Of a stretch of 64,000 nucleotides of DNA, positions 1-64,000 are shown piece by piece. Made by a program: the position numbers and the translations under genes. Numbering within the stretch: position 1 is the stretch's first letter; each line of letters opens with the position of its first letter. Below the pieces are notes generated by a model, which made no database searches, was not told where the DNA came from, and worked only from the letters and a program-made list of their open reading frames with translations. The DNA lies in assembly GCF_003991875.1 (NCBI RefSeq), contig NZ_CP031423.1:2604001-2668000 (forward strand), read 5' to 3'. This stretch comes from Microbacterium lemovicicum (GTDB lineage Bacteria > Actinomycetota > Actinomycetes > Actinomycetales > Microbacteriaceae).

Positions 1-117
1 CACGTCGATGAAGCCCAGTCCTGCGTAGAAGCGGACGGACCCGTCCATGTCGGACACCCCGACCCCGATGTGGTCGAGGCCCAGCAGGGTGCCGAACTGG
101 TGGTGCGGTCGGCTCAT
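1..117 (-). CDS. VOC-fold (glyoxalase/dioxygenase superfamily) protein, N-terminal part only
   Basis: The reverse strand reads from an ATG at 117 out through the left edge: 39 residues beginning MSRPHHQFGTLLGLDHIGVG and continuing with a DMDGSVRFYAGLGF segment. The pattern hydrophobic-DHIGVGVSDMDxSxxFY is the first beta-alpha-beta unit of vicinal-oxygen-chelate proteins, in which the His of DHIG is commonly a metal ligand. The rest lies outside the window, so the substrate cannot be told. It is divergent from the SDR at 291, and the 173 bp between them hold a cluster of four regulatory sites, so both may share control. Confidence 0.75.
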   Translation of the reverse strand, partial: MSRPHHQFGTLLGLDHIGVGVSDMDGSVRFYAGLGFIDV

Positions 118-187
118 TCCATCTCCCGTCGAGCTGCGACGCATGCACGTCGCTGACGTCGGCAGGGGCCGATCGCGTTGAAGCGAT

Positions 188-261
188 GTTTGCACAACGA
201 ACAATTGTCCGCAATACGCACACTATCGTTCGTATTGCGATTGTTCGTTCGCATATCGTAC
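188..261. promoter_or_regulatory. Cluster of four 15-bp IclR-type operator sites in a divergent promoter
   Basis: Seen directly: GTTTGCACAACGAAC at 188-202, GTCCGCAATACGCAC at 207-221, the reverse-strand copy AATCGCAATACGAAC at 228-242, and GTTCGCATATCGTAC at 247-261. They fit the window consensus GTTCRCNATACGNAC. Start-to-start spacings are 19, 21 and 19 bp. A possible -10 element TATCGT (254-259) lies in the last site and the third site covers the -35 area, so a bound protein should repress the SDR at 291. Known context: PcaU/PobR-type IclR regulators bind repeats resembling GTTCGATAATCGCAC. Inference: the IclR protein encoded at 39511 binds here. Confidence 0.6.
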
Positions 262-290
262 AGTTTGACGAATCCGAGGAGGGAGCCATC

Positions 291-1076
291 GTGATCGACG
301 GCGCAGAGATGACGGGCCGCGAGCCCGTCCGAGCGGTGGGTCTTCTGACCGGCCGGCGCTTCCTCGTCACGGGCGGCGCACGCGGCATCGGCGCGGCGGT
401 CGTGCACCTGCTCTCCGAGCACGGTGCGCACGGCGCCGTCATCGACCTGGGCGAGCCGGAGACGGCCGGCCCCTGGCCGGCACGGTCCGCCGACGTCGCC
501 GACGAGCACGCCATGCGCGCGGCGGTCGCCGACCTGGTCGCGCAGAACGGGCCGTTCGACGGCCTCGTGGCCGCCGCGGGCGTCGTGCCGTCCTGGCACT
601 CCCCCGAGGACATCGACCTCGACGACTTCGACCGCGTCCAGCGCGTGAACACCCGGGGGATCGTCGTGTCGCTCAAGACGGTCGTACCCGGCATGCCCGA
701 CGGCTCCACGGTCGTCGCCATCGGGTCGCTCAACTCGTGGAAGGGCGACGCGCACCTCCTCTCCTACGTCGCGAGCAAGCACGCGGTGCTCGGCATCGTC
801 CGCTCCGCGGCTCTAGCCCTGGGCTCCCGCGGCATCCGGGTCAACGCCGTCGCCCCCGGCCCGGTGGCGACCGAGGCGCTCCTCTCGCGCATCGACAGCC
901 GAGTGGATGCCACGGGCCGCACCCGCGACGAAGCGCTGGCCTCGTCCGCCTCGGCGACGGCCCTGCAGCGACTCGCCACTCCCGACGACGTCGCGGGCGC
1001 GGTGCTCTTCCTCTCCAGCCCCCTGGCGGCGGCGATCACCGGACATCTGCTGCCCGTCGACGGCGGCCTGTCGTGA
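291..1076 (+). CDS. SDR-family oxidoreductase
   Basis: A 261-residue short-chain dehydrogenase/reductase, NAD(P)-dependent and probably cytosolic. The Rossmann motif VTGGARGIG sits near residues 25-33, a catalytic Ser in VVAIGSLNS, the YVASK catalytic Tyr-Lys pair, and the usual C-terminal ITGHLLPVDGG. The length is normal for classical SDRs. The start chosen is GTG 291, preceded six bases upstream by GAGGAGGGAG (276-285); a longer in-frame start at 186 would run through the operator cluster and is unlikely. It is the first gene of a tight forward run (13 bp to the next SDR) and probably oxidises a hydroxyl group of the catabolic substrate. Substrate not predictable. Confidence 0.88.
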   Translation: MIDGAEMTGREPVRAVGLLTGRRFLVTGGARGIGAAVVHLLSEHGAHGAVIDLGEPETAGPWPARSADVADEHAMRAAVADLVAQNGPFDGLVAAAGVVPSWHSPEDIDLDDFDRVQRVNTRGIVVSLKTVVPGMPDGSTVVAIGSLNSWKGDAHLLSYVASKHAVLGIVRSAALALGSRGIRVNAVAPGPVATEALLSRIDSRVDATGRTRDEALASSASATALQRLATPDDVAGAVLFLSSPLAAAITGHLLPVDGGLS

Positions 1077-1089
1077 GGAGGGCGGAGGG

Positions 1090-1839
1090 ATGACCTCGCT
1101 CGACGGGCGCACCGCGCTCATCACCGGCGTCTCGGGCGGCATCGGCACGGCGCTGGCCGCGACCTTCGCCCGCGAGGGCGCGGCCGTCATCGGGACCTAC
1201 CGGCAGCGCCGCGCCGAAGCCGAGACGGCGGTCCCCGGAGGGCTCGCCCAGCTGCTCGACGCCGACCTGTCCGATGCCGGCGCGGCGCGCGATCTCTGGC
1301 GGCGCGCGCGGGCCGCGGCATCCATCGACACCCTCGTGGTCAACGCGGCCACCCTCGTCCCCACGGCTCTCGACGCCGACGACGAGGACTGGGACGACGG
1401 CTGGCAGCGGTCGCTGCAGACCAACGTCGTCGCCGCCTCCACCCTGATGCGCGCCGCGGCCGCCGACTTCGCCGAGCGGGGGTCGGGGTCCATCATCGCG
1501 ATCTCGAGCTGGGCCGCCCAGCAGGGGTCGCGCCTGCCCGACCTGGGCGCCTACGCCGCCTCGAAGGCCGCCCTCCGCAACTTCGCCCAGACGCTCGCCC
1601 GCGCGACGGCACGCGACGGCGTGCGCGTGTACACCCTCGCCCCCGGCCCCGTCGGCACCGGCATGGGGACGGTCGACCGCGACGACGACGAGATCCGCGC
1701 GGTCGCCGACGGCCTCGCGATGGGCCGCCACGTGGACGCGCAGGAGATCGCCGAGCTCGCCGCCTTCCTCGCGAGCGATCGCTGCCCCAGCCTGACCGGA
1801 TCCACCCTCGACCTGAACGGCGCGAGCTACATCCGCTGA
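1090..1839 (+). CDS. SDR-family oxidoreductase (paralogue of the SDR at 38692)
   Basis: A 249-residue short-chain dehydrogenase. It has TGVSGGIG at the cofactor site, VVNAAT in place of the common NNAG, Ser in IAISSWA, and YAASK. ATG 1090 follows GGCGGAGGG. The C terminus TGSTLDLNGASYIR is nearly identical to the end of the SDR at 38692-39456, and both have SSW next to the catalytic Ser, so the two are close paralogues. Both lie downstream of the same 15-bp operator type, suggesting related steps in one pathway. Substrate unknown. Confidence 0.88.
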   Translation: MTSLDGRTALITGVSGGIGTALAATFAREGAAVIGTYRQRRAEAETAVPGGLAQLLDADLSDAGAARDLWRRARAAASIDTLVVNAATLVPTALDADDEDWDDGWQRSLQTNVVAASTLMRAAAADFAERGSGSIIAISSWAAQQGSRLPDLGAYAASKAALRNFAQTLARATARDGVRVYTLAPGPVGTGMGTVDRDDDEIRAVADGLAMGRHVDAQEIAELAAFLASDRCPSLTGSTLDLNGASYIR

Positions 1840-1883
1840 CGCGGTGCCGCCGCCACGAGCACGACCTGCGAATCGGACGTCCC

Positions 1884-3050
<1,167 letters not shown>

Positions 3051-3096
3051 AGCTGTTGAGGGTTCTGACCGTCTCATCATCGACCTCGAGCGAGCG

Positions 3097-3102
3097 TAGA
3101 CT
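3097..3102 (+). promoter_or_regulatory. -10 element of a probable leaderless promoter
   Basis: TAGACT (TAnnnT type) is separated by eight bases from GTG 3111 and no Shine-Dalgarno is visible before that codon. In actinobacteria this arrangement commonly gives a leaderless mRNA beginning at the start codon. It suggests the aldolase at 3111 has its own promoter and is not only read through from the SDR/dehydrogenase run. Confidence 0.45.
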
Positions 3103-3110
3103 GATCGTTT

Positions 3111-3872
3111 GTGAACACTGACGCGATGTCCTCCGTTCAGGTCGGCGCCTGGTCGATGCTCGGCACGGCCGCCGCGGCATCGCTGATGTCGCGAATCGGC
3201 GCCGACTGGGTGGTGCTGGACTCCCAGCACGGCCTGTACGACGACGCCGGCGTGATCGCTGCCGTCCCCGCCGCGGCGTCGGTGCCCGTCCATGTGCGGG
3301 TCAGCGCGAACACGCCCGCGCTCATCGGCCGGGCCCTCGACGCCGGAGCTGCCGGCGTCATCGTGCCGATGGTGCAGGATGCCGCGGAGGCGGTCGCCGC
3401 GGCGGCCGCCTGCCGCTACGCGCCCGAAGGCATCCGGTCATGGGGGCCGCTGGCCGCCTACCGCGGCGAGAGCACCGTGCCCCCCGCCGAGGCGAACGCA
3501 CGCGTCTCGTGCGCGGTGATGGTCGAGACCCCCACCGCCGTCGCAGACGTCGAGGCGATCGCCGCCGCCCCCGGGGTCGACATCGTGTTCGTCGGCCCCT
3601 TCGACCTCTCGATCGCCCTCGGCGTCGAGGTGGCGGATCTTCTCGCCGACCGCACGCCCGGCAACCCGCTGGACCGCATCGTGGCCGCGTGTCGCGCGGC
3701 GGGCACCGTCGCGGGCGCCTTCGCCGGTGGAAGGGATGCTGCCGACGCCCTGCTCAGCCGCGGCTTCACCTGGATCGCCGTCGCCGTGGACACGCAGCTC
3801 ATCACCGCCGCGGGCACCGCGCTCGTCGCCGACACCCGCGGCGCAGCCCGCCGCCCGGAGGAGAACCGATGA
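3111..3872 (+). CDS. HpcH/HpaI-family class II aldolase
   Basis: A 253-residue TIM-barrel aldolase of the HpcH/HpaI type: metal-dependent retro-aldol cleavage of a 4-hydroxy-2-oxo acid to pyruvate plus an aldehyde. Landmarks: VVLDSQHG with His40 as the likely catalytic base, Arg63 in HVRVS, VIVPMVQDAAEA, the metal ligands Glu139 in VMVETPTA and Asp165 in VGPFDLS. The start is GTG 3111 (leaderless model); ATG 3126 is an alternative. It overlaps the next gene by ATGA and follows the hydroxyacid dehydrogenase by 60 bp, so it may cleave a downstream keto intermediate. The aldehyde partner is unknown. Confidence 0.85.
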   Translation: MNTDAMSSVQVGAWSMLGTAAAASLMSRIGADWVVLDSQHGLYDDAGVIAAVPAAASVPVHVRVSANTPALIGRALDAGAAGVIVPMVQDAAEAVAAAAACRYAPEGIRSWGPLAAYRGESTVPPAEANARVSCAVMVETPTAVADVEAIAAAPGVDIVFVGPFDLSIALGVEVADLLADRTPGNPLDRIVAACRAAGTVAGAFAGGRDAADALLSRGFTWIAVAVDTQLITAAGTALVADTRGAARRPEENR

Positions 3873-5542
3873 CCGACACCGTCCGCCGCATCGCCGACGA
3901 GTACGTCCGCGCGCTGGCCGCGCACGAGCCCGCCGCCGCCCAGGCGCTCGGCGAGCGCCCGACCCGGCCGCTCGCCGACCTCTCGCCGGAGTGGCTGGAG
4001 GAGCGCTACGCGCTGCAGGGCGAGACCCTGCGCCGACTGGCCGGCCTGCCCGCCGACGCCGACGACGCGGTGCTGCGCTCGGCGATGACGGAGCGGCTCA
4101 CCAGCGACCGCGGCTTCTACGACACGGGCTTCACCCCCCGGATGGTGGCGGGCCTCGCGAGCCCCGTGCATCTCATCCTGGAGAGCATCGAGGGACTCCC
4201 GATCTCCGACGACGAGGCCGGCATGGCCGTCCTCGAGCGGCTGGAGGCGGCACCGGCATCCGTCGACGACTACATCCGCGCGCTCGAGCGCGCACGGGAG
4301 CTCGGACGCCGAGGTCGCTTCACCGGCACGGGCGTCGCCGCTGTCCGGCAGATCGACCTCCTCGCCCAGCAGGTGGAGGGCTGGGTGGCCACCGACTACT
4401 TCGGCCGCGTTCCTCGCGAGGAGGGGCTCTCCTCCGCCGCCGCCGATCGCGCCGATCGGGCCGCGCGCGAGATGGCGGAGGCGCTGACGCGCCTCGCCCG
4501 CTTCCTGCGGGACGACCTCCGGGCGGATGCCCCCGAGGAGGACGCGATGGGCGAAGACGTCTACCCGGCGATGGTGGCGAGCATGCTGGGCACCCCGGTC
4601 GACCTCCGGGAGGTCTACGCCTACGGGTGGAGCGAGCTGGAGCGGCTGGTCGCGCAGTCGCGCGATCTGGCGTCGCGGCTCGGCGGCACGGGCACCGACC
4701 CCGTGCGCTCCGCGGGCGCTCTGCTCGACGAGGATCCGCGCTACCGCCTCGAGGGCGTCCCCGCGATCACCGCGTGGCTCCGTGAGCGGGTCGACGAGAC
4801 CACGCGGGCCCTGCAGGGCGTCGCGTTCGACCTGCCCCCGACGATCGCGGACGTGGACTGCCTCGTGTCGCAGGCCTCCAGCGGCGTGGTCTACTACACC
4901 CCGGCGCCGCCGAACGCGGAAGTTCCGAGCCGCATCGTCTGGACCATCCCCAGCGGCGTGCCCTTCGCCGCCACGTGGCACGAGGTCTCCAGCGTCCATC
5001 ACGAAGGCCTGCCCGGACACCACCTCGAGCACACGGTCAACCGCGCCAACGCCGACCTGCACCCCTGGCAGCGCTACCTGTGCGAGGTGCACGGCTACGC
5101 CGAGGGCTGGGCGCACTACGCGGAGGGGCTGTCGGACGAGCTCGGCCTGATCCGCGACGACGCCGAGCGTCTCGGCATGGTGCTGGGTCAGATCTGGCGC
5201 GCCGTCCGGATCGTGGCCGACATCGGCATGCACACCGACTGGCCCGTGCCCGAGACGCCCCTCACCGATCAGACGCGGTGGACGCCGCAGCTCGCGCGCG
5301 AGTTCCTCGAGGAGTTCGCCTTCGTCGAGCCCGACCTGGCCCGGTTCGAGGTCGACCGCTACCTCGGCATCCCGGGTCAGGCGCTCGCCTTCAAGGTCGG
5401 CGCCAAGCTGTGGGTCGACGCCCGCACCGCATGGCGTGCCCGCCACGGCGACGACGCACCGCTGCGCGACTTCCACCGCGACGCGCTCGCCCTGGGCCCC
5501 ATGGGGCTGGGCCCGCTGCGCGACCTGCTGCTCGCGGACTGA
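3869..5542 (+). CDS. DUF885-family putative metallopeptidase
   Basis: A 557-residue DUF885 protein. The family marker HEGLPGHH is at 378-385 and EGWAHYAEGL near 413; together they look like a zinc site (His, His, Glu) of a gluzincin-like peptidase. No signal peptide is evident, so it should act in the cytoplasm. ATG 3869 overlaps the aldolase stop (ATGA) and GGAGGAG at 3857-3863 is its ribosome site, indicating translational coupling. A diverged paralogue is at 18931. Enzymatic proof for bacterial DUF885 is scarce; hydrolysis of a small amide or peptide is an inference. Its coupling to an aldolase suggests it releases a substrate from a conjugate. Confidence 0.82.
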   Translation: MTDTVRRIADEYVRALAAHEPAAAQALGERPTRPLADLSPEWLEERYALQGETLRRLAGLPADADDAVLRSAMTERLTSDRGFYDTGFTPRMVAGLASPVHLILESIEGLPISDDEAGMAVLERLEAAPASVDDYIRALERARELGRRGRFTGTGVAAVRQIDLLAQQVEGWVATDYFGRVPREEGLSSAAADRADRAAREMAEALTRLARFLRDDLRADAPEEDAMGEDVYPAMVASMLGTPVDLREVYAYGWSELERLVAQSRDLASRLGGTGTDPVRSAGALLDEDPRYRLEGVPAITAWLRERVDETTRALQGVAFDLPPTIADVDCLVSQASSGVVYYTPAPPNAEVPSRIVWTIPSGVPFAATWHEVSSVHHEGLPGHHLEHTVNRANADLHPWQRYLCEVHGYAEGWAHYAEGLSDELGLIRDDAERLGMVLGQIWRAVRIVADIGMHTDWPVPETPLTDQTRWTPQLAREFLEEFAFVEPDLARFEVDRYLGIPGQALAFKVGAKLWVDARTAWRARHGDDAPLRDFHRDALALGPMGLGPLRDLLLAD

Positions 5543-5588
5543 CCGGTCGACTCAGGCGCTCCCGACAGGTCGGGGCACCGTCTGCCCA

Positions 5589-5616
5589 CACCGACGGATC
5601 GCGGGCGCCGTCGGTG
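5589..5616. terminator. Intergenic hairpin between convergent genes
   Basis: CACCGACGG (5589-5597) pairs exactly with CCGTCGGTG (5608-5616) across a 10-base loop. It lies between the DUF885 stop (5542) and the stop of the reverse ABC ATPase (5618). No T-run follows on either side, so it is a plausible but not classical bidirectional terminator. Confidence 0.5.
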
Positions 5617-5617
5617 C

Positions 5618-6712
5618 TCACGCCGGGTCGGGGGCGCCGTCGGCGCGGACCGTCGCCACCGGCCGCCTCACGGCGACGGCCACCTCGTCGCCGGTCCGGT
5701 GCTGCGCGGAGGCGGCGACCTCCACCTCGATGCCGGTCGACTCCCCCGCCCGTGGCGTGAGCCGCACGCGCAGCAGTTCGTCGGCGCCGCGGAAGCTCGC
5801 ATCCACGACGGTCCCCCGGCGACCGCGCGCGCCCGGATCGACGAGTCCGAGGGTCTCGGGACGCAGCACGGCCAGCCGATCCCCCGCGGGCGTCCCCGGA
5901 GCGATCGCCACATCGCCCAGCGCGCTGCGGGCCGACGGGCCCCCGTCGACCTGCACCGGCAGAAGGACCGAGCGGCCGATGAAGCCCGCGACGAAGGCGT
6001 CCGCCGGGCGGTCGTACACCTCGCGCGGCGTGCCGCTCTGGCGGATGCGTCCGGCGCGCATCACCAGCACGCGGTCGGCGACGGCGAGCGCCTCCGCCTG
6101 ATCGTGCGTGACGAGCAGGGCGGCACTGTCGGTGCGCCGGAGCGCGCGGATCATGTCGCCGCGCACCTGCTCGCGCAGCGAGGCGTCGAGGTGCGCGAAC
6201 GGCTCGTCCAGGAGCACGAGTCCGGGGCGGGCGGCGAGGGTGCGTGCGAGGGCGGCGCGCTGCGCCTCGCCCCCCGAGATCTCGTGCGGGAGGCGCGGTG
6301 CCAGCGAGGCGATGCCGAGCACGTCGAGCAGGGCGTCGACGATCTCGCGCGACTGCCCCCGGCGCAGGCTGTACCCGACGTTCGCGGCGACGCTCAGGTG
6401 CGGGAACAGCACGTCGTCCTGGAACACCATGCCCACCCCGCGGTCCTCCGGCGGCACGGGCCGTCGACCGCCGGTCACGCGCACACCGGCGACGTCGACG
6501 GTGCCGTGAGCCGCGGCATCCAGTCCCGCGATGATCCGCAGCGTCGAGGACTTGCCGCACCCGGACGGCCCGACGAGGGCCACGATCTCGCCCTGACCGA
6601 CCTCGACGTCGACGTGGTCGACCGCGATCCGCTCGCCGTGACGGCGGACCAGCCCGCGCGCCGCCAGGGCAGGGGCGCCGGTCGCGCGAGCGCCGACCGC
6701 GGACCCGCTCAC
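5618..6712 (-). CDS. Fe(III)-type ABC transporter ATP-binding protein
   Basis: A 364-residue ATPase of the FbpC/PotA-like class: Walker A GPSGCGKSS (about 48-56), signature ISGGEAQRAALAR, Walker B LVLLDEPF, switch LLVTHDQAEALA, and a C-terminal TOBE-like beta domain. It energises import through the permease at 6709 using the binding protein at 8284. The start is GTG 6712, which overlaps the permease stop (GTGA); a much longer in-frame opening upstream is only antisense/out-of-frame permease sequence. Substrate assignment rests on the binding protein. Confidence 0.85.
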   Translation of the reverse strand: MSGSAVGARATGAPALAARGLVRRHGERIAVDHVDVEVGQGEIVALVGPSGCGKSSTLRIIAGLDAAAHGTVDVAGVRVTGGRRPVPPEDRGVGMVFQDDVLFPHLSVAANVGYSLRRGQSREIVDALLDVLGIASLAPRLPHEISGGEAQRAALARTLAARPGLVLLDEPFAHLDASLREQVRGDMIRALRRTDSAALLVTHDQAEALAVADRVLVMRAGRIRQSGTPREVYDRPADAFVAGFIGRSVLLPVQVDGGPSARSALGDVAIAPGTPAGDRLAVLRPETLGLVDPGARGRRGTVVDASFRGADELLRVRLTPRAGESTGIEVEVAASAQHRTGDEVAVAVRRPVATVRADGAPDPA

Positions 6713-8274
6713 GCCGACACCGCCGCGCGCGCCGCCGACCGCTCGTGCAGGGCGAGCAGGGGGACGCTCAGGGCGACCATCAGCAGCGCGGCGATGCTCG
6801 CCGTGGTGTACTGCCCCTCCACGATCGCCCCCCAGACGCGGATGGCGAGCGTCTCCGATCCGGTCGGGCGCAGCAGGAGCGTGACGGGCAGCTCGTGCAG
6901 CGCGGCGAAGAAGACGAGCGTCGCGCCCACGAGCGTCGACCGGCGCACCAGCGGCGCCACGACCCGCAGCGCCGTCCGCACCGGCGGATCGCCGAGGGTG
7001 CGGGCGACGTCGATGAGTCGGGGGTCGATTCGTCGCAGCGCGATCACGAGGGGGCCCAGGGCCAGCGGGAGGAAGAGCACCGCGTAGGCCAGGACGAGCG
7101 TGGTGGTCGACTGGTAGAGCACCCGCGGCCCGATGAGCGACAGGACGAGCACGGCCAGCCCGACGGCCAGGTGCGGGAGGGAGTGCGTCACCCACGGCAG
7201 TCCGTCGACGACACGGGCGAGCGGCGAGCGGCGGCGGGCGACGAGGGCCACGGGCACCGCGAGCGCCGTCGTGACCACCCCCGCGAGCAGAGCGAAGTAC
7301 AGGGCGTTGCCCGCCTCGGCGAGCACCGGTCCGGGCTGCACGCCGTTCGCCAGGCCCCGCACCGCCCAGGTGGCCAGCGTCGCCACCGGCAGCACCGTCG
7401 AGAGCAGCACGACCGCGGCCAGCACGGCGGTGCCGGCCAGGATCGCTCCGCGGCCGATGGCCACTGGGACGATCGGCCGCGCCCGCGCGGCGACCGCGCG
7501 CTCGCGTCCCCGCAGCACCGCCTGCGCGAGGATGAGCGCGAGCGCCACGAGCACGAGCACCCCGCACAGCGCGAAGGCCGGCGCGAGGTCGACCCGGCCG
7601 CGGAACTGCGCGTAGACGGCGCGCGTGAACGTGTCGTAGCGGAGCATCGAGACGGCGCCGAAGTCGGACACGACGTAGAGCGCCACGACGCACCCGGCCA
7701 GCGCGAGGGTGCCGCGCAGGTGCGGCAGCGTCACCCGCACGAAGGCCCGGATCGGCCCGTCGCCGAGCAGCCGGGCGCTGTCGAGGAGCGCCGGGTCCTG
7801 ACGCGCCAGCGCCGCACCCACGAGGGTGTGCACGATCGGCACGCTCACGATGGCCAGGCACGCGGTCGCCGCCCACAGCCCGGTCGCGGGAGGCAGCCGG
7901 TCCACTCCGAGCGGGGCGAGCCAGCCGGTCAGCACGCCGCCGCCGCCCAGCATGCCCGACAGGGCCACGGCGAAGACGTAGGCGGGCAGCACCAGCGGCA
8001 CGCAGACCAGCACCGACCAGATGCGGCGGCCCGGAAGGGACGTGCGCCGTGTCAGGAGCGCGGTCGTGGTGCCCAGCACCCCGGAGACGGCCACCACGAG
8101 CACCGTGAGCAGGAGGGTGTTGCCGAGGAGCTCGAGGAGACGGGATGCCGGCACGGTGGCGGCCGAGCGCCCCAGCCACGCCTGCACGACGAGGACGATC
8201 AGCGGCGGAACCGACAGTCCGGCGACGATGACGACCGCGAGGACCGTCGCCGTCCGGCCGAGCGCGCTCCTCAT
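6709..8274 (-). CDS. Fe(III)-type ABC transporter permease, two fused permease domains
   Basis: A 521-residue inner-membrane protein with about 12 hydrophobic segments in two homologous halves, each with an ABC-coupling loop (RLLGDGPIRAF in the first half, RTLGDPPVRTAL in the second). This FbpB-like tandem fold is usual for ferric and thiamine/phosphonate importers, where a single chain forms the whole channel. ATG 8274 is taken as start; GTG 8277 immediately before it is possible. The ribosome site AGGGTGA overlaps the end of the binding-protein gene, nine bases upstream. Confidence 0.87.
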   Translation of the reverse strand: MRSALGRTATVLAVVIVAGLSVPPLIVLVVQAWLGRSAATVPASRLLELLGNTLLLTVLVVAVSGVLGTTTALLTRRTSLPGRRIWSVLVCVPLVLPAYVFAVALSGMLGGGGVLTGWLAPLGVDRLPPATGLWAATACLAIVSVPIVHTLVGAALARQDPALLDSARLLGDGPIRAFVRVTLPHLRGTLALAGCVVALYVVSDFGAVSMLRYDTFTRAVYAQFRGRVDLAPAFALCGVLVLVALALILAQAVLRGRERAVAARARPIVPVAIGRGAILAGTAVLAAVVLLSTVLPVATLATWAVRGLANGVQPGPVLAEAGNALYFALLAGVVTTALAVPVALVARRRSPLARVVDGLPWVTHSLPHLAVGLAVLVLSLIGPRVLYQSTTTLVLAYAVLFLPLALGPLVIALRRIDPRLIDVARTLGDPPVRTALRVVAPLVRRSTLVGATLVFFAALHELPVTLLLRPTGSETLAIRVWGAIVEGQYTTASIAALLMVALSVPLLALHERSAARAAVSA

Positions 8275-8283
8275 CACGTCACC

Positions 8284-9348
8284 CTAGATGAGCCCCGAGC
8301 GGGCGATGAGGTCGGTGGCGACGTCGAGGTTGCCGGCGACCTCCGGCAGGCGCATGTCGCGGATGAGCGCCGGATCCAGGGGCCGCTCGCCCTCGGGAGT
8401 GCCGATGCCGTCGGCGAGCGGGTACTCCCCGACCTCCTCGAGGAAATGGCGCTGGGCATCCTCCGACAGCAGGAAGCGCACGAAGTCGACCGCCGCCTCC
8501 GGGTGCGCGCCGGCGGCGAGCGCGCCGATCGTCGTGGGCATGACGACGTCGCCCGGGTCGCCCGCGGCGAAGGAGTGGTTGCGCACGGGGAAGGCCGGGT
8601 CCTCGGTCACGAGGCGGTGCACGTAGTAGTGGTTGACGAGCCCGGTGTCGAGGTCGCCCGCCGCGATCGCCCGCAGCTGCTCCTCGTTGCCGTCGAAGAT
8701 CTGCGGGTCGTTCGCGGCGACGCCCTTGAGCCAGTTCAGGGTCTCGTCCTCGCCGCGCATCGCGACCATCGCCGCGACGAACGAGACGAAGGAGCTGTGC
8801 GTGGGCGACACGCCCACCCGTCCCCGCCAGGGTTCGCCGGTCAGCTCGAACACCGAGGCGGGCAGCTGCGCATCCGGGGTCTGCGCGGGGTCGTAGGCCA
8901 GCACGCGCCGGCGCGCGGTGACGCCCACCCAGTCGCCGTCGGCTCCGGAGATCCCCGCGGGGACCCTCTCGATCACGTCGGCCGGAAGCGGTGCGAGCAG
9001 GCCGGCCTCGGAGACCGCTCCGATGTAGACGGGGTCCTGCGTGAAGAACAGGTCGGCGGGCGAAGTGCCGCCCTCCTGCAGGATCGTCGTGGCGAGCTCG
9101 CCGGTGCTGCCGTACCGGGCGTCGACCTGGAGGCCGGTGCTCTCCTCGAACGCCTCGACGAGGGGGCGGACGTGGTCCTCGTTGCGGCCCACGTACACGA
9201 CGAGGTCGGCCCCGTCACCGCCCGTCGCCGCGTCGCCGCCCGGGGTCGCGCCGCCTGCCGCCGATCCGCCGGCGGTGGAGCCGGCGGCACACCCGGTGAG
9301 GGCGAGGGAGGCGGCGAGGAGGATGACGGTGAGGCGGGACGTGCGCAT
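8284..9348 (-). CDS. Extracellular Fe(III)-binding lipoprotein (FbpA-like)
   Basis: A 354-residue solute-binding lipoprotein with the lipobox LTGC (Cys20) followed by a Gly/Ala/Ser linker to about residue 47. LVVYVGRNEDHVRPLVEAF starts the periplasmic-binding fold. NHYYVHR carries adjacent Tyr241-Tyr242, the tyrosine pair that binds ferric iron in FbpA proteins, which supports iron rather than thiamine or phosphonate. It is first of three genes on the reverse strand, 63 bp after the BNR-protein gene, so it may be partly transcribed from that operon. No clear iron box was recognised in the short upstream gap. Confidence 0.85.
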   Translation of the reverse strand: MRTSRLTVILLAASLALTGCAAGSTAGGSAAGGATPGGDAATGGDGADLVVYVGRNEDHVRPLVEAFEESTGLQVDARYGSTGELATTILQEGGTSPADLFFTQDPVYIGAVSEAGLLAPLPADVIERVPAGISGADGDWVGVTARRRVLAYDPAQTPDAQLPASVFELTGEPWRGRVGVSPTHSSFVSFVAAMVAMRGEDETLNWLKGVAANDPQIFDGNEEQLRAIAAGDLDTGLVNHYYVHRLVTEDPAFPVRNHSFAAGDPGDVVMPTTIGALAAGAHPEAAVDFVRFLLSEDAQRHFLEEVGEYPLADGIGTPEGERPLDPALIRDMRLPEVAGNLDVATDLIARSGLI

Positions 9349-9411
9349 GCGGGGAGGCTCCGATGGGGTGACGGCCCGGCCGTCGGGTGAAGAGGGGCGG
9401 GCGCCGGGGCG

Positions 9412-12400
9412 TCAGGGGGCGATGAGGGTGAAAGCCGGGTCCGCGCGCAGCGCGGCCTCCAGCTGCGGGACGTCGACGGTGCGGAGCTGATCGAGCCGGT
9501 CGAGCGAGGCATCCGCCTCCGTCTCGAATCGGTCGAGCACCTCGTACACGCCGGGCACCGGGCGCGTGTCGGACAGCTCGACGACGATCTCGGGAAGCAG
9601 CACGATCTTCTGATCGAGCCCTGCCGGCATCTTGAGCGCGTCGTTGTGGTTCTGCAGATCGGGGTTCGTCAGCACCCGCCGCTCCGCGTCGATCGCGGCG
9701 GCGACCTCGGCCAGCCGGTCGGCGAGCGCACCGTCGCCGACGCGCTCCCGCAGGTCGCTGACCGCGGTGTGCGCGGCGTCGCTCCAGCCGATGCCGTCGC
9801 CGATCCTGCCGAGCAGGTCGCGGATGCGGATGAGCAGGCGGTACTGCTCCTCGAGGTCGGCGTCGTCGGCGATCCCACGGGGATCCCGGAGGACCGTCAG
9901 CTCGCGCGACGACCGGTGCGTGCCGTCGTCGAGGGTGAGCGTGTAGGTGCCCGGGGGCACCCGCGGTCCCGGGTGGATCACCGTGCGCGGCGAACCGTCC
10001 CGCGGCGCGGTCAGCGCCGGCTCGATGCGGAGGTCCCACAGGAACGCGTGGGTCCCCGCCTCGCGGGCGAGGAGCTCCGCCGGCCCCAGGTCGCGGTCGC
10101 CCGGCGCCGTCGACGAGAACCTCCGCAGGACGGTGCCCGCGGCATCCGTCACCGACAGCGTCACCGTCTCGGCGGCGTCCGCCAGCCGGTAGATCAGCTG
10201 CGCACCGTTCGGCGGGTTCTTCCCGCCGTCGAGCCATACGGACTCGACGCTGCCGTCGGGGTTCTTCCGCCGCGTGAAGGTCGCGCCGCCGAGGGGGACG
10301 CCCGGGAAGCCTCCCACCCACGACCCCTCACCGGGCATGTCGAACCCGTCGGGGGTGGCGTAGCGGTGCACGAGCGGAGGGGTGAAGAAGACGGCCGGGT
10401 CGCCCGCCGTGCCGCGCGCCTCCCGCAGCGGGGTGACGTCGTCGAGGATCCAGAACGCCCGGCCGTGGGTGCCGGCGACCAGCTCGTGGTCGCGCACCTT
10501 GATGTCGTAGACCGGCACGGACGGCATGTCGCCGCGCAGGCTCGCCCAGGTCGCGCCGCGATCGACCGAGAACCAGACGCGGCGCTCGGTCGCCAGGTAG
10601 AGGAGGTCGGACGACACCGGATCCTCGCGGACGCTGCGGGCCCACTCCCCGTCGGGCAGCCCGTCGACGATCGGCTCCCACGTCGCACCGAAGTCGTCGG
10701 TGCGCCACACGAGCGGCCGCGTGTCCTGGATGCGGTACGCGTGGGCGGCCAGGTACGCCGTGCCGGCGCGATGGGCGGACGGCTCGATGCGCGCGATGGT
10801 CGCCCACTCGGGCAGACCCGGCACGTGCAGCTCGGTCCAGGCGCCGCCGGCGTCGCGGGAAACGTGCACGCGGCCGTCGTCGGTGCCCACCCACAGCTCG
10901 CCGGCCGTCAGGGGCGACTCGGCGAAGGCGTAGATCGTGCAGTACACCTCGGCGCCCGTGGAGTCGCCCGAGATGGGGCCGCCCGTGGGGCGCTGCTTCG
11001 ACGCGTCGTCGCGCGTGAGGTCGGGACTGATGGCCGCCCACGTGATGCCGCCGTCCGGCGACCGGAACACCCGCTCGCCGGCGACGTAGAGCACGCCCGG
11101 CTCGTGCGGCGAGAACTCGATCGGGTACGTCCAGCCGAAGCGGTGACGCATCTCGCTCGCGCCGATGCCCATGAAGTACTCGGGCCACACGGCGACGTCG
11201 CGCGCCTGCTCCGTCACCTGATCGAAGCGCAGAAGGGGCCCGGGGTGGCCGAAGCCGGCGCCGCCGAGCATCACGAAGCGGGGGTCGGAGCGGTCCAGCG
11301 CGACGTCGCCCGCCTCGGCCTCGCCGAGCTCGACGCAGTCGGGCCAGCGCAGGGCGCCCTTCCACGAGCGGGAGGGCGCGCGGATGCCGGAGTTGTCCTG
11401 CTGCGTGGCGTAGAGGTCGTACGGGAAACGGTGGTCGATGTCGAAGCGGTAGAACTGCGCCGTGGGCTGGTTGTAGATCGACGACCACGTCATGCCGCCG
11501 TTGACGCTCACGCACGCTCCGCCGTCGTTGCCGTTGATCATCCGGCTCGGGTCCGCGGGGTCGATCCAGAGGTCGTGATTGTCGCCGTGCGGGGTCTGCA
11601 CCTGCTGGAAGGTGCGACCGCCGTCGCGCGAGCGCCAGGCCCACGTGTTCATGCTCCACACCGTGTCGGCCTCGGTCGGGTGGGCGATGATGTGGCTGTA
11701 GTACCAGGGCCGGCCCTGCACGGAGCGCTCCTGCGACACCTGCTCCCACGAGAGGCCGCCGTCCTCGGAGCGGTAGACGCCGCCCTGCCCGCCGATCGCC
11801 TCGACGAGCGCCCAGACCCGTCCGGCGCGGGCGGGGCTGGCCGTCACGCCGATGCGGCCCAGCAGACCCGTCGCGAAGCCGGGGTTGTCGGAGATGCGCT
11901 CCCACGTGTCCCCGCCGTCGACGGAGCGCCAGAGACCCGAGTCCTCGCCGCCCGACACGATGTCCCACGGATGCCGCACCATCTGCCAGATGGAGGCGAA
12001 CACGATCCGCGGATTGGTCGGGTCGATCGACAGGTCGGCGCCGCCAGCACGGTCGGAGACGTGGAGCACGAGGTCCCACGTGAGGCCGCCGTCGGTCGTC
12101 CGGTAGACGCCGCGTTCGGGGCTCGGTCCGAACACATCGCCGGTCGCGGCGACGAACGCCGTCTCGGCGTCGCGCGGGTGCACGCGCACCTTCGCGATGT
12201 GCTTGGTCGCGTCCAGCCCGAGGTGCTGCCACGTGCGGCCGCCGTCGACGGTGCGGTACACCCCGTCGCCGGGCACGACGTTGTTGCGCGCGAACGACTC
12301 GCCCGTGCCCACCCAGACGACCGAGGGGTCGGACTCGGCCACGGCGATGGCCCCGATCGAGGCCGTCTCGAGGAAGCCGTCGCTCATCGGGCGCCAGTAC

Positions 12401-12579
12401 TGGCCGGCGTCGTCGGTCATCCACACGCCGCCCGAGCAGGCGCCCATCCAGAACCGCGAGCGATCCGACGGGTCGCCCGCCACGGCGACGACCCTGCCGC
12501 CCCGCGACGGGCCGGCGCTGCGCCAGTGGATGACGGCGTCGCCGAGCTGCGTGGCGACGTCGTGACTGGTGAGGCTCAT
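9412..12579 (-). CDS. Giant BNR/Asp-box beta-propeller protein (VPS10/sortilin-like, annotated as glycosyl hydrolase in relatives)
   Basis: 1055 residues. Residues about 1-720 carry some eleven Asp-box motifs (S/T-x-D-x-G-x-T-W), for example TVDGGRTW, TTDGGLTW, SVDGGDTW, SPDGGITW and SVDRGATW, as in VPS10/sortilin and xyloglucanase-type beta-propellers. Then follow a FlgD-like Ig segment (PPGTYTLTLDDG) and a helical C-terminal part (VLRDPRGIADDADLEEQ onward). Odd: there is no signal peptide or lipobox, although many relatives are secreted. Its ATG overlaps the stop of the PPOX gene (ATGA), so it is translationally coupled to the peptide-transporter operon. Catalytic function is unproven; the propeller may bind peptide or glycan. 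Confidence 0.75.
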   Translation of the reverse strand: MSLTSHDVATQLGDAVIHWRSAGPSRGGRVVAVAGDPSDRSRFWMGACSGGVWMTDDAGQYWRPMSDGFLETASIGAIAVAESDPSVVWVGTGESFARNNVVPGDGVYRTVDGGRTWQHLGLDATKHIAKVRVHPRDAETAFVAATGDVFGPSPERGVYRTTDGGLTWDLVLHVSDRAGGADLSIDPTNPRIVFASIWQMVRHPWDIVSGGEDSGLWRSVDGGDTWERISDNPGFATGLLGRIGVTASPARAGRVWALVEAIGGQGGVYRSEDGGLSWEQVSQERSVQGRPWYYSHIIAHPTEADTVWSMNTWAWRSRDGGRTFQQVQTPHGDNHDLWIDPADPSRMINGNDGGACVSVNGGMTWSSIYNQPTAQFYRFDIDHRFPYDLYATQQDNSGIRAPSRSWKGALRWPDCVELGEAEAGDVALDRSDPRFVMLGGAGFGHPGPLLRFDQVTEQARDVAVWPEYFMGIGASEMRHRFGWTYPIEFSPHEPGVLYVAGERVFRSPDGGITWAAISPDLTRDDASKQRPTGGPISGDSTGAEVYCTIYAFAESPLTAGELWVGTDDGRVHVSRDAGGAWTELHVPGLPEWATIARIEPSAHRAGTAYLAAHAYRIQDTRPLVWRTDDFGATWEPIVDGLPDGEWARSVREDPVSSDLLYLATERRVWFSVDRGATWASLRGDMPSVPVYDIKVRDHELVAGTHGRAFWILDDVTPLREARGTAGDPAVFFTPPLVHRYATPDGFDMPGEGSWVGGFPGVPLGGATFTRRKNPDGSVESVWLDGGKNPPNGAQLIYRLADAAETVTLSVTDAAGTVLRRFSSTAPGDRDLGPAELLAREAGTHAFLWDLRIEPALTAPRDGSPRTVIHPGPRVPPGTYTLTLDDGTHRSSRELTVLRDPRGIADDADLEEQYRLLIRIRDLLGRIGDGIGWSDAAHTAVSDLRERVGDGALADRLAEVAAAIDAERRVLTNPDLQNHNDALKMPAGLDQKIVLLPEIVVELSDTRPVPGVYEVLDRFETEADASLDRLDQLRTVDVPQLEAALRADPAFTLIAP

Positions 12580-12980
12580 GCGGTGGTCTTCCCCGCGGGT
12601 GCGGTGGCCGGACGGATGCGGCAGATCACGCGTTCGCTCTCGATCTGCTCCGCGATGTAGGGGCGGCCGAAGTACTTCTCCGACAGCTCATCGATGTGCG
12701 CGCGGGCGGGCGGGCCGAGGATGAACTCCACGACCTCTCCGCGGATCTCCGCGTAGGAGTACGGGTTCTCCTGATCGATGATGAGAACTGCCACGCGCGG
12801 GTCGCGCCGCATGTGGCGATACTTCAGACGGTGCACCTCGGTGTTGATGAGGATGTGCTCGTCGTCGCAGTCCACCCACATCACCTGCGCGGTCGGCGAG
12901 CCGTCCGCGCGGAGTGTGGTGAGCGAGGCGAAGTTGCGTCCCTTCGCCAGGCGTCGGGCGTCGTCGGTCAGACCGGTCAT
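12576..12980 (-). CDS. PPOX-class F420-dependent oxidoreductase
   Basis: A 134-residue split-beta-barrel flavin/F420-binding protein (pyridoxamine 5-phosphate oxidase-like). SLTTLRADGSPTAQVMWVD and the HLKYRHMRRDPRVAVLI-type region (here RLKYRHMRRDPRVAVL) mark the cofactor-binding strands. Two start codons are six bases apart; the Shine-Dalgarno AGGAG (12988-12992) is one base from ATG 12986 but seven from ATG 12980, so 12980 is preferred. It sits between dppB and the BNR gene in the peptide operon and probably reduces or binds a small molecule using F420H2. Two LLM-type flavoproteins are nearby, consistent with F420 use. Confidence 0.8.
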   Translation of the reverse strand: MTGLTDDARRLAKGRNFASLTTLRADGSPTAQVMWVDCDDEHILINTEVHRLKYRHMRRDPRVAVLIIDQENPYSYAEIRGEVVEFILGPPARAHIDELSEKYFGRPYIAEQIESERVICRIRPATAPAGKTTA

Positions 12981-12993
12981 CGGCATGCTCCTG

Positions 12994-13953
12994 TCACTTG
13001 ACGCGCACCCGCGAATCGAGCGCGGCGTAGACGATGTCGACCAGGATCGAGGAGAGCACGACGAACAGCGATGCCAGCAGCATGGTGCCGATGATCACCG
13101 GCTGGTCGCCGCGGTTCACCGACTGGATGGCGAGCCGGCCGATGCCGTTGATCCCGAAGATCTGCTCCGTGACCACCAGGCCGCCCAGCAGCACGGCGAT
13201 GTCGAGGCTCACCTGCGTCACGACGGGGGTGAGGGCACTGCGCATCCCGTGCTTGTAGACGACCGTGCCCTCGGCCAGCCCCTTGGCGCGGGCCGTGCGG
13301 ATGTAGTCCTCCCCCAGCACGCCGGCCAGCTGGCTCCGCGTCAGGCGGGCGTACGTCGCGGCCGAGACGAAGCCGACGGTGATCCACGGGAGCAGCAGGT
13401 GGCGCGCCCACTCGAGCGGGTTCTCGGTGAACTCGACGTAACCCGCGGCCGGGAAGATGGGCAGCCCGAGCACCGTGAGCTGGAAGAACAGCACGTACAG
13501 AAGGAGCAGGCCGACGACGAAGGTCGGCACGCTGAGTCCGCTCAGCACGAACACGGTGCTGAGACGGTCGCGGAGGGAGCCCGGGCGGCGCGCGGCGCCG
13601 ATGCCGATGCCGACGCCGATCAGGAGCGCCAGCGCGAGCCCGCCGACGGCGATCGACGCCGTCTCGGGAAGGCGCTGCACGATCGACTCCAGCACCGGCT
13701 GCTGGTTGTAGAAGGAGTACCCGAGGTCGCCGGTCAGCAGGCCGCCCATGTAGAGGAGGTAGCGCTCGACGATCGGCAGGTCCAGGCCCAGGCGCTCCCG
13801 CACCAGCTCGACCTGGTCGTTCGTCGCCTGCACGCCGGCGATGGTGCGTGCCGGGTCGTTGGGCGCGACGTAGAAGAGGAGGAACATGATCGCGCTGATG
13901 GCGAGCAGGGTCAGGATGCCGGACACGACCCGCCGGCTGAGGAAGCGGATCAT
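12994..13953 (-). CDS. Peptide ABC transporter permease, DppB-like
   Basis: A 319-residue membrane protein with about six transmembrane helices. MIRFLSRRVVSGILTLLAIS is the typical DppB/OppB N terminus, APNDPARTIAG the first periplasmic loop, and EDYIRTARAKGL the coupling motif to the ATPase. ATG 13953 overlaps the DppC stop (ATGA). It forms the channel with DppC (13950-15005) and is powered by the fused ATPase at 15002. Peptide or nickel transport cannot be separated by sequence alone, but nearby peptidases favour peptides. Confidence 0.88.
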   Translation of the reverse strand: MIRFLSRRVVSGILTLLAISAIMFLLFYVAPNDPARTIAGVQATNDQVELVRERLGLDLPIVERYLLYMGGLLTGDLGYSFYNQQPVLESIVQRLPETASIAVGGLALALLIGVGIGIGAARRPGSLRDRLSTVFVLSGLSVPTFVVGLLLLYVLFFQLTVLGLPIFPAAGYVEFTENPLEWARHLLLPWITVGFVSAATYARLTRSQLAGVLGEDYIRTARAKGLAEGTVVYKHGMRSALTPVVTQVSLDIAVLLGGLVVTEQIFGINGIGRLAIQSVNRGDQPVIIGTMLLASLFVVLSSILVDIVYAALDSRVRVK

Positions 13954-15001
13954 GCGCGGGCCTCCGCCTTCGCCGCGCGGCGTGCCGCACGGGTGCGGGC
14001 GAGCTTCCGTCGACCGGCGAACAGCGTCTGCCGCGGATCGAGGGCGTCGCGGATGGAGTCGCCGAGGAGGTTGAAGGCGAGCGTCACGGCCAGCAGCGCC
14101 GCAGACGGGAAGATCACCAGCCACGGAGCGATCGTGTACAGCGAGCCCTGCGACGCGATCGACAGCATGTTGCCCCAGGTGGCGGTCGGCGGCAGGACGC
14201 CGAGGCCGAGGAACGACAGCGTCGCCTCGAAGACGATCGCCTGCGGGATCAGGAGGGTGCCGTAGACGAGGATCGGCACGAGCAGGTTGGGCAGCACGTC
14301 CACGCGCATGATGCGCCAGTTGGACGCTCCGAGCGATCGGGCGGCCTCGACGAACTCGCGCTCCCGGAGCGAGAGCACCTGCCCGCGCACCACGCGGGCG
14401 ATGGGCGCCCAGGAGAACAGCACGATCACCACGACGGTCGTGCCCAGCGACGGGCCCACGAGCGCGACCAGCGAGATCGCGAACAGCAGCTGCGGCAGGC
14501 TGAGAGTGGTGTCCATCAGCCAGGTGAGCACCGTGTCGACCCAGCCGCGGAGGAAGCCCGCGACCAGCCCGACGATCGTGCCGATGCCCAGCGCGCCGAG
14601 CGTGGCGGCGAAGGCGACGATGAGGCTGACCTGCGCGCCGTAGACGAGGCGGACCAGCACGTCGCGGCCGAGGTTGTCGGTGCCCAGGAGGAACTGTCCG
14701 TTCGGGCCGACCGGTGTGCCGAACTCCGTCAGTCCGTCGTCGCGGAACTGCTCGTCAGGGCCGTGGCCGATCCATGCGGCGATGAGGGGGGCGGCGAGGG
14801 CGGCGAGGATGACCAGGAGGATCACCGCGACGGAGACCATGGCCGTCGTGTCACGGCGCAGGCGGCTCCAGACGAGCTGGAGCGGACTGCGCGCGGCGAC
14901 GGGGGCCTGCACGGTCAGCCCCGAGTCCGGGTGCTGGTCGATGATGCCCGACTCCTCGGCGGGCTCCACCTCGACGCGGGGGTCGGCGGGGTCGTGGGGA
15001 C

Positions 15002-15005
<4 letters not shown>
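13950..15005 (-). CDS. Peptide ABC transporter permease, DppC-like
   Basis: A 351-residue permease. A hydrophilic N-terminal extension of about 60 residues precedes the first helix (TTAMVSVAVILLVILAALAA). The family landmarks FLLGTDNLGRDVLVRLVYGA and REREFVEAARSLGASNWRIM (coupling loop) are present, then SFLGLGVLPPTATWGNML. ATG 15005 overlaps the stop of the ATPase (ATGA); its own stop overlaps dppB. Partner of DppB in the inner membrane. Confidence 0.88.
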
Positions 15006-16846
<1,841 letters not shown>

Positions 16847-16886
16847 GTGGCATCTCCTTCATCAGACGGTCCCTATCGGGCGTCGG

Positions 16887-18671
16887 TCACTCGTTGATGA
16901 ACACATTCGTGACGTCGCCGTTCTTCGTCCACGCCAGGTACTCGAAGCCGCCGACGCGGCTCGAGTGGAACACCGGCGTGCGGGCGAAGGTGACGGGGAT
17001 CCAGGCGGCTTCCTCCGTCGCGACGGCGTCCGCGGCGATCCAGGCCTCGTTCGCCTCCTCCGGCGTGGCTGCGGCGAGCGCCTCGTCGATGAGTCCGTTG
17101 AACTCCTCGTTGTTCCAGCCTCCGAAGTTGGGCGAGCCGGCGGCGTAGCCGCGACCGTCCAGCATCGGCACCAGGTACGGGCGGCCGCCGAAGTAGTCGG
17201 CGCTCCACGCGGCGATGGCGATGTCCCACTCGCCGGCCTCGGTGATGTCCTGGTTGAGGAGGAACTCGCTGTAGAACGCGTTCTGCGTGGTGACCTTCAT
17301 CTCCACCTGGAAGCCGGCGGCCTGGAGGTCCTGCTGCATCGCCGCGGCGATCGAGGCGTACGGCTCGGTCTCGCGGTAGAGCAGGCGCACCGGGGCGCCG
17401 TCGGGGTAGCCGGCGTCGGCGAGCATCTGCTTCGCCTTCGCGGGGTCGCCGCTCTCGGGTACGCCGAGCACGTTCGCCTGCTCCGTGCCGAGCACCTCGG
17501 GGGGCAGGATCTGCGTCGCGACGGCCGCGAGGCCGGGTCCGCCGAGGATCTGCTGCACGGCGGAGCGGTCGACGGCGAAGTTGAGCGCCTGGCGCACGGC
17601 GGTCTTGCCGTACGCGCCGTCGGCGTTCGGGCTGAGCGTGTTGATCACGACATAGGGACGGATGGCTCCGTCGCCGCCGATCACGAGGCGCTCGTCCTTC
17701 GTGCCGAGCAGCGCCGGCACGGATGCGGTCGGGGTGACGGTGTCGGCCCACTGCATGTCGACGGTGCCCGCCTCCAGCTGCTGCTGCACGGCGGCGGCAT
17801 CCTGACCCATCGCGATCTCGATCGCGTCGACGTTCGCCTTGCGGACGGGGTCGAGGTCGGCCTTCCACACGGGGTTGCGCTCGAGGGTGAAGCTCTGGTC
17901 GGGAACGTACTCCGCGATCCGGTACGGGCCGGAGGAGATGATGTTCTGACGCAGCTCGGGCGAGTCCGGCAGGTAGTCGAGGTACTCGACCGGCTGCGGC
18001 GCGAGGAAGACGCCGAGCGCGAGGATGTCGAGGAAGTCCGCGGCCGGCTGCGTGATCGTGAACTGCACGGTGCGCTCGGCCGTGGCCTGCACGCCGGCGA
18101 TGTCGTTGCCCTCGACATAGGCCTTGATGGCGTCGACGCTCGGGTCGACGGCCGAGAAGCCCTCGCAGTAGGCGGCGAGTCCGACGATCGTGTCGGTGAA
18201 GTACGACAGCGCGTTCGAGGGCGAGACCGGGTTGCAGATGCGCTTCGCGGCGAGCACGACGTCCTCGGCCGTGATGGCGCGCGCGCCGCTCGGGGCGTCG
18301 AACTCCACGCCCTCCTGCAGCTCGATCGTGTAGACCGTGCCGTCCTCGGAGATGCCGCCGTTCTCGCGCGTCGGGATCTCTGTCGCCAGGTCGGCGACGA
18401 TCTCCGTCGCGTCGGTGTCGCCCTCGCCCGGCACCTGGGCGAACAGCGTGCGGGTCAGCGCGCGGTGGATCTGGTAGTCGGGAGCCGAGTAGGCCGCCGC
18501 GGGGTCGAGGTACAGGACGTCGGAGTTGCCGGCGAGCTTCAGCGTTCCGCCGGTGGTGGCCTCGACGTCGGCGTCGCCCCCACCACCCTGGGGGGCCGAG
18601 CAGGCGCTGAGCAGCAGGACGGGGACGGCGATGACGGCGGCCAGCAGAGCTGACCGTGATCGGTGAGGCAT
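16887..18671 (-). CDS. Peptide ABC transporter substrate-binding lipoprotein, DppA-like
   Basis: A 594-residue SBP_bac_5 lipoprotein: signal peptide with lipobox LLSAC, then GGTLKLAGNSDVLYLDPA and the typical EDGTVYTIELQEGVEFDAPSG and ITAEDVVLAAKRICNP segments. It captures oligopeptides (or similar) outside the membrane. ATG 18671 is preferred to an upstream in-frame start at 18722 because GAGAGGAAAG lies directly ahead and the signal peptide then begins MPHRSRSALL. First gene of the operon reading down to 9412. Upstream is a promoter-like element shared with the second peptide operon (18741-18773). Confidence 0.9.
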   Translation of the reverse strand: MPHRSRSALLAAVIAVPVLLLSACSAPQGGGGDADVEATTGGTLKLAGNSDVLYLDPAAAYSAPDYQIHRALTRTLFAQVPGEGDTDATEIVADLATEIPTRENGGISEDGTVYTIELQEGVEFDAPSGARAITAEDVVLAAKRICNPVSPSNALSYFTDTIVGLAAYCEGFSAVDPSVDAIKAYVEGNDIAGVQATAERTVQFTITQPAADFLDILALGVFLAPQPVEYLDYLPDSPELRQNIISSGPYRIAEYVPDQSFTLERNPVWKADLDPVRKANVDAIEIAMGQDAAAVQQQLEAGTVDMQWADTVTPTASVPALLGTKDERLVIGGDGAIRPYVVINTLSPNADGAYGKTAVRQALNFAVDRSAVQQILGGPGLAAVATQILPPEVLGTEQANVLGVPESGDPAKAKQMLADAGYPDGAPVRLLYRETEPYASIAAAMQQDLQAAGFQVEMKVTTQNAFYSEFLLNQDITEAGEWDIAIAAWSADYFGGRPYLVPMLDGRGYAAGSPNFGGWNNEEFNGLIDEALAAATPEEANEAWIAADAVATEEAAWIPVTFARTPVFHSSRVGGFEYLAWTKNGDVTNVFINE

Positions 18672-18740
18672 GGACTTTCCTCTCAGGGGCGGGACATGAA
18701 CCCGACGGATGCCGGCGGACATGTGTCCACTCTGACGTCG

Positions 18741-18773
18741 GGATATTTCACTGCAAGGTCTGGCACGTTACAG
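18741..18773 (-). promoter_or_regulatory. Promoter/operator element shared by the two peptide-transporter operons
   Basis: On the reverse strand this reads CTGTAACGTG followed by 23 bases ending in an ATATCC-like A/T block. The same element occurs at 33441-33473 region (33451-33473 for the best part; ten bases CTGTAACGTG identical; 21 of 33 aligned positions match). Here it is 70-102 bases upstream of the DppA start. Inference: a common regulator or sigma factor controls both peptide importers. Confidence 0.45.
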
Positions 18774-18930
18774 AACCGCTACAACGCACGCTCAACACTG
18801 CGCGTGGTTTCTCTTTGCCAAGTGTAGCCACAGGTCGGGTTTTCGAACGATATCGGACCCATCACGATTGCGCGCACGCCGGAGCCGCAGCATCCACCTG
18901 AGCACATGTCGCGTTCCTCACCTGTGGCGC

Positions 18931-20577
18931 TCAGCTCAGTGGCGCGCTCGATCGCTCGATGACGTCGAGGTCGCCTCGGTCGCCGAGGATCTCCCAGCGC
19001 TGGAGGGAGAAGGGCACGTTGCCGTTGGCCCACACGCGATCGTGCAGCGCGCGCAGCGAGAACGCGTCTCCCTGGGCGACGATCGCGTCGGTCACGAGCC
19101 GCAGCAGCGCCTGCTTGCCGACGTGGTACGACATCGCCAGCCCGGGCGTGGCGAGGTACATCGCGCACTCCTCGCGGGCGGTCTCGACGTCCATCGGCAC
19201 GAGCGAGACGAAGAAGTCGACGGCCTCCTCGAGGGTGAACGCCCCCGTCGCGAGGTTGATGTCGACCACCACGCGGAGGCTGCGGAGCCGGTTGAAGTTG
19301 TGCACGACCTCCTGCGAGTGCGGCGCGTCGTCGAAGAGCCCGGCGAGCAGCATCAGCTCCTCGTTGTAGAAGGCGATGCCCTCGTTGGCCACGGAGTCGA
19401 CGTAGCGGCGACGCACCGGGTCGGGGTGGGCCCACGACATCGCGAGCTGCTTGTAGTGCGCCCCCTCGTGGATGATCCCCAGACGAGGGTCGCGGGCGTT
19501 CGCGGCGTAGAAGTACGGCAGATCCGGCCGGGGCCGGGGCATGTAGGAGACCCCGTCGACGTCGAGCCGGTCCTGGTCGGTCAGGTCGTCGGGCACGCCG
19601 AGGAAGCGCAGGGGCTCGATGCGCGGGGGCATCTCGGCCACGTGGTAACGGCGGAGCGTGTCGGGCTGCGTCAGCAGGCCCTCGCGGTCGGAGAACGCCC
19701 GCACCTCCGCCTCCTGCGCCACCTGCCGCTCCACCTGGGCGTCGATGGATGCCGCGATCTCGTCCGCCGGAAGGTCGCGGAACCGGTTCCGGGTCACCAG
19801 CTCGGCCAGCACCGCCCGGCGGTAGTCCTGCTGCGCGGCGCGCACGAGGTCTTCCGGCTCGTCGGCGATGAAGGCGACGTTGCGGAGGAACCAGACGAAC
19901 CGGTCGCGACCGACCGGCACGGACGGCGCGAAGTCTGCGGCGGATGACGCGAGCCAGGACCCGAACCCGGCCAGCGCCTCGCCTGCCGCGGGGGCCAGCG
20001 CGCGGAGCTCGGCGAGCGTCTCACCCGACACAACGCCGTCGAGCCCCTCCACGGAGGCGGCGAAGCGGGCGTCGATGTCCTGCAGCTCGATGGACGCGAC
20101 GCGCGCGAGATCGGCGACTCCCGCATGCGACAGGTTGTCGCGTGCGAGCCCGACGCGAGCGGGGATGGCGGACGCGACGGCGACGAGGCCGCGCTCGACC
20201 TCGCCGGAGTAGGGCGGCAGCGGCAGGAGCAGGTCGAACCACGGACCGAGGATCTGGCCGACGAGGAACACCGCGTCGCGCTCCCAGTTGCGCAGCACGT
20301 CGAGATCCCAGACCGCCCGGTTCAGCACCGAGGCCAGGAGTCGCGCGTCGACCTGCGACGCGACGTCCTGGGCGTCCAGATCGCCCGTGACGGTGTCGAG
20401 CCGTGCGCGGAACGCCGCGACGTCCGCGCGCCGCTTCTCCACAGATTCGGGAGTGATGTCGGGCATCCATCCGGGAGTGCGGCGCAGCCGTGGGATGTCG
20501 TCGGAGGACCGGAATGCGCACGCGCGCGCCCACTCCTCGATGTCGTCCGAGAGGGCGATGAGGTCGGCGGTGGTCAT
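18931..20577 (-). CDS. DUF885-family putative metallopeptidase (diverged paralogue)
   Basis: A 548-residue DUF885 protein. Its metal-site region reads HEGAHYKQ (His370, Glu371, His374), a compact HExxH, instead of the HEGLPGHH of the copy at 3869, and NEGIAFYNEELML replaces EGWAHYAE. Both keep the Glu/His pattern expected of a zinc peptidase but the second is clearly a different subfamily. ATG 20577 overlaps the LLM gene stop (ATGA). No signal peptide. It is last in a three-gene coupled unit (aminotransferase, LLM enzyme, DUF885) that precedes the peptide-transporter operon, suggesting intracellular breakdown of an imported peptide or amide. Confidence 0.8.
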   Translation of the reverse strand: MTTADLIALSDDIEEWARACAFRSSDDIPRLRRTPGWMPDITPESVEKRRADVAAFRARLDTVTGDLDAQDVASQVDARLLASVLNRAVWDLDVLRNWERDAVFLVGQILGPWFDLLLPLPPYSGEVERGLVAVASAIPARVGLARDNLSHAGVADLARVASIELQDIDARFAASVEGLDGVVSGETLAELRALAPAAGEALAGFGSWLASSAADFAPSVPVGRDRFVWFLRNVAFIADEPEDLVRAAQQDYRRAVLAELVTRNRFRDLPADEIAASIDAQVERQVAQEAEVRAFSDREGLLTQPDTLRRYHVAEMPPRIEPLRFLGVPDDLTDQDRLDVDGVSYMPRPRPDLPYFYAANARDPRLGIIHEGAHYKQLAMSWAHPDPVRRRYVDSVANEGIAFYNEELMLLAGLFDDAPHSQEVVHNFNRLRSLRVVVDINLATGAFTLEEAVDFFVSLVPMDVETAREECAMYLATPGLAMSYHVGKQALLRLVTDAIVAQGDAFSLRALHDRVWANGNVPFSLQRWEILGDRGDLDVIERSSAPLS

Positions 20578-21596
20578 GCGGGTCTCCTGATCTCCGAGAG
20601 GACGCTCTGCCCGAGCAGACGGATGGATGCGACCGGATCCGGCCCGAGGGGCGGTCCGAAGGACAGATGGGTGGCGCCGAGGCGCTGCAGCGCCCGGCAC
20701 CGGTCGATCACCGTGGCCGGGTCGCCGGAGATGCCGAGCGACAGCATCTGCGGGGTGATCGACGCGATGGCGCGCTCCTCGTCGCCGTCGCGCAGGGCGT
20801 CGACGGCGGGACCGAAGTCCTCCGGGGCCAGTCCCGCCCGCGCGAGGAGATAGGGCGAGAAGGCGGCGCCGTAGTAGGCCAGCTTGAGCGCGAGGGCGCG
20901 GTCGGCGCGCTCGCGGTCCTCGTCGATCGACAGCCAGACGCAGGCCGGCATGTCCAGATCCGCGAGACGCCTGCCCGCCGTGTCCGCGCCGGCGGCGACC
21001 AGGGCGGACGCGGTCTCGAAGTGCTCCGGCGGGAACAGCAGCGCCAGGACCCCGTCGGCCTCCGCGCCCGCCAACGCCAGCATCTTCGGGCTCATCGCCC
21101 CGATGTAGATGGGCACCTGGATCGGCTTCAGACGCAGATACGCGTCGCGCGTCCATCCCTCCCCCGCCCCGGGGACATCGAGGGGCCGGTCGCCGGCGAG
21201 CAGGGCCCGGATGCTGCGCAGCGCCTCCCGCGTGCCGGTAAGGGGCTTGGGCTGATCGATCCCGATCCAGGAGAGGAACTCGCCCGACCCGGCGGCGAGG
21301 CCGAGGAGGAACCTGCCGCCGGACTGCTCCTGCAGGGTGGCGGCGACCATCGCGATCTCCGCCGCGTGCACGGAGTACGGATTCATGATCCCGATGCCGA
21401 GGTGCAGCGTCGTCGTGCGCTCGAAGAGGGCGCCGAGCAGCGCAGGCGCGCTGCGCAGCATGAGGTCGTTCGAGACCCAGAGCTGGTCGATCCCCGCCTC
21501 CTCCGCGGCGACGGCCAACCCTGTCAGGGTCGGCAGGTCGAGGTCGTTGTTGACACGCAGGCTGAAGCGCGTCGTCGGCGCCGCGGCATCCGTCAT
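20574..21596 (-). CDS. LLM-class flavin/F420-dependent oxidoreductase
   Basis: A 340-residue luciferase-like monooxygenase fold protein (TIM barrel). RFSLRVNNDLDLPTLTGLA, ERTTTLHLGIGIMNPYSVHA, SGGRFLLGLAAGSGEFL and PIYIGAMSPKMLALAGAEAD are typical of the F420-dependent branch (methylene-H4MPT reductase-like). It overlaps both neighbours by ATGA. A related enzyme is at 25081. Probable role: oxidation or reduction of a catabolic intermediate; substrate unknown. FMN instead of F420 cannot be excluded. Confidence 0.82.
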   Translation of the reverse strand: MTDAAAPTTRFSLRVNNDLDLPTLTGLAVAAEEAGIDQLWVSNDLMLRSAPALLGALFERTTTLHLGIGIMNPYSVHAAEIAMVAATLQEQSGGRFLLGLAAGSGEFLSWIGIDQPKPLTGTREALRSIRALLAGDRPLDVPGAGEGWTRDAYLRLKPIQVPIYIGAMSPKMLALAGAEADGVLALLFPPEHFETASALVAAGADTAGRRLADLDMPACVWLSIDEDRERADRALALKLAYYGAAFSPYLLARAGLAPEDFGPAVDALRDGDEERAIASITPQMLSLGISGDPATVIDRCRALQRLGATHLSFGPPLGPDPVASIRLLGQSVLSEIRRPA

Positions 21597-22777
21597 CGGC
21601 TCGCCCCGTCCAGGGCGCGCCCCGCGGGATCGCCGAGCGCGGCATCCTCGCGCCAGGCGAGGAAGCGTCGCAGACCCTCCCGGATGCCCGCCTCCGAGGT
21701 CGCGAGCGAGATGCGGAGGTGATGCGGGGCGTTGCGGCCGAAGGCCGAGCCGGGCGCGAAGGAGACGCCGGCGCCGACGAGCTCGAGCGCGGCGGTCCGC
21801 GACTCGACGCCGTCGGGGAGCGGCACCATCGCGTAGAACGCCCCCTCCGGACGGATCAGGTCGACGCCGCCCGCGCGAAGGGTGTCGACGGCGACGTCTC
21901 GGCGCGAGCGGTAGGCCTCGCGCATCTGCGTCACCACGTCCTGCGGACCGGTCGCCGCGGCCAGCGCCGCCGCCTGCGTCACGCTCGACACGCACGAGGT
22001 CTCGAGCTCCAGGATGCGCACGACGGTGTCGGCGATCCACGACGGCACGAGCGCGTAGCCGACCCGCCAGCCGGTCATCGCGTAGGTCTTGGAGAAGCTG
22101 AACACGGATGCCACGTGATCGGGCGCGAGCGCGGCTACGTGCGTGTGCCCGCCGTCGAAGACGATCTCGTCGTAGACCTCGTCGCTGATGATCAGCAGAT
22201 CGTGGCGGACGGCGAGCTCGACGATCGCCGCGACCGTCTCGGGCGGCGTCACCGCGCCGGTGGGATTGCTCGGCGAGTTGAGGACGATCGCCCGCGTGCG
22301 CGGCGTGATGAGCGCGGCGATCTCCCCGGCGTCGGGGTGGAATCCGTCTTCGGCGCGCAGCGCGTAGTGCACGGGGGTGGCCCCGAGGAGAGTCGCCTGC
22401 ATCTCGTAGTTCGGCCAGGAGGGATCGGGGATGAGCACCTCGTCGCCCGGGCCGACCACGGCGGCCATCAGCGCGTCGACCGCCTGGACGGCGCCGTGGG
22501 TGATCAGCACGCGCTCGATCGGAGCGTCGACCCCGTACGTGCGGGTGAGGCGGGCGCTCAGCGCCTCGCGGAGGATCGGCATGCCGGGCGTCTGGACGTA
22601 CGAGGATCCCCTGCGCGCGGCGTCGAACGCCGCCTCGACGACGTGCGCCGGCGTCGGGAAGTCGGGCTCGCCGATCTCGAGGCGGATGATCGGCGTCGTC
22701 GAGTTCAGGGCGAGATCGACGATCTCGCGGATGCCGGAGTGCGGCAGCCTTCCGGCGTTCGGGGTGACGTGCGGCAC
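21593..22777 (-). CDS. PLP-dependent class I/II aminotransferase
   Basis: 394 residues, fold-type I. RLEIGEPDFPTPAHVVEAA at the N terminus, SSPSNPTG-type loop (LNSPSNPTGAVTPPE), Asp-Tyr in ISDEVYDEIVF, the PLP lysine in SFSKTYAMTGWRVGY and the arginine in HHLRISLATS are all present. It exchanges an amino group between an amino acid and an oxo acid, in the AspC/AlaT-like group. GTG 22777 is preceded by GAGAGGA eight bases upstream. First gene of the coupled trio with the LLM enzyme and DUF885; the Lrp regulator next door reads the same way from 22936-23466. Confidence 0.88.
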   Translation of the reverse strand: MPHVTPNAGRLPHSGIREIVDLALNSTTPIIRLEIGEPDFPTPAHVVEAAFDAARRGSSYVQTPGMPILREALSARLTRTYGVDAPIERVLITHGAVQAVDALMAAVVGPGDEVLIPDPSWPNYEMQATLLGATPVHYALRAEDGFHPDAGEIAALITPRTRAIVLNSPSNPTGAVTPPETVAAIVELAVRHDLLIISDEVYDEIVFDGGHTHVAALAPDHVASVFSFSKTYAMTGWRVGYALVPSWIADTVVRILELETSCVSSVTQAAALAAATGPQDVVTQMREAYRSRRDVAVDTLRAGGVDLIRPEGAFYAMVPLPDGVESRTAALELVGAGVSFAPGSAFGRNAPHHLRISLATSEAGIREGLRRFLAWREDAALGDPAGRALDGASR

Positions 22778-22807
22778 AGGCGTCCTCTCGGCGGACTCTC
22801 TCGTGCA

Positions 22808-22822
22808 TCGACCATCGGTCGA
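22808..22822. promoter_or_regulatory. Inverted repeat upstream of the aminotransferase
   Basis: TCGACC-ATC-GGTCGA is a perfect 6-bp inverted repeat with a 3-base centre, 31-45 bases upstream of GTG 22777. It is a candidate operator, possibly for the Lrp-type protein encoded just upstream (22936-23466). No other copy was noticed. Confidence 0.4.
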
Positions 22823-22935
22823 GGCACGCTCACCGCGTAAGCCGTGATGAGTCCATTATTGCCCCATGCAACGCCCGCCCGCGACTTTGCCGAGCAGATG
22901 AAAGGTCGAGACCGTGCTCGGCCGTCCGAATGCGC

Positions 22936-23466
22936 TCAGTCGGCCGGATAATGCGGTGTCGTGCCCGTCAGGAGATCGAACGCCGTGCGCTCGCGCACGA
23001 CCTCGCCCAGGCTCAGGAAGGTCTCGATGCGCTGCAGGCCGCGGATCGGCCAGATGCGGTCGAGCAGCAGCGCCTGCAGATGCGCGTGGTCCTTGATGCG
23101 GAACCGGGCGATCATGTCGTAGCTGCCGGTGACCACCACGAGCTCGGTGAGCTCGGCGATGTCGCGCAGCTCGCGCAGGATCTCGCCCAGGTCGGCATCG
23201 GTGGCGAGGGTGATGGGGATGTAGACGAGACCCGGGTAGCCCAGAGCCGACCAGTCGACGACGGTGGTGTACCCGCGGATGAGACCCTGTCGCTCGAGCC
23301 GCGCGATGCGCTCGCCGACCGCGGGCGGTGACATGCCGACCTCACGGGCCAGCTGGCGCTGGGACACGCGCGGATCCTCGCAGAGCAGCACCAGCAGGCG
23401 GCGGTCGATCTCGTCGAGGTCGACGACGGCGTGCGGCTTCTCGACCTCGCTCGTCATCTTCGACAT
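22936..23466 (-). CDS. Lrp/AsnC-family transcriptional regulator
   Basis: About 176 residues. AsnC-type HTH: DEIDRRLLVLLCEDPRVSQR and VGMSPPAVGERIARLERQGL; then the RAM/ligand domain with VVVTGSYDMIARFRIKD. Such proteins sense amino acids and control their uptake or breakdown. The start is uncertain: ATG 23466 (used) and ATG 23457 both lack a clear ribosome site, and a longer frame upstream is probably not translated. Position beside an aminotransferase and a peptide transporter suggests local control of amino acid catabolism. Confidence 0.82.
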   Translation of the reverse strand: MSKMTSEVEKPHAVVDLDEIDRRLLVLLCEDPRVSQRQLAREVGMSPPAVGERIARLERQGLIRGYTTVVDWSALGYPGLVYIPITLATDADLGEILRELRDIAELTELVVVTGSYDMIARFRIKDHAHLQALLLDRIWPIRGLQRIETFLSLGEVVRERTAFDLLTGTTPHYPAD

Positions 23467-23649
23467 CGGGGAGCGAGGCGGCCGACCGTCGTGCGGGTCC
23501 TGCTCTGAGCCTGATCGAGCCATGCGGTTCCTGTCTGATCGAAGTGGGTGCGCAGCGCCGCCCGTCATCGGGTTGAGCATAGGGTCGCGGGCGAGGAGCC
23601 CGCCTGCGGCGCGCGAGACCGCGCGTCGCATCTGCGCCCGGGGGAGGTG

Positions 23650-23690
23650 CTGCCGGGGCGGGGCCGGCACAGGAGGCGCCGCCCCGGCAG
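23650..23690 (-). terminator. Hairpin after the M24 peptidase gene
   Basis: CTGCCGGGGCGG (23650-23661) pairs perfectly with CCGCCCCGGCAG (23679-23690) over a 17-base loop. On the reverse strand it starts immediately after the stop codon at 23692, as expected for a transcription terminator, although a T-run is absent. Confidence 0.6.
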
Positions 23691-23691
23691 G

Positions 23692-24942
23692 TCAGTTGGC
23701 CACGAGGTCGTTCGGGTGCTCGTTGATGGATGCGCACCCCTCGTCGCCGAGCAGGAAGACGTCCTCGACCCGGACGCCGACACGGCCGGGCCAGAAGACG
23801 GACGGTTCGATGGTGAAGAGCATCCCGGCCTCGAGCGGGGTGTCGTCCTCCTCGGAGATGTACGGCAGCTCATGCACATCCAGACCGATGCAGTGACCCG
23901 TGCGGTGCCGGAACCAGTCGCCGTAGCCGGCGTCCTCGATGACGGCGCGCGCGGCGCGATGGACGTCGCCGCCGGTGGCGCCGACCACCGCCGCCGCCCG
24001 GCCGGCCTCCTGGGCGGCCATGACGATGTCGTAGACGGCCGCGTACTCCTCGCTCGGCTCCCCGATGTGGATGGTGCGGCCGAAGTCCGAGCAGTAGCCC
24101 CGCGTGATGGCGCCGAAGTCGAAGCTGACGCCTGATCCGGCGTGCAGGGTGTCGACGGACACGCGCACCGATGCGTCGCGTCCGAGCGAGGGCCCCATGG
24201 CCCAGACCCCGGTGTCGAAGGAGGCGCCCGGCGAGCCGAGCTTGCGCATGCGCAGATCCACCTCCGCGGCGAGGTCGAGCTCGGTGACACCGTCGACGAC
24301 GTGGGGGGTGACCTCCGCCATGACGGCGTCGACGATCGCGGCGGAGCGTCGCATCAGCGCGATCTCCTGCGGGTCCTTGATGCGGCGGAGCTCGTTGATG
24401 AGGGTGTCGGCCACGGTGAAGCGCGCGTCCGGGCGGTGCTCGCGCATCTCGATGACCGTCTCGGCCCACGCGCGACCGGCGAAGGCGATGCTCTCCGGCG
24501 CCGCGGACTCGTGCGCGCAGTGCTCGTTCACCGGTCGCGAACCGACGGCGATGCTGCGGGGACGCGCGCGATAGGAGTCGAACGCGCGGCGGAAGACGGC
24601 CGCGCCGTCGTCGGACTCCGTCGCCGTGATCACCTCTCCGTCCACGCCCTCGGGCAGGTCGAACTCCTGGAAGTGACGGGTGAGGACGAACAGAGGGGCC
24701 TCCCCAGGGCTGATGAACGCGCCCGAGATCCAGTGGTTCGTGTAGCCGATGTTCCCGAACGACGGAGCGCGACGGGCGACTCCGGTGAAGTACTCCAGAT
24801 CGGTCTGCGAGGCCGGGAGGAACAGCACGTCGATGCCGGCGCCGTCGAGCTTGCCCCAGAGCCTCTCCTGCCGCGCGGCGAAGTCGAACGGGGCGTCGAT
24901 GCTCGGGTCGGTCAGCAGCGGGGTGGCGGTGTCAGCGGACAT
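23692..24942 (-). CDS. M24-family metallopeptidase (Xaa-Pro peptidase/creatinase-like)
   Basis: 416 residues: a creatinase-type N domain (to about 175) and a pita-bread catalytic domain. The five expected metal ligands are visible: Asp275 (SFDFG), Asp286 (CSDFGR), His350 (RTGHCIGLDVHE), Glu379 (FTIEPS) and Glu393 (VRVEDV). Such enzymes cleave Xaa-Pro dipeptides, but ectoine hydrolase and creatinase share the fold, so proline specificity is only likely. ATG 24942 is used; GTG 24957 is an in-frame alternative. Single gene with its own hairpin terminator, flanked by peptide-catabolism genes. Confidence 0.83.
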   Translation of the reverse strand: MSADTATPLLTDPSIDAPFDFAARQERLWGKLDGAGIDVLFLPASQTDLEYFTGVARRAPSFGNIGYTNHWISGAFISPGEAPLFVLTRHFQEFDLPEGVDGEVITATESDDGAAVFRRAFDSYRARPRSIAVGSRPVNEHCAHESAAPESIAFAGRAWAETVIEMREHRPDARFTVADTLINELRRIKDPQEIALMRRSAAIVDAVMAEVTPHVVDGVTELDLAAEVDLRMRKLGSPGASFDTGVWAMGPSLGRDASVRVSVDTLHAGSGVSFDFGAITRGYCSDFGRTIHIGEPSEEYAAVYDIVMAAQEAGRAAAVVGATGGDVHRAARAVIEDAGYGDWFRHRTGHCIGLDVHELPYISEEDDTPLEAGMLFTIEPSVFWPGRVGVRVEDVFLLGDEGCASINEHPNDLVAN

Positions 24943-25038
24943 GCCCCCAGTCTGCACCAGGATCGCCGCGCAGGGAAGCGTTTGTCATGCCAAGAGACAC
25001 ATGCACCGTTCATTTGCGAGGCGATCAGCCGCGACGAT

Positions 25039-25080
25039 GAACGTTCGACCAGCATGACGAGCGTTCCACCATGCATCACG
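25039..25080. repeat. Tandem imperfect 20-22 bp repeat upstream of the M24 gene
   Basis: GAACGTTCGACCAGCATGAC (25039-25058) is followed directly by GAGCGTTCCACCATGCATCACG (25059-25080). CGTTC, ACCA and GCAT are shared at the same spacing. It abuts the stop codon of the LLM gene at 25081 and lies about 100-140 bases upstream of the M24 start, so it could be a tandem operator. Confidence 0.4.
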
Positions 25081-26094
25081 TCAGATCGGACGGGACTCCG
25101 AACGCAGCAGCGGCAGCACCTCGCGTCCGAGCAGGGCGATCCCCTCCGCCTCGTCGACACCATGCGGCGTGCCGAACTCGATGCGGTCCACTCCGGCGTC
25201 GATGAGCCGTTGCGCGTGAGCGGCGATGTCGTCGGGATCGCCCGAGAAGGCGAACCGGTCGAGGATGTCGTCCGGGATGAGACGCCCGGCGTCGGCGTCG
25301 CCGTCCCGCAGGCGCTCCCGCAGGCTGTCCAGCAGTCCGTCGGGCAGCTCCACGGTCGGGTCGAGCTCGGCCACGACGTCGAGGTACATCGCCACCTCCC
25401 GGCGGGCGAGGGTACGCGCGGTGCGGCGGTCGCGGTCCACGACCGTGACGGCGCCCAGCACGATGCCGACGTCGTGCCTGGAGCGCCCCGCCGGACCCGC
25501 CCCCACCTGGAGGCGATCTCGCGTGACGGCGATCATGTCGGGGTTCGCGCAGCCCCCGATCTTGATCTCATCGGCCACGGCTCCCGCGAGCGCCGCGCCG
25601 CGCGGCCCCCAGGAGCCGATGAGGATCGGCAGCGCCCGGGTCTCGTCGACCAGTCGCACACCGGGTTCCAGGCGGAAGTGCCGGCCGTCGTACCCCCGGC
25701 CGCTCCCCTCGAGCAGCGCGGAGACGAAGCCCACCGCATCGCGCAGATGCGGCACCGGACGGGTCGGCTGCACGCCGATGCCGCCCAGCCAGGACCCGCG
25801 TGCCAGTCCGACGTAGGCGCGTCCGTCGCTGTGGACGTCCAGGAGCGCAGCCTGCGACGCGATCTCGTACGGATGCAGCGTGAAGGGGTTCCAGCAGGCG
25901 CACCCGAGGCGGATGCGGTCCGTGGCGGCTGCCATCTCCAGCAGCGCGCCGATGGCCGGCTGGTAGAGCAGGTCGGAGAAGACGCTCACACCGGCGAAGC
26001 CGAGGTCCTCCGCGAGCACCGCCAGCTCGGCGTAGGCGCCGCGGCGCTTGTCGGTCTGCAGCCCGAGCGAGACCGGGACGCCGACGTCGCTCAC
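25081..26094 (-). CDS. LLM-class flavin/F420-dependent oxidoreductase
   Basis: A 337-residue luciferase-like TIM-barrel enzyme: VPVSLGLQTDKRRGAYAELA start, DRIRLGCACWNPFTLHPYEI, GRAYVGLARGSWLGGIG and ALPILIGSWGPRGAALAGAVAD. It resembles the enzyme at 20574 in fold but not closely in sequence. GTG 26094 overlaps the stop of the TIGR04076 gene (GTGA). It is last in a three-gene coupled unit with the amidohydrolase and TIGR04076 protein, so it probably acts on the same compound. Cofactor F420 or FMN not resolved. Confidence 0.8.
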   Translation of the reverse strand: MSDVGVPVSLGLQTDKRRGAYAELAVLAEDLGFAGVSVFSDLLYQPAIGALLEMAAATDRIRLGCACWNPFTLHPYEIASQAALLDVHSDGRAYVGLARGSWLGGIGVQPTRPVPHLRDAVGFVSALLEGSGRGYDGRHFRLEPGVRLVDETRALPILIGSWGPRGAALAGAVADEIKIGGCANPDMIAVTRDRLQVGAGPAGRSRHDVGIVLGAVTVVDRDRRTARTLARREVAMYLDVVAELDPTVELPDGLLDSLRERLRDGDADAGRLIPDDILDRFAFSGDPDDIAAHAQRLIDAGVDRIEFGTPHGVDEAEGIALLGREVLPLLRSESRPI

Positions 26095-26435
26095 GTCAGG
26101 TCCGCCGATCGCAGGCGGGCGGTGCCGGTGCGCTCGATGCGCATGATGAGCCTCTCGTCGGGGTCGGGGCAGGCCACCTCGCTGTCGCGCTCGAGCCAGT
26201 CGCCCGGGGGGAGACGGCGCTGCTTCGCCGCCAGCAGGGGCAGGACGGCGCCCAGGGCGTACATGCAGAAGTGGCGCCCCTCGGGGATCCGCAGCTCGTT
26301 GCTGCCCGTCACCGTGAAGCGATCCCCCGGCCCGAGCCCGCACACCGGCCGGCCCTCGACGCGGTCGACCACGACGCACAGGTCGTACAGCTCCATGTCG
26401 CCGTCGGCGGATGTCCCCTCGGCCGGGACGCTCAC
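26091..26435 (-). CDS. TIGR04076-family small protein
   Basis: A 114-residue protein resembling the TIGR04076 family: CVVVDRVEGRPVCGLGPGD, a GSNELRIPEGRHFCMYALG segment and a terminal CPDPDERLIMRIE. Conserved Cys residues (DLCVV, PVCGL, HFCMY, ACPDP) suggest a metal or redox role, but no function is established. GTG 26435 overlaps the amidohydrolase stop (GTGA) and its own stop overlaps the LLM start, so all three are translated together. A shorter start at the internal Met before ELYDL is possible. Confidence 0.65.
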   Translation of the reverse strand: MSVPAEGTSADGDMELYDLCVVVDRVEGRPVCGLGPGDRFTVTGSNELRIPEGRHFCMYALGAVLPLLAAKQRRLPPGDWLERDSEVACPDPDERLIMRIERTGTARLRSADLT

Positions 26436-27661
26436 GAGCTCCGCCCGTCCCGCACGACGATGCCGTCCTTCATGACCAGATCGATCCCGCGCAGGGCGGA
26501 CGGGTCGCTCAGCGGGTTCTCGGGCATCGCGATCAGGTCGGCCCACTTTCCCACGTCCAGGCTCCCGCCGTCGGCGTCGACGCCCAGCCACCGCGCGGGT
26601 GCGATCGTCGCGGCCCGGAGGGTGGCGGCGGCATCCAGTCCGTCGGCGTGCATGTGCTCCAGCTCGCGGATGGCGGCGACCGTGCCCTCGAACGGCCAGA
26701 ACGGCGGCATGTCGCTGCCGAGCAGCACCTCGACGCCGGCGTCCAGTGCGGCGCGGTACGACTCGCGGTGACGCTCCCCCGCGCCCAGCGAGCGCTCCTG
26801 CATCCATGCGGGCACGCCGAGCTCGTCGAAGAAGGCCTGCGCGCGCGTGACGATGAGGGTCGGAACCAGCGCGGTGCCGCGCTCGGCCATCAGCCGGCAC
26901 ACCTCGGGGGTGAGCTCGTAGCCGTGCTCGACGCAGTCCAGCCCGAGGAGCACGGCTTGCTCGATGACATCGGCCGGCCCGGCGTGCGCGGTCACCTTGC
27001 GGCCCCAGGCGTGCGCGGTCGAGATCGCCGCGGCCATCTCCTCGCGCGTCAGCTGCGGGGTGGTGATCGTCTCGTGCTCGCCGGCGATGCCGCCCGAGAT
27101 CATGAGCTTGATGAGATCGGCGCCGGCCCTGATCTGCGTCCGCACGCCGCGTGCGAACTCGTCGGCGCCGTCGCACTCCATGGTGTCGTCGGAGCCGGAG
27201 CCGTGACCGCCGGTGCAGGCCAGCGCCCGCCCCGCCGTGAGGATCCGCGGCCCCTCCACGCGGCCGGTCTCGATCGCGCGTCGCAGGGCGAAGTCCGCAT
27301 GCCCCTTCTCCGCCACGCAGCGCACCGTTGTGATGCCGTTGTGCAGGGTCCGCCGCGCGCCGTCCGCCATGTAGAGGGCGAGGCCCGCGGCATCCATCGC
27401 CTCGATCTCGTCGCCGACCGCTCCGGGCAGCGAGAGCGAGAAGTGGGTGTGCATGTTGATCAGCCCGGGCGCGACGAACGCACCCCGGAGGTCGATCGCG
27501 GGCGCGTCCGACCCGACCGGCCCGTCCGAGATCGCCGCGATGCGGCCGTCGCGCACCTCGAGGACGACATCGGGGCGGATGCTGCCCTCGACTACGTCGA
27601 CGAGGTGGAGGTTGTGCAGGGTGGCACTGCCCTTCGCGGGCAGGGGGCCGATGACGCTCAC
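26432..27661 (-). CDS. Metal-dependent amidohydrolase (prolidase/imidazolonepropionase-like)
   Basis: 409 residues of the amidohydrolase superfamily, cytosolic. Metal and catalytic residues seen: His71 and His73 (NMHTHF), Lys185 likely carboxylated (LIKLMISGG), His226 (TAHAG), His246 (EHGYEL) and Asp317 (GSDMPP), i.e. a complete binuclear site. The closest pattern is the Xaa-Pro/Xaa-Arg dipeptidase group of amidohydrolases. GTG 27661 has GGAAGGACG eight bases upstream. It follows the oppF gene by 34 bp and probably belongs to the second peptide operon, hydrolysing imported dipeptides or N-acyl amino acids. Confidence 0.82.
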   Translation of the reverse strand: MSVIGPLPAKGSATLHNLHLVDVVEGSIRPDVVLEVRDGRIAAISDGPVGSDAPAIDLRGAFVAPGLINMHTHFSLSLPGAVGDEIEAMDAAGLALYMADGARRTLHNGITTVRCVAEKGHADFALRRAIETGRVEGPRILTAGRALACTGGHGSGSDDTMECDGADEFARGVRTQIRAGADLIKLMISGGIAGEHETITTPQLTREEMAAAISTAHAWGRKVTAHAGPADVIEQAVLLGLDCVEHGYELTPEVCRLMAERGTALVPTLIVTRAQAFFDELGVPAWMQERSLGAGERHRESYRAALDAGVEVLLGSDMPPFWPFEGTVAAIRELEHMHADGLDAAATLRAATIAPARWLGVDADGGSLDVGKWADLIAMPENPLSDPSALRGIDLVMKDGIVVRDGRSS

Positions 27662-27695
27662 GCGCTCGTCCTTCCGTGGGGGTGGATCGGCTCGC

Positions 27696-28568
27696 TCACG
27701 AGGCGACGAGCGCTTCGGCGGCGACGAAGTGGCCCGGCGCGCACTCGACGAGCCGCGCGTCCTCGTCGCTGACCGCGACGGTCTCGCGTCGTCCGGGTTC
27801 GGCGGGCATCTGCGCGTCGCGACCGAGCCGCGGGATCGCGCCGATGAGCGTCCGGGTGTACGGATGCCGCGGGTCCGACCAGACGGCGTCGGTCGGGCCG
27901 ATCTCCACGATGCGTCCGAAGTACATCACCGCGATGCGGTGGGCGATGACGCGCAGGCCCGACAGGTCGTGCGAGATCATCAGCAGCGCGACCCCACGGG
28001 ACGTCGCGGTCTCGGACAGCAGCCCGGCCACGTGCAGGCGGGTCGACGCGTCCAGGGCCGACACGGGCTCGTCGGCGACGATGACCCGGGGCTCGGATGC
28101 CAGCGCCCGGGCGATCGCGATGCGCTGGCGCTGGCCGCCGGAGAACTGGTGCGGGAACCTCGACGCCGACGACGCGGGCAGCCCCACCGACTCCAGGAGC
28201 TCCCCGACCCGTGCGGACCCGTTGCCGCCGGTGATCGCGTCGCGGATCTGACGGCCGACGCGGCGGCGCGGGTTGAGGGACGAGTACGGATCCTGGAACA
28301 CCATCTGCACCGCGCGGTCGGCGACCGGCCGTGCCCGGCGTCCGAGGGGAGCCAGCGGGCGCCCGTCGATGAGGATGCGGCCGGAGTCCAGCGGGTTGAG
28401 TCCGACGATCGCGCGGCCGAGCGACGACTTGCCGCAGCCGGACTCCCCGACGAGGCCCAGCACCTCCCCCGCGGCGACGTCGAGCGACACCCCGGCGACG
28501 GCGCGCACGCGGGCGCGTCCGGGGACGCGGTACTCGACGACGGCGTCCTCCACCTCCAGCGGCTTCAT
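27696..28568 (-). CDS. Peptide ABC transporter ATP-binding protein, OppF-like
   Basis: 290 residues: GLVGESGCGKSS Walker A, QMVFQDPYSSLNPR, signature FSGGQRQRIAIARAL, Walker B VIVADEPVSALD, switch LLMISHDL, and the HPYTRTLIGAIPR C-terminal motif. Second ATPase of the importer. ATG 28568 overlaps the OppD stop (ATGA). Unlike the first peptide system (15002), the two ATPases are separate here. Confidence 0.88.
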   Translation of the reverse strand: MKPLEVEDAVVEYRVPGRARVRAVAGVSLDVAAGEVLGLVGESGCGKSSLGRAIVGLNPLDSGRILIDGRPLAPLGRRARPVADRAVQMVFQDPYSSLNPRRRVGRQIRDAITGGNGSARVGELLESVGLPASSASRFPHQFSGGQRQRIAIARALASEPRVIVADEPVSALDASTRLHVAGLLSETATSRGVALLMISHDLSGLRVIAHRIAVMYFGRIVEIGPTDAVWSDPRHPYTRTLIGAIPRLGRDAQMPAEPGRRETVAVSDEDARLVECAPGHFVAAEALVAS

Positions 28569-29344
28569 GCCGTCACCTCCGTGTCGGGCAGCGCGTCCAC
28601 CAGGGAGCGCGTGTACTCGTGCTGGGGGTCCGCCAGCACATCGCGGGTGCGCCCCGACTCCACGACCCGCCCGGCGCGCATGACGTAGAGGCGGTCGGTC
28701 GTGACGTTCATGACGGCGAGGTCGTGCGTGATGAACAGCATCGCCATGTCGAGCTCGGTGCGCAGCGAGTCCAGCAGCCGGAGGATGCCGGCCTGCACGG
28801 TGACGTCGAGGGCGGTGGTCACCTCGTCGGCGATCAGCAGCTCCGGCTCGCACGCGAGCGCCGAGGCGATGGCGATGCGCTGACGCATGCCGCCGGAGAA
28901 GCGGTGCGGGTAGGACTTTATGGCGAGATGCGGATCGGGGATGCGCACACGGTCGAGGAGCTCGATGGCCCGCTCGCGCGCCTGAGAGCGGCTCAGCGAC
29001 CGGTGCACGCGCTGGTGCTCGGTCAGCTGGCGCTCGATGGTGAGCATCGGATGGAGTGCGGTCATCGGGTCCTGGAAGACGACCGCCACGCGATCGCCGC
29101 GCAGGGCGCGCAGGTCGCGGCCGCGGAGGGTGAGCACATCGCGTCCGTCGAACACGACCTCGCCGGTGGCCGTCGCCCCCGACGGCACGAAGCCGAGCGC
29201 GGTCAGCGCTGTGAGGGTCTTGCCGCTGCCGCTCTCGCCGGCGAGCCCCACCACCTCGCCCTTGCCGACGGTGATGTCGACGCCGTCGACGAGGTTGCGC
29301 CCACCCAGGGTCAGTCGCAGGTCGCGGATCTCGAGCAGGGACAT
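28565..29344 (-). CDS. Peptide ABC transporter ATP-binding protein, OppD-like
   Basis: 259 residues: GLAGESGSGKTLTALT, VAVVFQDPMTALHPM, signature FSGGMRQRIAIASAL, LLIADEVTTALD and LFITHDLAVM. Note the Walker B Pro is Val (DEVTTALD instead of DEPTTALD), a mild variant that keeps the catalytic Glu. The protein ends soon after EYTRSLVDALPD and lacks the cysteine-rich C-terminal region of longer OppD proteins. Start ATG 29344 overlaps the permease stop by one base; GTG 29347 is possible. Confidence 0.87.
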   Translation of the reverse strand: MSLLEIRDLRLTLGGRNLVDGVDITVGKGEVVGLAGESGSGKTLTALTALGFVPSGATATGEVVFDGRDVLTLRGRDLRALRGDRVAVVFQDPMTALHPMLTIERQLTEHQRVHRSLSRSQARERAIELLDRVRIPDPHLAIKSYPHRFSGGMRQRIAIASALACEPELLIADEVTTALDVTVQAGILRLLDSLRTELDMAMLFITHDLAVMNVTTDRLYVMRAGRVVESGRTRDVLADPQHEYTRSLVDALPDTEVTA

Positions 29345-30258
29345 CACAGCTCCATGGCCTGGACGGCGCGCGACGTGCGCGGATCGAGGGCGTCGCGCAG
29401 CGAGTCGCCGATGAAGTTGAACGCCAGCACCACGCTCAGGATCGCCAGTCCCGGGAACAGCGCCACCCAGTAGTTGTAGAACACGCGCGAGCCTTCCGAG
29501 ACCATGGCGCCCCACTCCGGCGCGGGGGGCACCGCACCGAGGCCGAGGTAGCTGAGACCGCTGAGCAGCAGGATCGCGTTGCCGAGCTCGAGCGTGGAGA
29601 TGACGGCGATCGGGCCGAGGATGTTCGGCGCGATGTCGCGCCCGAGCGTGCGGGCCGACGACGCGCCGATGAGCCGGGAGGCGGCGATGAAGTTGCTGTC
29701 GCGGAGCCCAAGCACGAGCGAGCGGGTCACGCGGGCGTAGGAGGGCCACGACACCACCACGATCGCCAGGACGGCGTTGATCAGCGACGGGCCGAGGGCC
29801 GCCGAGACCGCCATCGCCAGGATGATCGCGGGGAAGGCGAAGAAGAGGTCGACGATGCGCATGAGCACCGCGTCGACGGTGCCGCCGAAGTAGCCCGCCA
29901 CCGCGCCGACGGTCGCGCCGACGATGAGCGACAGCACGACCAGCATCACCGCGATGGGGATGCTGATCTGCGCGCCGTAGACGACGCGCGAGAGCACGTC
30001 GCGGCCGACGCCGTCCGTCCCGAACAGGTGGGCGGGCGAGGGCGGCAGGAAGCGCGGCGAATCCTGGGCCAGCGGGTCGTACGGCGCGATGAGAGGTGCG
30101 AAGACGATGACGATCGCCCAGAAGGCGACGATGACCAGGCCCACGACCGCGAGCGGGCGACGCCACGCGGCGGGAAGGCGCCAGCCCGGCATCCACCGTC
30201 GTCCGCGGGCGGCCGCGATGGGATCGACCGCGTCGAGGGCTTTCTCGGTGGTGTTCAT
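29344..30258 (-). CDS. Peptide ABC transporter permease, OppC/DppC-like
   Basis: 304 residues with six predicted helices. HLFGTDGVGRDVLSRVVYGA, the coupling loop DSNFIAASRLIGASSARTL and SYLGLGAVPPAPEWGAMV match DppC proteins, and it ends in the common GDSLRDALDPR. ATG 30258 overlaps the OppB stop (ATGA). Forms the membrane channel with the protein at 30255-31268. Confidence 0.88.
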   Translation of the reverse strand: MNTTEKALDAVDPIAAARGRRWMPGWRLPAAWRRPLAVVGLVIVAFWAIVIVFAPLIAPYDPLAQDSPRFLPPSPAHLFGTDGVGRDVLSRVVYGAQISIPIAVMLVVLSLIVGATVGAVAGYFGGTVDAVLMRIVDLFFAFPAIILAMAVSAALGPSLINAVLAIVVVSWPSYARVTRSLVLGLRDSNFIAASRLIGASSARTLGRDIAPNILGPIAVISTLELGNAILLLSGLSYLGLGAVPPAPEWGAMVSEGSRVFYNYWVALFPGLAILSVVLAFNFIGDSLRDALDPRTSRAVQAMEL

Positions 30259-31268
30259 GCTCGGCGGATCCTCGGGTCGATGATGCCGTACAGGATGTCG
30301 GTGGCCAGGTTGACGACGATGTAGATGAGGGCGACGAAGATCGTCACGCCGACGATGGCCGACAGATCGAGCGTGGATGCCGCGCGGTAGGCGTAGGAGC
30401 CGATGCCCGGCCAGGCGAAGATCTGCTCGACCAGGACGGTGCCGGCCAGCAGCGAGGCGAAGGCGGTGCCGACCACCGTGATGACGGGCACGAGCGCACC
30501 GCGCAGGACGTGCCCGAACACGACGGACGGGCCGCTGAGGCCCTTCGCCTCCGCGGCGCGGATGTACTCCATGCCCAGCACGTCCAGCACCGAGGCGCGC
30601 GTGAAGCGCATGAGCAGTCCGACCATCGGGGCCGACAGCACGATGGCCGGGAGGATGAGGTGCTGCACCGCCTCTCCGAGGAGCGGGAGGTTGCCGGCCA
30701 GCAGGGAGTCGATGGTGAAGAAGCCGGTGATCCGCGGCGGCGGGATGGCACCGGCGTCCAGGCGCCCGGAGGACGGGAACCAGCGCAGCTGCGTGGAGAA
30801 GATCGCGGTGGCGATCAGGGCGAACCAGAAGATCGGCACCGAGACGCCGGTGAGGCTGACCGCCCGCAGGATGTTGTCGAGGTGGCCGTTGGCGCGGAGC
30901 GCTGCGACGATCCCGAGGCCCCCGCCGACGATGACCGCGATGAGGGTGGCCGTCAGGGCGAGCTCGGCGGACGCGGGCCCGAACAGCTGCAGGTCGGACA
31001 GCACCGGACGGGAGGTCTGGGTGGATTCCCCCAGGTCGCCGCGGAACAGCCCGCCGAGGTAGATGAAGAACTGCTCGTAGAGGGGGCGGTTGAGGCCCAT
31101 GCGCTCGCGCATCGCCGCCACCAGCGCCGGGTCGGCGGCCGCGCGCTCGCCCAGTCGGGCGGTCGCGGCGTCGCCGGGCAGCACGGCCGTCAGCGCGAAC
31201 GCCACCAGGACCGTGCCGATCACGAGCAGGGCCGAGGCCCCCACGCGCTTGAGAATGAACAGCGTCAC
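30255..31268 (-). CDS. Peptide ABC transporter permease, OppB/DppB-like
   Basis: 337 residues: MTLFILKRVGASALLVIGTV N terminus, LPGDAATARLG loop, EYIRAAEAKGLSGPSVVFGH coupling region and FAWPGIGSYAYRA. GTG 31268 follows an AGGGAGGATGAGGGC ribosome site. A very stable hairpin (31331-31370) separates it from the upstream binding-protein gene, which may lower permease expression relative to the binding protein. Confidence 0.87.
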   Translation of the reverse strand: MTLFILKRVGASALLVIGTVLVAFALTAVLPGDAATARLGERAAADPALVAAMRERMGLNRPLYEQFFIYLGGLFRGDLGESTQTSRPVLSDLQLFGPASAELALTATLIAVIVGGGLGIVAALRANGHLDNILRAVSLTGVSVPIFWFALIATAIFSTQLRWFPSSGRLDAGAIPPPRITGFFTIDSLLAGNLPLLGEAVQHLILPAIVLSAPMVGLLMRFTRASVLDVLGMEYIRAAEAKGLSGPSVVFGHVLRGALVPVITVVGTAFASLLAGTVLVEQIFAWPGIGSYAYRAASTLDLSAIVGVTIFVALIYIVVNLATDILYGIIDPRIRRA

Positions 31269-31330
31269 GCCCTCATCCTCCCTTCTCGTCCCGCCGGAGC
31301 GGGAGACGTCCGTTGCCGTGGCCCATCGTG

Positions 31331-31370
31331 CGTGTCGCTCCGGGGAGGCGTTCCTCCCCGGAGCGACACG
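31331..31370 (-). terminator. 18-bp perfect hairpin between SBP and permease genes
   Basis: CGTGTCGCTCCGGGGAGG (31331-31348), loop CGTT, and its exact complement (31353-31370). It lies 10 bases after the binding-protein stop and about 60 bases before OppB. Probably an attenuator or mRNA-stabilising stem that makes binding protein more abundant than permease. Confidence 0.75.
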
Positions 31371-31379
31371 ATCAGACGA

Positions 31380-32966
31380 TCAGCGGCCGATGGCGGCGAT
31401 GTCCAGCGAGAACACCGGGTCGTACTTGACCTCGCCGATGGCCGAACCCGAGACGACGGAAGCGGCGGGCTGGAACAGCGGGACGATGACGCCCGCCTCG
31501 TTGTGGAGGGTCTGGAACTCCTGGTAGAGGCGCTCGCGCTCGCCGGCATCCGTCTCGACCGACACCTGCTGCATGACCGCCTCGAGCTCCGGGTCGCTGC
31601 CCGCGGCCCAGCCGGCGCGGAGGCCGACGATGCCGCCGGGGCCGAAGGCCAGGTAGTCGGCGGAGTCCGGGTAGTCCGGGTTCCACAGCCACAGGCCCAT
31701 CTGCTCGGTGCCCGCGCGGTAGCTCTCCAGCGTGGTCGCGATCGGACCGGGGGTGAGGTTCACGGTGATCCCCACCTCGCCCAGCTGCGAAGCGATGCGC
31801 TCCGCGAACGGTCCCATGCTCAAGCCGTTGCTGGAGAAGTCGCTCGCGTATTCGAGCGACACCGTCGGCGTGGTGCCGAGCGATGCGACGGCCGCCTTGG
31901 CGCGGTCGACGTCGCGCTCGACACCGGCGTCCGCGCCGAGTGCCCCGAGGAAGCTGGACGGGACGATGCCGTAGGCCCGCTCCGCGCCGTCGCCGGCCAG
32001 TTCGAGGATCGCGTCGCGGTCGAGCCCGTACTTCACGGCCTCGCGGAACGCCGGCGTCGACGTGACGTCGGAGACGCCCGCGTCGGCGTTGAGGAAGAGG
32101 AAGAAGATCGTGGGCGACTGGCTCGTGCTGACCACCACGTCCTGCCCCAGGCCGCCGATCTGGTCGGAGCCCAGGTCGAGGGCGACGTCGGCCGTCCCGC
32201 TCTGGATGTCCATGAGCTGGGCCTCGGCGGCGGCGTTGCGCAGCACGACGCGGTCGTACTTCGGCTTGTCGCCCCAGTACGAGGGGTTCGCCACCAGCAC
32301 GGTCTCGGTCGTGGTGTCGAACGACTCCAGCATGTACGGACCGCTGCCCGCGGACGTCTCGTTCAGGAACGCCTCGGCGGTGTCGGACTCCGCGGCGCCC
32401 TCGGCGTCGCTGCCGCCGTTCTCGGTGACGAGCGCGCTGTTGACGATGCCCAGCGTGGGACTCGTGACGATCGCCGGCACCGCGGTGTTGGGCACGTCCG
32501 AGGTGATGACGACGGTGGTGTCGTCGGGCGAGGAGACCGTGAGTCCGGTCATCAGGAACGAGCCGTTGCCCTGGACGTTCTTCACGCGGTTCAGCGAGTA
32601 GACGACGTCCTTCGCGGTCAGTGCCGTGCCGTCCGAGAACGTGATGCCGTCGCGGATCGTGAAGGTGTATTCGGTGGCGTCGTCGTTCACCTCGAACGCG
32701 GAGGCCACGCTCGGGAGGGGCTCTTCGGCATTGCCGTCGGCGAAGGTGAGGAGGCTGTCGTAGACGGCGTGCAGCACGATGCCGCCCGTGGTCTCGAACA
32801 TGCGGGCGGGGTCGGCCGTGACGAGGTCGAAGGACTTGTCGATGACGAGCGACGAGCCTCCCTCGGGCTGGGTCGTCGTGTCGGCCGGCGCCGCACAGGC
32901 GCTGATGACGAGGGCGGCGGCCGCGAGGACGGCTGCCATCCCTGCGAGGCGGGCGGGACGTTTCAC
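31380..32966 (-). CDS. Peptide ABC transporter substrate-binding lipoprotein, OppA/DppA-like
   Basis: A 528-residue SBP_bac_5 lipoprotein. Signal peptide MKRPARLAGMAAVLAAAALV with lipobox ISAC; LVIDKSFDLVTADPARMFET start of the mature fold; EYTFTIRDGITFSDGTALTA and PFAERIASQLGEVGI later. GTG 32966 overlaps the stop of the NTF2-like gene (GTGA) and has AGGAGG eight bases upstream. Captures peptides or related solutes for the 27696-31268 system; only modestly similar to the first DppA, so a different substrate is likely. Confidence 0.88.
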   Translation of the reverse strand: MKRPARLAGMAAVLAAAALVISACAAPADTTTQPEGGSSLVIDKSFDLVTADPARMFETTGGIVLHAVYDSLLTFADGNAEEPLPSVASAFEVNDDATEYTFTIRDGITFSDGTALTAKDVVYSLNRVKNVQGNGSFLMTGLTVSSPDDTTVVITSDVPNTAVPAIVTSPTLGIVNSALVTENGGSDAEGAAESDTAEAFLNETSAGSGPYMLESFDTTTETVLVANPSYWGDKPKYDRVVLRNAAAEAQLMDIQSGTADVALDLGSDQIGGLGQDVVVSTSQSPTIFFLFLNADAGVSDVTSTPAFREAVKYGLDRDAILELAGDGAERAYGIVPSSFLGALGADAGVERDVDRAKAAVASLGTTPTVSLEYASDFSSNGLSMGPFAERIASQLGEVGITVNLTPGPIATTLESYRAGTEQMGLWLWNPDYPDSADYLAFGPGGIVGLRAGWAAGSDPELEAVMQQVSVETDAGERERLYQEFQTLHNEAGVIVPLFQPAASVVSGSAIGEVKYDPVFSLDIAAIGR

Positions 32967-33403
32967 TGTGGATCCTCCTGTGTGTGCTGCGGCGACGCCT
33001 CGGGCAAGACGTCCTCGTGGTTGTGGATGATGAGCCAGCGGCCGTCGCGGCGCTGCCAGACGGCGGTGTTGCGCACCCGCTCGGGTGCGACGGCGGCGTC
33101 GGTGAAGCGCACCGCGAACGTGTGACGGACGAGCGCGATGTCGCCCAGGATGTCGATGACGGGCTCGGTCACATCGATGCCCGCCACGGCCTCGGCGCTG
33201 CCGGCCGGTCGGCTGTCGCGCAGCGCGTTCAGTCCGTCGAGTCCGCGCACCAGCGGCTCGTGCTCGGTGTCCCAGAGGGTGACGTCCTGGGCGATGTAGG
33301 AGTCGGCGCGCGCGCGGTCGGACGACATGTACGCGTCGTACATGTCGGTGACGGCGGCGGTGAGCCACCGCACGTCCTGGTCGACGTGGTCGGATTCGGC
33401 CAT
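32963..33403 (-). CDS. NTF2-like (SnoaL/DUF4440) protein
   Basis: A 146-residue cone-shaped alpha+beta protein: AAVTDMYDAYMSSDRARADS, VTLWDTEHEPLVRG, DILGDIALVRHTFAVRF and the closing WQRRDGRWLIIHNHED, which is characteristic of DUF4440/SnoaL_3 proteins. Such folds bind or isomerise small molecules; some are ketosteroid-isomerase-like. ATG 33403 is preferred because GAGG lies six bases upstream; ATG 33409 would be too close. It is the first gene of a peptide importer operon and is translationally coupled to the binding protein, an unusual partner whose role is unknown. Confidence 0.75.
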   Translation of the reverse strand: MAESDHVDQDVRWLTAAVTDMYDAYMSSDRARADSYIAQDVTLWDTEHEPLVRGLDGLNALRDSRPAGSAEAVAGIDVTEPVIDILGDIALVRHTFAVRFTDAAVAPERVRNTAVWQRRDGRWLIIHNHEDVLPEASPQHTQEDPQ

Positions 33404-33450
33404 GTGCATCCTCACTTCGTTGTCCAGAACGCTACACATTGAATATCACA

Positions 33451-33473
33451 TGAAAAGTCGAGACACGTTACAG
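33451..33473 (-). promoter_or_regulatory. Promoter/operator element shared by the two peptide-transporter operons
   Basis: CTGTAACGTG on the reverse strand (33464-33473) plus downstream A/T-rich TGTGATATTC. It aligns without gaps to 18741-18773 (whole alignment covers 33441-33473; 21 of 33 identical). It lies 48-70 bases upstream of the NTF2-like start, in a conspicuously A/T-rich gap. Confidence 0.45.
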
Positions 33474-33561
33474 CCGCGTGTTAACGACATCGATACCGGA
33501 ACGTGACTTACAAAACGCGGTATATCGGTTCTTCCAGCCGTACAGATGCGGATGCTGCACC

Positions 33562-34572
33562 TCACGCTCCCGCCACGTGCCCGCCGGCCCCCAGCGGGTT
33601 CGCCGCGCCCCGGCGCACCGCGAGGAGCTCCATCATCGCCGCGTCGCGGACACGCACGTTCTCGTCCCATGAGTCGTACGGGAGCGCCTCCTCGATGCGC
33701 GCGGCGACGCGCTCGACGGTCTCGGGCGACCAGGGGTCGTCCGCTCCGCGCTCCAGCCCCATGCGGGCGTAGACCGGACCCAGCACCTCGGCATGACGGC
33801 GGAGCCCGCCGCGGGTGTTCAGCTCGCTGGTCGCGAACGGTCCGATGACCGACCAGCGCAGACCCAGACCCTCGCGCACGATCGTGTCGAGATCGACGGG
33901 AGAGACGACGCCGTCCCGCACGAGACAGTAGGCCTCGCGCAGCAGGGCGCCCTGCAGGCGGTTGAAGACGAAGCCCTCGATCTCCGCGTTGATGAGGATG
34001 GGGGCGATGCCGCAGCTCTGCAGCAGCTCCGAGGCGACGCGGATCGACCGCTCCGAGGTGAAGGGGGCGGGCACGACCTCGGCCACCCGCAGGAAGAACG
34101 GCGGATTGCCCGGATGCACGACCAGGCACCGCTCGCGCCCGTCGAGTCCGGCGGCGAACCGCGACGCCTCGATGGTCGAGCTGGAGCTGGCCAGCACGAC
34201 ATCCGGTCCGGTGAGGCGGTCGAGGTCGGCGAACATCCGCCGCTTCACCTCGACGTCCTCGCCGATGCACTCCTGCACGTAGTCGACACCCTCGACGGCT
34301 TCCGCCAGCGTGGACCACACGGTGATGCGCGCCCGGGCCTGCGACGCCGATCCCTCCAGCACGCCGGCCGCCTCGAGTCCGTCGAGGATCGCCTCCACCT
34401 CGGCGGGCACGACCGCGCGCCGTGCAGGGTCGATCTCGAAGATCCGGACAGCGCGACCCGCGCCGGCGAAGACCGTGGCCCATGCCACGCCGATGCTCCC
34501 GGAGCCGACGACGGCGACCGCGGCCACCGCACCGCCGGAGTCGACGTCGACGGCCGCCCCCGCGGCATCCAC
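33562..34572 (-). CDS. 3-hydroxyacyl-CoA dehydrogenase-family (lambda-crystallin-like) enzyme
   Basis: 336 residues, close paralogue of the protein at 1884-3050. VVGSGSIGVAWATVF (21-35) binds NAD; SSSSTIEASRF and VVHPGNPPFFL form the active-site region; EGFVFNRLQGALLREAYCLV and IGPFATSELNTRGGLRRHAE belong to the C-terminal domain. It ends at the point where the other copy begins its Ala-Pro tail. GTG 34572 lies three bases after the DapA-like stop, so the two are co-transcribed. Likely oxidises a 3-hydroxy acid; why two copies exist is unclear. Confidence 0.82.
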   Translation of the reverse strand: MDAAGAAVDVDSGGAVAAVAVVGSGSIGVAWATVFAGAGRAVRIFEIDPARRAVVPAEVEAILDGLEAAGVLEGSASQARARITVWSTLAEAVEGVDYVQECIGEDVEVKRRMFADLDRLTGPDVVLASSSSTIEASRFAAGLDGRERCLVVHPGNPPFFLRVAEVVPAPFTSERSIRVASELLQSCGIAPILINAEIEGFVFNRLQGALLREAYCLVRDGVVSPVDLDTIVREGLGLRWSVIGPFATSELNTRGGLRRHAEVLGPVYARMGLERGADDPWSPETVERVAARIEEALPYDSWDENVRVRDAAMMELLAVRRGAANPLGAGGHVAGA

Positions 34573-34575
34573 GAC

Positions 34576-35508
34576 CTACAGGCCGATCTGGCGCGTGACG
34601 TCGTCGAGCTCGTCGATGACGGCGCCGATGCGCGCGAGCCGCTCTTCGCCCTCCTGGCCCAGCTGCGGGAAGGTCGTCAGCGGCGGGCGCACGTCGCCCA
34701 TGGGGTACCCGGCGCGCGCGGCGAGCCGCTTCGAGTAGGCCTGATGACCGTACGTGGGGTGGCCGGCGGCGATGATCGCGTCGAACCGCTTGATGAGGCC
34801 GTCGATGCGCCGCGCCTCCTCGATGCGGCCGGAGGTCAGCAGGCCCCAGATCCCGGCGGACGCGCGCGGGATGTAGTTGCCGTACGGGTTGACGTAGCCC
34901 TCGGCCCCGAGGAGGAACGAGTCGACGACCCGCTCTCCGGCGTAGACGGTGATGGCGTCACCGGCGAGGTCGATCACGTCGCGGACGCGCGCGATGTCCT
35001 GCGACGACTCCTTGATGTAGGAGATCGTGGGGAAGTCCTTGGCGAGCCGGGCCACCAGCGCCGCGCTCATGTCGACGTTGGAGGTGACGGGGTTGTTGTA
35101 GAGCATGATGGGCAGGTCCATCGCCTCGACGATCGCGGCGTAGTGCCGGTAGATCTCGTCGTCGGTCGGCGTGTAGTAGTACGGGGGCACGATCATGAGA
35201 CCGTCCGCGCCGAGGTCGCGCGCCTCCACGCTCTGGGCCACCGCTTTCGTCGTCGACGCGTCGGCGGTGCCCACCAGGACGGGGATGCGGCCGTCGATGT
35301 GCTTCACCGTCTCGTCCACCAGCAGGCGCCGCTCCTCGGGGGTGACGGTGAGGAACTCGCCGGTGGTGCCCAGCATGATGATGCCGGGGACGCCCTCCTC
35401 GAGCTGCCAGTCGAGGAACGCCTTGAGCCGGTCGACGTCGATCCGGCTGAGGTCGTCGGAGAAGGGCGTGACGGCGACCGTGTACGACCCGGAGAAGGTG
35501 GCAGTCAT
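34576..35508 (-). CDS. DapA-family (dihydrodipicolinate synthase/N-acetylneuraminate lyase superfamily) lyase or dehydratase
   Basis: 310 residues, TIM barrel. GTTGE (48-52) binds the oxo-acid carboxylate, Tyr137 (LYNNP) is the proton relay, and Lys166 (YIKESS) is the Schiff-base lysine, so the class I chemistry is intact. It is unlikely to be biosynthetic DapA given its catabolic neighbours; family members include hydroxyproline-pathway deaminase LhpC, dehydratases of sugar acids and oxo-acid aldolases. ATG 35508 has GAGAGG five to ten bases upstream; a longer start at 35529 would overlap the operator. Divergent from the DAO oxidase across a 57-bp gap with an IclR-type site. Confidence 0.82.
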   Translation of the reverse strand: MTATFSGSYTVAVTPFSDDLSRIDVDRLKAFLDWQLEEGVPGIIMLGTTGEFLTVTPEERRLLVDETVKHIDGRIPVLVGTADASTTKAVAQSVEARDLGADGLMIVPPYYYTPTDDEIYRHYAAIVEAMDLPIMLYNNPVTSNVDMSAALVARLAKDFPTISYIKESSQDIARVRDVIDLAGDAITVYAGERVVDSFLLGAEGYVNPYGNYIPRASAGIWGLLTSGRIEEARRIDGLIKRFDAIIAAGHPTYGHQAYSKRLAARAGYPMGDVRPPLTTFPQLGQEGEERLARIGAVIDELDDVTRQIGL

Positions 35509-35531
35509 GAATGACCTCTCTGCGAACATGT

Positions 35532-35546
35532 GTACGTATTGTGAAC
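35532..35546. promoter_or_regulatory. IclR-type operator between divergent DapA-like and DAO genes
   Basis: The reverse strand reads GTTCACAATACGTAC, an exact fit to the window consensus GTTCRCNATACGNAC. A TAnnnT -10 element for the oxidase (TACGAT, 35554-35559) is eight bases downstream, so the site sits over its -35 region and could block both divergent promoters. Confidence 0.6.
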
Positions 35547-35565
35547 ACCAGGATACGATGTAAGC

Positions 35566-36723
35566 ATGTCAAACCGGAAGTCGGATGTCGAGGTGTTCGA
35601 CGTGGCCGTCGTCGGCGGCGGCGCGAGCGGCTGCGCCACGGCGTACAACCTGGCCATGGCCGGGGCGTCGGTGGTCGTGCTCGAACGCCATGACCTCAAC
35701 ACCGAGGCATCCGGTCGCAACGCCGGCAGCCTGCACGGCCAGATCCAGCACGAGCCCTTCCTGGAGGAGGGCGAGGAGTGGGCGCGCGCGTGGATCCCCG
35801 CTCTGCGCTTCCTCGCCGATTCGCTCGAGATCTGGGACGGCCTGAGCGACGAGCTCGGCACGGATCTCGAGGTCGCCAAGCGCGGCGGCATCCTGGTGGC
35901 CGACGACCCCGCGCAGCTCCCGGCCATCGAGCGCAAAGTCGCCATCGAGAACAGCGCCGGCATCGACAGCCGCATGCTCTCGGCGAGCGAGATCCGCGAG
36001 CTCGCCCCCTGGCTCACCACCGACGCCGTGGGCGGCGAGCTCTGCCCCATCGAGGGGAAGGCCAACCCCCTGCTGGTGGCGCCGGCCTTCGCGCAGCGGG
36101 CGACCGATCGGGGTGCGGTGCTGCGCGCCGGTTCGCCGGTCGAGGGCTTCCGCGAAGAGGGCGGCCTGCACTACCTCCGCACGCCGCGCGGTGAGGTCGC
36201 CGCGCGCACGGTCGTGCTCGCGGGCGGCGACGGCATGCCCGCGCTCGCGCGCCACTTCGGCATCGATCTGCCGATCTCCAGCGGCGCGGTCCAGGTCAGC
36301 GTCACGGAGCGCATGGAGCCGATGGTCTCGCACCTCGTCTACTACGCGGGCGGCAAGCTCACCTTCAAGCAGGCGAAGGCCGGGACGCTGCTCATCGGCG
36401 GCGGGTGGCCGGCGCGGCAGAACGCCGCAGGCGAGTGGGTGGTGAACCCCGAGTCGCTCCGGGCGAACCTCGCCATGGCCGTGCGCATCGCGCCGTCGAT
36501 CGCCGACATCTCGCTGCTGCGCACGTGGGTCGGCATCGGCAACGGCACCCCCGATCACAGCCCGATCATCGGCGCCGTGCCGGGACGACCGCGCGTCATC
36601 CTGGGCTTCTACCCCTACATGGGCTTCACCGCGGCGCCGCTCATGGGCCGGGTGCTGACCGATCTGGTGCTGGAGCGCGACCCGGGCCGCGACCTCACGC
36701 CCTTCGCGCCCGATCGGTTCTGA
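35566..36723 (+). CDS. DAO-family FAD-dependent oxidase/dehydrogenase (HcnC/LhpB/OoxB-like)
   Basis: 385 residues. VAVVGGGASGCATAYNLAMAG (about 13-33) is the FAD-binding motif; SGRNAGSLHGQIQHEPF follows the isoalloxazine site; VVLAGGDGMPALARHF, then a C-terminal VGIGNGTPDHSPIIGAVPG. This is the D-amino acid oxidase/sarcosine oxidase class; the closest architecture is the beta subunit of HcnABC, opine oxidase or D-hydroxyproline dehydrogenase, whose partner subunits carry [2Fe-2S] and FAD. Such a partner fusion is encoded convergently at 36826. ATG 35566 lies six bases after a TACGAT -10 element, suggesting a leaderless mRNA. Confidence 0.82.
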   Translation: MSNRKSDVEVFDVAVVGGGASGCATAYNLAMAGASVVVLERHDLNTEASGRNAGSLHGQIQHEPFLEEGEEWARAWIPALRFLADSLEIWDGLSDELGTDLEVAKRGGILVADDPAQLPAIERKVAIENSAGIDSRMLSASEIRELAPWLTTDAVGGELCPIEGKANPLLVAPAFAQRATDRGAVLRAGSPVEGFREEGGLHYLRTPRGEVAARTVVLAGGDGMPALARHFGIDLPISSGAVQVSVTERMEPMVSHLVYYAGGKLTFKQAKAGTLLIGGGWPARQNAAGEWVVNPESLRANLAMAVRIAPSIADISLLRTWVGIGNGTPDHSPIIGAVPGRPRVILGFYPYMGFTAAPLMGRVLTDLVLERDPGRDLTPFAPDRF

Positions 36724-36788
36724 TCCCGGGAACGGGCGCGGCCGCCGACACGGCTCGCTCTTCTGCCGTCGCGGCGTCCAGCCCGTCG

Positions 36789-36840
36789 CGGCGCTCAGGA
36801 GGCGGCGGCGTTCAGGCGGCGGCGCTCAGGAGGCGGCGAC
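36789..36840. repeat. Short direct repeats at the 3-prime end of the HcnAB-like gene
   Basis: GGCGCTCAGGAGGCGGCG occurs twice (about 36790-36807 and 36821-36838), with a partial copy GGCGTTCAGGCGGCGGCG between. The last copy holds the stop codon of the gene at 36826, so its 3-prime end has been locally duplicated into the gap between convergent genes. Confidence 0.7.
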
Positions 36841-38538
36841 GTCGCCGATCGGCACCGGCTTGACGGGCGCCTGGGGGGCGAAGCCCGACCGCTCCGCGGC
36901 GGGGACACCGGTGAGGCGCGCCTGCATGTCCGTCAGGACGGGTCCGCAGTAGCGGCCCTGGCACTTCCCCATCCCCGCGCGCGTGATGCGCTTCACGGAG
37001 CCCGGAGCCGACGTGCGATCGGTCATGGCCGTGACGATGTCGCCGTGGCAGGTGCCCTCGCAGCGGCACACCACGGTGTCGGGCTCGGCGAGCTGATCGG
37101 TGAGCACGGGGGCGGCGAAAAGCGCGTTCACGCCGCGCTGGAAGGCGAGATGGCGCCGGGCCGCCCGTACGTGTTCGGCATCGGTGCGCGTGGGCCGGCC
37201 GGCGAGATCGGCCGCCACGGCCTCCGCGGCCAGAAGGCCCTCGGCCTGGGCGAACTTCGCGCCGCGCACGCCGGCCGCGTCCCCGATCGACCACACGGTG
37301 GGAATCGAGGTGCGCCCCGTCTCGTCGGTCGCCGTCACGAGTGTCCCCCGTACGGCGTCGAAGTCGTGCCGGGCGCCGAGCCCGCGGGCGAGGTCGTTGC
37401 TCGGCAGGAAGCCGTAGCCCAGGCAGACGGCGTCGACGTCGAACCGGCGGCGCCGCCCGTGCGCGCGGCCGTCGGCGTCGACCGCGGCCACGGTCGCGCT
37501 CGACACCCCGTCCCGGACGTCGCCGTCCATCCGCTCCACGACCGCGCCCGTGATGATCGGCACGCGGCGCGCGGCGAGGGAGGCGAGGTAGCGGATGCCG
37601 TCGGCGGTCAGCGCGGGAGCGTTGCGGGTCATCCTCAGGCCGGCGGCGGCACGGAGGGGCGAGAGCATCCGCGCGGCCTCCACCAGCGCCACCACCCGCA
37701 CCCCGGCGCGCGCGAGCTCGGCTGCGAGCTGGATGTTGAGAGGACCGTTGCCCGCGATGAGCACCCGGCTCCCGGGCGCGACCTGCTGCGAGCGCAGCAG
37801 CGACTGCCCGGCGCCCGTGGTCATGACGCCCGGCAGCGTCCAGCCGGGGATCGGCACCCCGCGCTCGTACGCGCCGGTGGCGATGATCACGCGGCGGGGG
37901 CGGATGACCCATCGCTCCGCCGCCGAGCGCGCCAGGAAGCGGTCGGCATCGAAGGCGGCCCACACGGTCGTGCCGAGCAGCATCCGGACCCCCGCGTCCT
38001 TCGCGGCGTCGATGAGCCGGCGACCGGCGACGTACTGGCCGTCTAGCCGCGTCTCGTCGAGCGCGAAGGCGGGATCGGGCTGCTTGTAGTACTGACCGCC
38101 CAGCTTGGTGCGGTCATCGGTGACGAGCACGTCGAGGCCGTGCACGGCCAGCTCCGTCGCGGCGGCGAGGCCCGCAGGACCGGCGCCGATGACGAGCACG
38201 TCGGGGGCGATCTCCGACTCGGGGCGCGGTGCCTCGGGCGGCTCCGGCGCACGGCGCTTGACGGGCTGGGTCTCGATGACCTGTCCCGGGCGGGCGGGCG
38301 TGACGCACGCGAGGGAGCCTCCCCCGCCATCGACGCGGACCGTGCACTCGTGGCACACGCCCATCCCGCACCAGACGCCGCGCAGTCCCCCGGCTCCGTC
38401 CTCGCGGTTGCCCCGCTCGCCGGCGGCGAGCATGGCCGAGGCGATGGTGTCGGTCGCACGGACGGGCACGTCGCGGCCGTCGAAGCTCATCGCTCCCGAC
38501 TCCTCGGGCGATCCGATGCCCGGGGACGTTATCCTCAT
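36826..38538 (-). CDS. Fused [2Fe-2S]/FAD/BFD oxidoreductase subunit (HcnA-HcnB or LhpE-LhpF type)
   Basis: 570 residues in three parts. Residues 1-85: ferredoxin-like domain with Cys57, Cys62, Cys65 and Cys78 for a [2Fe-2S] cluster. About 112-460: pyridine-nucleotide-disulphide-type FAD domain starting VLVIGAGPAGLAAATELA, with a second dinucleotide motif VLIAGNGPLNIQLAAEL. About 489-531: BFD-like cluster site with Cys491, Cys493, Cys497, Cys526 and Cys531. HcnABC, opine oxidase and D-hydroxyproline dehydrogenase normally split the first two parts between subunits; here they are one chain. The DAO subunit is the gene at 35566. ATG 38538 follows GAGGAG. Substrate not determined. Confidence 0.85.
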   Translation of the reverse strand: MRITSPGIGSPEESGAMSFDGRDVPVRATDTIASAMLAAGERGNREDGAGGLRGVWCGMGVCHECTVRVDGGGGSLACVTPARPGQVIETQPVKRRAPEPPEAPRPESEIAPDVLVIGAGPAGLAAATELAVHGLDVLVTDDRTKLGGQYYKQPDPAFALDETRLDGQYVAGRRLIDAAKDAGVRMLLGTTVWAAFDADRFLARSAAERWVIRPRRVIIATGAYERGVPIPGWTLPGVMTTGAGQSLLRSQQVAPGSRVLIAGNGPLNIQLAAELARAGVRVVALVEAARMLSPLRAAAGLRMTRNAPALTADGIRYLASLAARRVPIITGAVVERMDGDVRDGVSSATVAAVDADGRAHGRRRRFDVDAVCLGYGFLPSNDLARGLGARHDFDAVRGTLVTATDETGRTSIPTVWSIGDAAGVRGAKFAQAEGLLAAEAVAADLAGRPTRTDAEHVRAARRHLAFQRGVNALFAAPVLTDQLAEPDTVVCRCEGTCHGDIVTAMTDRTSAPGSVKRITRAGMGKCQGRYCGPVLTDMQARLTGVPAAERSGFAPQAPVKPVPIGDVAAS

Positions 38539-38569
38539 GCTCGCTCCTCGTCTCGCGCGGCCTGAGAGT

Positions 38570-38603
38570 GTTCACCATACGAACGACTGGTCGCTAAACG
38601 AAC
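38570..38603. promoter_or_regulatory. Two IclR-type operators in a divergent promoter
   Basis: GTTCACCATACGAAC (38570-38584) fits the consensus exactly; GGTCGCTAAACGAAC (38589-38603) has two differences. Starts are 19 bp apart. On the reverse strand TATGGT (38574-38579), a -10-like hexamer for the HcnAB-like gene, lies inside the first site; on the forward strand TAAGCT (38612-38617) is a -10 candidate for the SDR at 38692, with the second site over its -35 region. Confidence 0.6.
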
Positions 38604-38691
38604 ATACCGTCTAAGCTGATGAGCGTCCACACCTGACGACCACTTCACCACACGGAGTCTGCGCCTCCGTCGCCGCAGCCGGAGGCACGCC

Positions 38692-39456
38692 ATGACCGAT
38701 CTCGCCGACCGCACCATCCTCGTGACCGGCGCCTCCAGCGGCATCGGGCTGGCCATCGTGCAGCGGCTCGCCTCGACGGGCGCCCGCGTGATCGCGCACG
38801 CGAACACGAACCCCGACGGCGCACGCCGGGCCGTGGCATCCTTCCCGTCCGACAGAGCCCACGTGGTGCAGGCCGACCTCGCCGATCCGGCGGGCGCGGG
38901 CCGGCTGTGGGAGCAGGCGGAGACCTGGGCGGGCCGCATCGACGTCGTCGTCCTGAACGCGGCCATCATGCCCCGCATCGAGCTCGACGACACCGACGAG
39001 CGCTGGCAGGCCGTCATGGAGCAGGCGCTGCAGGTCAACACGCTCAGCCAGCTGACGCTCATCCGCCGGGCACTGGCGCACTTCGCGGGGCACGACGGCG
39101 GCACCATCGTCGGGCTCAGCAGCTGGGTGACTCAACGCGGCAGCGGTCACGCCAACCTCGTCGCGTACGCCGCATCGAAGGCGGCGACCGCCGCCGCGAT
39201 CAAGACGATCGCCCGCACCCACGCCGACCGCAACGTGCTGGCGTACCTGATCGCGCCCGGCGCGGTGGACACAGGGATGTCGGCGACGGCGAGCGCCGAC
39301 CGGGGCGGCCGGGAGGAGTTCCTGCGGGCGCTGGCCATGGGCGAGATGGTCCCGCCGGAGGAGATCGCCGAGCTCGTCTCCCTGCTGGCGTCCGGTCGCG
39401 TGCGCCACCTGAGCGGAGCGACCCTGGACATCAATGGCGCCTCATATATCAGGTGA
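38692..39456 (+). CDS. SDR-family oxidoreductase (paralogue of the SDR at 1090)
   Basis: 254 residues. TGASSGIG cofactor motif (12-19), VVLNAAIM, catalytic Ser in GLSSWVTQ, Tyr-Lys in YAASKAA, and the terminal SGATLDINGASYIR shared with the SDR at 1090-1839. ATG 38692 follows GGAGGCACGCC. It is 54 bp upstream of the IclR gene and downstream of two IclR-type sites, so it is probably auto-regulated together with its regulator and acts in the same pathway as the HcnAB/DAO oxidase. Confidence 0.88.
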   Translation: MTDLADRTILVTGASSGIGLAIVQRLASTGARVIAHANTNPDGARRAVASFPSDRAHVVQADLADPAGAGRLWEQAETWAGRIDVVVLNAAIMPRIELDDTDERWQAVMEQALQVNTLSQLTLIRRALAHFAGHDGGTIVGLSSWVTQRGSGHANLVAYAASKAATAAAIKTIARTHADRNVLAYLIAPGAVDTGMSATASADRGGREEFLRALAMGEMVPPEEIAELVSLLASGRVRHLSGATLDINGASYIR

Positions 39457-39510
39457 TGAGTAAGGTGAGGACGATCACGCACGACGTCCGCCGGTCGAGG
39501 GAGCCCCGCC

Positions 39511-40308
39511 ATGCAAGCCAGAGAGCCCCATCAGCCCTCCGGTGAGTTCGTCCAGTCCCTCGCTCGCGGTCTCGCGGTCATCCGTGCGTTCTCCGACGAA
39601 CGCACCATGCTCACCCTGGCCGACGTCGCCAAGATCGCGGGACTCAGCCGCGCCTCCGCGCGTCGATCCCTCCTGACTCTCGAGACGCTCGGCTACGTCG
39701 GGATGCAGCAGAACCGCTTCTACCTGCGGCCGCGGGTGCTCGACCTCGGCTACGCGTTCCTCTCCTCCTCGTCGAGCGTGGACGTGACGCAGGACCACCT
39801 GCGCCGCCTGTCCGCGCGCATCGGCGAATCGTGCTCGGCCTGCGAGTACGACGACGGCGACATCGTCTACGTCGCCCGGGCGGCCGCCGACTCGGTCATG
39901 CCCCTCCGCGTGAGCATCGGCCGACGCATCCCCGCCTTCTGCACGTCCACCGGGCGGGTGCTGCTGTCGGCCATGCCGCCCGACGAGCTCGACGAGTTCT
40001 TTCGCGTGTACCCGCGGGAGAAATTCACTCCGCTCACCGTCACCGACGAAGGCGAGCTGCGCGAGCGCATCGCCGAGGTGCGCGCGCAGGGCTGGGCGGT
40101 CAACAACCAGGAGCTCGACCTCGGCGCCCGCTCGATCGCCGCTCCCGTCGTCGACAGCCGCACGGGCGCGTACATCAGCGCGGTGAACATCACCGTGTCG
40201 ACCTCCCGCGTCTCGGTCGACGAGCTGGTGGAGCAGTGCCTGCCGCTCCTGCTCGAGACCACGCGCCAGATCGGCTCGGACATCGCGCTGATGGGTCAGC
40301 AGCGCTGA
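39511..40308 (+). CDS. IclR-family transcriptional regulator (PcaR/PobR-like)
   Basis: 265 residues. N-terminal winged HTH: VQSLARGLAVIRAFSDERTM and VAKIAGLSRASARRSLLTLE; C-terminal ligand domain with SVMPLRVSIGRRIPAFCTSTGRVLL and GWAVNNQELDLGARSIAAPV, typical of the Pca/Pob branch. ATG 39511 has GAGGGAG upstream. It lies at the centre of the oxidase/transport locus and is the natural candidate to bind the 15-bp sites at 188-261, 35532, 38570 and 43839, which resemble known PcaU/PobR sites. Members can activate or repress; site positions over -35/-10 suggest repression here. Confidence 0.88.
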   Translation: MQAREPHQPSGEFVQSLARGLAVIRAFSDERTMLTLADVAKIAGLSRASARRSLLTLETLGYVGMQQNRFYLRPRVLDLGYAFLSSSSSVDVTQDHLRRLSARIGESCSACEYDDGDIVYVARAAADSVMPLRVSIGRRIPAFCTSTGRVLLSAMPPDELDEFFRVYPREKFTPLTVTDEGELRERIAEVRAQGWAVNNQELDLGARSIAAPVVDSRTGAYISAVNITVSTSRVSVDELVEQCLPLLLETTRQIGSDIALMGQQR

Positions 40309-40334
40309 CGCGTCACGGCTGACCGGCGCTGCCG

Positions 40335-41132
40335 TCAGGCTTCGGTCGCGTCCGCCCGGGTGTTGAGGATGCGCGAGAGGAACTTCCTCGTGCGCTCCTG
40401 CGTCGGGGCATCCAGCACCTGCTCGGGCGGCCCCATCTCGACGATGCGGCCCCCGTCCATGAAGGCGACGCGGTCGGCGACCTCACGGGCGAAGTCGATC
40501 TCGTGCGTGACGACGATCATCGTGAGTCCTTCGGAGGCGAGCCGCCGCATCACCGACAGCACCTCCCCGACCGTCTCCGGGTCGAGCGCGGAGGTGGGCT
40601 CGTCGAAGAGCATCACCTTGGGCCGCATCGCCAGGGCACGGGCGATGGCCGCGCGCTGCTGCTGCCCGCCGGACAGCTGCCGCGGGTAGGTGTCCTCCTT
40701 GCCCTCCAGGCGCACCCATTCGAGCAGCTGCCGGGCGTGGGCCTTCGCCTCCGCCCGCGGGGTGCCCAGCACCTGGATGGGCGCCTCGATGATGTTCTCG
40801 AGCACCGTCATGTGGCCGAAGAGGTTGAAGCTCTGGAAGACCATGCCGATCTCGGTCCGCTGCCGAGCGAGTTCGGCCGGTGCGACCTCGACCAGCTGAC
40901 CACGCGACTCCCGCACGCCGACGATCTCGCCGTTGAGGCGCACGACGCCGCCGTCGGGGCGCTCGAGGTGGTTGACGCATCGCAGAAGGGTGCTCTTGCC
41001 CGATCCGGAGGGTCCGATGATGCAGACGACCTCGGCCGGGAACACCTCGAGCTCGACCGCGTCGAGCACCTGGAGCGGGCCGTAGTGCTTGGAGATCGCC
41101 TCGAGCTGGACGATGGGCGCGGTGCGCGTCAT
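40335..41132 (-). CDS. Polar amino acid ABC transporter ATP-binding protein (GlnQ/HisP-like)
   Basis: 265 residues: [20 protein letters not shown]alker [19 protein letters not shown], signature [16 protein letters not shown], Walker [15 protein letters not shown] and [14 protein letters not shown] clear PAAT-family ATPase. ATG 41132 overlaps the permease stop (ATGA). Convergent with the IclR gene across 26 bp. Works with the permease at 41129 and binding protein at 42850. Confidence 0.9.
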
Positions 41133-42142
41133 TCCACCGGCTCCTTTCTGGGGACGTAGCTGGAGTGGCCGGTCCGCGACATGAGCTTCTTGAGCTTGGT
41201 CAGATAGGTGTCGGGCACGGTGCGGCTGGCGCCCTTGGCGTAGTACTTCTCGATGTAGTGCTGCCCGATGGAGAGCACGGAGGTCAGGAACAGGTACCAG
41301 ATGCAGGCGACGACCAGCAGCGGGATCGTCTCGAACGTGCGGGCGTAGATGACCTGCACCGTGTACAGCAGCTCGCTGATGGCGACGATGCTCACGAGGC
41401 TGGTGCCCTTCAGCATCGAGATGACCTGGTTGCCGGTCGGCGGCACGATGACCCGCATCGCCTGGGGGAGCACCACACGGCTCATCGCGCGACGACGCGA
41501 CATGCCGAGCGCGGCGGCCGCCTCGCTCTGGCCGTGATCGACCGACTGGATGCCGGCGCGGATGATCTCCGACATGTACGCGCCCTCGTTCAACCCGAGG
41601 CCGAGCATCGCGGCGACCATGGAGGTGATCACGGAGTTGGTGTCGACCTCCAGGAACTGCGGGCCGAACGGGATGCCGATCGACAGGCTCGGGAGGAAGC
41701 TGGCGAGGTTGTACCAGAACAGCAGCTGCACGAGCAGCGGAGTGCCGCGGAAGATCCAGATGTAGCCGTCCGCCGCCACGTTCAGCAGCAGGCTGCGCGA
41801 GATCTTCATGAGGGCGAGGATCAGGCCGATCAGGCAGCCCAGGATCATCGCGACGGCTGTGAGCACCAGGGTGAGGACGACGCCGTTGAGCACCTTCTGG
41901 TTGAAGAGGTAGAACCAGACGGTGTCCCACTTCATCGCGTCGGCGGTGAGGAACTTCGAGACGATGTCGAGGACGATCAGCACCACGACGATGCGCAGCA
42001 CCCAGCCGCCGATTTTCCCCCACATCCGCCGCGAGTCCGAGATGCGGACCGTCTTGGCGGTGTCGCGCCGGCCGATCTGCAGGGTGGCGGTCAGCGGACC
42101 CCGCTCCGCATCCCGCGGCGGCGGAGAATCGTTCGTCATCAT
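41129..42142 (-). CDS. Polar amino acid ABC transporter permease
   Basis: 337 residues. A hydrophilic N-terminal stretch of about 45 residues precedes the first helix ([15 protein letters not shown]). [16 protein letters not shown] and [20 protein letters not shown] plus [20 protein letters not shown] are the HisM/GlnP landmarks and coupling loop. C-terminal tail of about 40 residues after IEKYYAKG is longer than usual. ATG 42142 (second ATG at 42139) follows AGAGGACTCCG. Confidence 0.88.
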
Positions 42143-42169
42143 CGGAGTCCTCTTCGTGGGGGGATCTGG

Positions 42170-42778
42170 TCAGGCGCGGGGAGCGGCCGGAACGGTGAGC
42201 GACGTCATCGCCGACCATCCACCGTCGATTTCGAGCGACGATCCGGTCACGTGGCAGGACCGGTCGGAGGCGAGGAACGCCAGGGCGTCGTCGAGACCCT
42301 GGTCGTCGGGGCGGAGGGTGTTCACCCGCACCCCGTGCTCCTGGAGGTCGGGCGCGAGGCGTCCGACGAGGCGGTCGAGCGCCGTGAGGTTCGTCAGCGC
42401 GTCCGGCTCGTCGTCGGCGGCCCGGCCGACGGCGATGATCGACCCGCGGCCCCGTGCCGTCATGGCGGGGGCGAAGATGCGGATGGCCTCCCAGCACTCC
42501 CCCGTGTCGCGCGGCGAGGCGCTCGCGCAGTGCACGAGCACCTCCACCTCGGGGAACTCCAGGGCCACCGCGCCGAGGGCGTCGGCATCGCACGCGCAGG
42601 CGGTGCGGAGGGTGAAGCGGTCGTCGTGGCCGAAGCCGGCCTCGAGAGCCTCTCCGTCGCCGTCGGTCACGACGACGCGGGCCCCCCGCTCGGCCAGCAT
42701 GCGGGCACCGGCGCGGCCGAGGTCGCCGCCGGCGCGGATCACGAGCGCCGTGCGTCCGGTCAGATCGAGTGGGTTCAT
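42170..42778 (-). CDS. Degenerate SDR-like protein lacking catalytic residues
   Basis: 202 residues, shorter than the usual 245-260. The overall SDR plan is visible ([20 protein letters not shown] start, [21 protein letters not shown], and the ending [16 protein letters not shown]). However the TGxxxGxG motif reads RAGGDLG, the catalytic Ser region reads IIAVGRAAD and the YxxxK region reads [10 protein letters not shown], so both Ser and the Tyr-Lys pair appear to be missing. It is probably a non-enzymatic or re-purposed SDR. It sits between the binding-protein and permease genes of an amino acid importer; ATG 42778 follows GAGGGAACC. Confidence 0.75.
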
Positions 42779-42794
42779 GGTTCCCTCAGCCCTG

Positions 42795-42832
42795 CGCGCT
42801 CCGGCGTCCGGTCGAACGGACGCCGGAGCGCG
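42795..42832 (-). terminator. 16-bp perfect hairpin after an amino acid SBP gene
   Basis: CGCGCTCCGGCGTCCG (42795-42810), loop GTCGAA, exact complement at 42817-42832. It is 18 bases after the binding-protein stop and 17 bases before the degenerate SDR. Likely attenuates transcription after the abundant binding protein. Confidence 0.75.
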
Positions 42833-42849
42833 GCGAGGGCAGGCCTGGC

Positions 42850-43794
42850 TTACTGAGATGCCGCGGGGTTCGCCTCGGCCTTGTCGACGAGGCCGAAGTC
42901 GATGTCCCACGTGGCGAGGATCTTCTCGTACGACCCGTCGTCGATGAGCTTGTTCATCGCGGCGGTGATGGCCTCGGTCATGCCGGAGTCCTTGCCGACG
43001 GCGATGCCCTCGAGGTTCGGCTGGTAGTCGAGCGGCTGGATCTCGAAGCCCTCGACGCCGCTGCCGTCGCGCAGGAGCCAGCTGAGCTGGCCCTTCGCGG
43101 TCATGAACGCGTCGATGCGGTCGGAGGTGACCGCCAGCTGGGCGGCCGCCTGCTGCGGGAACGAGTCGATGGTCGGCGCCTCCTTGCCGGCACTCTGACA
43201 CAGGCTCTGGATCTCCTCGATCTGGATGAGGAAGGCCGAGCCGGCCAGGGCGCCGATGCGCAGCCCGCACAGATCCTCCGGGGCGGAGATCGTGAGGCCC
43301 GCGCCGTCGCGCGTGATGACGCCGGTCGTGCTCTCGTGCACGGCGACGATGTCGACGACGTCGAGACGCTCCTGGGTGACGATGATCGACGCCCACGACG
43401 TGTCGTAGCGGCCGTTCTGGATGCCGGGGATGAAGGTGTCGAACGCTCCGGAGACCTCGGCCTCGAAGGACAGCCCGAGGACGGCGGCGACGGCACGTCC
43501 GAGGTCGGGCCCCCACCCCGCGAGCTCGTCGTTCTCGTCGAGGAACGTGTCGGCCGGCGCGTTGTCGAACTGGATCGCCGTCAGCGTGCCGCTGGACGCG
43601 ACGTCCTCGGGGACCATCGCGGCGATGTCCGCGTCCTTCGCGATGCTGACGCCGGCGACCTCGACATCGCCTCCCGCGGATGCCCCGCCGGCGGGGGCGT
43701 CGGAGCCGCCGGCGCAGCCGGCGAGCGTGAGGGTGGCGGCGGTGACCGCAGCCAGACCCAGGAGACTGCGGCGGAACGGCGAGGGTGTCTTCAT
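42850..43794 (-). CDS. Polar amino acid ABC transporter substrate-binding lipoprotein
   Basis: A 314-residue SBP_bac_3 protein: signal peptide with lipobox LAGC, a Gly/Ser linker, then GTLTAIQFDNAPADTFLDEN, GWGPDLGRAVAAVLGLSFE and the FIPGIQNGRYDTSWASIIVT region that lines the ligand cleft in GlnH-like proteins. QFDNAPADTFLDE replaces the common TEATYPPFEF(v)D, hinting at an atypical ligand. ATG 43794 follows AGGAGCCCCCG; an upstream in-frame start at 43872 would be inside an operator. Three IclR-type sites lie 45-97 bases upstream. Confidence 0.87.
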   Translation of the reverse strand: MKTPSPFRRSLLGLAAVTAATLTLAGCAGGSDAPAGGASAGGDVEVAGVSIAKDADIAAMVPEDVASSGTLTAIQFDNAPADTFLDENDELAGWGPDLGRAVAAVLGLSFEAEVSGAFDTFIPGIQNGRYDTSWASIIVTQERLDVVDIVAVHESTTGVITRDGAGLTISAPEDLCGLRIGALAGSAFLIQIEEIQSLCQSAGKEAPTIDSFPQQAAAQLAVTSDRIDAFMTAKGQLSWLLRDGSGVEGFEIQPLDYQPNLEGIAVGKDSGMTEAITAAMNKLIDDGSYEKILATWDIDFGLVDKAEANPAASQ

Positions 43795-43838
43795 CGGGGG
43801 CTCCTGGGGTGGGACGGGGCGAGCCGGATGGGCCCGAC

Positions 43839-43891
43839 GTTCGCGGTATGGACAGTTGTTCGTTCTACGCACGAGTGTTCACTATGCGTTC
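43839..43891. promoter_or_regulatory. Three IclR-type operators at exact 19-bp spacing
   Basis: GTTCGCGGTATGGAC (43839-43853), GTTCGTTCTACGCAC (43858-43872) and GTTCACTATGCGTTC (43877-43891). All begin GTTC and their starts are exactly 19 bp apart, in direct orientation. They lie upstream of the reverse-strand amino acid binding-protein gene. PcaU-type regulators are known to use triple repeats; the arrangement here is the clearest of the four clusters. Confidence 0.62.
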
Positions 43892-43984
43892 GGACGTGTC
43901 AACTGCGAATGAGCACCGATGCGAACTCGAGACCGGGCGCACGCGCGTGGAGCGCCGCCCAGGGCGGCGCGCACTCCCCCGCGA

Positions 43985-44479
43985 TCAGCGGAAGGAGGAG
44001 ACGACCGCGTTGCGGTGGTAGTCGAAGATGATGTTCGTCCGCGTGGAGGCGACGCGGTCGTGGCCGGAGATGTGCTCCACGACGAAGCGACGGAGCGAGG
44101 ACGAGTCGGCGACCGCGACATGCACCATGAAGTCGTCGACGCCACCGAGGAAGAAGACCTGGACGACCTCGTCGAAGCCGCGCGCGTGGTCGGCGAAGTC
44201 GATGATGCTCGCCTGCCGCGCCCCCGGACGCAAGGTCACGCCCACGAGGGCCTGCAGCCCCCGGCCCAGCTGCGCCTGGTCGATGCTGGCGGTGAACCCT
44301 GAGATCAGCCCGCGCTCGACGAGCGCCCGGAGGCGCCCGTGCGCGGTGGACGGCGCGATGCCCACGGCGGCGGCGAGCTCGCTGTTGGTCATGCGCGCGT
44401 CGGCGGTGACGGCGGCGATGATCGTCCGATCCGTGTCGTCGATCGCGGCAGCCTGTCGATTCTTCATCGAATTGGACAT
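43985..44479 (-). CDS. Lrp/AsnC-family transcriptional regulator, divergent from ald
   Basis: 164 residues. IDDTDRTIIAAVTADARMTN and VGIAPSTAHGRLRALVERGL form the AsnC-type HTH; GVTLRPGARQASIIDFADH and VFFLGGVDDFMVHVAVAD the RAM domain. It is transcribed away from alanine dehydrogenase, the same arrangement as AldR/Ald in mycobacteria, so it probably controls ald in response to alanine. ATG 44479 follows GGAAGGAAGGTG. Confidence 0.87.
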   Translation of the reverse strand: MSNSMKNRQAAAIDDTDRTIIAAVTADARMTNSELAAAVGIAPSTAHGRLRALVERGLISGFTASIDQAQLGRGLQALVGVTLRPGARQASIIDFADHARGFDEVVQVFFLGGVDDFMVHVAVADSSSLRRFVVEHISGHDRVASTRTNIIFDYHRNAVVSSFR

Positions 44480-44599
44480 CAGACACCTTCCTTCCCGAAG
44501 CGATACGTTGATTCTGCCCGATCGGGCGAAGATCCTTCACCGATGCTGAGCGCTGATCACCGTTCCTTCACACTGACAGCAATCGAGAGAGGACGACGC

Positions 44600-45721
44600 A
44601 TGAGGGTTGGCATTCCCGCAGAGATCAAGAACAACGAGGACCGGGTGGCGGTGACGCCCGCCATCGTGGATGCGCTGCGCCGCCGCGGGCACGAGGTCTT
44701 CATCGAGACCGGCGCCGGAGAGGGATCGCGCATCACCGACGACGACTTCCGCGCCGCCGGGGCCGAGATGCTGCCGGACGCCGACGAGGTGTGGGCGCGT
44801 GGAGACCTGCTGCTCAAGGTCAAGGAGCCCATCGCCGCGGAGTACGGCCGCATGCGCCGCGATCAGGTGCTGTTCACCTACCTGCACCTGGCCGCGTCCG
44901 CGCCGTGCACCCGGGCTCTGCTGGATGCCGGCACCACCGCGATCGCCTACGAGACCGTGCAGCTGCCCGACCGCAGCCTGCCGCTGCTGGCGCCGATGAG
45001 CGAAGTGGCCGGACGCCTCTCGATCCAGGTCGGCGCGTACAACCTCATGCGGCCCGCGGGCGGCCGGGGCACGCTCCTGGGCGGCGTCCCGGGCACCCGC
45101 AAGGCGAAGGTCGTGATCATCGGCGGCGGCGTGGCCGGGGAGAACGCCGCGCACAACGCCGTCGGGTTCGGCGCCGACGTGACCGTCATCGACGTGTCGC
45201 TCCCGCGCCTGCGACAGCTCGAGAACCAGTTCGGCGGCCTGATCCAGACGCGGCACTCGTCGTACCTCGAGATCGCCGATCAGCTCGCCGACGCCGACCT
45301 CGTCGTGGGCTCCGTGCTCATCCCCGGGGCCGCCGCGCCGAAGCTCGTCACCGACGAGATGGTGGCGCGGATGAAGCCGGGCTCCGTGCTCGTGGACATC
45401 GCCATCGATCAGGGCGGCTGCTTCGAGGGCTCGCACGCGACGACCCACGACGACCCGACGTTCGCCGTCCACGACACGCTGTTCTACTGCGTCGGCAACA
45501 TGCCCGGCGCCGTGCCGGAGACCTCCACCCGGGCGCTCACGAACGCCACGGCGCCGTACGTGCTCGCCCTGGCCGACAAGGGCTGGCGCCGCGCGCTGAC
45601 CGAGGACGCGGCGCTGGCCGCGGGCCTCAGCACGCACGACGGCGTCCTGACCAACGCGGGCGTCGGCGAGGCGCTCTCGCTCGCGCACACGCGCACGGCC
45701 GACGTGCTTCTGGCGGCCTGA
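44600..45721 (+). CDS. ald: Alanine dehydrogenase
   Basis: 373 residues, the normal length. L-alanine + NAD+ + H2O gives pyruvate + NH4+ + NADH. Active-site residues known from mycobacterial Ald are all present at matching numbers: Arg15 (NNEDRVAV), Lys75 (LLKVKEP), His96 (TYLHLA) and Asp270 (AIDQGGCFE). [21 protein letters not shown] is the NAD site. ATG 44600 follows GAGAGAGG. Divergent Lrp-type regulator upstream, strong palindromic terminator downstream (45742-45775). Uses alanine from peptides as carbon and nitrogen source. Confidence 0.95.
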
Positions 45722-45741
45722 GCCCTCTCACCCGGGCACAA

Positions 45742-45775
45742 GTGAGGGGCGGATGCCGCGGCATCCGCCCCTCAC
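45742..45775. terminator. 34-bp perfect palindrome, bidirectional terminator
   Basis: GTGAGGGGCGGATGCCG (45742-45758) is followed directly by its exact complement CGGCATCCGCCCCTCAC (45759-45775). It lies 20 bases after the ald stop and seven bases before the stop of the convergent aldehyde dehydrogenase gene, so it probably ends both transcripts. Confidence 0.8.
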
Positions 45776-45782
45776 TGGGCTG

Positions 45783-47153
45783 TCAGCTCCGCGGGCCGAC
45801 GCGCACGAGCTTCTTGTTGACGAACTCGTCGGCTGCCAGGAGACCCATCTCACGGCCGGTGCCGCTGCGCTTCACGCCGCCGAAGGGCAGCTCGGGCGAG
45901 TCGGCGAGGACGAGGTTCACGTAGACCATGCCGGCCTCGATGCGGTCGGCCACGCGCTCGGCCTGCTCCTCGTCGGTCGTGAAGATGTACGAGCCGAGCC
46001 CGAAGCCGGTGTCGTTGGCGAGGGTGATCGCCGCGTCCTCGTCGGCGACGCGGTAGACGACGCCGACGGGGCCGAAGAACTCCTCCTGGTAGGCGTCCAT
46101 CTCCGGCGTGACGTCGGCGAGCACCGTCCCCGGGAAGTATGTGCCCTCGCGCGTGCCGCCCACGAGTACGGTGGCGCCCTGCGCCACGGCGCGGTCGACC
46201 TGCTCCTGCAGGCGCTCCGCGGCGAGCTCGGACGAGAGCGGACCGATCACGGTGTCATCGGCCATCGGGTCGCCGACCGTGGCGCCGCCCATCGCGGCGA
46301 CGAACCTCTCGACGAACGGCTCGTACAGGTCGTCGATCACGACGAAGCGCTTGGCCGCGTTGCAGGACTGGCCGTTGTTGTCCAGACGCGCGTCCACGGC
46401 GGACTGCACGGTGCCGTCGAGGTCGTCGGTGGACAGCAGGATGAACGGATCGGACCCGCCGAGCTCCAGCGCGACCTTCTTGAGGTGGCGGCCGGCGATC
46501 TCCGCCACCGCGGCACCCGCGCGCTCCGACCCGGTCACCGAGACGCCCTGCACGCGCGGGTCGGCGATGATGACCGCCGCCTGCTCGTTCGTGGCGTAGA
46601 GGTTCGTGTACGCGCCGACGGGGAGGCCGGCGTCGCGGTAGATGTCCTCGATGGCCGCCGAGGACTCAGGGCACTGCGGTGCGTGCTTGAGGAGGATCGT
46701 GTTGCCGAGCACGAGGTTCGGGGCGGCGAAGCGGGCGACCTGGTAGTACGGGAAGTTCCACGGCATGATGCCCAGCAGCACCCCGAGCGGCGCGCGGCGG
46801 ATGACCGCGGTGCCCTCCCCCAGGATGTCGAGGGGGCGGTCGCGGGTGATCTCCTCCGCATGGTCGGCATAGAACTCGGTGATGTCGGCGGCGAAGTCGA
46901 CTTCGCCGATGGCGGCGGCCAGCGGCTTGCCCATCTCGCGGACGATGATCTCCGCGAGCTCGTCGCGGCGCTCGCGGTGGAGCTCCGCCGCGCGACGCAC
47001 GAGGGCGGCCCGCTCGGAGACGGGGGTCGCGCGCCAGATGCGGAACGCGGCATCCGCTGCCTCGATCCGGCCGTCCACGTCCGCGTCGGCGAGCGTCGGG
47101 TAGGTGGCCAGGGTCTGGCCGGTGGCGGGGTTGACGACGGCGTAGTCGCTCAT
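45783..47153 (-). CDS. NAD(P)-dependent succinate-semialdehyde dehydrogenase-type aldehyde dehydrogenase
   Basis: 456 residues, ALDH superfamily. Catalytic Glu in LELGGSDPF, catalytic Cys in NNGQSCNAAKRF, PWNFPYYQVAR substrate-side motif, and GVKRSGTGREMG near the end. By context with GabT it should oxidise succinate semialdehyde to succinate; because no second aldehyde dehydrogenase is in the operon it might also oxidise 4-aminobutanal made by the putrescine oxidase. ATG 47153 follows GGAGCAGAC. Last gene of the putrescine/GABA operon. Confidence 0.88.
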   Translation of the reverse strand: MSDYAVVNPATGQTLATYPTLADADVDGRIEAADAAFRIWRATPVSERAALVRRAAELHRERRDELAEIIVREMGKPLAAAIGEVDFAADITEFYADHAEEITRDRPLDILGEGTAVIRRAPLGVLLGIMPWNFPYYQVARFAAPNLVLGNTILLKHAPQCPESSAAIEDIYRDAGLPVGAYTNLYATNEQAAVIIADPRVQGVSVTGSERAGAAVAEIAGRHLKKVALELGGSDPFILLSTDDLDGTVQSAVDARLDNNGQSCNAAKRFVVIDDLYEPFVERFVAAMGGATVGDPMADDTVIGPLSSELAAERLQEQVDRAVAQGATVLVGGTREGTYFPGTVLADVTPEMDAYQEEFFGPVGVVYRVADEDAAITLANDTGFGLGSYIFTTDEEQAERVADRIEAGMVYVNLVLADSPELPFGGVKRSGTGREMGLLAADEFVNKKLVRVGPRS

Positions 47154-47194
47154 GTCTGCTCCGATCGGTTGGGGTGGTGGGGTCTACTCTGCCG

Positions 47195-48754
47195 TCACCG
47201 GCGGGTGCGGCGCAGGCTGGCGGGCGCGTCGACGGCGAGCGTCCGACCGCGGAAGAAGGCGGGGCGCGCGATGGCCTGCCAGATCATGATCGCGATGCCG
47301 ACGACGATGATCGTCACGCCGAGGATGAAGACGAGGCCGACGCCGCCGATCGCCGAGCCGCTGCCGTACTCCGGGTTCATGCTGTCGATGAGCGTCGTCA
47401 CGAACAGCACGGCCAGGATGACACCGCCGATGAGCGGGAAGAGGAACGTGAAGAAGACGTTGCGCACGGAGTCGAACCACTGCTTGCGGAAGTACCAGAC
47501 GCACGCGAACGCGGTGAGTCCGTAGTAGAAGCAGATCATGATCCCGAGGGTGAGGATCGTGTCGGAGAGCACGTTCGTGCTCACGACCCGCATGACCGCG
47601 TAGAAGCCGGCCGCGACGGCGGCGGACACGATCGTCGCGAAGCCCGGGGTGAAGAACCGCGGGCTGACGGCGGCGAACCGCGGCGGAAGCGCGCCGTAGT
47701 GCCCCATGGCCAGCAGCGTGCGCGCCGGCCCGACGAAGGTCGACTGCAGCGACGAGGCCGAGGAGGTGAGCACCGCGAGCGAGACGAGGGCGGCCAGGGG
47801 TCCGAGGATGGGGCCGGCCAGCGCGAAGAACGCGTTGTCCTGGATGTCGGGGTTGCCCAGGCCGAACTCGCCGTCGCCGATGCCGGCGAACATGATCATC
47901 GAGATCGCGAGCAGCAGGTAGAGGGCGACGATCGTGACGACGGTGATGGTGGCGGCGCGACCGGGGGTCTTCTCCGGGTCCTTCGTCTCCTCGTTCATCG
48001 TCAGGGTGACGTCCCATCCCCAGAAGATGAAGATGGACAGTGAGAGCCCGGCCGCGAACGAACTGAACGACGTCACGGCGAACGGGTTGAACCACGACCA
48101 GTCGAACGGCGTCGCGTCGAACGCGTTGCCGGTGTTCACCTGCACGATGGCGACGATCGCGAACAGCAGCAGGACGATGATCTGGAACCCGACCAGGAAG
48201 TACTGCAGCTTCTGGGTGGTCTGCACGTCGCGGTACGACACGTAGGTCGCCCCGAGCACGAACAGCAGACAGACCGCGATGTTGATCCAGATCACGCCAG
48301 CGAGGTCGGCGATCCCGGGGTTGTTCGTCAGCTGCGAGATGAGGAGGAAGAGGAAGTCCACCGCGATGCCCGCGAGATTCGACAGGACGATCACCGTTGC
48401 CGCCACCAGGCCCCAGCCGGCCATCCAGCCGATCCAGGGGCCGAAAGCGCGCGCGGCCCAGGTGAACGACGTGCCCGAGTCCGGCATCCGGTTGTTGAGC
48501 TCGCGGTAGCCGAAGGCCACCAGCAGCATCGGGATGAAGCCCACGAGGATGATCGCCGGCACCTGGACGCCGACGGCGCCGACCGTCGGGCCGATGGCCG
48601 CGGTGAAGGTGTACGCGGGGGCGATGCAGGAGATGCCGATCACCACGGCGCCGATCAGACCGACCGTGCCGGCGCTGAGGCCCTTCTTCGACAGGCCGCC
48701 CGTCTCGGTGTCGACGGCGGCGGCCGGTGCGGCGGAGCCCTCGGAAGCGTTCAT
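47195..48754 (-). CDS. APC-family amino acid/polyamine permease
   Basis: 519 residues with 12 hydrophobic segments. GLIGAVVIGISCIAPAYTFT (first helix, with the substrate-binding unwound GISCIAPA), RMPDSGTSFTWAARAFGPW, and FWGWDVTLTMNEETKDPEKT (helix 6 region) match APC permeases. In this operon it is most likely the putrescine or GABA importer. ATG 48754 overlaps the universal stress gene (ATGA). Confidence 0.88.
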   Translation of the reverse strand: MNASEGSAAPAAAVDTETGGLSKKGLSAGTVGLIGAVVIGISCIAPAYTFTAAIGPTVGAVGVQVPAIILVGFIPMLLVAFGYRELNNRMPDSGTSFTWAARAFGPWIGWMAGWGLVAATVIVLSNLAGIAVDFLFLLISQLTNNPGIADLAGVIWINIAVCLLFVLGATYVSYRDVQTTQKLQYFLVGFQIIVLLLFAIVAIVQVNTGNAFDATPFDWSWFNPFAVTSFSSFAAGLSLSIFIFWGWDVTLTMNEETKDPEKTPGRAATITVVTIVALYLLLAISMIMFAGIGDGEFGLGNPDIQDNAFFALAGPILGPLAALVSLAVLTSSASSLQSTFVGPARTLLAMGHYGALPPRFAAVSPRFFTPGFATIVSAAVAAGFYAVMRVVSTNVLSDTILTLGIMICFYYGLTAFACVWYFRKQWFDSVRNVFFTFLFPLIGGVILAVLFVTTLIDSMNPEYGSGSAIGGVGLVFILGVTIIVVGIAIMIWQAIARPAFFRGRTLAVDAPASLRRTRR

Positions 48755-49659
48755 CGGCGTGCGCCGCCCTTCTTGCTCTTCTTCGAGCTCTTCTTGCGCG
48801 TGCGGGGTACGACGATCATCGGCACGGGGAGCTCGTGCAGCATCTTGGCCGCGGTCGAGCCCAGGAAGAGGCGGCGGGGCCGGGCCAGCCGGCTCGAGCC
48901 GACGATCGCGATCTCGCCCGGCTCCCAGTCGAGGTGCGACACGGCGTCCTCGATCGACGCGCCGCGCGCGACGATCGCCGTGGCCTCGAGTCCGACGGGC
49001 AGCGCGGAGCGCGCCTCGGCGAGCACCTCGTCGGCGTGCGCGGCGCCCGCGACGCGGATGACGCCGGTGTCCACCGAGGCGGGCAGGTCGACCGTCACGA
49101 GCGACAGCAGCCGCACCCGGGCGCCGATCGCGGTGGCGAGGTCGATGGTCTCCTCGAAGAGCGCCTCGGCACCGGGGCGCGTGCCCACAGCCGCAGTGAG
49201 ACGGGTGATGCCGACCGCGGAGTCGACGTCGCGCGCGCCGTCGGGGGCGAGGGCGACCGGCACGTCGGAGGAGTGCAGCAGCTCCTGGGCTACCGAGCCC
49301 AGGCGGTGGCGTCCGCGCAGACCGCCCCCGCCTGCCCCGATGACGATGTGCGCGGCGCCGATCTCGTCGGCGTAGGCGATGAGGCCCTCCGCGAACGATT
49401 CGGCGTAGCGGACCCGCGAGGACCGCTCGACCGATGCCGGCAGCAGCTCTTCGCCCTCGCGCAGCCAGGTGGACGCCTGATCGCGCAGGTAGCGGTCGTA
49501 GCCGGCGTCCGGCGGGGTGATCACGCTGCGCTCGTCCGCCGGGAGCACCACCACGAGGTGGAGTGCCGAACCGGATGCCGCGGCCAGCCGGCTGCCGAGG
49601 GCGGCGGCGTCCGCGCCACCCGTCGTCGCGGTGTAGCCGACGACGACGGGCCGGGTCAC
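48751..49659 (-). CDS. Universal stress protein with two UspA domains
   Basis: 302 residues. Domain 1 ends in GAGGGGLRGRHRLGSVAQEL and domain 2 in GSSRLARPRRLFLGSTAAKM, both following the G-2x-G-9x-G-S/T nucleotide-binding pattern, so ATP binding is likely in both. A Lys/Arg-rich tail (KKSSKKSKKG) closes the protein. GTG 49659 overlaps the putrescine oxidase stop (GTGA) and its own stop overlaps the permease start, so it is made in step with the transporter, a common actinobacterial arrangement for permease-linked Usp proteins. Confidence 0.88.
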   Translation of the reverse strand: MTRPVVVGYTATTGGADAAALGSRLAAASGSALHLVVVLPADERSVITPPDAGYDRYLRDQASTWLREGEELLPASVERSSRVRYAESFAEGLIAYADEIGAAHIVIGAGGGGLRGRHRLGSVAQELLHSSDVPVALAPDGARDVDSAVGITRLTAAVGTRPGAEALFEETIDLATAIGARVRLLSLVTVDLPASVDTGVIRVAGAAHADEVLAEARSALPVGLEATAIVARGASIEDAVSHLDWEPGEIAIVGSSRLARPRRLFLGSTAAKMLHELPVPMIVVPRTRKKSSKKSKKGGARR

Positions 49660-51035
49660 GCCCGCGCCTCGGCGAGGATCTCGGAGGCGGCGAGGCGCCC
49701 CATGCGGATGGCGCCGTCGACGTGCTGGTAGCCGGCGCCGGCGATGTCGCTGCAGGCGAAGCGCATGGGCCCGACGGGCGTGCGCATGTCGCCGCCGTAG
49801 CGGTGCAGACCGCCCATGTCGAAGCTCGCGGCGTAGGCGCCGCGCGTCCACTCCTCCACGCCCCAGTCGCTCTCGTAGTACACCGACGGGCTCATGGCCG
49901 CGTCGCCGTAGTAGTGCGAGAGCGACCGCAGGATGCGCTCGCGGCGCTCCTCGGGGCTGAGGCGGAACACGTCATCGGCGTTCTGGTCGGCGACGAAGCC
50001 GACGAGGATGCCGCGGGGGTCGCCGTGGTTGGAGTTGTCGTACGCCTCGTGCACGATCTCGTAGGGGCTGAAGGCGGTGCCGGACTGGCCCTGCTCGCGC
50101 CAGAAGGGCGTGTCGTAGACCGCGTGCACCTTGATGACGAAGCCCATCGAGATGTGCTGGTGCATCTGGTGGTGCAGGCGCGGCATCGGCGGCTCGAACG
50201 AGATGCGCGTGTACAGCACCGGCGGCACCGCGAGGATGGCCCAGCGTGCGCGGACGGTCATGCCGTCGGCGATCGCGACCACCCCTTCGGATGCGGCGCC
50301 GGAAGCCGCGGTATCCCATCGCAGCGTGCGCACGGGCTGCTCGAGGTAGACGTCGTCTCCCAGGCGCTCGGCGAGGAGGAGAGGCACCTGCTGGAGTCCG
50401 CCGACGACACGCTTGTCGAGGATGAAGTCGGCGTCGACGAGGTGGGAGTAGGAGCCGGCGGACGCGGCCATCAGCAGCGACTGCAGCAGCGAGAAGGTGT
50501 GCGTGGGCTTGGTGAGCATCGCCGAACCGGTTGCGAAGGCGAGGTTGCGCACCGCCTCGTCGTCGTCGGTCTGCGTGCGCAGCCAGGCGTCCCAGGTGAC
50601 GCTGTCCCACTCCTTGGCCTTCTCGTGCGCCCACGGACGGTCGGGATCGATCTCGGCGACCATCGCGTCGAGGCGCTCGGTGATCTCGGCGATCACCTTC
50701 TCGGTCTCGGGCGACACCGGGAACATCTCGCCGGTGAAGCGGTGCGACTGCCCGTCGGGTCCGACGTAGACGCTGTCGCCGTCGCGGTAGCGGCTGAAGG
50801 TCTCGAGCCCCAGCTCGGCCACGGCATCGATGAGCGCGTCCTGGTCGGGCGACACCCACTGGCCGCCGATCTCGAGCATCGCGCCCTCGATCTCGTCGGT
50901 GTGCAGGCGCCCGCCGACGCGGTCGCGCGCCTCGAGCACGGCGACGGACAGCCCGGCCTTCTTCAGCTCGTTGGCGGCGGTGAGTCCGGCGGCGCCGGCT
51001 CCGATGATGACGACGTCACGGGTGATCTCAGTCAT
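49656..51035 (-). CDS. puo: Flavin monoamine oxidase, probable putrescine oxidase
   Basis: 459 residues. VVIIGAGAAGLTAANELKKA (FAD motif), EARDRVGGRLHTDEIEG, EIGGQWVSPDQ and the C-terminal RFACSDIAGAGYQHVDGAIR, which closely resembles Rhodococcus/Micrococcus putrescine oxidases. It would oxidise putrescine with O2 to 4-aminobutanal (cyclising to pyrroline), NH3 and H2O2. ATG 51035 follows AAAGGGAACC. Lies between gabT and the Usp/permease genes, supporting a putrescine-to-GABA route. Other primary amines such as tyramine remain possible substrates. Confidence 0.85.
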   Translation of the reverse strand: MTEITRDVVIIGAGAAGLTAANELKKAGLSVAVLEARDRVGGRLHTDEIEGAMLEIGGQWVSPDQDALIDAVAELGLETFSRYRDGDSVYVGPDGQSHRFTGEMFPVSPETEKVIAEITERLDAMVAEIDPDRPWAHEKAKEWDSVTWDAWLRTQTDDDEAVRNLAFATGSAMLTKPTHTFSLLQSLLMAASAGSYSHLVDADFILDKRVVGGLQQVPLLLAERLGDDVYLEQPVRTLRWDTAASGAASEGVVAIADGMTVRARWAILAVPPVLYTRISFEPPMPRLHHQMHQHISMGFVIKVHAVYDTPFWREQGQSGTAFSPYEIVHEAYDNSNHGDPRGILVGFVADQNADDVFRLSPEERRERILRSLSHYYGDAAMSPSVYYESDWGVEEWTRGAYAASFDMGGLHRYGGDMRTPVGPMRFACSDIAGAGYQHVDGAIRMGRLAASEILAEARA

Positions 51036-51091
51036 GGTTCCCTTTACTTCTTCGTGAGGCTATCGGTCGGTGTCCCCGCGGGTCGGGCTCT

Positions 51092-51145
51092 CATGTCCCA
51101 CTTCCTGCACAACCCCCCGGCGTGTTGTGCAGGAAGTGGGACATG
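51092..51145. repeat. Perfect 22-bp inverted repeat between gabT and puo
   Basis: Left arm 51092-51113 (begins CATGTCCCACTTCCTGCACA), 10-base loop 51114-51123, right arm 51124-51145, fully complementary over 22 bp. It lies 57 bases upstream of the puo start and 31 bases after the gabT stop on the same transcript strand. It can act as an intercistronic terminator/attenuator; length and symmetry also fit a dispersed palindromic (REP-like) element. Unrelated in sequence to the palindromes at 54252, 59400 and 59523. Confidence 0.85.
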
Positions 51146-51175
51146 CCCCCGGGCGGGCGGATCAGGATGCGCGGA

Positions 51176-52534
51176 TCAGGCCGCGGCGAGCGCGTCGGCC
51201 ACGACGTCCAGAGCCTCGGCCAGGAGCGCGTCGGGGATCGACAGCGGCGGCAGGAAGCGGATGACGTTGCCGTAGGTGCCGCACGTCAGGACGATGACGC
51301 CCTGCGCGATGCAGGCCTTCGCGACCGCGCCGGTGAGCGCCGCGTCCGGCTCGCCCGTCGCGGGGTCGACGAACTCGGCGGCCATCATGGCACCGCGACC
51401 GCGGATGTCGCCGATGCGCGGGTCGCCCTGCTGCATCGCGGTCAGCCGGTCGGCCAGCATCCGGCCCACCTCGACGGCGCGCGCGGCGAGGTTCTCGCCC
51501 TCGAACACGTCGATGGCGGCGACGGCCGCCGCGCAGGCGATGGGGTTGCCGCCGTACGTGCCGCCCAGGCCGCCGGTGTGCGAGGCGTCCATGATCTCGG
51601 CGCGGCCGGTGACCGCGGCCAGCGGCAGACCGCCGGCGATGCCCTTGGCGGTGGTGACGAGGTCGGGGACGACGCCGAACAGCTCGCTGGCGAACATCGC
51701 GCCGGTGCGGGCGAAGCCCGTCTGCACCTCGTCGGCGATGAAGACGACGCCGTTCGCACGGCACCAGTCGGCGACCGCGGGCAGGAAGCCGTCGGCGGGG
51801 ACGATGAAGCCGCCCTCGCCCTGGATGGGCTCGATGATCACGGCGGCGAGGTTGTCGGCGCCGATCTGCTTCTCGATGAGCGAGATGGCCTTCTTCGCAG
51901 CATCCGGTCCGCTGAGTCCGTCGCGGTACGGGTAGGACGCGGGCACGCGGTAGATCTCGGAGGCGAACGGGCCGAAGCCGCTCTTGTAGGGCATGGCCTT
52001 CGCCGTCAGCGCCATCGTCAGGTTCGTGCGGCCGTGGTAGGCGTGGTCGAAGGCGACGACCGCCTGGCGCTGGGTGTACTTGCGGGCGACCTTGATCGCG
52101 TTCTCGACGGCCTCGGCGCCGGAGTTGAACAGCGCCGTCTTCTTCTCGTGGTCGCCCGGGGTGACGCGGTTGAGCGCCTCGGCGACCTCGACGTACGACT
52201 CGTACGGCGAGATCATGAAGCAGGTGTGCGTGAACTGCGCGACCTGTGCCTGCACGGCCTCGACGATCTTCGGGTGGGCGTTGCCCACCGTGGTCACGGC
52301 GATGCCGGACCCGAGGTCGATGAGCGAGTTGCCGTCGGCGTCGACGACGACGCCGCCGCCCGCGGCGACCGCGTGGATGGGGACGGTGTGCCCGACGCCG
52401 GCCGCGACGGCGGCGGACTTGCGGGCGAGGAGCTCCTCGGAGCGGGGGCCGGGGATGGCCGTGACGAGGCGGCGCTCCTGTGCGAGCGTGGGGCCGCCGA
52501 CCGGCGGCGCGGTGAGGGTGTCGAGTGCGCTCAT
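51176..52534 (-). CDS. gabT: 4-aminobutyrate (GABA) aminotransferase
   Basis: 452 residues, class III PLP aminotransferase: GSGIAVTTVGNAHPKIVEAV, FFNSGAEAVENA-type (here LFNSGAEAVENAIKVAR), DHAYHGRTNLT, FIADEVQTGFARTG and the PLP lysine in TTAKGIAGGLPLAA. Converts GABA + 2-oxoglutarate to succinate semialdehyde + glutamate. ATG 52534 has no strong Shine-Dalgarno; TACGCT seven bases upstream looks like a -10 element, so the mRNA may be leaderless. Divergent from the PucR gene. Confidence 0.92.
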   Translation of the reverse strand: MSALDTLTAPPVGGPTLAQERRLVTAIPGPRSEELLARKSAAVAAGVGHTVPIHAVAAGGGVVVDADGNSLIDLGSGIAVTTVGNAHPKIVEAVQAQVAQFTHTCFMISPYESYVEVAEALNRVTPGDHEKKTALFNSGAEAVENAIKVARKYTQRQAVVAFDHAYHGRTNLTMALTAKAMPYKSGFGPFASEIYRVPASYPYRDGLSGPDAAKKAISLIEKQIGADNLAAVIIEPIQGEGGFIVPADGFLPAVADWCRANGVVFIADEVQTGFARTGAMFASELFGVVPDLVTTAKGIAGGLPLAAVTGRAEIMDASHTGGLGGTYGGNPIACAAAVAAIDVFEGENLAARAVEVGRMLADRLTAMQQGDPRIGDIRGRGAMMAAEFVDPATGEPDAALTGAVAKACIAQGVIVLTCGTYGNVIRFLPPLSIPDALLAEALDVVADALAAA

Positions 52535-52599
52535 GATCCGGAGCGTATGCGGGCGCGGCCGGGACGTGCACCTGCCCTGCTGTACATTCTGGAGCGATG

Positions 52600-52618
52600 C
52601 ATGTACGTCCCGTACATG
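52600..52618. promoter_or_regulatory. Perfect inverted repeat, probable operator of the PucR-type regulator
   Basis: CATGTACG-TCC-CGTACATG, 8-bp arms with a 3-base centre, in the 110-bp gap between gabT and the PucR gene. A related half TGTACA lies at 52581-52586. The position allows control of both divergent genes. Confidence 0.6.
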
Positions 52619-52644
52619 ATTGGCGGCCGAGCGGAGGACGAACG

Positions 52645-54168
52645 ATGGATGCCACGGCCGACGCCCCGACGCTGCGCGCCCTGCTCTCGCGCGCCGACCT
52701 GCGCCTGATCCTGACCCCCGGCTCACCCGAGGAGGCGCTGGACCGCCCCGTGCGCTGGGTGCACAGCAGCGACCTCGCCGACCCGACCCCCTTCCTGTCC
52801 GAGGGACTCGTGCTGCTCACCACGGGCACGCAGTTCGCCGGCGCCGGGGCGACCTCCGCCGCGGAGTACGTCGCCCGTCTCGCCGGGCGCGGGGTGACCG
52901 GCCTCGGCTTCGGCACCGAGGTTGTGCGCGACGGCGTGCCGCCCGACCTCGCCGCGGCCTGCCGCGACGAGGGCATGCCGCTGTTCGAGGTGCCGTACCG
53001 CACGCCCTTCATCGCCGTGGCCCGCGCCAACGCCGAGGCGATCGCGGCGCAGTCCTATGCGCGCCGCGGCTGGGCCCTCGCCGCGCAGCGCGCGATCGCC
53101 CTGGCGGCCCTTCGCCCCGACGGACTCGGCGCCACCCTCGCCGAGCTCGCCCGGCAGCTCGACACCTGGGTGGGACTGTTCGACGCCGCCGGGGAGCTCG
53201 TGCGCGAGCATCCGTCCCGCATCCTCGACGAGTCCGACGAGCGGGCGCTCCGCGCCGAGGTGTCGACGGTGCTGCGCCGGGGAGCCCGCGCCGCCTCGTC
53301 GCTGCGGATCGGTCCGCGCCCGTTCACGCTGCAGACGCTCGGGCGGGGCGGACATCTCCGCGGCGTGCTGGCGATCGCCGCCGCGGAGCTCGACCAGGAG
53401 GGTCGCGGCGTCGTGACCGCGGTGATCGCGATGGCCGGGCTCGCCTTCGAGCAGCAGCAGGGTCTGAGCCGCGCACGCGGCGCGCTGCGCTCGGGACTGC
53501 TCGAGTCGCTGCTGACCGGCGATCCGACCCTCGCCCGGCGCATCTCGCGCGACGTGTGGGGGCCGCTGCCGGCGGCTCCGGTCACCGTGGCGCTGACGGA
53601 TGCCGCGGCCGGCCGCTCCGAGGGACTCGCCGAGCTCCTGGAGCTGCGCGCCGAGGAGCAGCGCGGCTCCCTCTTCTTCGGACGGACCGACGACGGCCTC
53701 GTGCTCGTGGTGCCGGCCGGCGACCTCCGCGCGGTGGAGGAGGCGGCCGAGCGCTTCGGCGCCCGCATCGGCGTCTCCGATCCGGCCGGGTACGACGGCC
53801 TCGCGGGCGCCGTCGAGCAGGCGCGCATCGCGCGCGACCGCGGGACCGGCGCGCTCACCCTGTTCGGCGAGGTGGCCGGCTCCGGCGTGCTCTCGGCGCT
53901 GACCGGCGAGGCGCAGGTGCTCGCCACCGCCGAGCTCGCCCCGCTCACCGCGCACGACGAGCAGGAGAAGACCGACCTGGTCGCCACCCTCCGCGCCTGG
54001 CTCGACAACGACTGCTCGCACGAGGCGACCGCCCGGGCCCTCGGCGTGCACCGCCACACCGTGCGCACCCGTCTCGCCCTCGCGGAGCGCGTGCTGGCGC
54101 GCGACCTCCGCTCCTTCGCCACCCGCGCCGAGCTGTGGGCGGCCCTGCGCGTGCTCGGCGGGTCCTGA
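52645..54168 (+). CDS. PucR-family transcriptional regulator
   Basis: 507 residues: N-terminal PucR domain (PTLRALLSRADLRLILTPGS to about 135), a GGDEF-like central region, and a C-terminal HTH_30 domain (ATLRAWLDNDCSHEATARAL and GVHRHTVRTRLALAERVL). ATG 52645 is chosen because GGAGGA (52633-52638) lies six bases upstream; an in-frame ATG at 52597 would start inside the inverted repeat. Probably activates the divergent gabT-puo-usp-permease-aldehyde dehydrogenase operon in response to GABA or polyamine. Confidence 0.88.
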   Translation: MDATADAPTLRALLSRADLRLILTPGSPEEALDRPVRWVHSSDLADPTPFLSEGLVLLTTGTQFAGAGATSAAEYVARLAGRGVTGLGFGTEVVRDGVPPDLAAACRDEGMPLFEVPYRTPFIAVARANAEAIAAQSYARRGWALAAQRAIALAALRPDGLGATLAELARQLDTWVGLFDAAGELVREHPSRILDESDERALRAEVSTVLRRGARAASSLRIGPRPFTLQTLGRGGHLRGVLAIAAAELDQEGRGVVTAVIAMAGLAFEQQQGLSRARGALRSGLLESLLTGDPTLARRISRDVWGPLPAAPVTVALTDAAAGRSEGLAELLELRAEEQRGSLFFGRTDDGLVLVVPAGDLRAVEEAAERFGARIGVSDPAGYDGLAGAVEQARIARDRGTGALTLFGEVAGSGVLSALTGEAQVLATAELAPLTAHDEQEKTDLVATLRAWLDNDCSHEATARALGVHRHTVRTRLALAERVLARDLRSFATRAELWAALRVLGGS

Positions 54169-54197
54169 CCTCCGCTGCCCTCCGCGGCCTTCCGCTG

Positions 54198-54236
54198 CCT
54201 GCCGGTACCTGCCGGTGCCTGCGGTGCCTGCCGCGG
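54198..54236. repeat. Short tandem repeat after the PucR gene
   Basis: Four imperfect units of nine or ten bases, CCTGCCGGTA, CCTGCCGGTG, CCTGCGGTG and CCTGCCGCGG, in noncoding DNA between two convergent regulators. Confidence 0.7.
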
Positions 54237-54251
54237 CCGTATTCGCCTCGC

Positions 54252-54309
54252 CGAGACGTCGCAACACGCCGCACCCCGTCGCTGCGGCACAGCGTGTTGC
54301 GACGTTTCG
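54252..54309. repeat. Palindromic repeat element, copy 1
   Basis: CGAGACGTCGCAACACGC (54252-54269) and GCGTGTTGCGACGTTTCG (54292-54309) pair over 18 bp with one G-T wobble; loop 22 bases. The same arms recur at 59400-59457 and 59523-59580. It lies between the convergent PucR and RamB-like genes and could work as a bidirectional terminator or be a REP/MITE-like element. Confidence 0.85.
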
Positions 54310-54336
54310 CGGACGGCCGACCAGCACCGACGACCC

Positions 54337-55815
54337 CTACCGCGGGGCGTGGGCCTCGAGGAACTCGTACATGTCGGTCGTGTCCACGCCGGGGAAGGCG
54401 CCGGTGGGGAGGGTGGCGAGCAGCGTGCGCGGCGTCCGCACGTTCGGCCACGACGCCTCGCGCCAGGCGGCCTCGAGCTCGGGCGGCGCCTGACGGCAGC
54501 ACACCTCGACCGCGTGCCGTGAGACGCCGCGGTGCGGGGTGTCGCGCCCGAGGAACCACTTCGTGTCGTCGAAGCGCACCCCGACGCTCACCGAATGGTC
54601 GCCCTCGCTCGAGGACTCCACCCGTGCGGTGCACCAGTACGTGCCGTTGCCGGTGTCGGTGTACTGGTAGTACGGGTTGAACTTGTCGTCGACGTCGAAG
54701 ACGACGCGGCTCGTCCACCTGCGGCAGCACATCTGCCCCTCGCTGGAGCCCAGCCGGTCGGTCGGGAAGTTGACGTCGTCGTTCTCGTACGACTTCGTGA
54801 TCGTGCCCGATTCGTGCACCTTCAAGAAGTGCACCGGGATGCCGAGATGCACCGTCGCCAGATTGGTGAAGCGGTGCGCGGCGGTCTCGTACGAGACGGA
54901 GTAGGCGTCGCGGAGGTCCTCGATCGAGATCGCGCGGGACGACTTGGCATCCTGCAGGAACGGCACCGCGTGCGCCTCGGGGACGAGCAGCGCAGCGGTG
55001 AGGTAGTTCGTCTCGACGCGCTGACGCAGGAACTCCGCGTAGCTGCGCGGCTCGGCGTGCCCGAGGATGCGGCTCGACAGCGCCTGCAGCACCGCCGTGC
55101 GCGGGTCGCCCTTTGCGGTCAGCCGGCTCGAGAGGTACAGCCGCCCGTTCTTCAGGTCGGCGACGCTGCGGGTCGTGTGGGGCAGATCGGGGACGTAGTG
55201 CAGCGTGAATCCGAGGTGGGCGGCGATGTCGGATGCTGTGCGCTGCGTGAGCGGTCCGCCCGGGTGATCCACCGAGGCCAGGAGGTCGCGGGCCTGAGCC
55301 TCGAGCTCGGGGAAGTGGTTGTCCTGACTGCGCATCAGGCGCCGCAGGGCGACGTTCGCCCGCCGCGCCTCCTCGGGGGTGGCGGCTCGCTCGTCGCGGA
55401 GGCGCTCGATCTCGTCCTGCAGGGCCAGCATCGCGCGCAGCGCCTCGTCGGGCACGGACTTGCCGACCCGGAACGGTGCGATGCCCAGCGCCTGGAACGT
55501 CTGACCGCGCATCGCGCGCTCGACGCCGATCTCGAGCGTCGAGCGCTCGTCGAGCGGAGCGGACTGCAGGAGCGCGTCGAGTCCGGACCCGAGGGCGCGT
55601 GCGATCGCCTGCAGCAGCGTGAGCTTCGCCTCGCGGCGGCCGTTCTCGATCATCGAGAGCTGACTCGGAGCCCGGCCGACGGCATCCGCCAGCTCCTCCA
55701 GCGTCATGCCGCGTTCGGTGCGCAGCTGCCGGACACGTCGGCCGATCGTCAGTGAGTCCACATCCTGATCGTCGCCGCCCTCGAACCGCGACAGACCGTC
55801 CGTGACCATGCTCAT
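54337..55815 (-). CDS. RamB-like XRE-family regulator (acetate/short-chain acyl metabolism)
   Basis: 492 residues. XRE HTH at about 24-75 (IGRRVRQLRTERGMTLEELA, QLSMIENGRREAKLTLLQAI); central IrrE-like peptidase-fold region (LGFTLHYVPDLPHTTRS, NGRLYLSSRL); C-terminal DUF2083-type region with paired cysteines (QMCCRRWT, TYWCTARV, EVCCRQAP). The HExxH zinc motif of active IrrE proteases is not seen (ILGHAEPRSYAEF there), so it should sense rather than cut. RamB of corynebacteria and mycobacteria controls aceA/aceB, exactly the divergent neighbours here. ATG 55815 has only a weak ribosome site; ATG 55809 is an alternative. Confidence 0.85.
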   Translation of the reverse strand: MSMVTDGLSRFEGGDDQDVDSLTIGRRVRQLRTERGMTLEELADAVGRAPSQLSMIENGRREAKLTLLQAIARALGSGLDALLQSAPLDERSTLEIGVERAMRGQTFQALGIAPFRVGKSVPDEALRAMLALQDEIERLRDERAATPEEARRANVALRRLMRSQDNHFPELEAQARDLLASVDHPGGPLTQRTASDIAAHLGFTLHYVPDLPHTTRSVADLKNGRLYLSSRLTAKGDPRTAVLQALSSRILGHAEPRSYAEFLRQRVETNYLTAALLVPEAHAVPFLQDAKSSRAISIEDLRDAYSVSYETAAHRFTNLATVHLGIPVHFLKVHESGTITKSYENDDVNFPTDRLGSSEGQMCCRRWTSRVVFDVDDKFNPYYQYTDTGNGTYWCTARVESSSEGDHSVSVGVRFDDTKWFLGRDTPHRGVSRHAVEVCCRQAPPELEAAWREASWPNVRTPRTLLATLPTGAFPGVDTTDMYEFLEAHAPR

Positions 55816-55822
55816 TCGCCGA

Positions 55823-55841
55823 TTCTGTCACCAGAACAGAA
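55823..55841. promoter_or_regulatory. Inverted repeat at the RamB-like gene start
   Basis: TTCTGT (55823-55828), seven-base centre, ACAGAA (55836-55841), eight bases upstream of the ATG at 55815. A candidate autoregulatory site in the 222-bp gap shared with aceB. No match to the published RamB consensus was recognised by eye. Confidence 0.35.
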
Positions 55842-56037
55842 ATAGGGCTTATCTTCACACGCTCTCCGACCAATTCGACAGTGATGTTTCACCCACAGTG
55901 GGGACAGAACCCGCATCCGCGACCCGGACGCATCTGCATCGGCACCCATCGATGACTCAGGCACCGACGCCGCGCCACACGCCGGCACACGGCGCCGACA
56001 CCGACACCGACACCACTGACACAGACCAGGACGCGAC

Positions 56038-57696
<1,659 letters not shown>

Positions 57697-57741
57697 CCCG
57701 CCCACCGACAGCATCCGACGACGACGACGAAGGACATCGAC

Positions 57742-59334
57742 ATGACGAATCATCACGACCTGGCGGCGATCCGCGCGCTCACGGAGACGGCCGGACCGAC
57801 CTGGGCCTCCATCGACCCCGAGTACGTGATGCGGATGCGGACGCAGAACCGCTTCCGCACGGGACTGGAGATCGCGCAGTACACCGCCGACATCATGCGG
57901 CGCGACATGGCAGAGTACGACGCCGACTCCTCCCTCTACACGCAGTCGCTCGGGGTGTGGCACGGGTTCATCGGCCAGCAGAAGCTGATCTCGATCAAGA
58001 AGCATCTGAAGAGCACCGACCGGCGCTACCTCTATCTCTCCGGGTGGATGGTCGCCGCGCTCCGCTCGGAGTTCGGTCCGCTGCCCGATCAGTCCATGCA
58101 CGAGAAGACCGCCGTCCCGGCGCTGATCGAGGAGCTTTACACGTTCCTGCGGCAGGCGGACGCACGCGAGCTCGACCTGCTGTTCTCGCAGCTGGACCGC
58201 GCGCGGGCGGCCGGCGACGACACCGCGGTCGAGTTCATCCAGTCGCAGATCGACACCCACCAGACCCACGTGGTGCCGATCATCGCCGACATCGACGCGG
58301 GCTTCGGCAACCCGGAGGCGACCTACCTCCTGGCGAAGAAGATGATCGAGGCGGGCGCCTGCGCGATCCAGATCGAGAACCAGGTCTCGGACGAGAAGCA
58401 GTGCGGTCACCAGGACGGCAAGGTCACCGTGCCGCACGAGGACTTCCTCGCGAAGATCACGGCGGTGCGCTACGCGTTCCTCGAGCTCGGCATCGACAAC
58501 GGCATCATCGTGGCCCGCACCGACTCGCTCGGCGCCGGGCTCACGCAGAAGATCGCGTACTCGCGCACGCCGGGGGATCTCGGCGACCGGTACAACGCGT
58601 TCCTCGACGTCGAGGAGGTGACGGGCGCAGACCTCGTCGACGGCGACGTGGTGATCCGACGGGAGGGGAAGCTGCTGCGCCCGAGACGCCTGGCCAGCAA
58701 TCTGTATCTGTTCCGCGCGGGCACGGGAGAGGACCGTGTGGTGCTGGACGGCATCACGTCGCTGCAGCACGGCGCCGACCTGCTGTGGATCGAGACGGAG
58801 AAGCCGCACATCGCGCAGATCGCGGGCATGGTCGACCGCATCCGTGAGGTGATCCCCGACGCCAAGCTCGTCTACAACAACAGCCCGTCGTTCAACTGGA
58901 CCCTCAACTTCCGTCAGCAGGCATACGACCTGCTCGCGGAGCGAGGAGCCGATGTGTCGGCCTACGAACGGTCCGACCTCATGAGCGTCGACTACGACGA
59001 CACCGAGCTCGCCCGGCTGGCCGACGAGCAGATCCGCACGTTCCAGCGCGACGGCGCGGCCCGGGCGGGCATCTTCCACCACCTGATCACCCTGCCGACG
59101 TACCACACGGCGGCGCTGTCGACGGATGACCTCGCGAAGGGCTACTTCGGCGAGGAGGGCATGCTCGCCTATGTGCGGGGCGTGCAGCGCCGCGAGATCC
59201 GCGAGGGCATCGCCACGGTGCGGCACCAGAACATGGCGGGCTCCGACATCGGCGACAACCACAAGGAGTACTTCGCCGGCGAGGCCGCCCTCAAGGCCGG
59301 TGGCAAGGACAACACGATGAACCAGTTCGGCTGA
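57742..59334 (+). CDS. aceA: Isocitrate lyase (long form)
   Basis: 530 residues, about 100 longer than the E. coli-type enzyme; the extra segment follows IVARTDSLGAGLT, as in the long Pseudomonas-type isocitrate lyases. Cleaves isocitrate to succinate and glyoxylate. The catalytic motif reads DEKQCGHQ with Cys221 (KQCGH instead of KKCGH). DIDAGFGNPEATYLL binds Mg2+. C-terminal MAGSDIGDNHKEYFAG is typical. ATG 57742 has GAAGGAC upstream. Co-transcribed with aceB. Confidence 0.95.
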   Translation: MTNHHDLAAIRALTETAGPTWASIDPEYVMRMRTQNRFRTGLEIAQYTADIMRRDMAEYDADSSLYTQSLGVWHGFIGQQKLISIKKHLKSTDRRYLYLSGWMVAALRSEFGPLPDQSMHEKTAVPALIEELYTFLRQADARELDLLFSQLDRARAAGDDTAVEFIQSQIDTHQTHVVPIIADIDAGFGNPEATYLLAKKMIEAGACAIQIENQVSDEKQCGHQDGKVTVPHEDFLAKITAVRYAFLELGIDNGIIVARTDSLGAGLTQKIAYSRTPGDLGDRYNAFLDVEEVTGADLVDGDVVIRREGKLLRPRRLASNLYLFRAGTGEDRVVLDGITSLQHGADLLWIETEKPHIAQIAGMVDRIREVIPDAKLVYNNSPSFNWTLNFRQQAYDLLAERGADVSAYERSDLMSVDYDDTELARLADEQIRTFQRDGAARAGIFHHLITLPTYHTAALSTDDLAKGYFGEEGMLAYVRGVQRREIREGIATVRHQNMAGSDIGDNHKEYFAGEAALKAGGKDNTMNQFG

Positions 59335-59340
59335 GCGGAC

Positions 59341-59366
59341 GCGGCGGCGCCGATCGGTGCCGCCGC
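59341..59366 (+). terminator. Hairpin after aceA
   Basis: GCGGCGGCGCC, loop GATC, GGTGCCGCCGC: 11 bp with one G-T pair, starting seven bases after the aceA stop. Probable terminator without a T-run. Confidence 0.6.
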
Positions 59367-59370
59367 CTCG

Positions 59371-59457
59371 TCGCCGAACCGGCTCCACCCCATCGTCGGC
59401 GAAACGTCGCAACACGCCGTGCCCCCTCGCTGGAGCGCGGCGTGTTGCGACGTTTCG
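59371..59457. repeat. Palindromic repeat element, copy 2 (87-bp unit)
   Basis: Perfect 20-bp arms at 59400-59419 and 59438-59457 (CGAAACGTCGCAACACGCCG and complement), loop 18 bases. A leader of about 29 bases (59371-59399) is also repeated before copy 3, so the whole 87-bp unit is duplicated. Confidence 0.88.
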
Positions 59458-59493
59458 TGAGTTTCGGCCGCGTCAGCTGGGGATGGCACACCG

Positions 59494-59580
59494 TCGCTGA
59501 ATCGGCTCCACCACACCGTCGCCGAAACGTCGCAACACGCCGCGCCTCCTCGCTGGAGCGCGGCGTGTTGCGACGTTTCG
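59494..59580. repeat. Palindromic repeat element, copy 3 (87-bp unit)
   Basis: Perfect 23-bp arms at 59523-59545 and 59558-59580 around a 12-base loop. The leader TCGCTGAATCGGCTCCACCA resembles TCGCCGAACCGGCTCCACCC before copy 2. Lies 22 bases from the stop of the reverse sugar permease gene, so copies 2 and 3 fill the gap between convergent genes. Confidence 0.88.
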
Positions 59581-59601
59581 CGGTGGCGGCGGTCGGCGGC
59601 G

Positions 59602-60656
59602 TCAGCCGGGTATGCCGATGCGCCGCTCCCCGGAGCGCAGCTGCTGGATGACGACGGCGATGACCAGCAAGGCCCCCTGGGCGACGTTCTGCCAGAAGCT
59701 GTTGACGCCGAGGAGGGTCATGCCGTTGGTGAGGACGCCGAGCAGGATGACCGCCAGGAGCGTTCCGACGATGGTCCCCTTGCCGCCCTTGAGCGCGGCA
59801 CCACCCAGGGCGGCCGCCGTGATGGCCTGCAGCTCGAGACCCTCCGAGCCGGAGACCGGCTGGCCGGATCCCGTCCGTGCGGTGATCAGGATGCCGGCGA
59901 TCGCCGCCACGGCGCCCGTGATCATGTACGTGCCGATCACGTAGCGGTTGATGTTGATGCCGGCCAGACGGGAGGCGATGTTGTTGCCGCCGACGGCGTA
60001 GATGTTGCGGCCGATGGAGGTGAACCGCAGCACCACGTAGGCGAGCGCTGCGACGATCACCAGCACCCAGATGAGCACCGGCACCCCGATGATCGCGCCG
60101 CGGGCCAGGAACACGAAGAACGGGTCGGCGCCGGTGTACCCCTGCGCACGGCCGTCGGAGATGAGCTGCGCGGCCCCCATGAAGGCGGCGAGGGTCGCCA
60201 GGGTGGCGATCACGGGGTTCACCCGGCCGAAGACGATGATGCAGCCGTTGATCAGACCGCACAGCACGCCGATGGCGATCGCGCCGGCCACGCCCGCGGC
60301 GGTGCCGGCGGCGGTGAAGATCATGGCCGAGGTGACCGAGGTCAGTCCGGCGATCGACCCGACCGAGATGTCGAGGGCGCCGAGGATGATGACGATCGTC
60401 TGCACCACGGCGAGGAGGCCCATGATCGTGATGGCCGTGCCGATGACCCGCAGGTTCGCCACACCGAAGAACAGCGGGTTCTGGATGCCGATGATGGCGA
60501 CCACGAGCGCGATCGCGATGATCAGCGAGATGTTCTGCACCCCGACGACGCTCACGATGCGCTTGGGAAGCGAGGGCCGCTCCACCTCCATGGCACCTGT
60601 CTGCACCGCGGTGGATGAGGTCGTCGTCACGTGCGTTCCTTCCTTCGGGGCGGTGG

Positions 60657-60660
<4 letters not shown>
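59602..60660 (-). CDS. Sugar ABC transporter permease (RbsC/AraH-like)
   Basis: 352 residues with eight to ten hydrophobic segments. ILGALDISVGSIAGLTSVTS, GVLCGLINGCIIVFGRVNPVI, TSIGRNIYAVGGN and AITAAALGGAALKGGKGTIV are standard for the BPD_transp_2 carbohydrate class. ATG 60660 overlaps the ATPase stop (ATGA). Works with the ATPase at 60657 and binding protein at 62228. Confidence 0.9.
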
Positions 60661-62156
<1,496 letters not shown>

Positions 62157-62190
62157 CGGTTTCTCATCCTGTCGGATCGATGGGACGGAC

Positions 62191-62216
62191 GAGGGGCCGC
62201 CGTGAGGCGGCCCCTC
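62191..62216 (-). terminator. 11-bp hairpin with GTGA loop between SBP and ATPase genes
   Basis: GAGGGGCCGCC (62191-62201), loop GTGA, GGCGGCCCCTC (62206-62216). It follows the binding-protein stop by 11 bases and precedes the ATPase start by about 35. Same placement as the hairpins at 31331 and 42795. Confidence 0.75.
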
Positions 62217-62227
62217 GCTCAGAGGCG

Positions 62228-63265
62228 TCAGGTGCAGACGACGCCCTTGGCTTCCCAGTTGTCGGCGTCGACGATCGTCGTGTCGGCGACCGTGGCGGGC
62301 GGCAGCGCCGTGCCGTTGCGCAGCAGGTCCACCATCGAGTTGACCGCGGCCTTGCCGACCTCGACGCCGGAGATGAACAGCGCGGCCTTGTTGCCCGTGT
62401 TCTGCCCGGCCTTCCAGTCCTTGCAGGTCAGGTACGCCCCGAGGCCCACGCCGATGATGTTGTCCGGCGACACTCCGGCGTTCTGGAGCGCGGTGACCAC
62501 GCCGGTCTCGTTCTCGTCGTTGCAGCCCCAGACCACCCAGTTGGTCACGCCGGGGTTCGCGGTGATGACCGCGCCGGCCTTGTCCTGTGCGTCGGTCGCG
62601 GAGTTGTCGGTGCCGATGTCGATCGTCTCGGGAGCGTCGCCGACGGCCTCGGAGAACGATGCGGCCGCGCCGTCGACGCGCTCGACGCAGTTCTGCTGAT
62701 CCTGACGGTACGCGGAGAGGATGCGGGTGTCGGCGGCCGCCCATCCACCCTCCTGGTAGAGGCGCGCAGCCTCGGCGCCGACCTGCTCACCCATCGACGT
62801 ACCGTCGAAGCCGGTGAAGGCGGCGGGCTCGCCCGCGCCGTCGGAGATCGGGTCGTCGGAGGCCATGATCGGGATGCCCGCGTCCTGTGCGAGCTGGATG
62901 ACCTGGGGGCCGATCTGCGTGTCGGGCACGACGATGATGATGCCGTCAACGCCCTGCGCGATGGCGGCCTCGACCTCGGAGATGGCCTTGTTGGCGTCGG
63001 TGCCGAGGTCCACGACATTGACCGAGACGTCGCCGGCCGCGTCGGCGGCGTCGACGGCACCCTGGGCCTCGTCGATGAAGTACTGCTGGTCGCCCTGCTT
63101 CTGCAGGTACGCGATCGTGAGCGGTCCGTCCGATCCGCCCGAGGGGGCGGCCCCGGTGTCGGAGGTCTCCATCCCGGAGGAACAGGCGCCCAGCGTGAGC
63201 GCGAGCGAGGTCAGGCCGACGGCGGCGAGGCTCGCCCACCGCACGCGCTTGTTCGAAGTGATCAT
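62228..63265 (-). CDS. Sugar ABC transporter substrate-binding lipoprotein (AraF/RbsB-like)
   Basis: 345 residues: signal peptide with lipobox LGAC, then LTIAYLQKQGDQQYFIDEAQ, GIIIVVPDTQIGPQVIQLA, IPIMASDDPIS and TNWVVWGCNDENETGVVTAL. The order and spacing match E. coli AraF (KQPEEPW, ICTPDPKLG, VIAVDDQ, GMNDS), so arabinose or another aldose is likely. ATG 63265 is preferred to ATG 63271 because AAGGA (63272-63276) is six bases from it. First gene of the reverse operon; the aldose epimerase upstream is on the same strand. Confidence 0.87.
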   Translation of the reverse strand: MITSNKRVRWASLAAVGLTSLALTLGACSSGMETSDTGAAPSGGSDGPLTIAYLQKQGDQQYFIDEAQGAVDAADAAGDVSVNVVDLGTDANKAISEVEAAIAQGVDGIIIVVPDTQIGPQVIQLAQDAGIPIMASDDPISDGAGEPAAFTGFDGTSMGEQVGAEAARLYQEGGWAAADTRILSAYRQDQQNCVERVDGAAASFSEAVGDAPETIDIGTDNSATDAQDKAGAVITANPGVTNWVVWGCNDENETGVVTALQNAGVSPDNIIGVGLGAYLTCKDWKAGQNTGNKAALFISGVEVGKAAVNSMVDLLRNGTALPPATVADTTIVDADNWEAKGVVCT

Positions 63266-63488
63266 CCGCATTCCTTGTCTTCATTGATCGCCCGGCGCTG
63301 TTGCCGGGAATGGATGCTCCTGTCGGTGCGTCTTCGAGGCTACGACCTGCCGCGCACGGGATCGCAGGACTATCGGACTGCGAACATGGACGATACTCTG
63401 GCGGCGGCGGGCCCGGAGATACGCGATCCCGTACTGGTCCGCCCGGCTCGTCCGACTCGCATGGATCATGAGTGGACGACCGGCCGGG

Positions 63489-64000
63489 TCATCCCCGTGC
63501 CTGCAGCACCCATCTCATCGTCGTGCTCCCGCCCGGGTCGACGACGCGGAGACCGACGCCCGAGCGGAAGGCGTCCGGCGGGCAGGTCATCGGCTCGATC
63601 GCCACGGCGTACCGCCGGAGCCCTCCGCTCGGCTCGTCCGCCGTGTACACCTGCACCCAGTCGCCGTCCCAGGCCAACTCGACCCCGGTGCCGTCATCGC
63701 GGACGAGGCGAGCGTGAGCCAGGCCGTCCGCGGAGCGGCGGAGTCGGGTGAAGGCGTGGTTCACGACCGCCGAGTGGAGGCGCTTCCCTTCGCGGAAGTC
63801 GTAGGCGCCCCCGGCCGCGACCGTCACCGGGACGAGATGCGTGGGGAGGAACCGATCGTCGGTCAGGAGGACGTCGTCCGCGGGCAGAGTCAGGGTCCAG
63901 TCGGCGACGGCGTCGTCGACAGGCGGCCCGGCGACGAGATACGGGTGGGATCCGAGCCCCACCGGCGCCGGCGAACCCGACTCGTTCGTCACCGTGAGCG
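63489..64000 (-). CDS. Aldose 1-epimerase (mutarotase) family protein, C-terminal part
   Basis: The frame is open to the right edge (at least 170 residues), so the N terminus lies outside. PVGLGSHPYL and the catalytic-glutamate region VAIEPMTCPPDAFRSG are GalM/mutarotase hallmarks; the latter Glu normally acts as base in anomer interconversion. A GTG at 63992 is inside the gene, not its start. The neighbouring AraF-like transporter suggests it prepares an imported aldose. Confidence 0.82.
   Translation of the reverse strand, partial: LTVTNESGSPAPVGLGSHPYLVAGPPVDDAVADWTLTLPADDVLLTDDRFLPTHLVPVTVAAGGAYDFREGKRLHSAVVNHAFTRLRRSADGLAHARLVRDDGTGVELAWDGDWVQVYTADEPSGGLRRYAVAIEPMTCPPDAFRSGVGLRVVDPGGSTTMRWVLQARG

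What the first reader, a model, noticed from the sequence alone, without database searches (positions are those of the whole stretch)
188..43891. A 15-bp IclR-type operator family with 19-bp periodicity links four promoters 43 kb apart
Ten sites fit GTTCRCNATACGNAC or close variants: 188, 207, 228 (inverted), 247; 35532 (inverted); 38570, 38589; 43839, 43858, 43877. Start-to-start spacing is 19 bp in most neighbouring pairs and exactly 19 twice in a row at 43839-43891. They lie upstream of SDR/hydroxyacid dehydrogenase, DapA-like/DAO, HcnAB-like/SDR-IclR and the amino acid importer. The motif resembles the PcaU/PobR sites GTTCGATAATCGCAC, and an IclR gene is in the middle of the locus. Predicts a single regulon not obvious from gene order.
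Basis: partly seen in the sequence, partly recalled or inferred. Interest (0 to 1): 0.82.

Follow-up and report, generated by a model that had tools for sequence, protein, structure and literature searches.

The report
IclR operators shared by two paralogues
A set of short DNA sites, mostly in pairs 19 bases apart, sits in front of several operons for taking up and breaking down an amino-acid-like compound; comparison with relatives shows conserved switches of a known type, probably read by two sister regulators rather than one.

Summary
All ten 15-bp sites are at the stated places. When each promoter is held out in turn, eight of the ten outrank every non-site position in 84 kb; 43877 and 43839 do not. 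In 17 loci of other genomes the motif gives 97 hits against 4 in reversed sequence, and 33 of 55 close pairs are exactly 19 bp apart. The four window promoters keep sites in every orthologous promoter examined (6 or 7 each).

Corrections: the box at 43839 is not conserved. The set continues outside the window: a fifth promoter with a 19-bp pair lies 11 kb to the left, beside a second IclR 69% identical to that at 39511. The 188-261 array goes with that second IclR in genomes lacking the first. Genome G086 lacks the 39511 regulator yet keeps sites at both modules, so one IclR can apparently serve both.

The palindrome and the 18-22-bp tandem spacing are already described for IclR regulators (PMC8222616). 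So: a new regulon of a known kind with an informative paralogue history. Binding untested; substrate unknown.

The parts
188..202 (+). IclR-type operator box 1 of the 4-box array (promoter P2)
   Evidence: score 17.0; array found in 7 of 7 related loci, one box under score 11 in two of them
207..221 (+). P2 box 2
   Evidence: score 15.9; held out, no non-site above it
228..242 (-). P2 box 3, 21 bp after box 2
   Evidence: score 17.3; spacing 19/21/19 kept in relatives
247..261 (+). P2 box 4
   Evidence: score 17.0; conserved
291..1076 (+). SDR oxidoreductase, first gene of the rightward set (SDR-SDR-3HCDH-HpcH) behind P2; start at GTG 291 inferred from a ribosome-binding site
   Evidence: PF13561 on the longer ORF 186-1076; sequence
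1884..3050 (+). 3-hydroxyacyl-CoA dehydrogenase-like protein
   Evidence: NF004783 386.6 bits, cut-off 347
3111..3872 (+). HpcH/HpaI aldolase
   Evidence: PF03328
33562..34572 (-). second 3-hydroxyacyl-CoA dehydrogenase-like protein; not seen at this place in the relatives
   Evidence: NF004783 378 bits, cut-off 347
34576..35508 (-). DapA-like lyase/deaminase
   Evidence: PF00701; PDB relatives
35532..35546 (-). single operator, promoter P3 (DapA/DAO)
   Evidence: score 19.9; all 15 positions identical in 5 of 5 orthologous promoters aligned; present with changes in G086
35566..36723 (+). FAD-dependent (DAO) oxidoreductase
   Evidence: PF01266
36826..38538 (-). HcnAB/SoxA-like flavoprotein with a 2Fe-2S domain
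   Evidence: Fer2_4, Pyr_redox_2, Fer2_BFD
38570..38584 (+). P4 box 1
   Evidence: score 18.1; kept in 6 of 6
38589..38603 (+). P4 box 2, starts where the -35 would lie
   Evidence: score 16.4; 19-bp partner at 10.5 or more in 6 of 6
38692..39456 (+). SDR oxidoreductase, upstream of IclR1
   Evidence: PF00106
39511..40308 (+). IclR1, PcaR/PcaU/PobR-type regulator
   Evidence: TIGR02431 286 bits, cut-off 284.75
40335..41141 (-). ABC transporter ATPase (part of ORF 40335-42593; start approximate)
   Evidence: PF00005
41129..42142 (-). ABC permease
   Evidence: PF00528
42850..43794 (-). amino-acid-type solute-binding protein (start at 43794 inferred)
   Evidence: PF00497 on ORF 42850-43872
43839..43853 (+). 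third box at P5; doubtful
   Evidence: score 12.8; held out, 3 non-site positions score as high; no counterpart in 6 of 6 orthologous promoters
43858..43872 (+). P5 box
   Evidence: score 17.2; kept in 6 of 6
43877..43891 (+). P5 box, 19 bp on
   Evidence: score 15.1; kept in 6 of 6; held out, 1 non-site scores as high

Best explanation
The sites are operators of PcaR-like IclR regulators. Each 15-bp palindrome (about GTTCGYNNNRCGAAC) would hold one dimer; two palindromes with centres 19 bp apart put two dimers on the same DNA face as a tetramer. They mark at least five promoters spread over about 55 kb (four in the window, one 11 kb to its left) for import and oxidation of an amino-acid- or opine-like compound. 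Two paralogues with very similar DNA-reading helices, IclR1 (39511) and IclR2 (left of the window), probably recognise the same sites, so the two modules form one overlapping regulon. At P1, P3 and P4 the promoter-proximal box covers the -35 position ahead of a TAN3T -10, so binding should directly switch the promoter. Shown: sites, spacing, conservation, co-occurrence, paralogy. Inferred: binding, tetramer, cross-recognition, descent from a one-regulator locus, direction of regulation, substrate.
For: IclR1 passes the PcaR/PcaU/PobR model. Held-out ranking of sites. In 17 loci of other genomes (342.6 kb) 97 hits at 10.5 or more against 4 reversed; 33 of 55 pairs within 80 bp are exactly 19 bp apart, none in the control. 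Sites kept: P1 10 of 10 loci (partner box 7.8-14.7, under 10.5 in six), P2 7 of 7, P3 6 of 6, P4 6 of 6, P5 pair 6 of 6. Of 149 genus genomes searched, own included, the module A marker is in 5 at 59% identity or more (and in G004 at 38%), the module B marker in the same 5; the 6 genomes with an IclR at 70% or more are those 5 plus G051. G086 has no IclR1 yet keeps P3, P4 and P5 sites. Helices LSRASARRSLLTL (IclR1) and LSRAAVRRALLTL (IclR2). Published 18-22-bp tandem spacing.
Against: No binding or expression data. P3 has one box only. M. kunmingense (L097) keeps IclR2 with no site at 10.5 or more in its 20.8-kb locus, only a weak 19-bp pair (7.9 and 9.1) just before the gene. Genome-wide pattern counts in genomes with these IclRs (14, 17, 28, 21, 16) overlap those of 15 without (4-23). 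A looser pattern is common genome-wide. Orthologous promoters are related by descent, so the counts are not independent. G004 has distant GcvPA-GcvPB-NAD-kinase-like genes (36-43%) with no site at 9 or more in the 20 kb seen.
Confidence: 0.72

Rival explanations
1. Two separate regulons: IclR2 reads only P1 and P2, IclR1 only P3, P4 and P5, each with its own inducer.
For: The 188 array is kept with IclR2 in genomes without the module B marker or IclR1 (Plantibacter, Salinibacterium); each IclR gene lies in its own module behind its own paired sites.
Against: G086 has module B with its sites but no IclR1; DNA-reading helices very similar; one mixed locus with one IclR of this clade in Leucobacter and Aeromicrobium.
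Confidence: 0.22
2. The canonical PcaR-like protein elsewhere in the genome is the main reader of these sites and ties the modules to the beta-ketoadipate pathway.
For: Same motif class and a 19-bp pair at a pcaI-like promoter near its gene; in CFH 31415 a pcaIJF-like operon with a 19-bp pair lies beside module A.
Against: Relatives at 43-51% identity occur in many genomes of the genus (34 of 149 have a match at E 1e-60, 28 of them only at this level), while the module markers at 59% or more are in 5, all with IclR1/IclR2-clade genes.
Confidence: 0.1
3. The sites are chance matches in GC-rich sequence.
Against: Held-out ranking, exact spacing and conservation.
Confidence: 0.01

Closest known systems
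IclR-family tandem operators (Suvorova and Gelfand 2021, PMC8222616; abstract, IclR-family section and passages seen)
   Same: GTNCG-N5-6-CGNAC palindrome; tandem sites with centres 18-22 (mainly 19-21) bp apart in 94 orthologous groups; tetramer reading
   Different: That paper says these regulators generally control themselves and one or two adjacent operons; here five promoters over about 55 kb and two paralogues
PcaR of Corynebacterium glutamicum (motif as tabulated in PMC8222616)
   Same: Motif GTTCGC-N3-GCGAAC, the palindrome found here; name falls under the same model TIGR02431
   Different: Controls 4-hydroxybenzoate and protocatechuate use; these genes are of amino-acid transport and flavin dehydrogenase type
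PcaU/PobR of Acinetobacter (as described in PMC8222616)
   Same: Subfamily and GTTCGATWATCGMAC-like palindrome
   Different: Palindrome plus an external direct half-site repeat; here whole palindromes in tandem
Flavin-containing opine and D-hydroxyproline dehydrogenases (PMC4575208; passages seen)
   Same: DAO beta subunit with 2Fe-2S and pyridine-nucleotide-type alpha/gamma parts
   Different: Here alpha- and gamma-like parts are fused in module B (inference); no proline racemase family member found in the genome

Membership tests
TIGR02431 PcaR/PcaU/PobR regulators | Score over the curated cut-off 284.75 | tested here: met
   IclR1 286.0; IclR2 just under at 282.9
IclR family | IclR HTH and C-terminal effector domain | tested here: met
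   PF09339 and PF01614 in IclR1
IclR operators of the PcaR type | GTNCG-N5-6-CGNAC palindrome | tested here: met
   sites, several with one or two departures; consensus
IclR tandem operators | Palindromes with centres 18-22 bp apart | tested here: met
   19 or 21 bp at P1, P2, P4, P5; P3 is single
IclR tandem operators | Binding as a tetramer | not testable with these tools
   no binding assay
trans-4-hydroxy-L-proline catabolism | Proline racemase-family hydroxyproline epimerase (role recalled) | tested here: not met
   PF05544 finds 0 in the own genome
beta-ketoadipate (aromatic) regulon | Target genes of aromatic ring cleavage | tested here: inconclusive
   the targets scanned are SDR, DAO, DapA-like, HcnAB-like, aminotransferase, aldehyde dehydrogenase, ABC importer; the gene left of P2 belongs to the glyoxalase/dioxygenase superfamily, not resolved further

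The most novel reading that the evidence does not exclude
One shared set of operators is read interchangeably, perhaps as mixed tetramers, by two IclR paralogues that arose when an ancestral one-regulator locus split into two modules; one lineage has since lost one reader while keeping the operators, giving a natural experiment on how duplicated regulators share or divide a regulon. The regulon runs an undescribed amino-acid- or opine-like catabolic route that may end in a CoA-transferase and thiolase step.
Probability: 0.35. Interest if true: 0.55.

Novelty: new member of a known kind. Interest (0 to 1): 0.38.

Why it matters
It turns about 55 kb of scattered catabolic genes into one testable regulon and offers a close relative in which one of two paralogous regulators is missing but its operators remain, useful for asking how duplicated regulators share targets. 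The operator architecture itself is already described.

Tried and rejected
Counting pattern hits with 3 mismatches: uninformative. Weak box 35513 as a 19-bp partner of 35532: rejected; the conserved GACCTCTCTGCG reads as the ribosome-binding region of the DapA-like gene on the minus strand (inference), and the box scores 5.4 in 5 of 5 orthologues. Hit at 17832 (14.4): inside a solute-binding-protein gene, treated as chance. Total motif counts per genome as a test: ranges overlap, 14-28 (mean 19.2) in 5 genomes with these IclRs, 4-23 (mean 12.3) in 15 without, so not used. Trans-4-hydroxy-L-proline as substrate: no epimerase family in the genome. Rfam: nothing at gathering scores. Ectoine-type hydrolase for the M24 genes: no NCBIfam family reached E 1e-60; weaker matches were not looked at. 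Six paper searches, listings only apart from the two papers cited, showed no paper on this regulon; open-licence papers only.

Errors of mine: the query A_SDRa was out of frame and is not used; the PcaR-like row was translated on the wrong strand, and the tree was rebuilt, which is the one cited.
Full report
OBSERVATION. The ten sites are at the stated coordinates. The bare palindrome shows an excess only at up to 1 mismatch (5 against 0.9). Because a matrix built from the sites is circular, I held out one promoter at a time over 84,000 bases (L040 plus window): of 12 sites, 9 outrank every non-site position, L040:8951 and window 43877 have one non-site at or above them, and 43839 has three. 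Across the 3.56-Mb genome a loose pattern is common (81 plus 73 places, control 14 plus 22), but the A/T-centred palindrome with up to 2 mismatches gives 16 places (control 3), of which 10 lie in this 84 kb, one of those inside a coding gene at 17832.

WHAT LIES AROUND. The window is bases 2604001-2668000 of a single-contig genome. The protein at 39511 (IclR1) is a PcaR/PcaU/PobR-type IclR. A scan of the genome for this family gave 11 matches, among them a paralogue, IclR2, at 2594541, 69% identical, in stretch L040 left of the window. Between an aminotransferase gene and an aldehyde dehydrogenase-IclR2 pair lie two boxes 19 bp apart, L040:8932 and 8951, here called P1. The window promoters are P2 (188-261; to the right SDR-SDR-3HCDH-HpcH, to the left a glyoxalase-superfamily gene, then ABC importer genes and an HcnBC-like fusion), P3 (35532, DapA-like/DAO), P4 (38570-38603, HcnAB-like/SDR-IclR1) and P5 (43858-43891, solute-binding protein and importer). 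P1 and P2 with their genes are module A; P3 to P5 module B. In the 6-33 kb middle, where the genes scanned are of peptide transport, peptidase and aminotransferase type, the only site scoring 10 or more is the coding one at 17832.

RELATIVES. Of 149 genomes of the genus (own included), orthologues of IclR1 at 89-90% are in 3 besides the own, and IclR2-type genes (72-73%) in 5 besides it. I fetched stretches from these and 24 named loci. In 17 loci outside the training window the matrix gives 97 hits at 10.5 or more and 4 in the same sequences reversed; of 55 pairs within 80 bp, 33 are 19 bp apart, 5 are 21, 10 are 40, 5 are 59 and 2 other; the control has none. By promoter: P1 pair in 10 of 10 loci (partner 7.8-14.7, under 10.5 in six), P2 array in 7 of 7 (one box under 11 in two), P3 in 6 of 6, P4 pair in 6 of 6, P5 pair in 6 of 6, but no counterpart of the 43839 box in 6 of 6. 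The nine more distant loci (L102-L110, 38-48% identical IclRs) were scanned but not counted: 19-bp pairs appear in L102, L103 and L106, 20-bp pairs in L107 and L108, none in L104, L105, L109 and L110 (threshold 11). L097 was left out of the count as a duplicate of L085.

NATURAL EXPERIMENTS. Genome G086 has the module B genes sought except iclR1, whose place holds another SDR gene, and except the 3HCDH-like gene at 33562, which is not seen there in the other relatives either. Sites remain at P3 (18.9), P4 (13.4/16.4) and P5 (16.0/15.1), and a further 19-bp pair (13.2/13.1) stands before the new SDR. Its two high-scoring TIGR02431 proteins are IclR2 (283.1 bits) and a canonical PcaR (337.7); the next scores 113. 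Plantibacter and Salinibacterium have module A, one IclR of this clade and no module B marker at E 1e-100. Leucobacter soli and an Aeromicrobium have module A and B genes interleaved in one locus with one IclR of this clade. M. kunmingense keeps IclR2 without the module A genes and with only a weak pair before it. In the tree of 22 rows the IclR1 clade (100/99) and IclR2 clade (99/99) are separate; Leucobacter joins IclR2 with weak support (81/86) and Aeromicrobium falls outside both (96/92), the root being drawn at the midpoint. This fits one ancestral regulator, duplication and loss of IclR1 in G086; transfer between lineages and the order of events were not tested.

MECHANISM. The published IclR survey describes the same palindrome class and tandem sites with centres 18-22 bp apart in 94 orthologous groups, read as tetramer binding. 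At P1 and P4 a TAN3T -10 (TATGCT, TAAGCT) begins 8 bp after the second box, and at P3 (TACGAT) 7 bp after its only box, so with a 17-bp spacer the -35 position falls on the first half of the box, one base before it at P3 (sequence; inference). The letters there do not resemble TTGACA, which favours activation over occlusion, but actinobacterial -35 elements are loose (recalled), so the sign stays open. The recognition helices of IclR1 and IclR2 differ at few positions, which together with G086 makes shared recognition likelier than division.

SUBSTRATE. Gene types point to uptake and flavin-dependent oxidation of an amino-acid-, imino-acid- or opine-like compound (PMC4575208 passages). The hydroxyproline epimerase family is absent. 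In some relatives a 19-bp pair also precedes an M24 peptidase-family gene (L089; in L087 with a SnoaL-like gene between) or a CoA-transferase/thiolase operon (L074).

VERDICT.

Noticed in passing
L040:3446-8923: Gene set GcvPB-GcvPA-NAD-kinase-like-class III aminotransferase facing an SSADH-IclR2 pair; the set is also in Leucobacter and Aeromicrobium. Pathway not recognised.
   Followed up: partly
L074:13112-15745: CoA-transferase subunits and thiolase (pcaIJF-like) behind a 19-bp operator pair next to module A in Microbacterium sp. CFH 31415, named by matching contig length.
   Followed up: partly
L120:1501-1534: Own genome: a 19-bp pair (16.0 and 9.9) before a pcaI-like gene about 3 kb from the canonical PcaR-like gene.
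   Followed up: partly
L089:14570-15856: M24 peptidase-family gene behind a 19-bp pair in relatives, absent between P5 and the Lrp gene in the window.
   Followed up: partly
   Followed up: no
L107:10882-10916; L108:10859-10893: Distant IclR relatives (a Sphingomonadales MAG and Kordiimonas) show pairs 20 bp apart instead of 19.
   Followed up: no
L001:1501-1515 (G000:C1:212277-212291): Strong lone motif (18.7) elsewhere in the genome; the ORF list beside it showed no clear gene start.
   Followed up: partly
L124:13213-17329: G004 has distant GcvPA-GcvPB-NAD-kinase-like genes (36-43%) without the operators.
   Followed up: no
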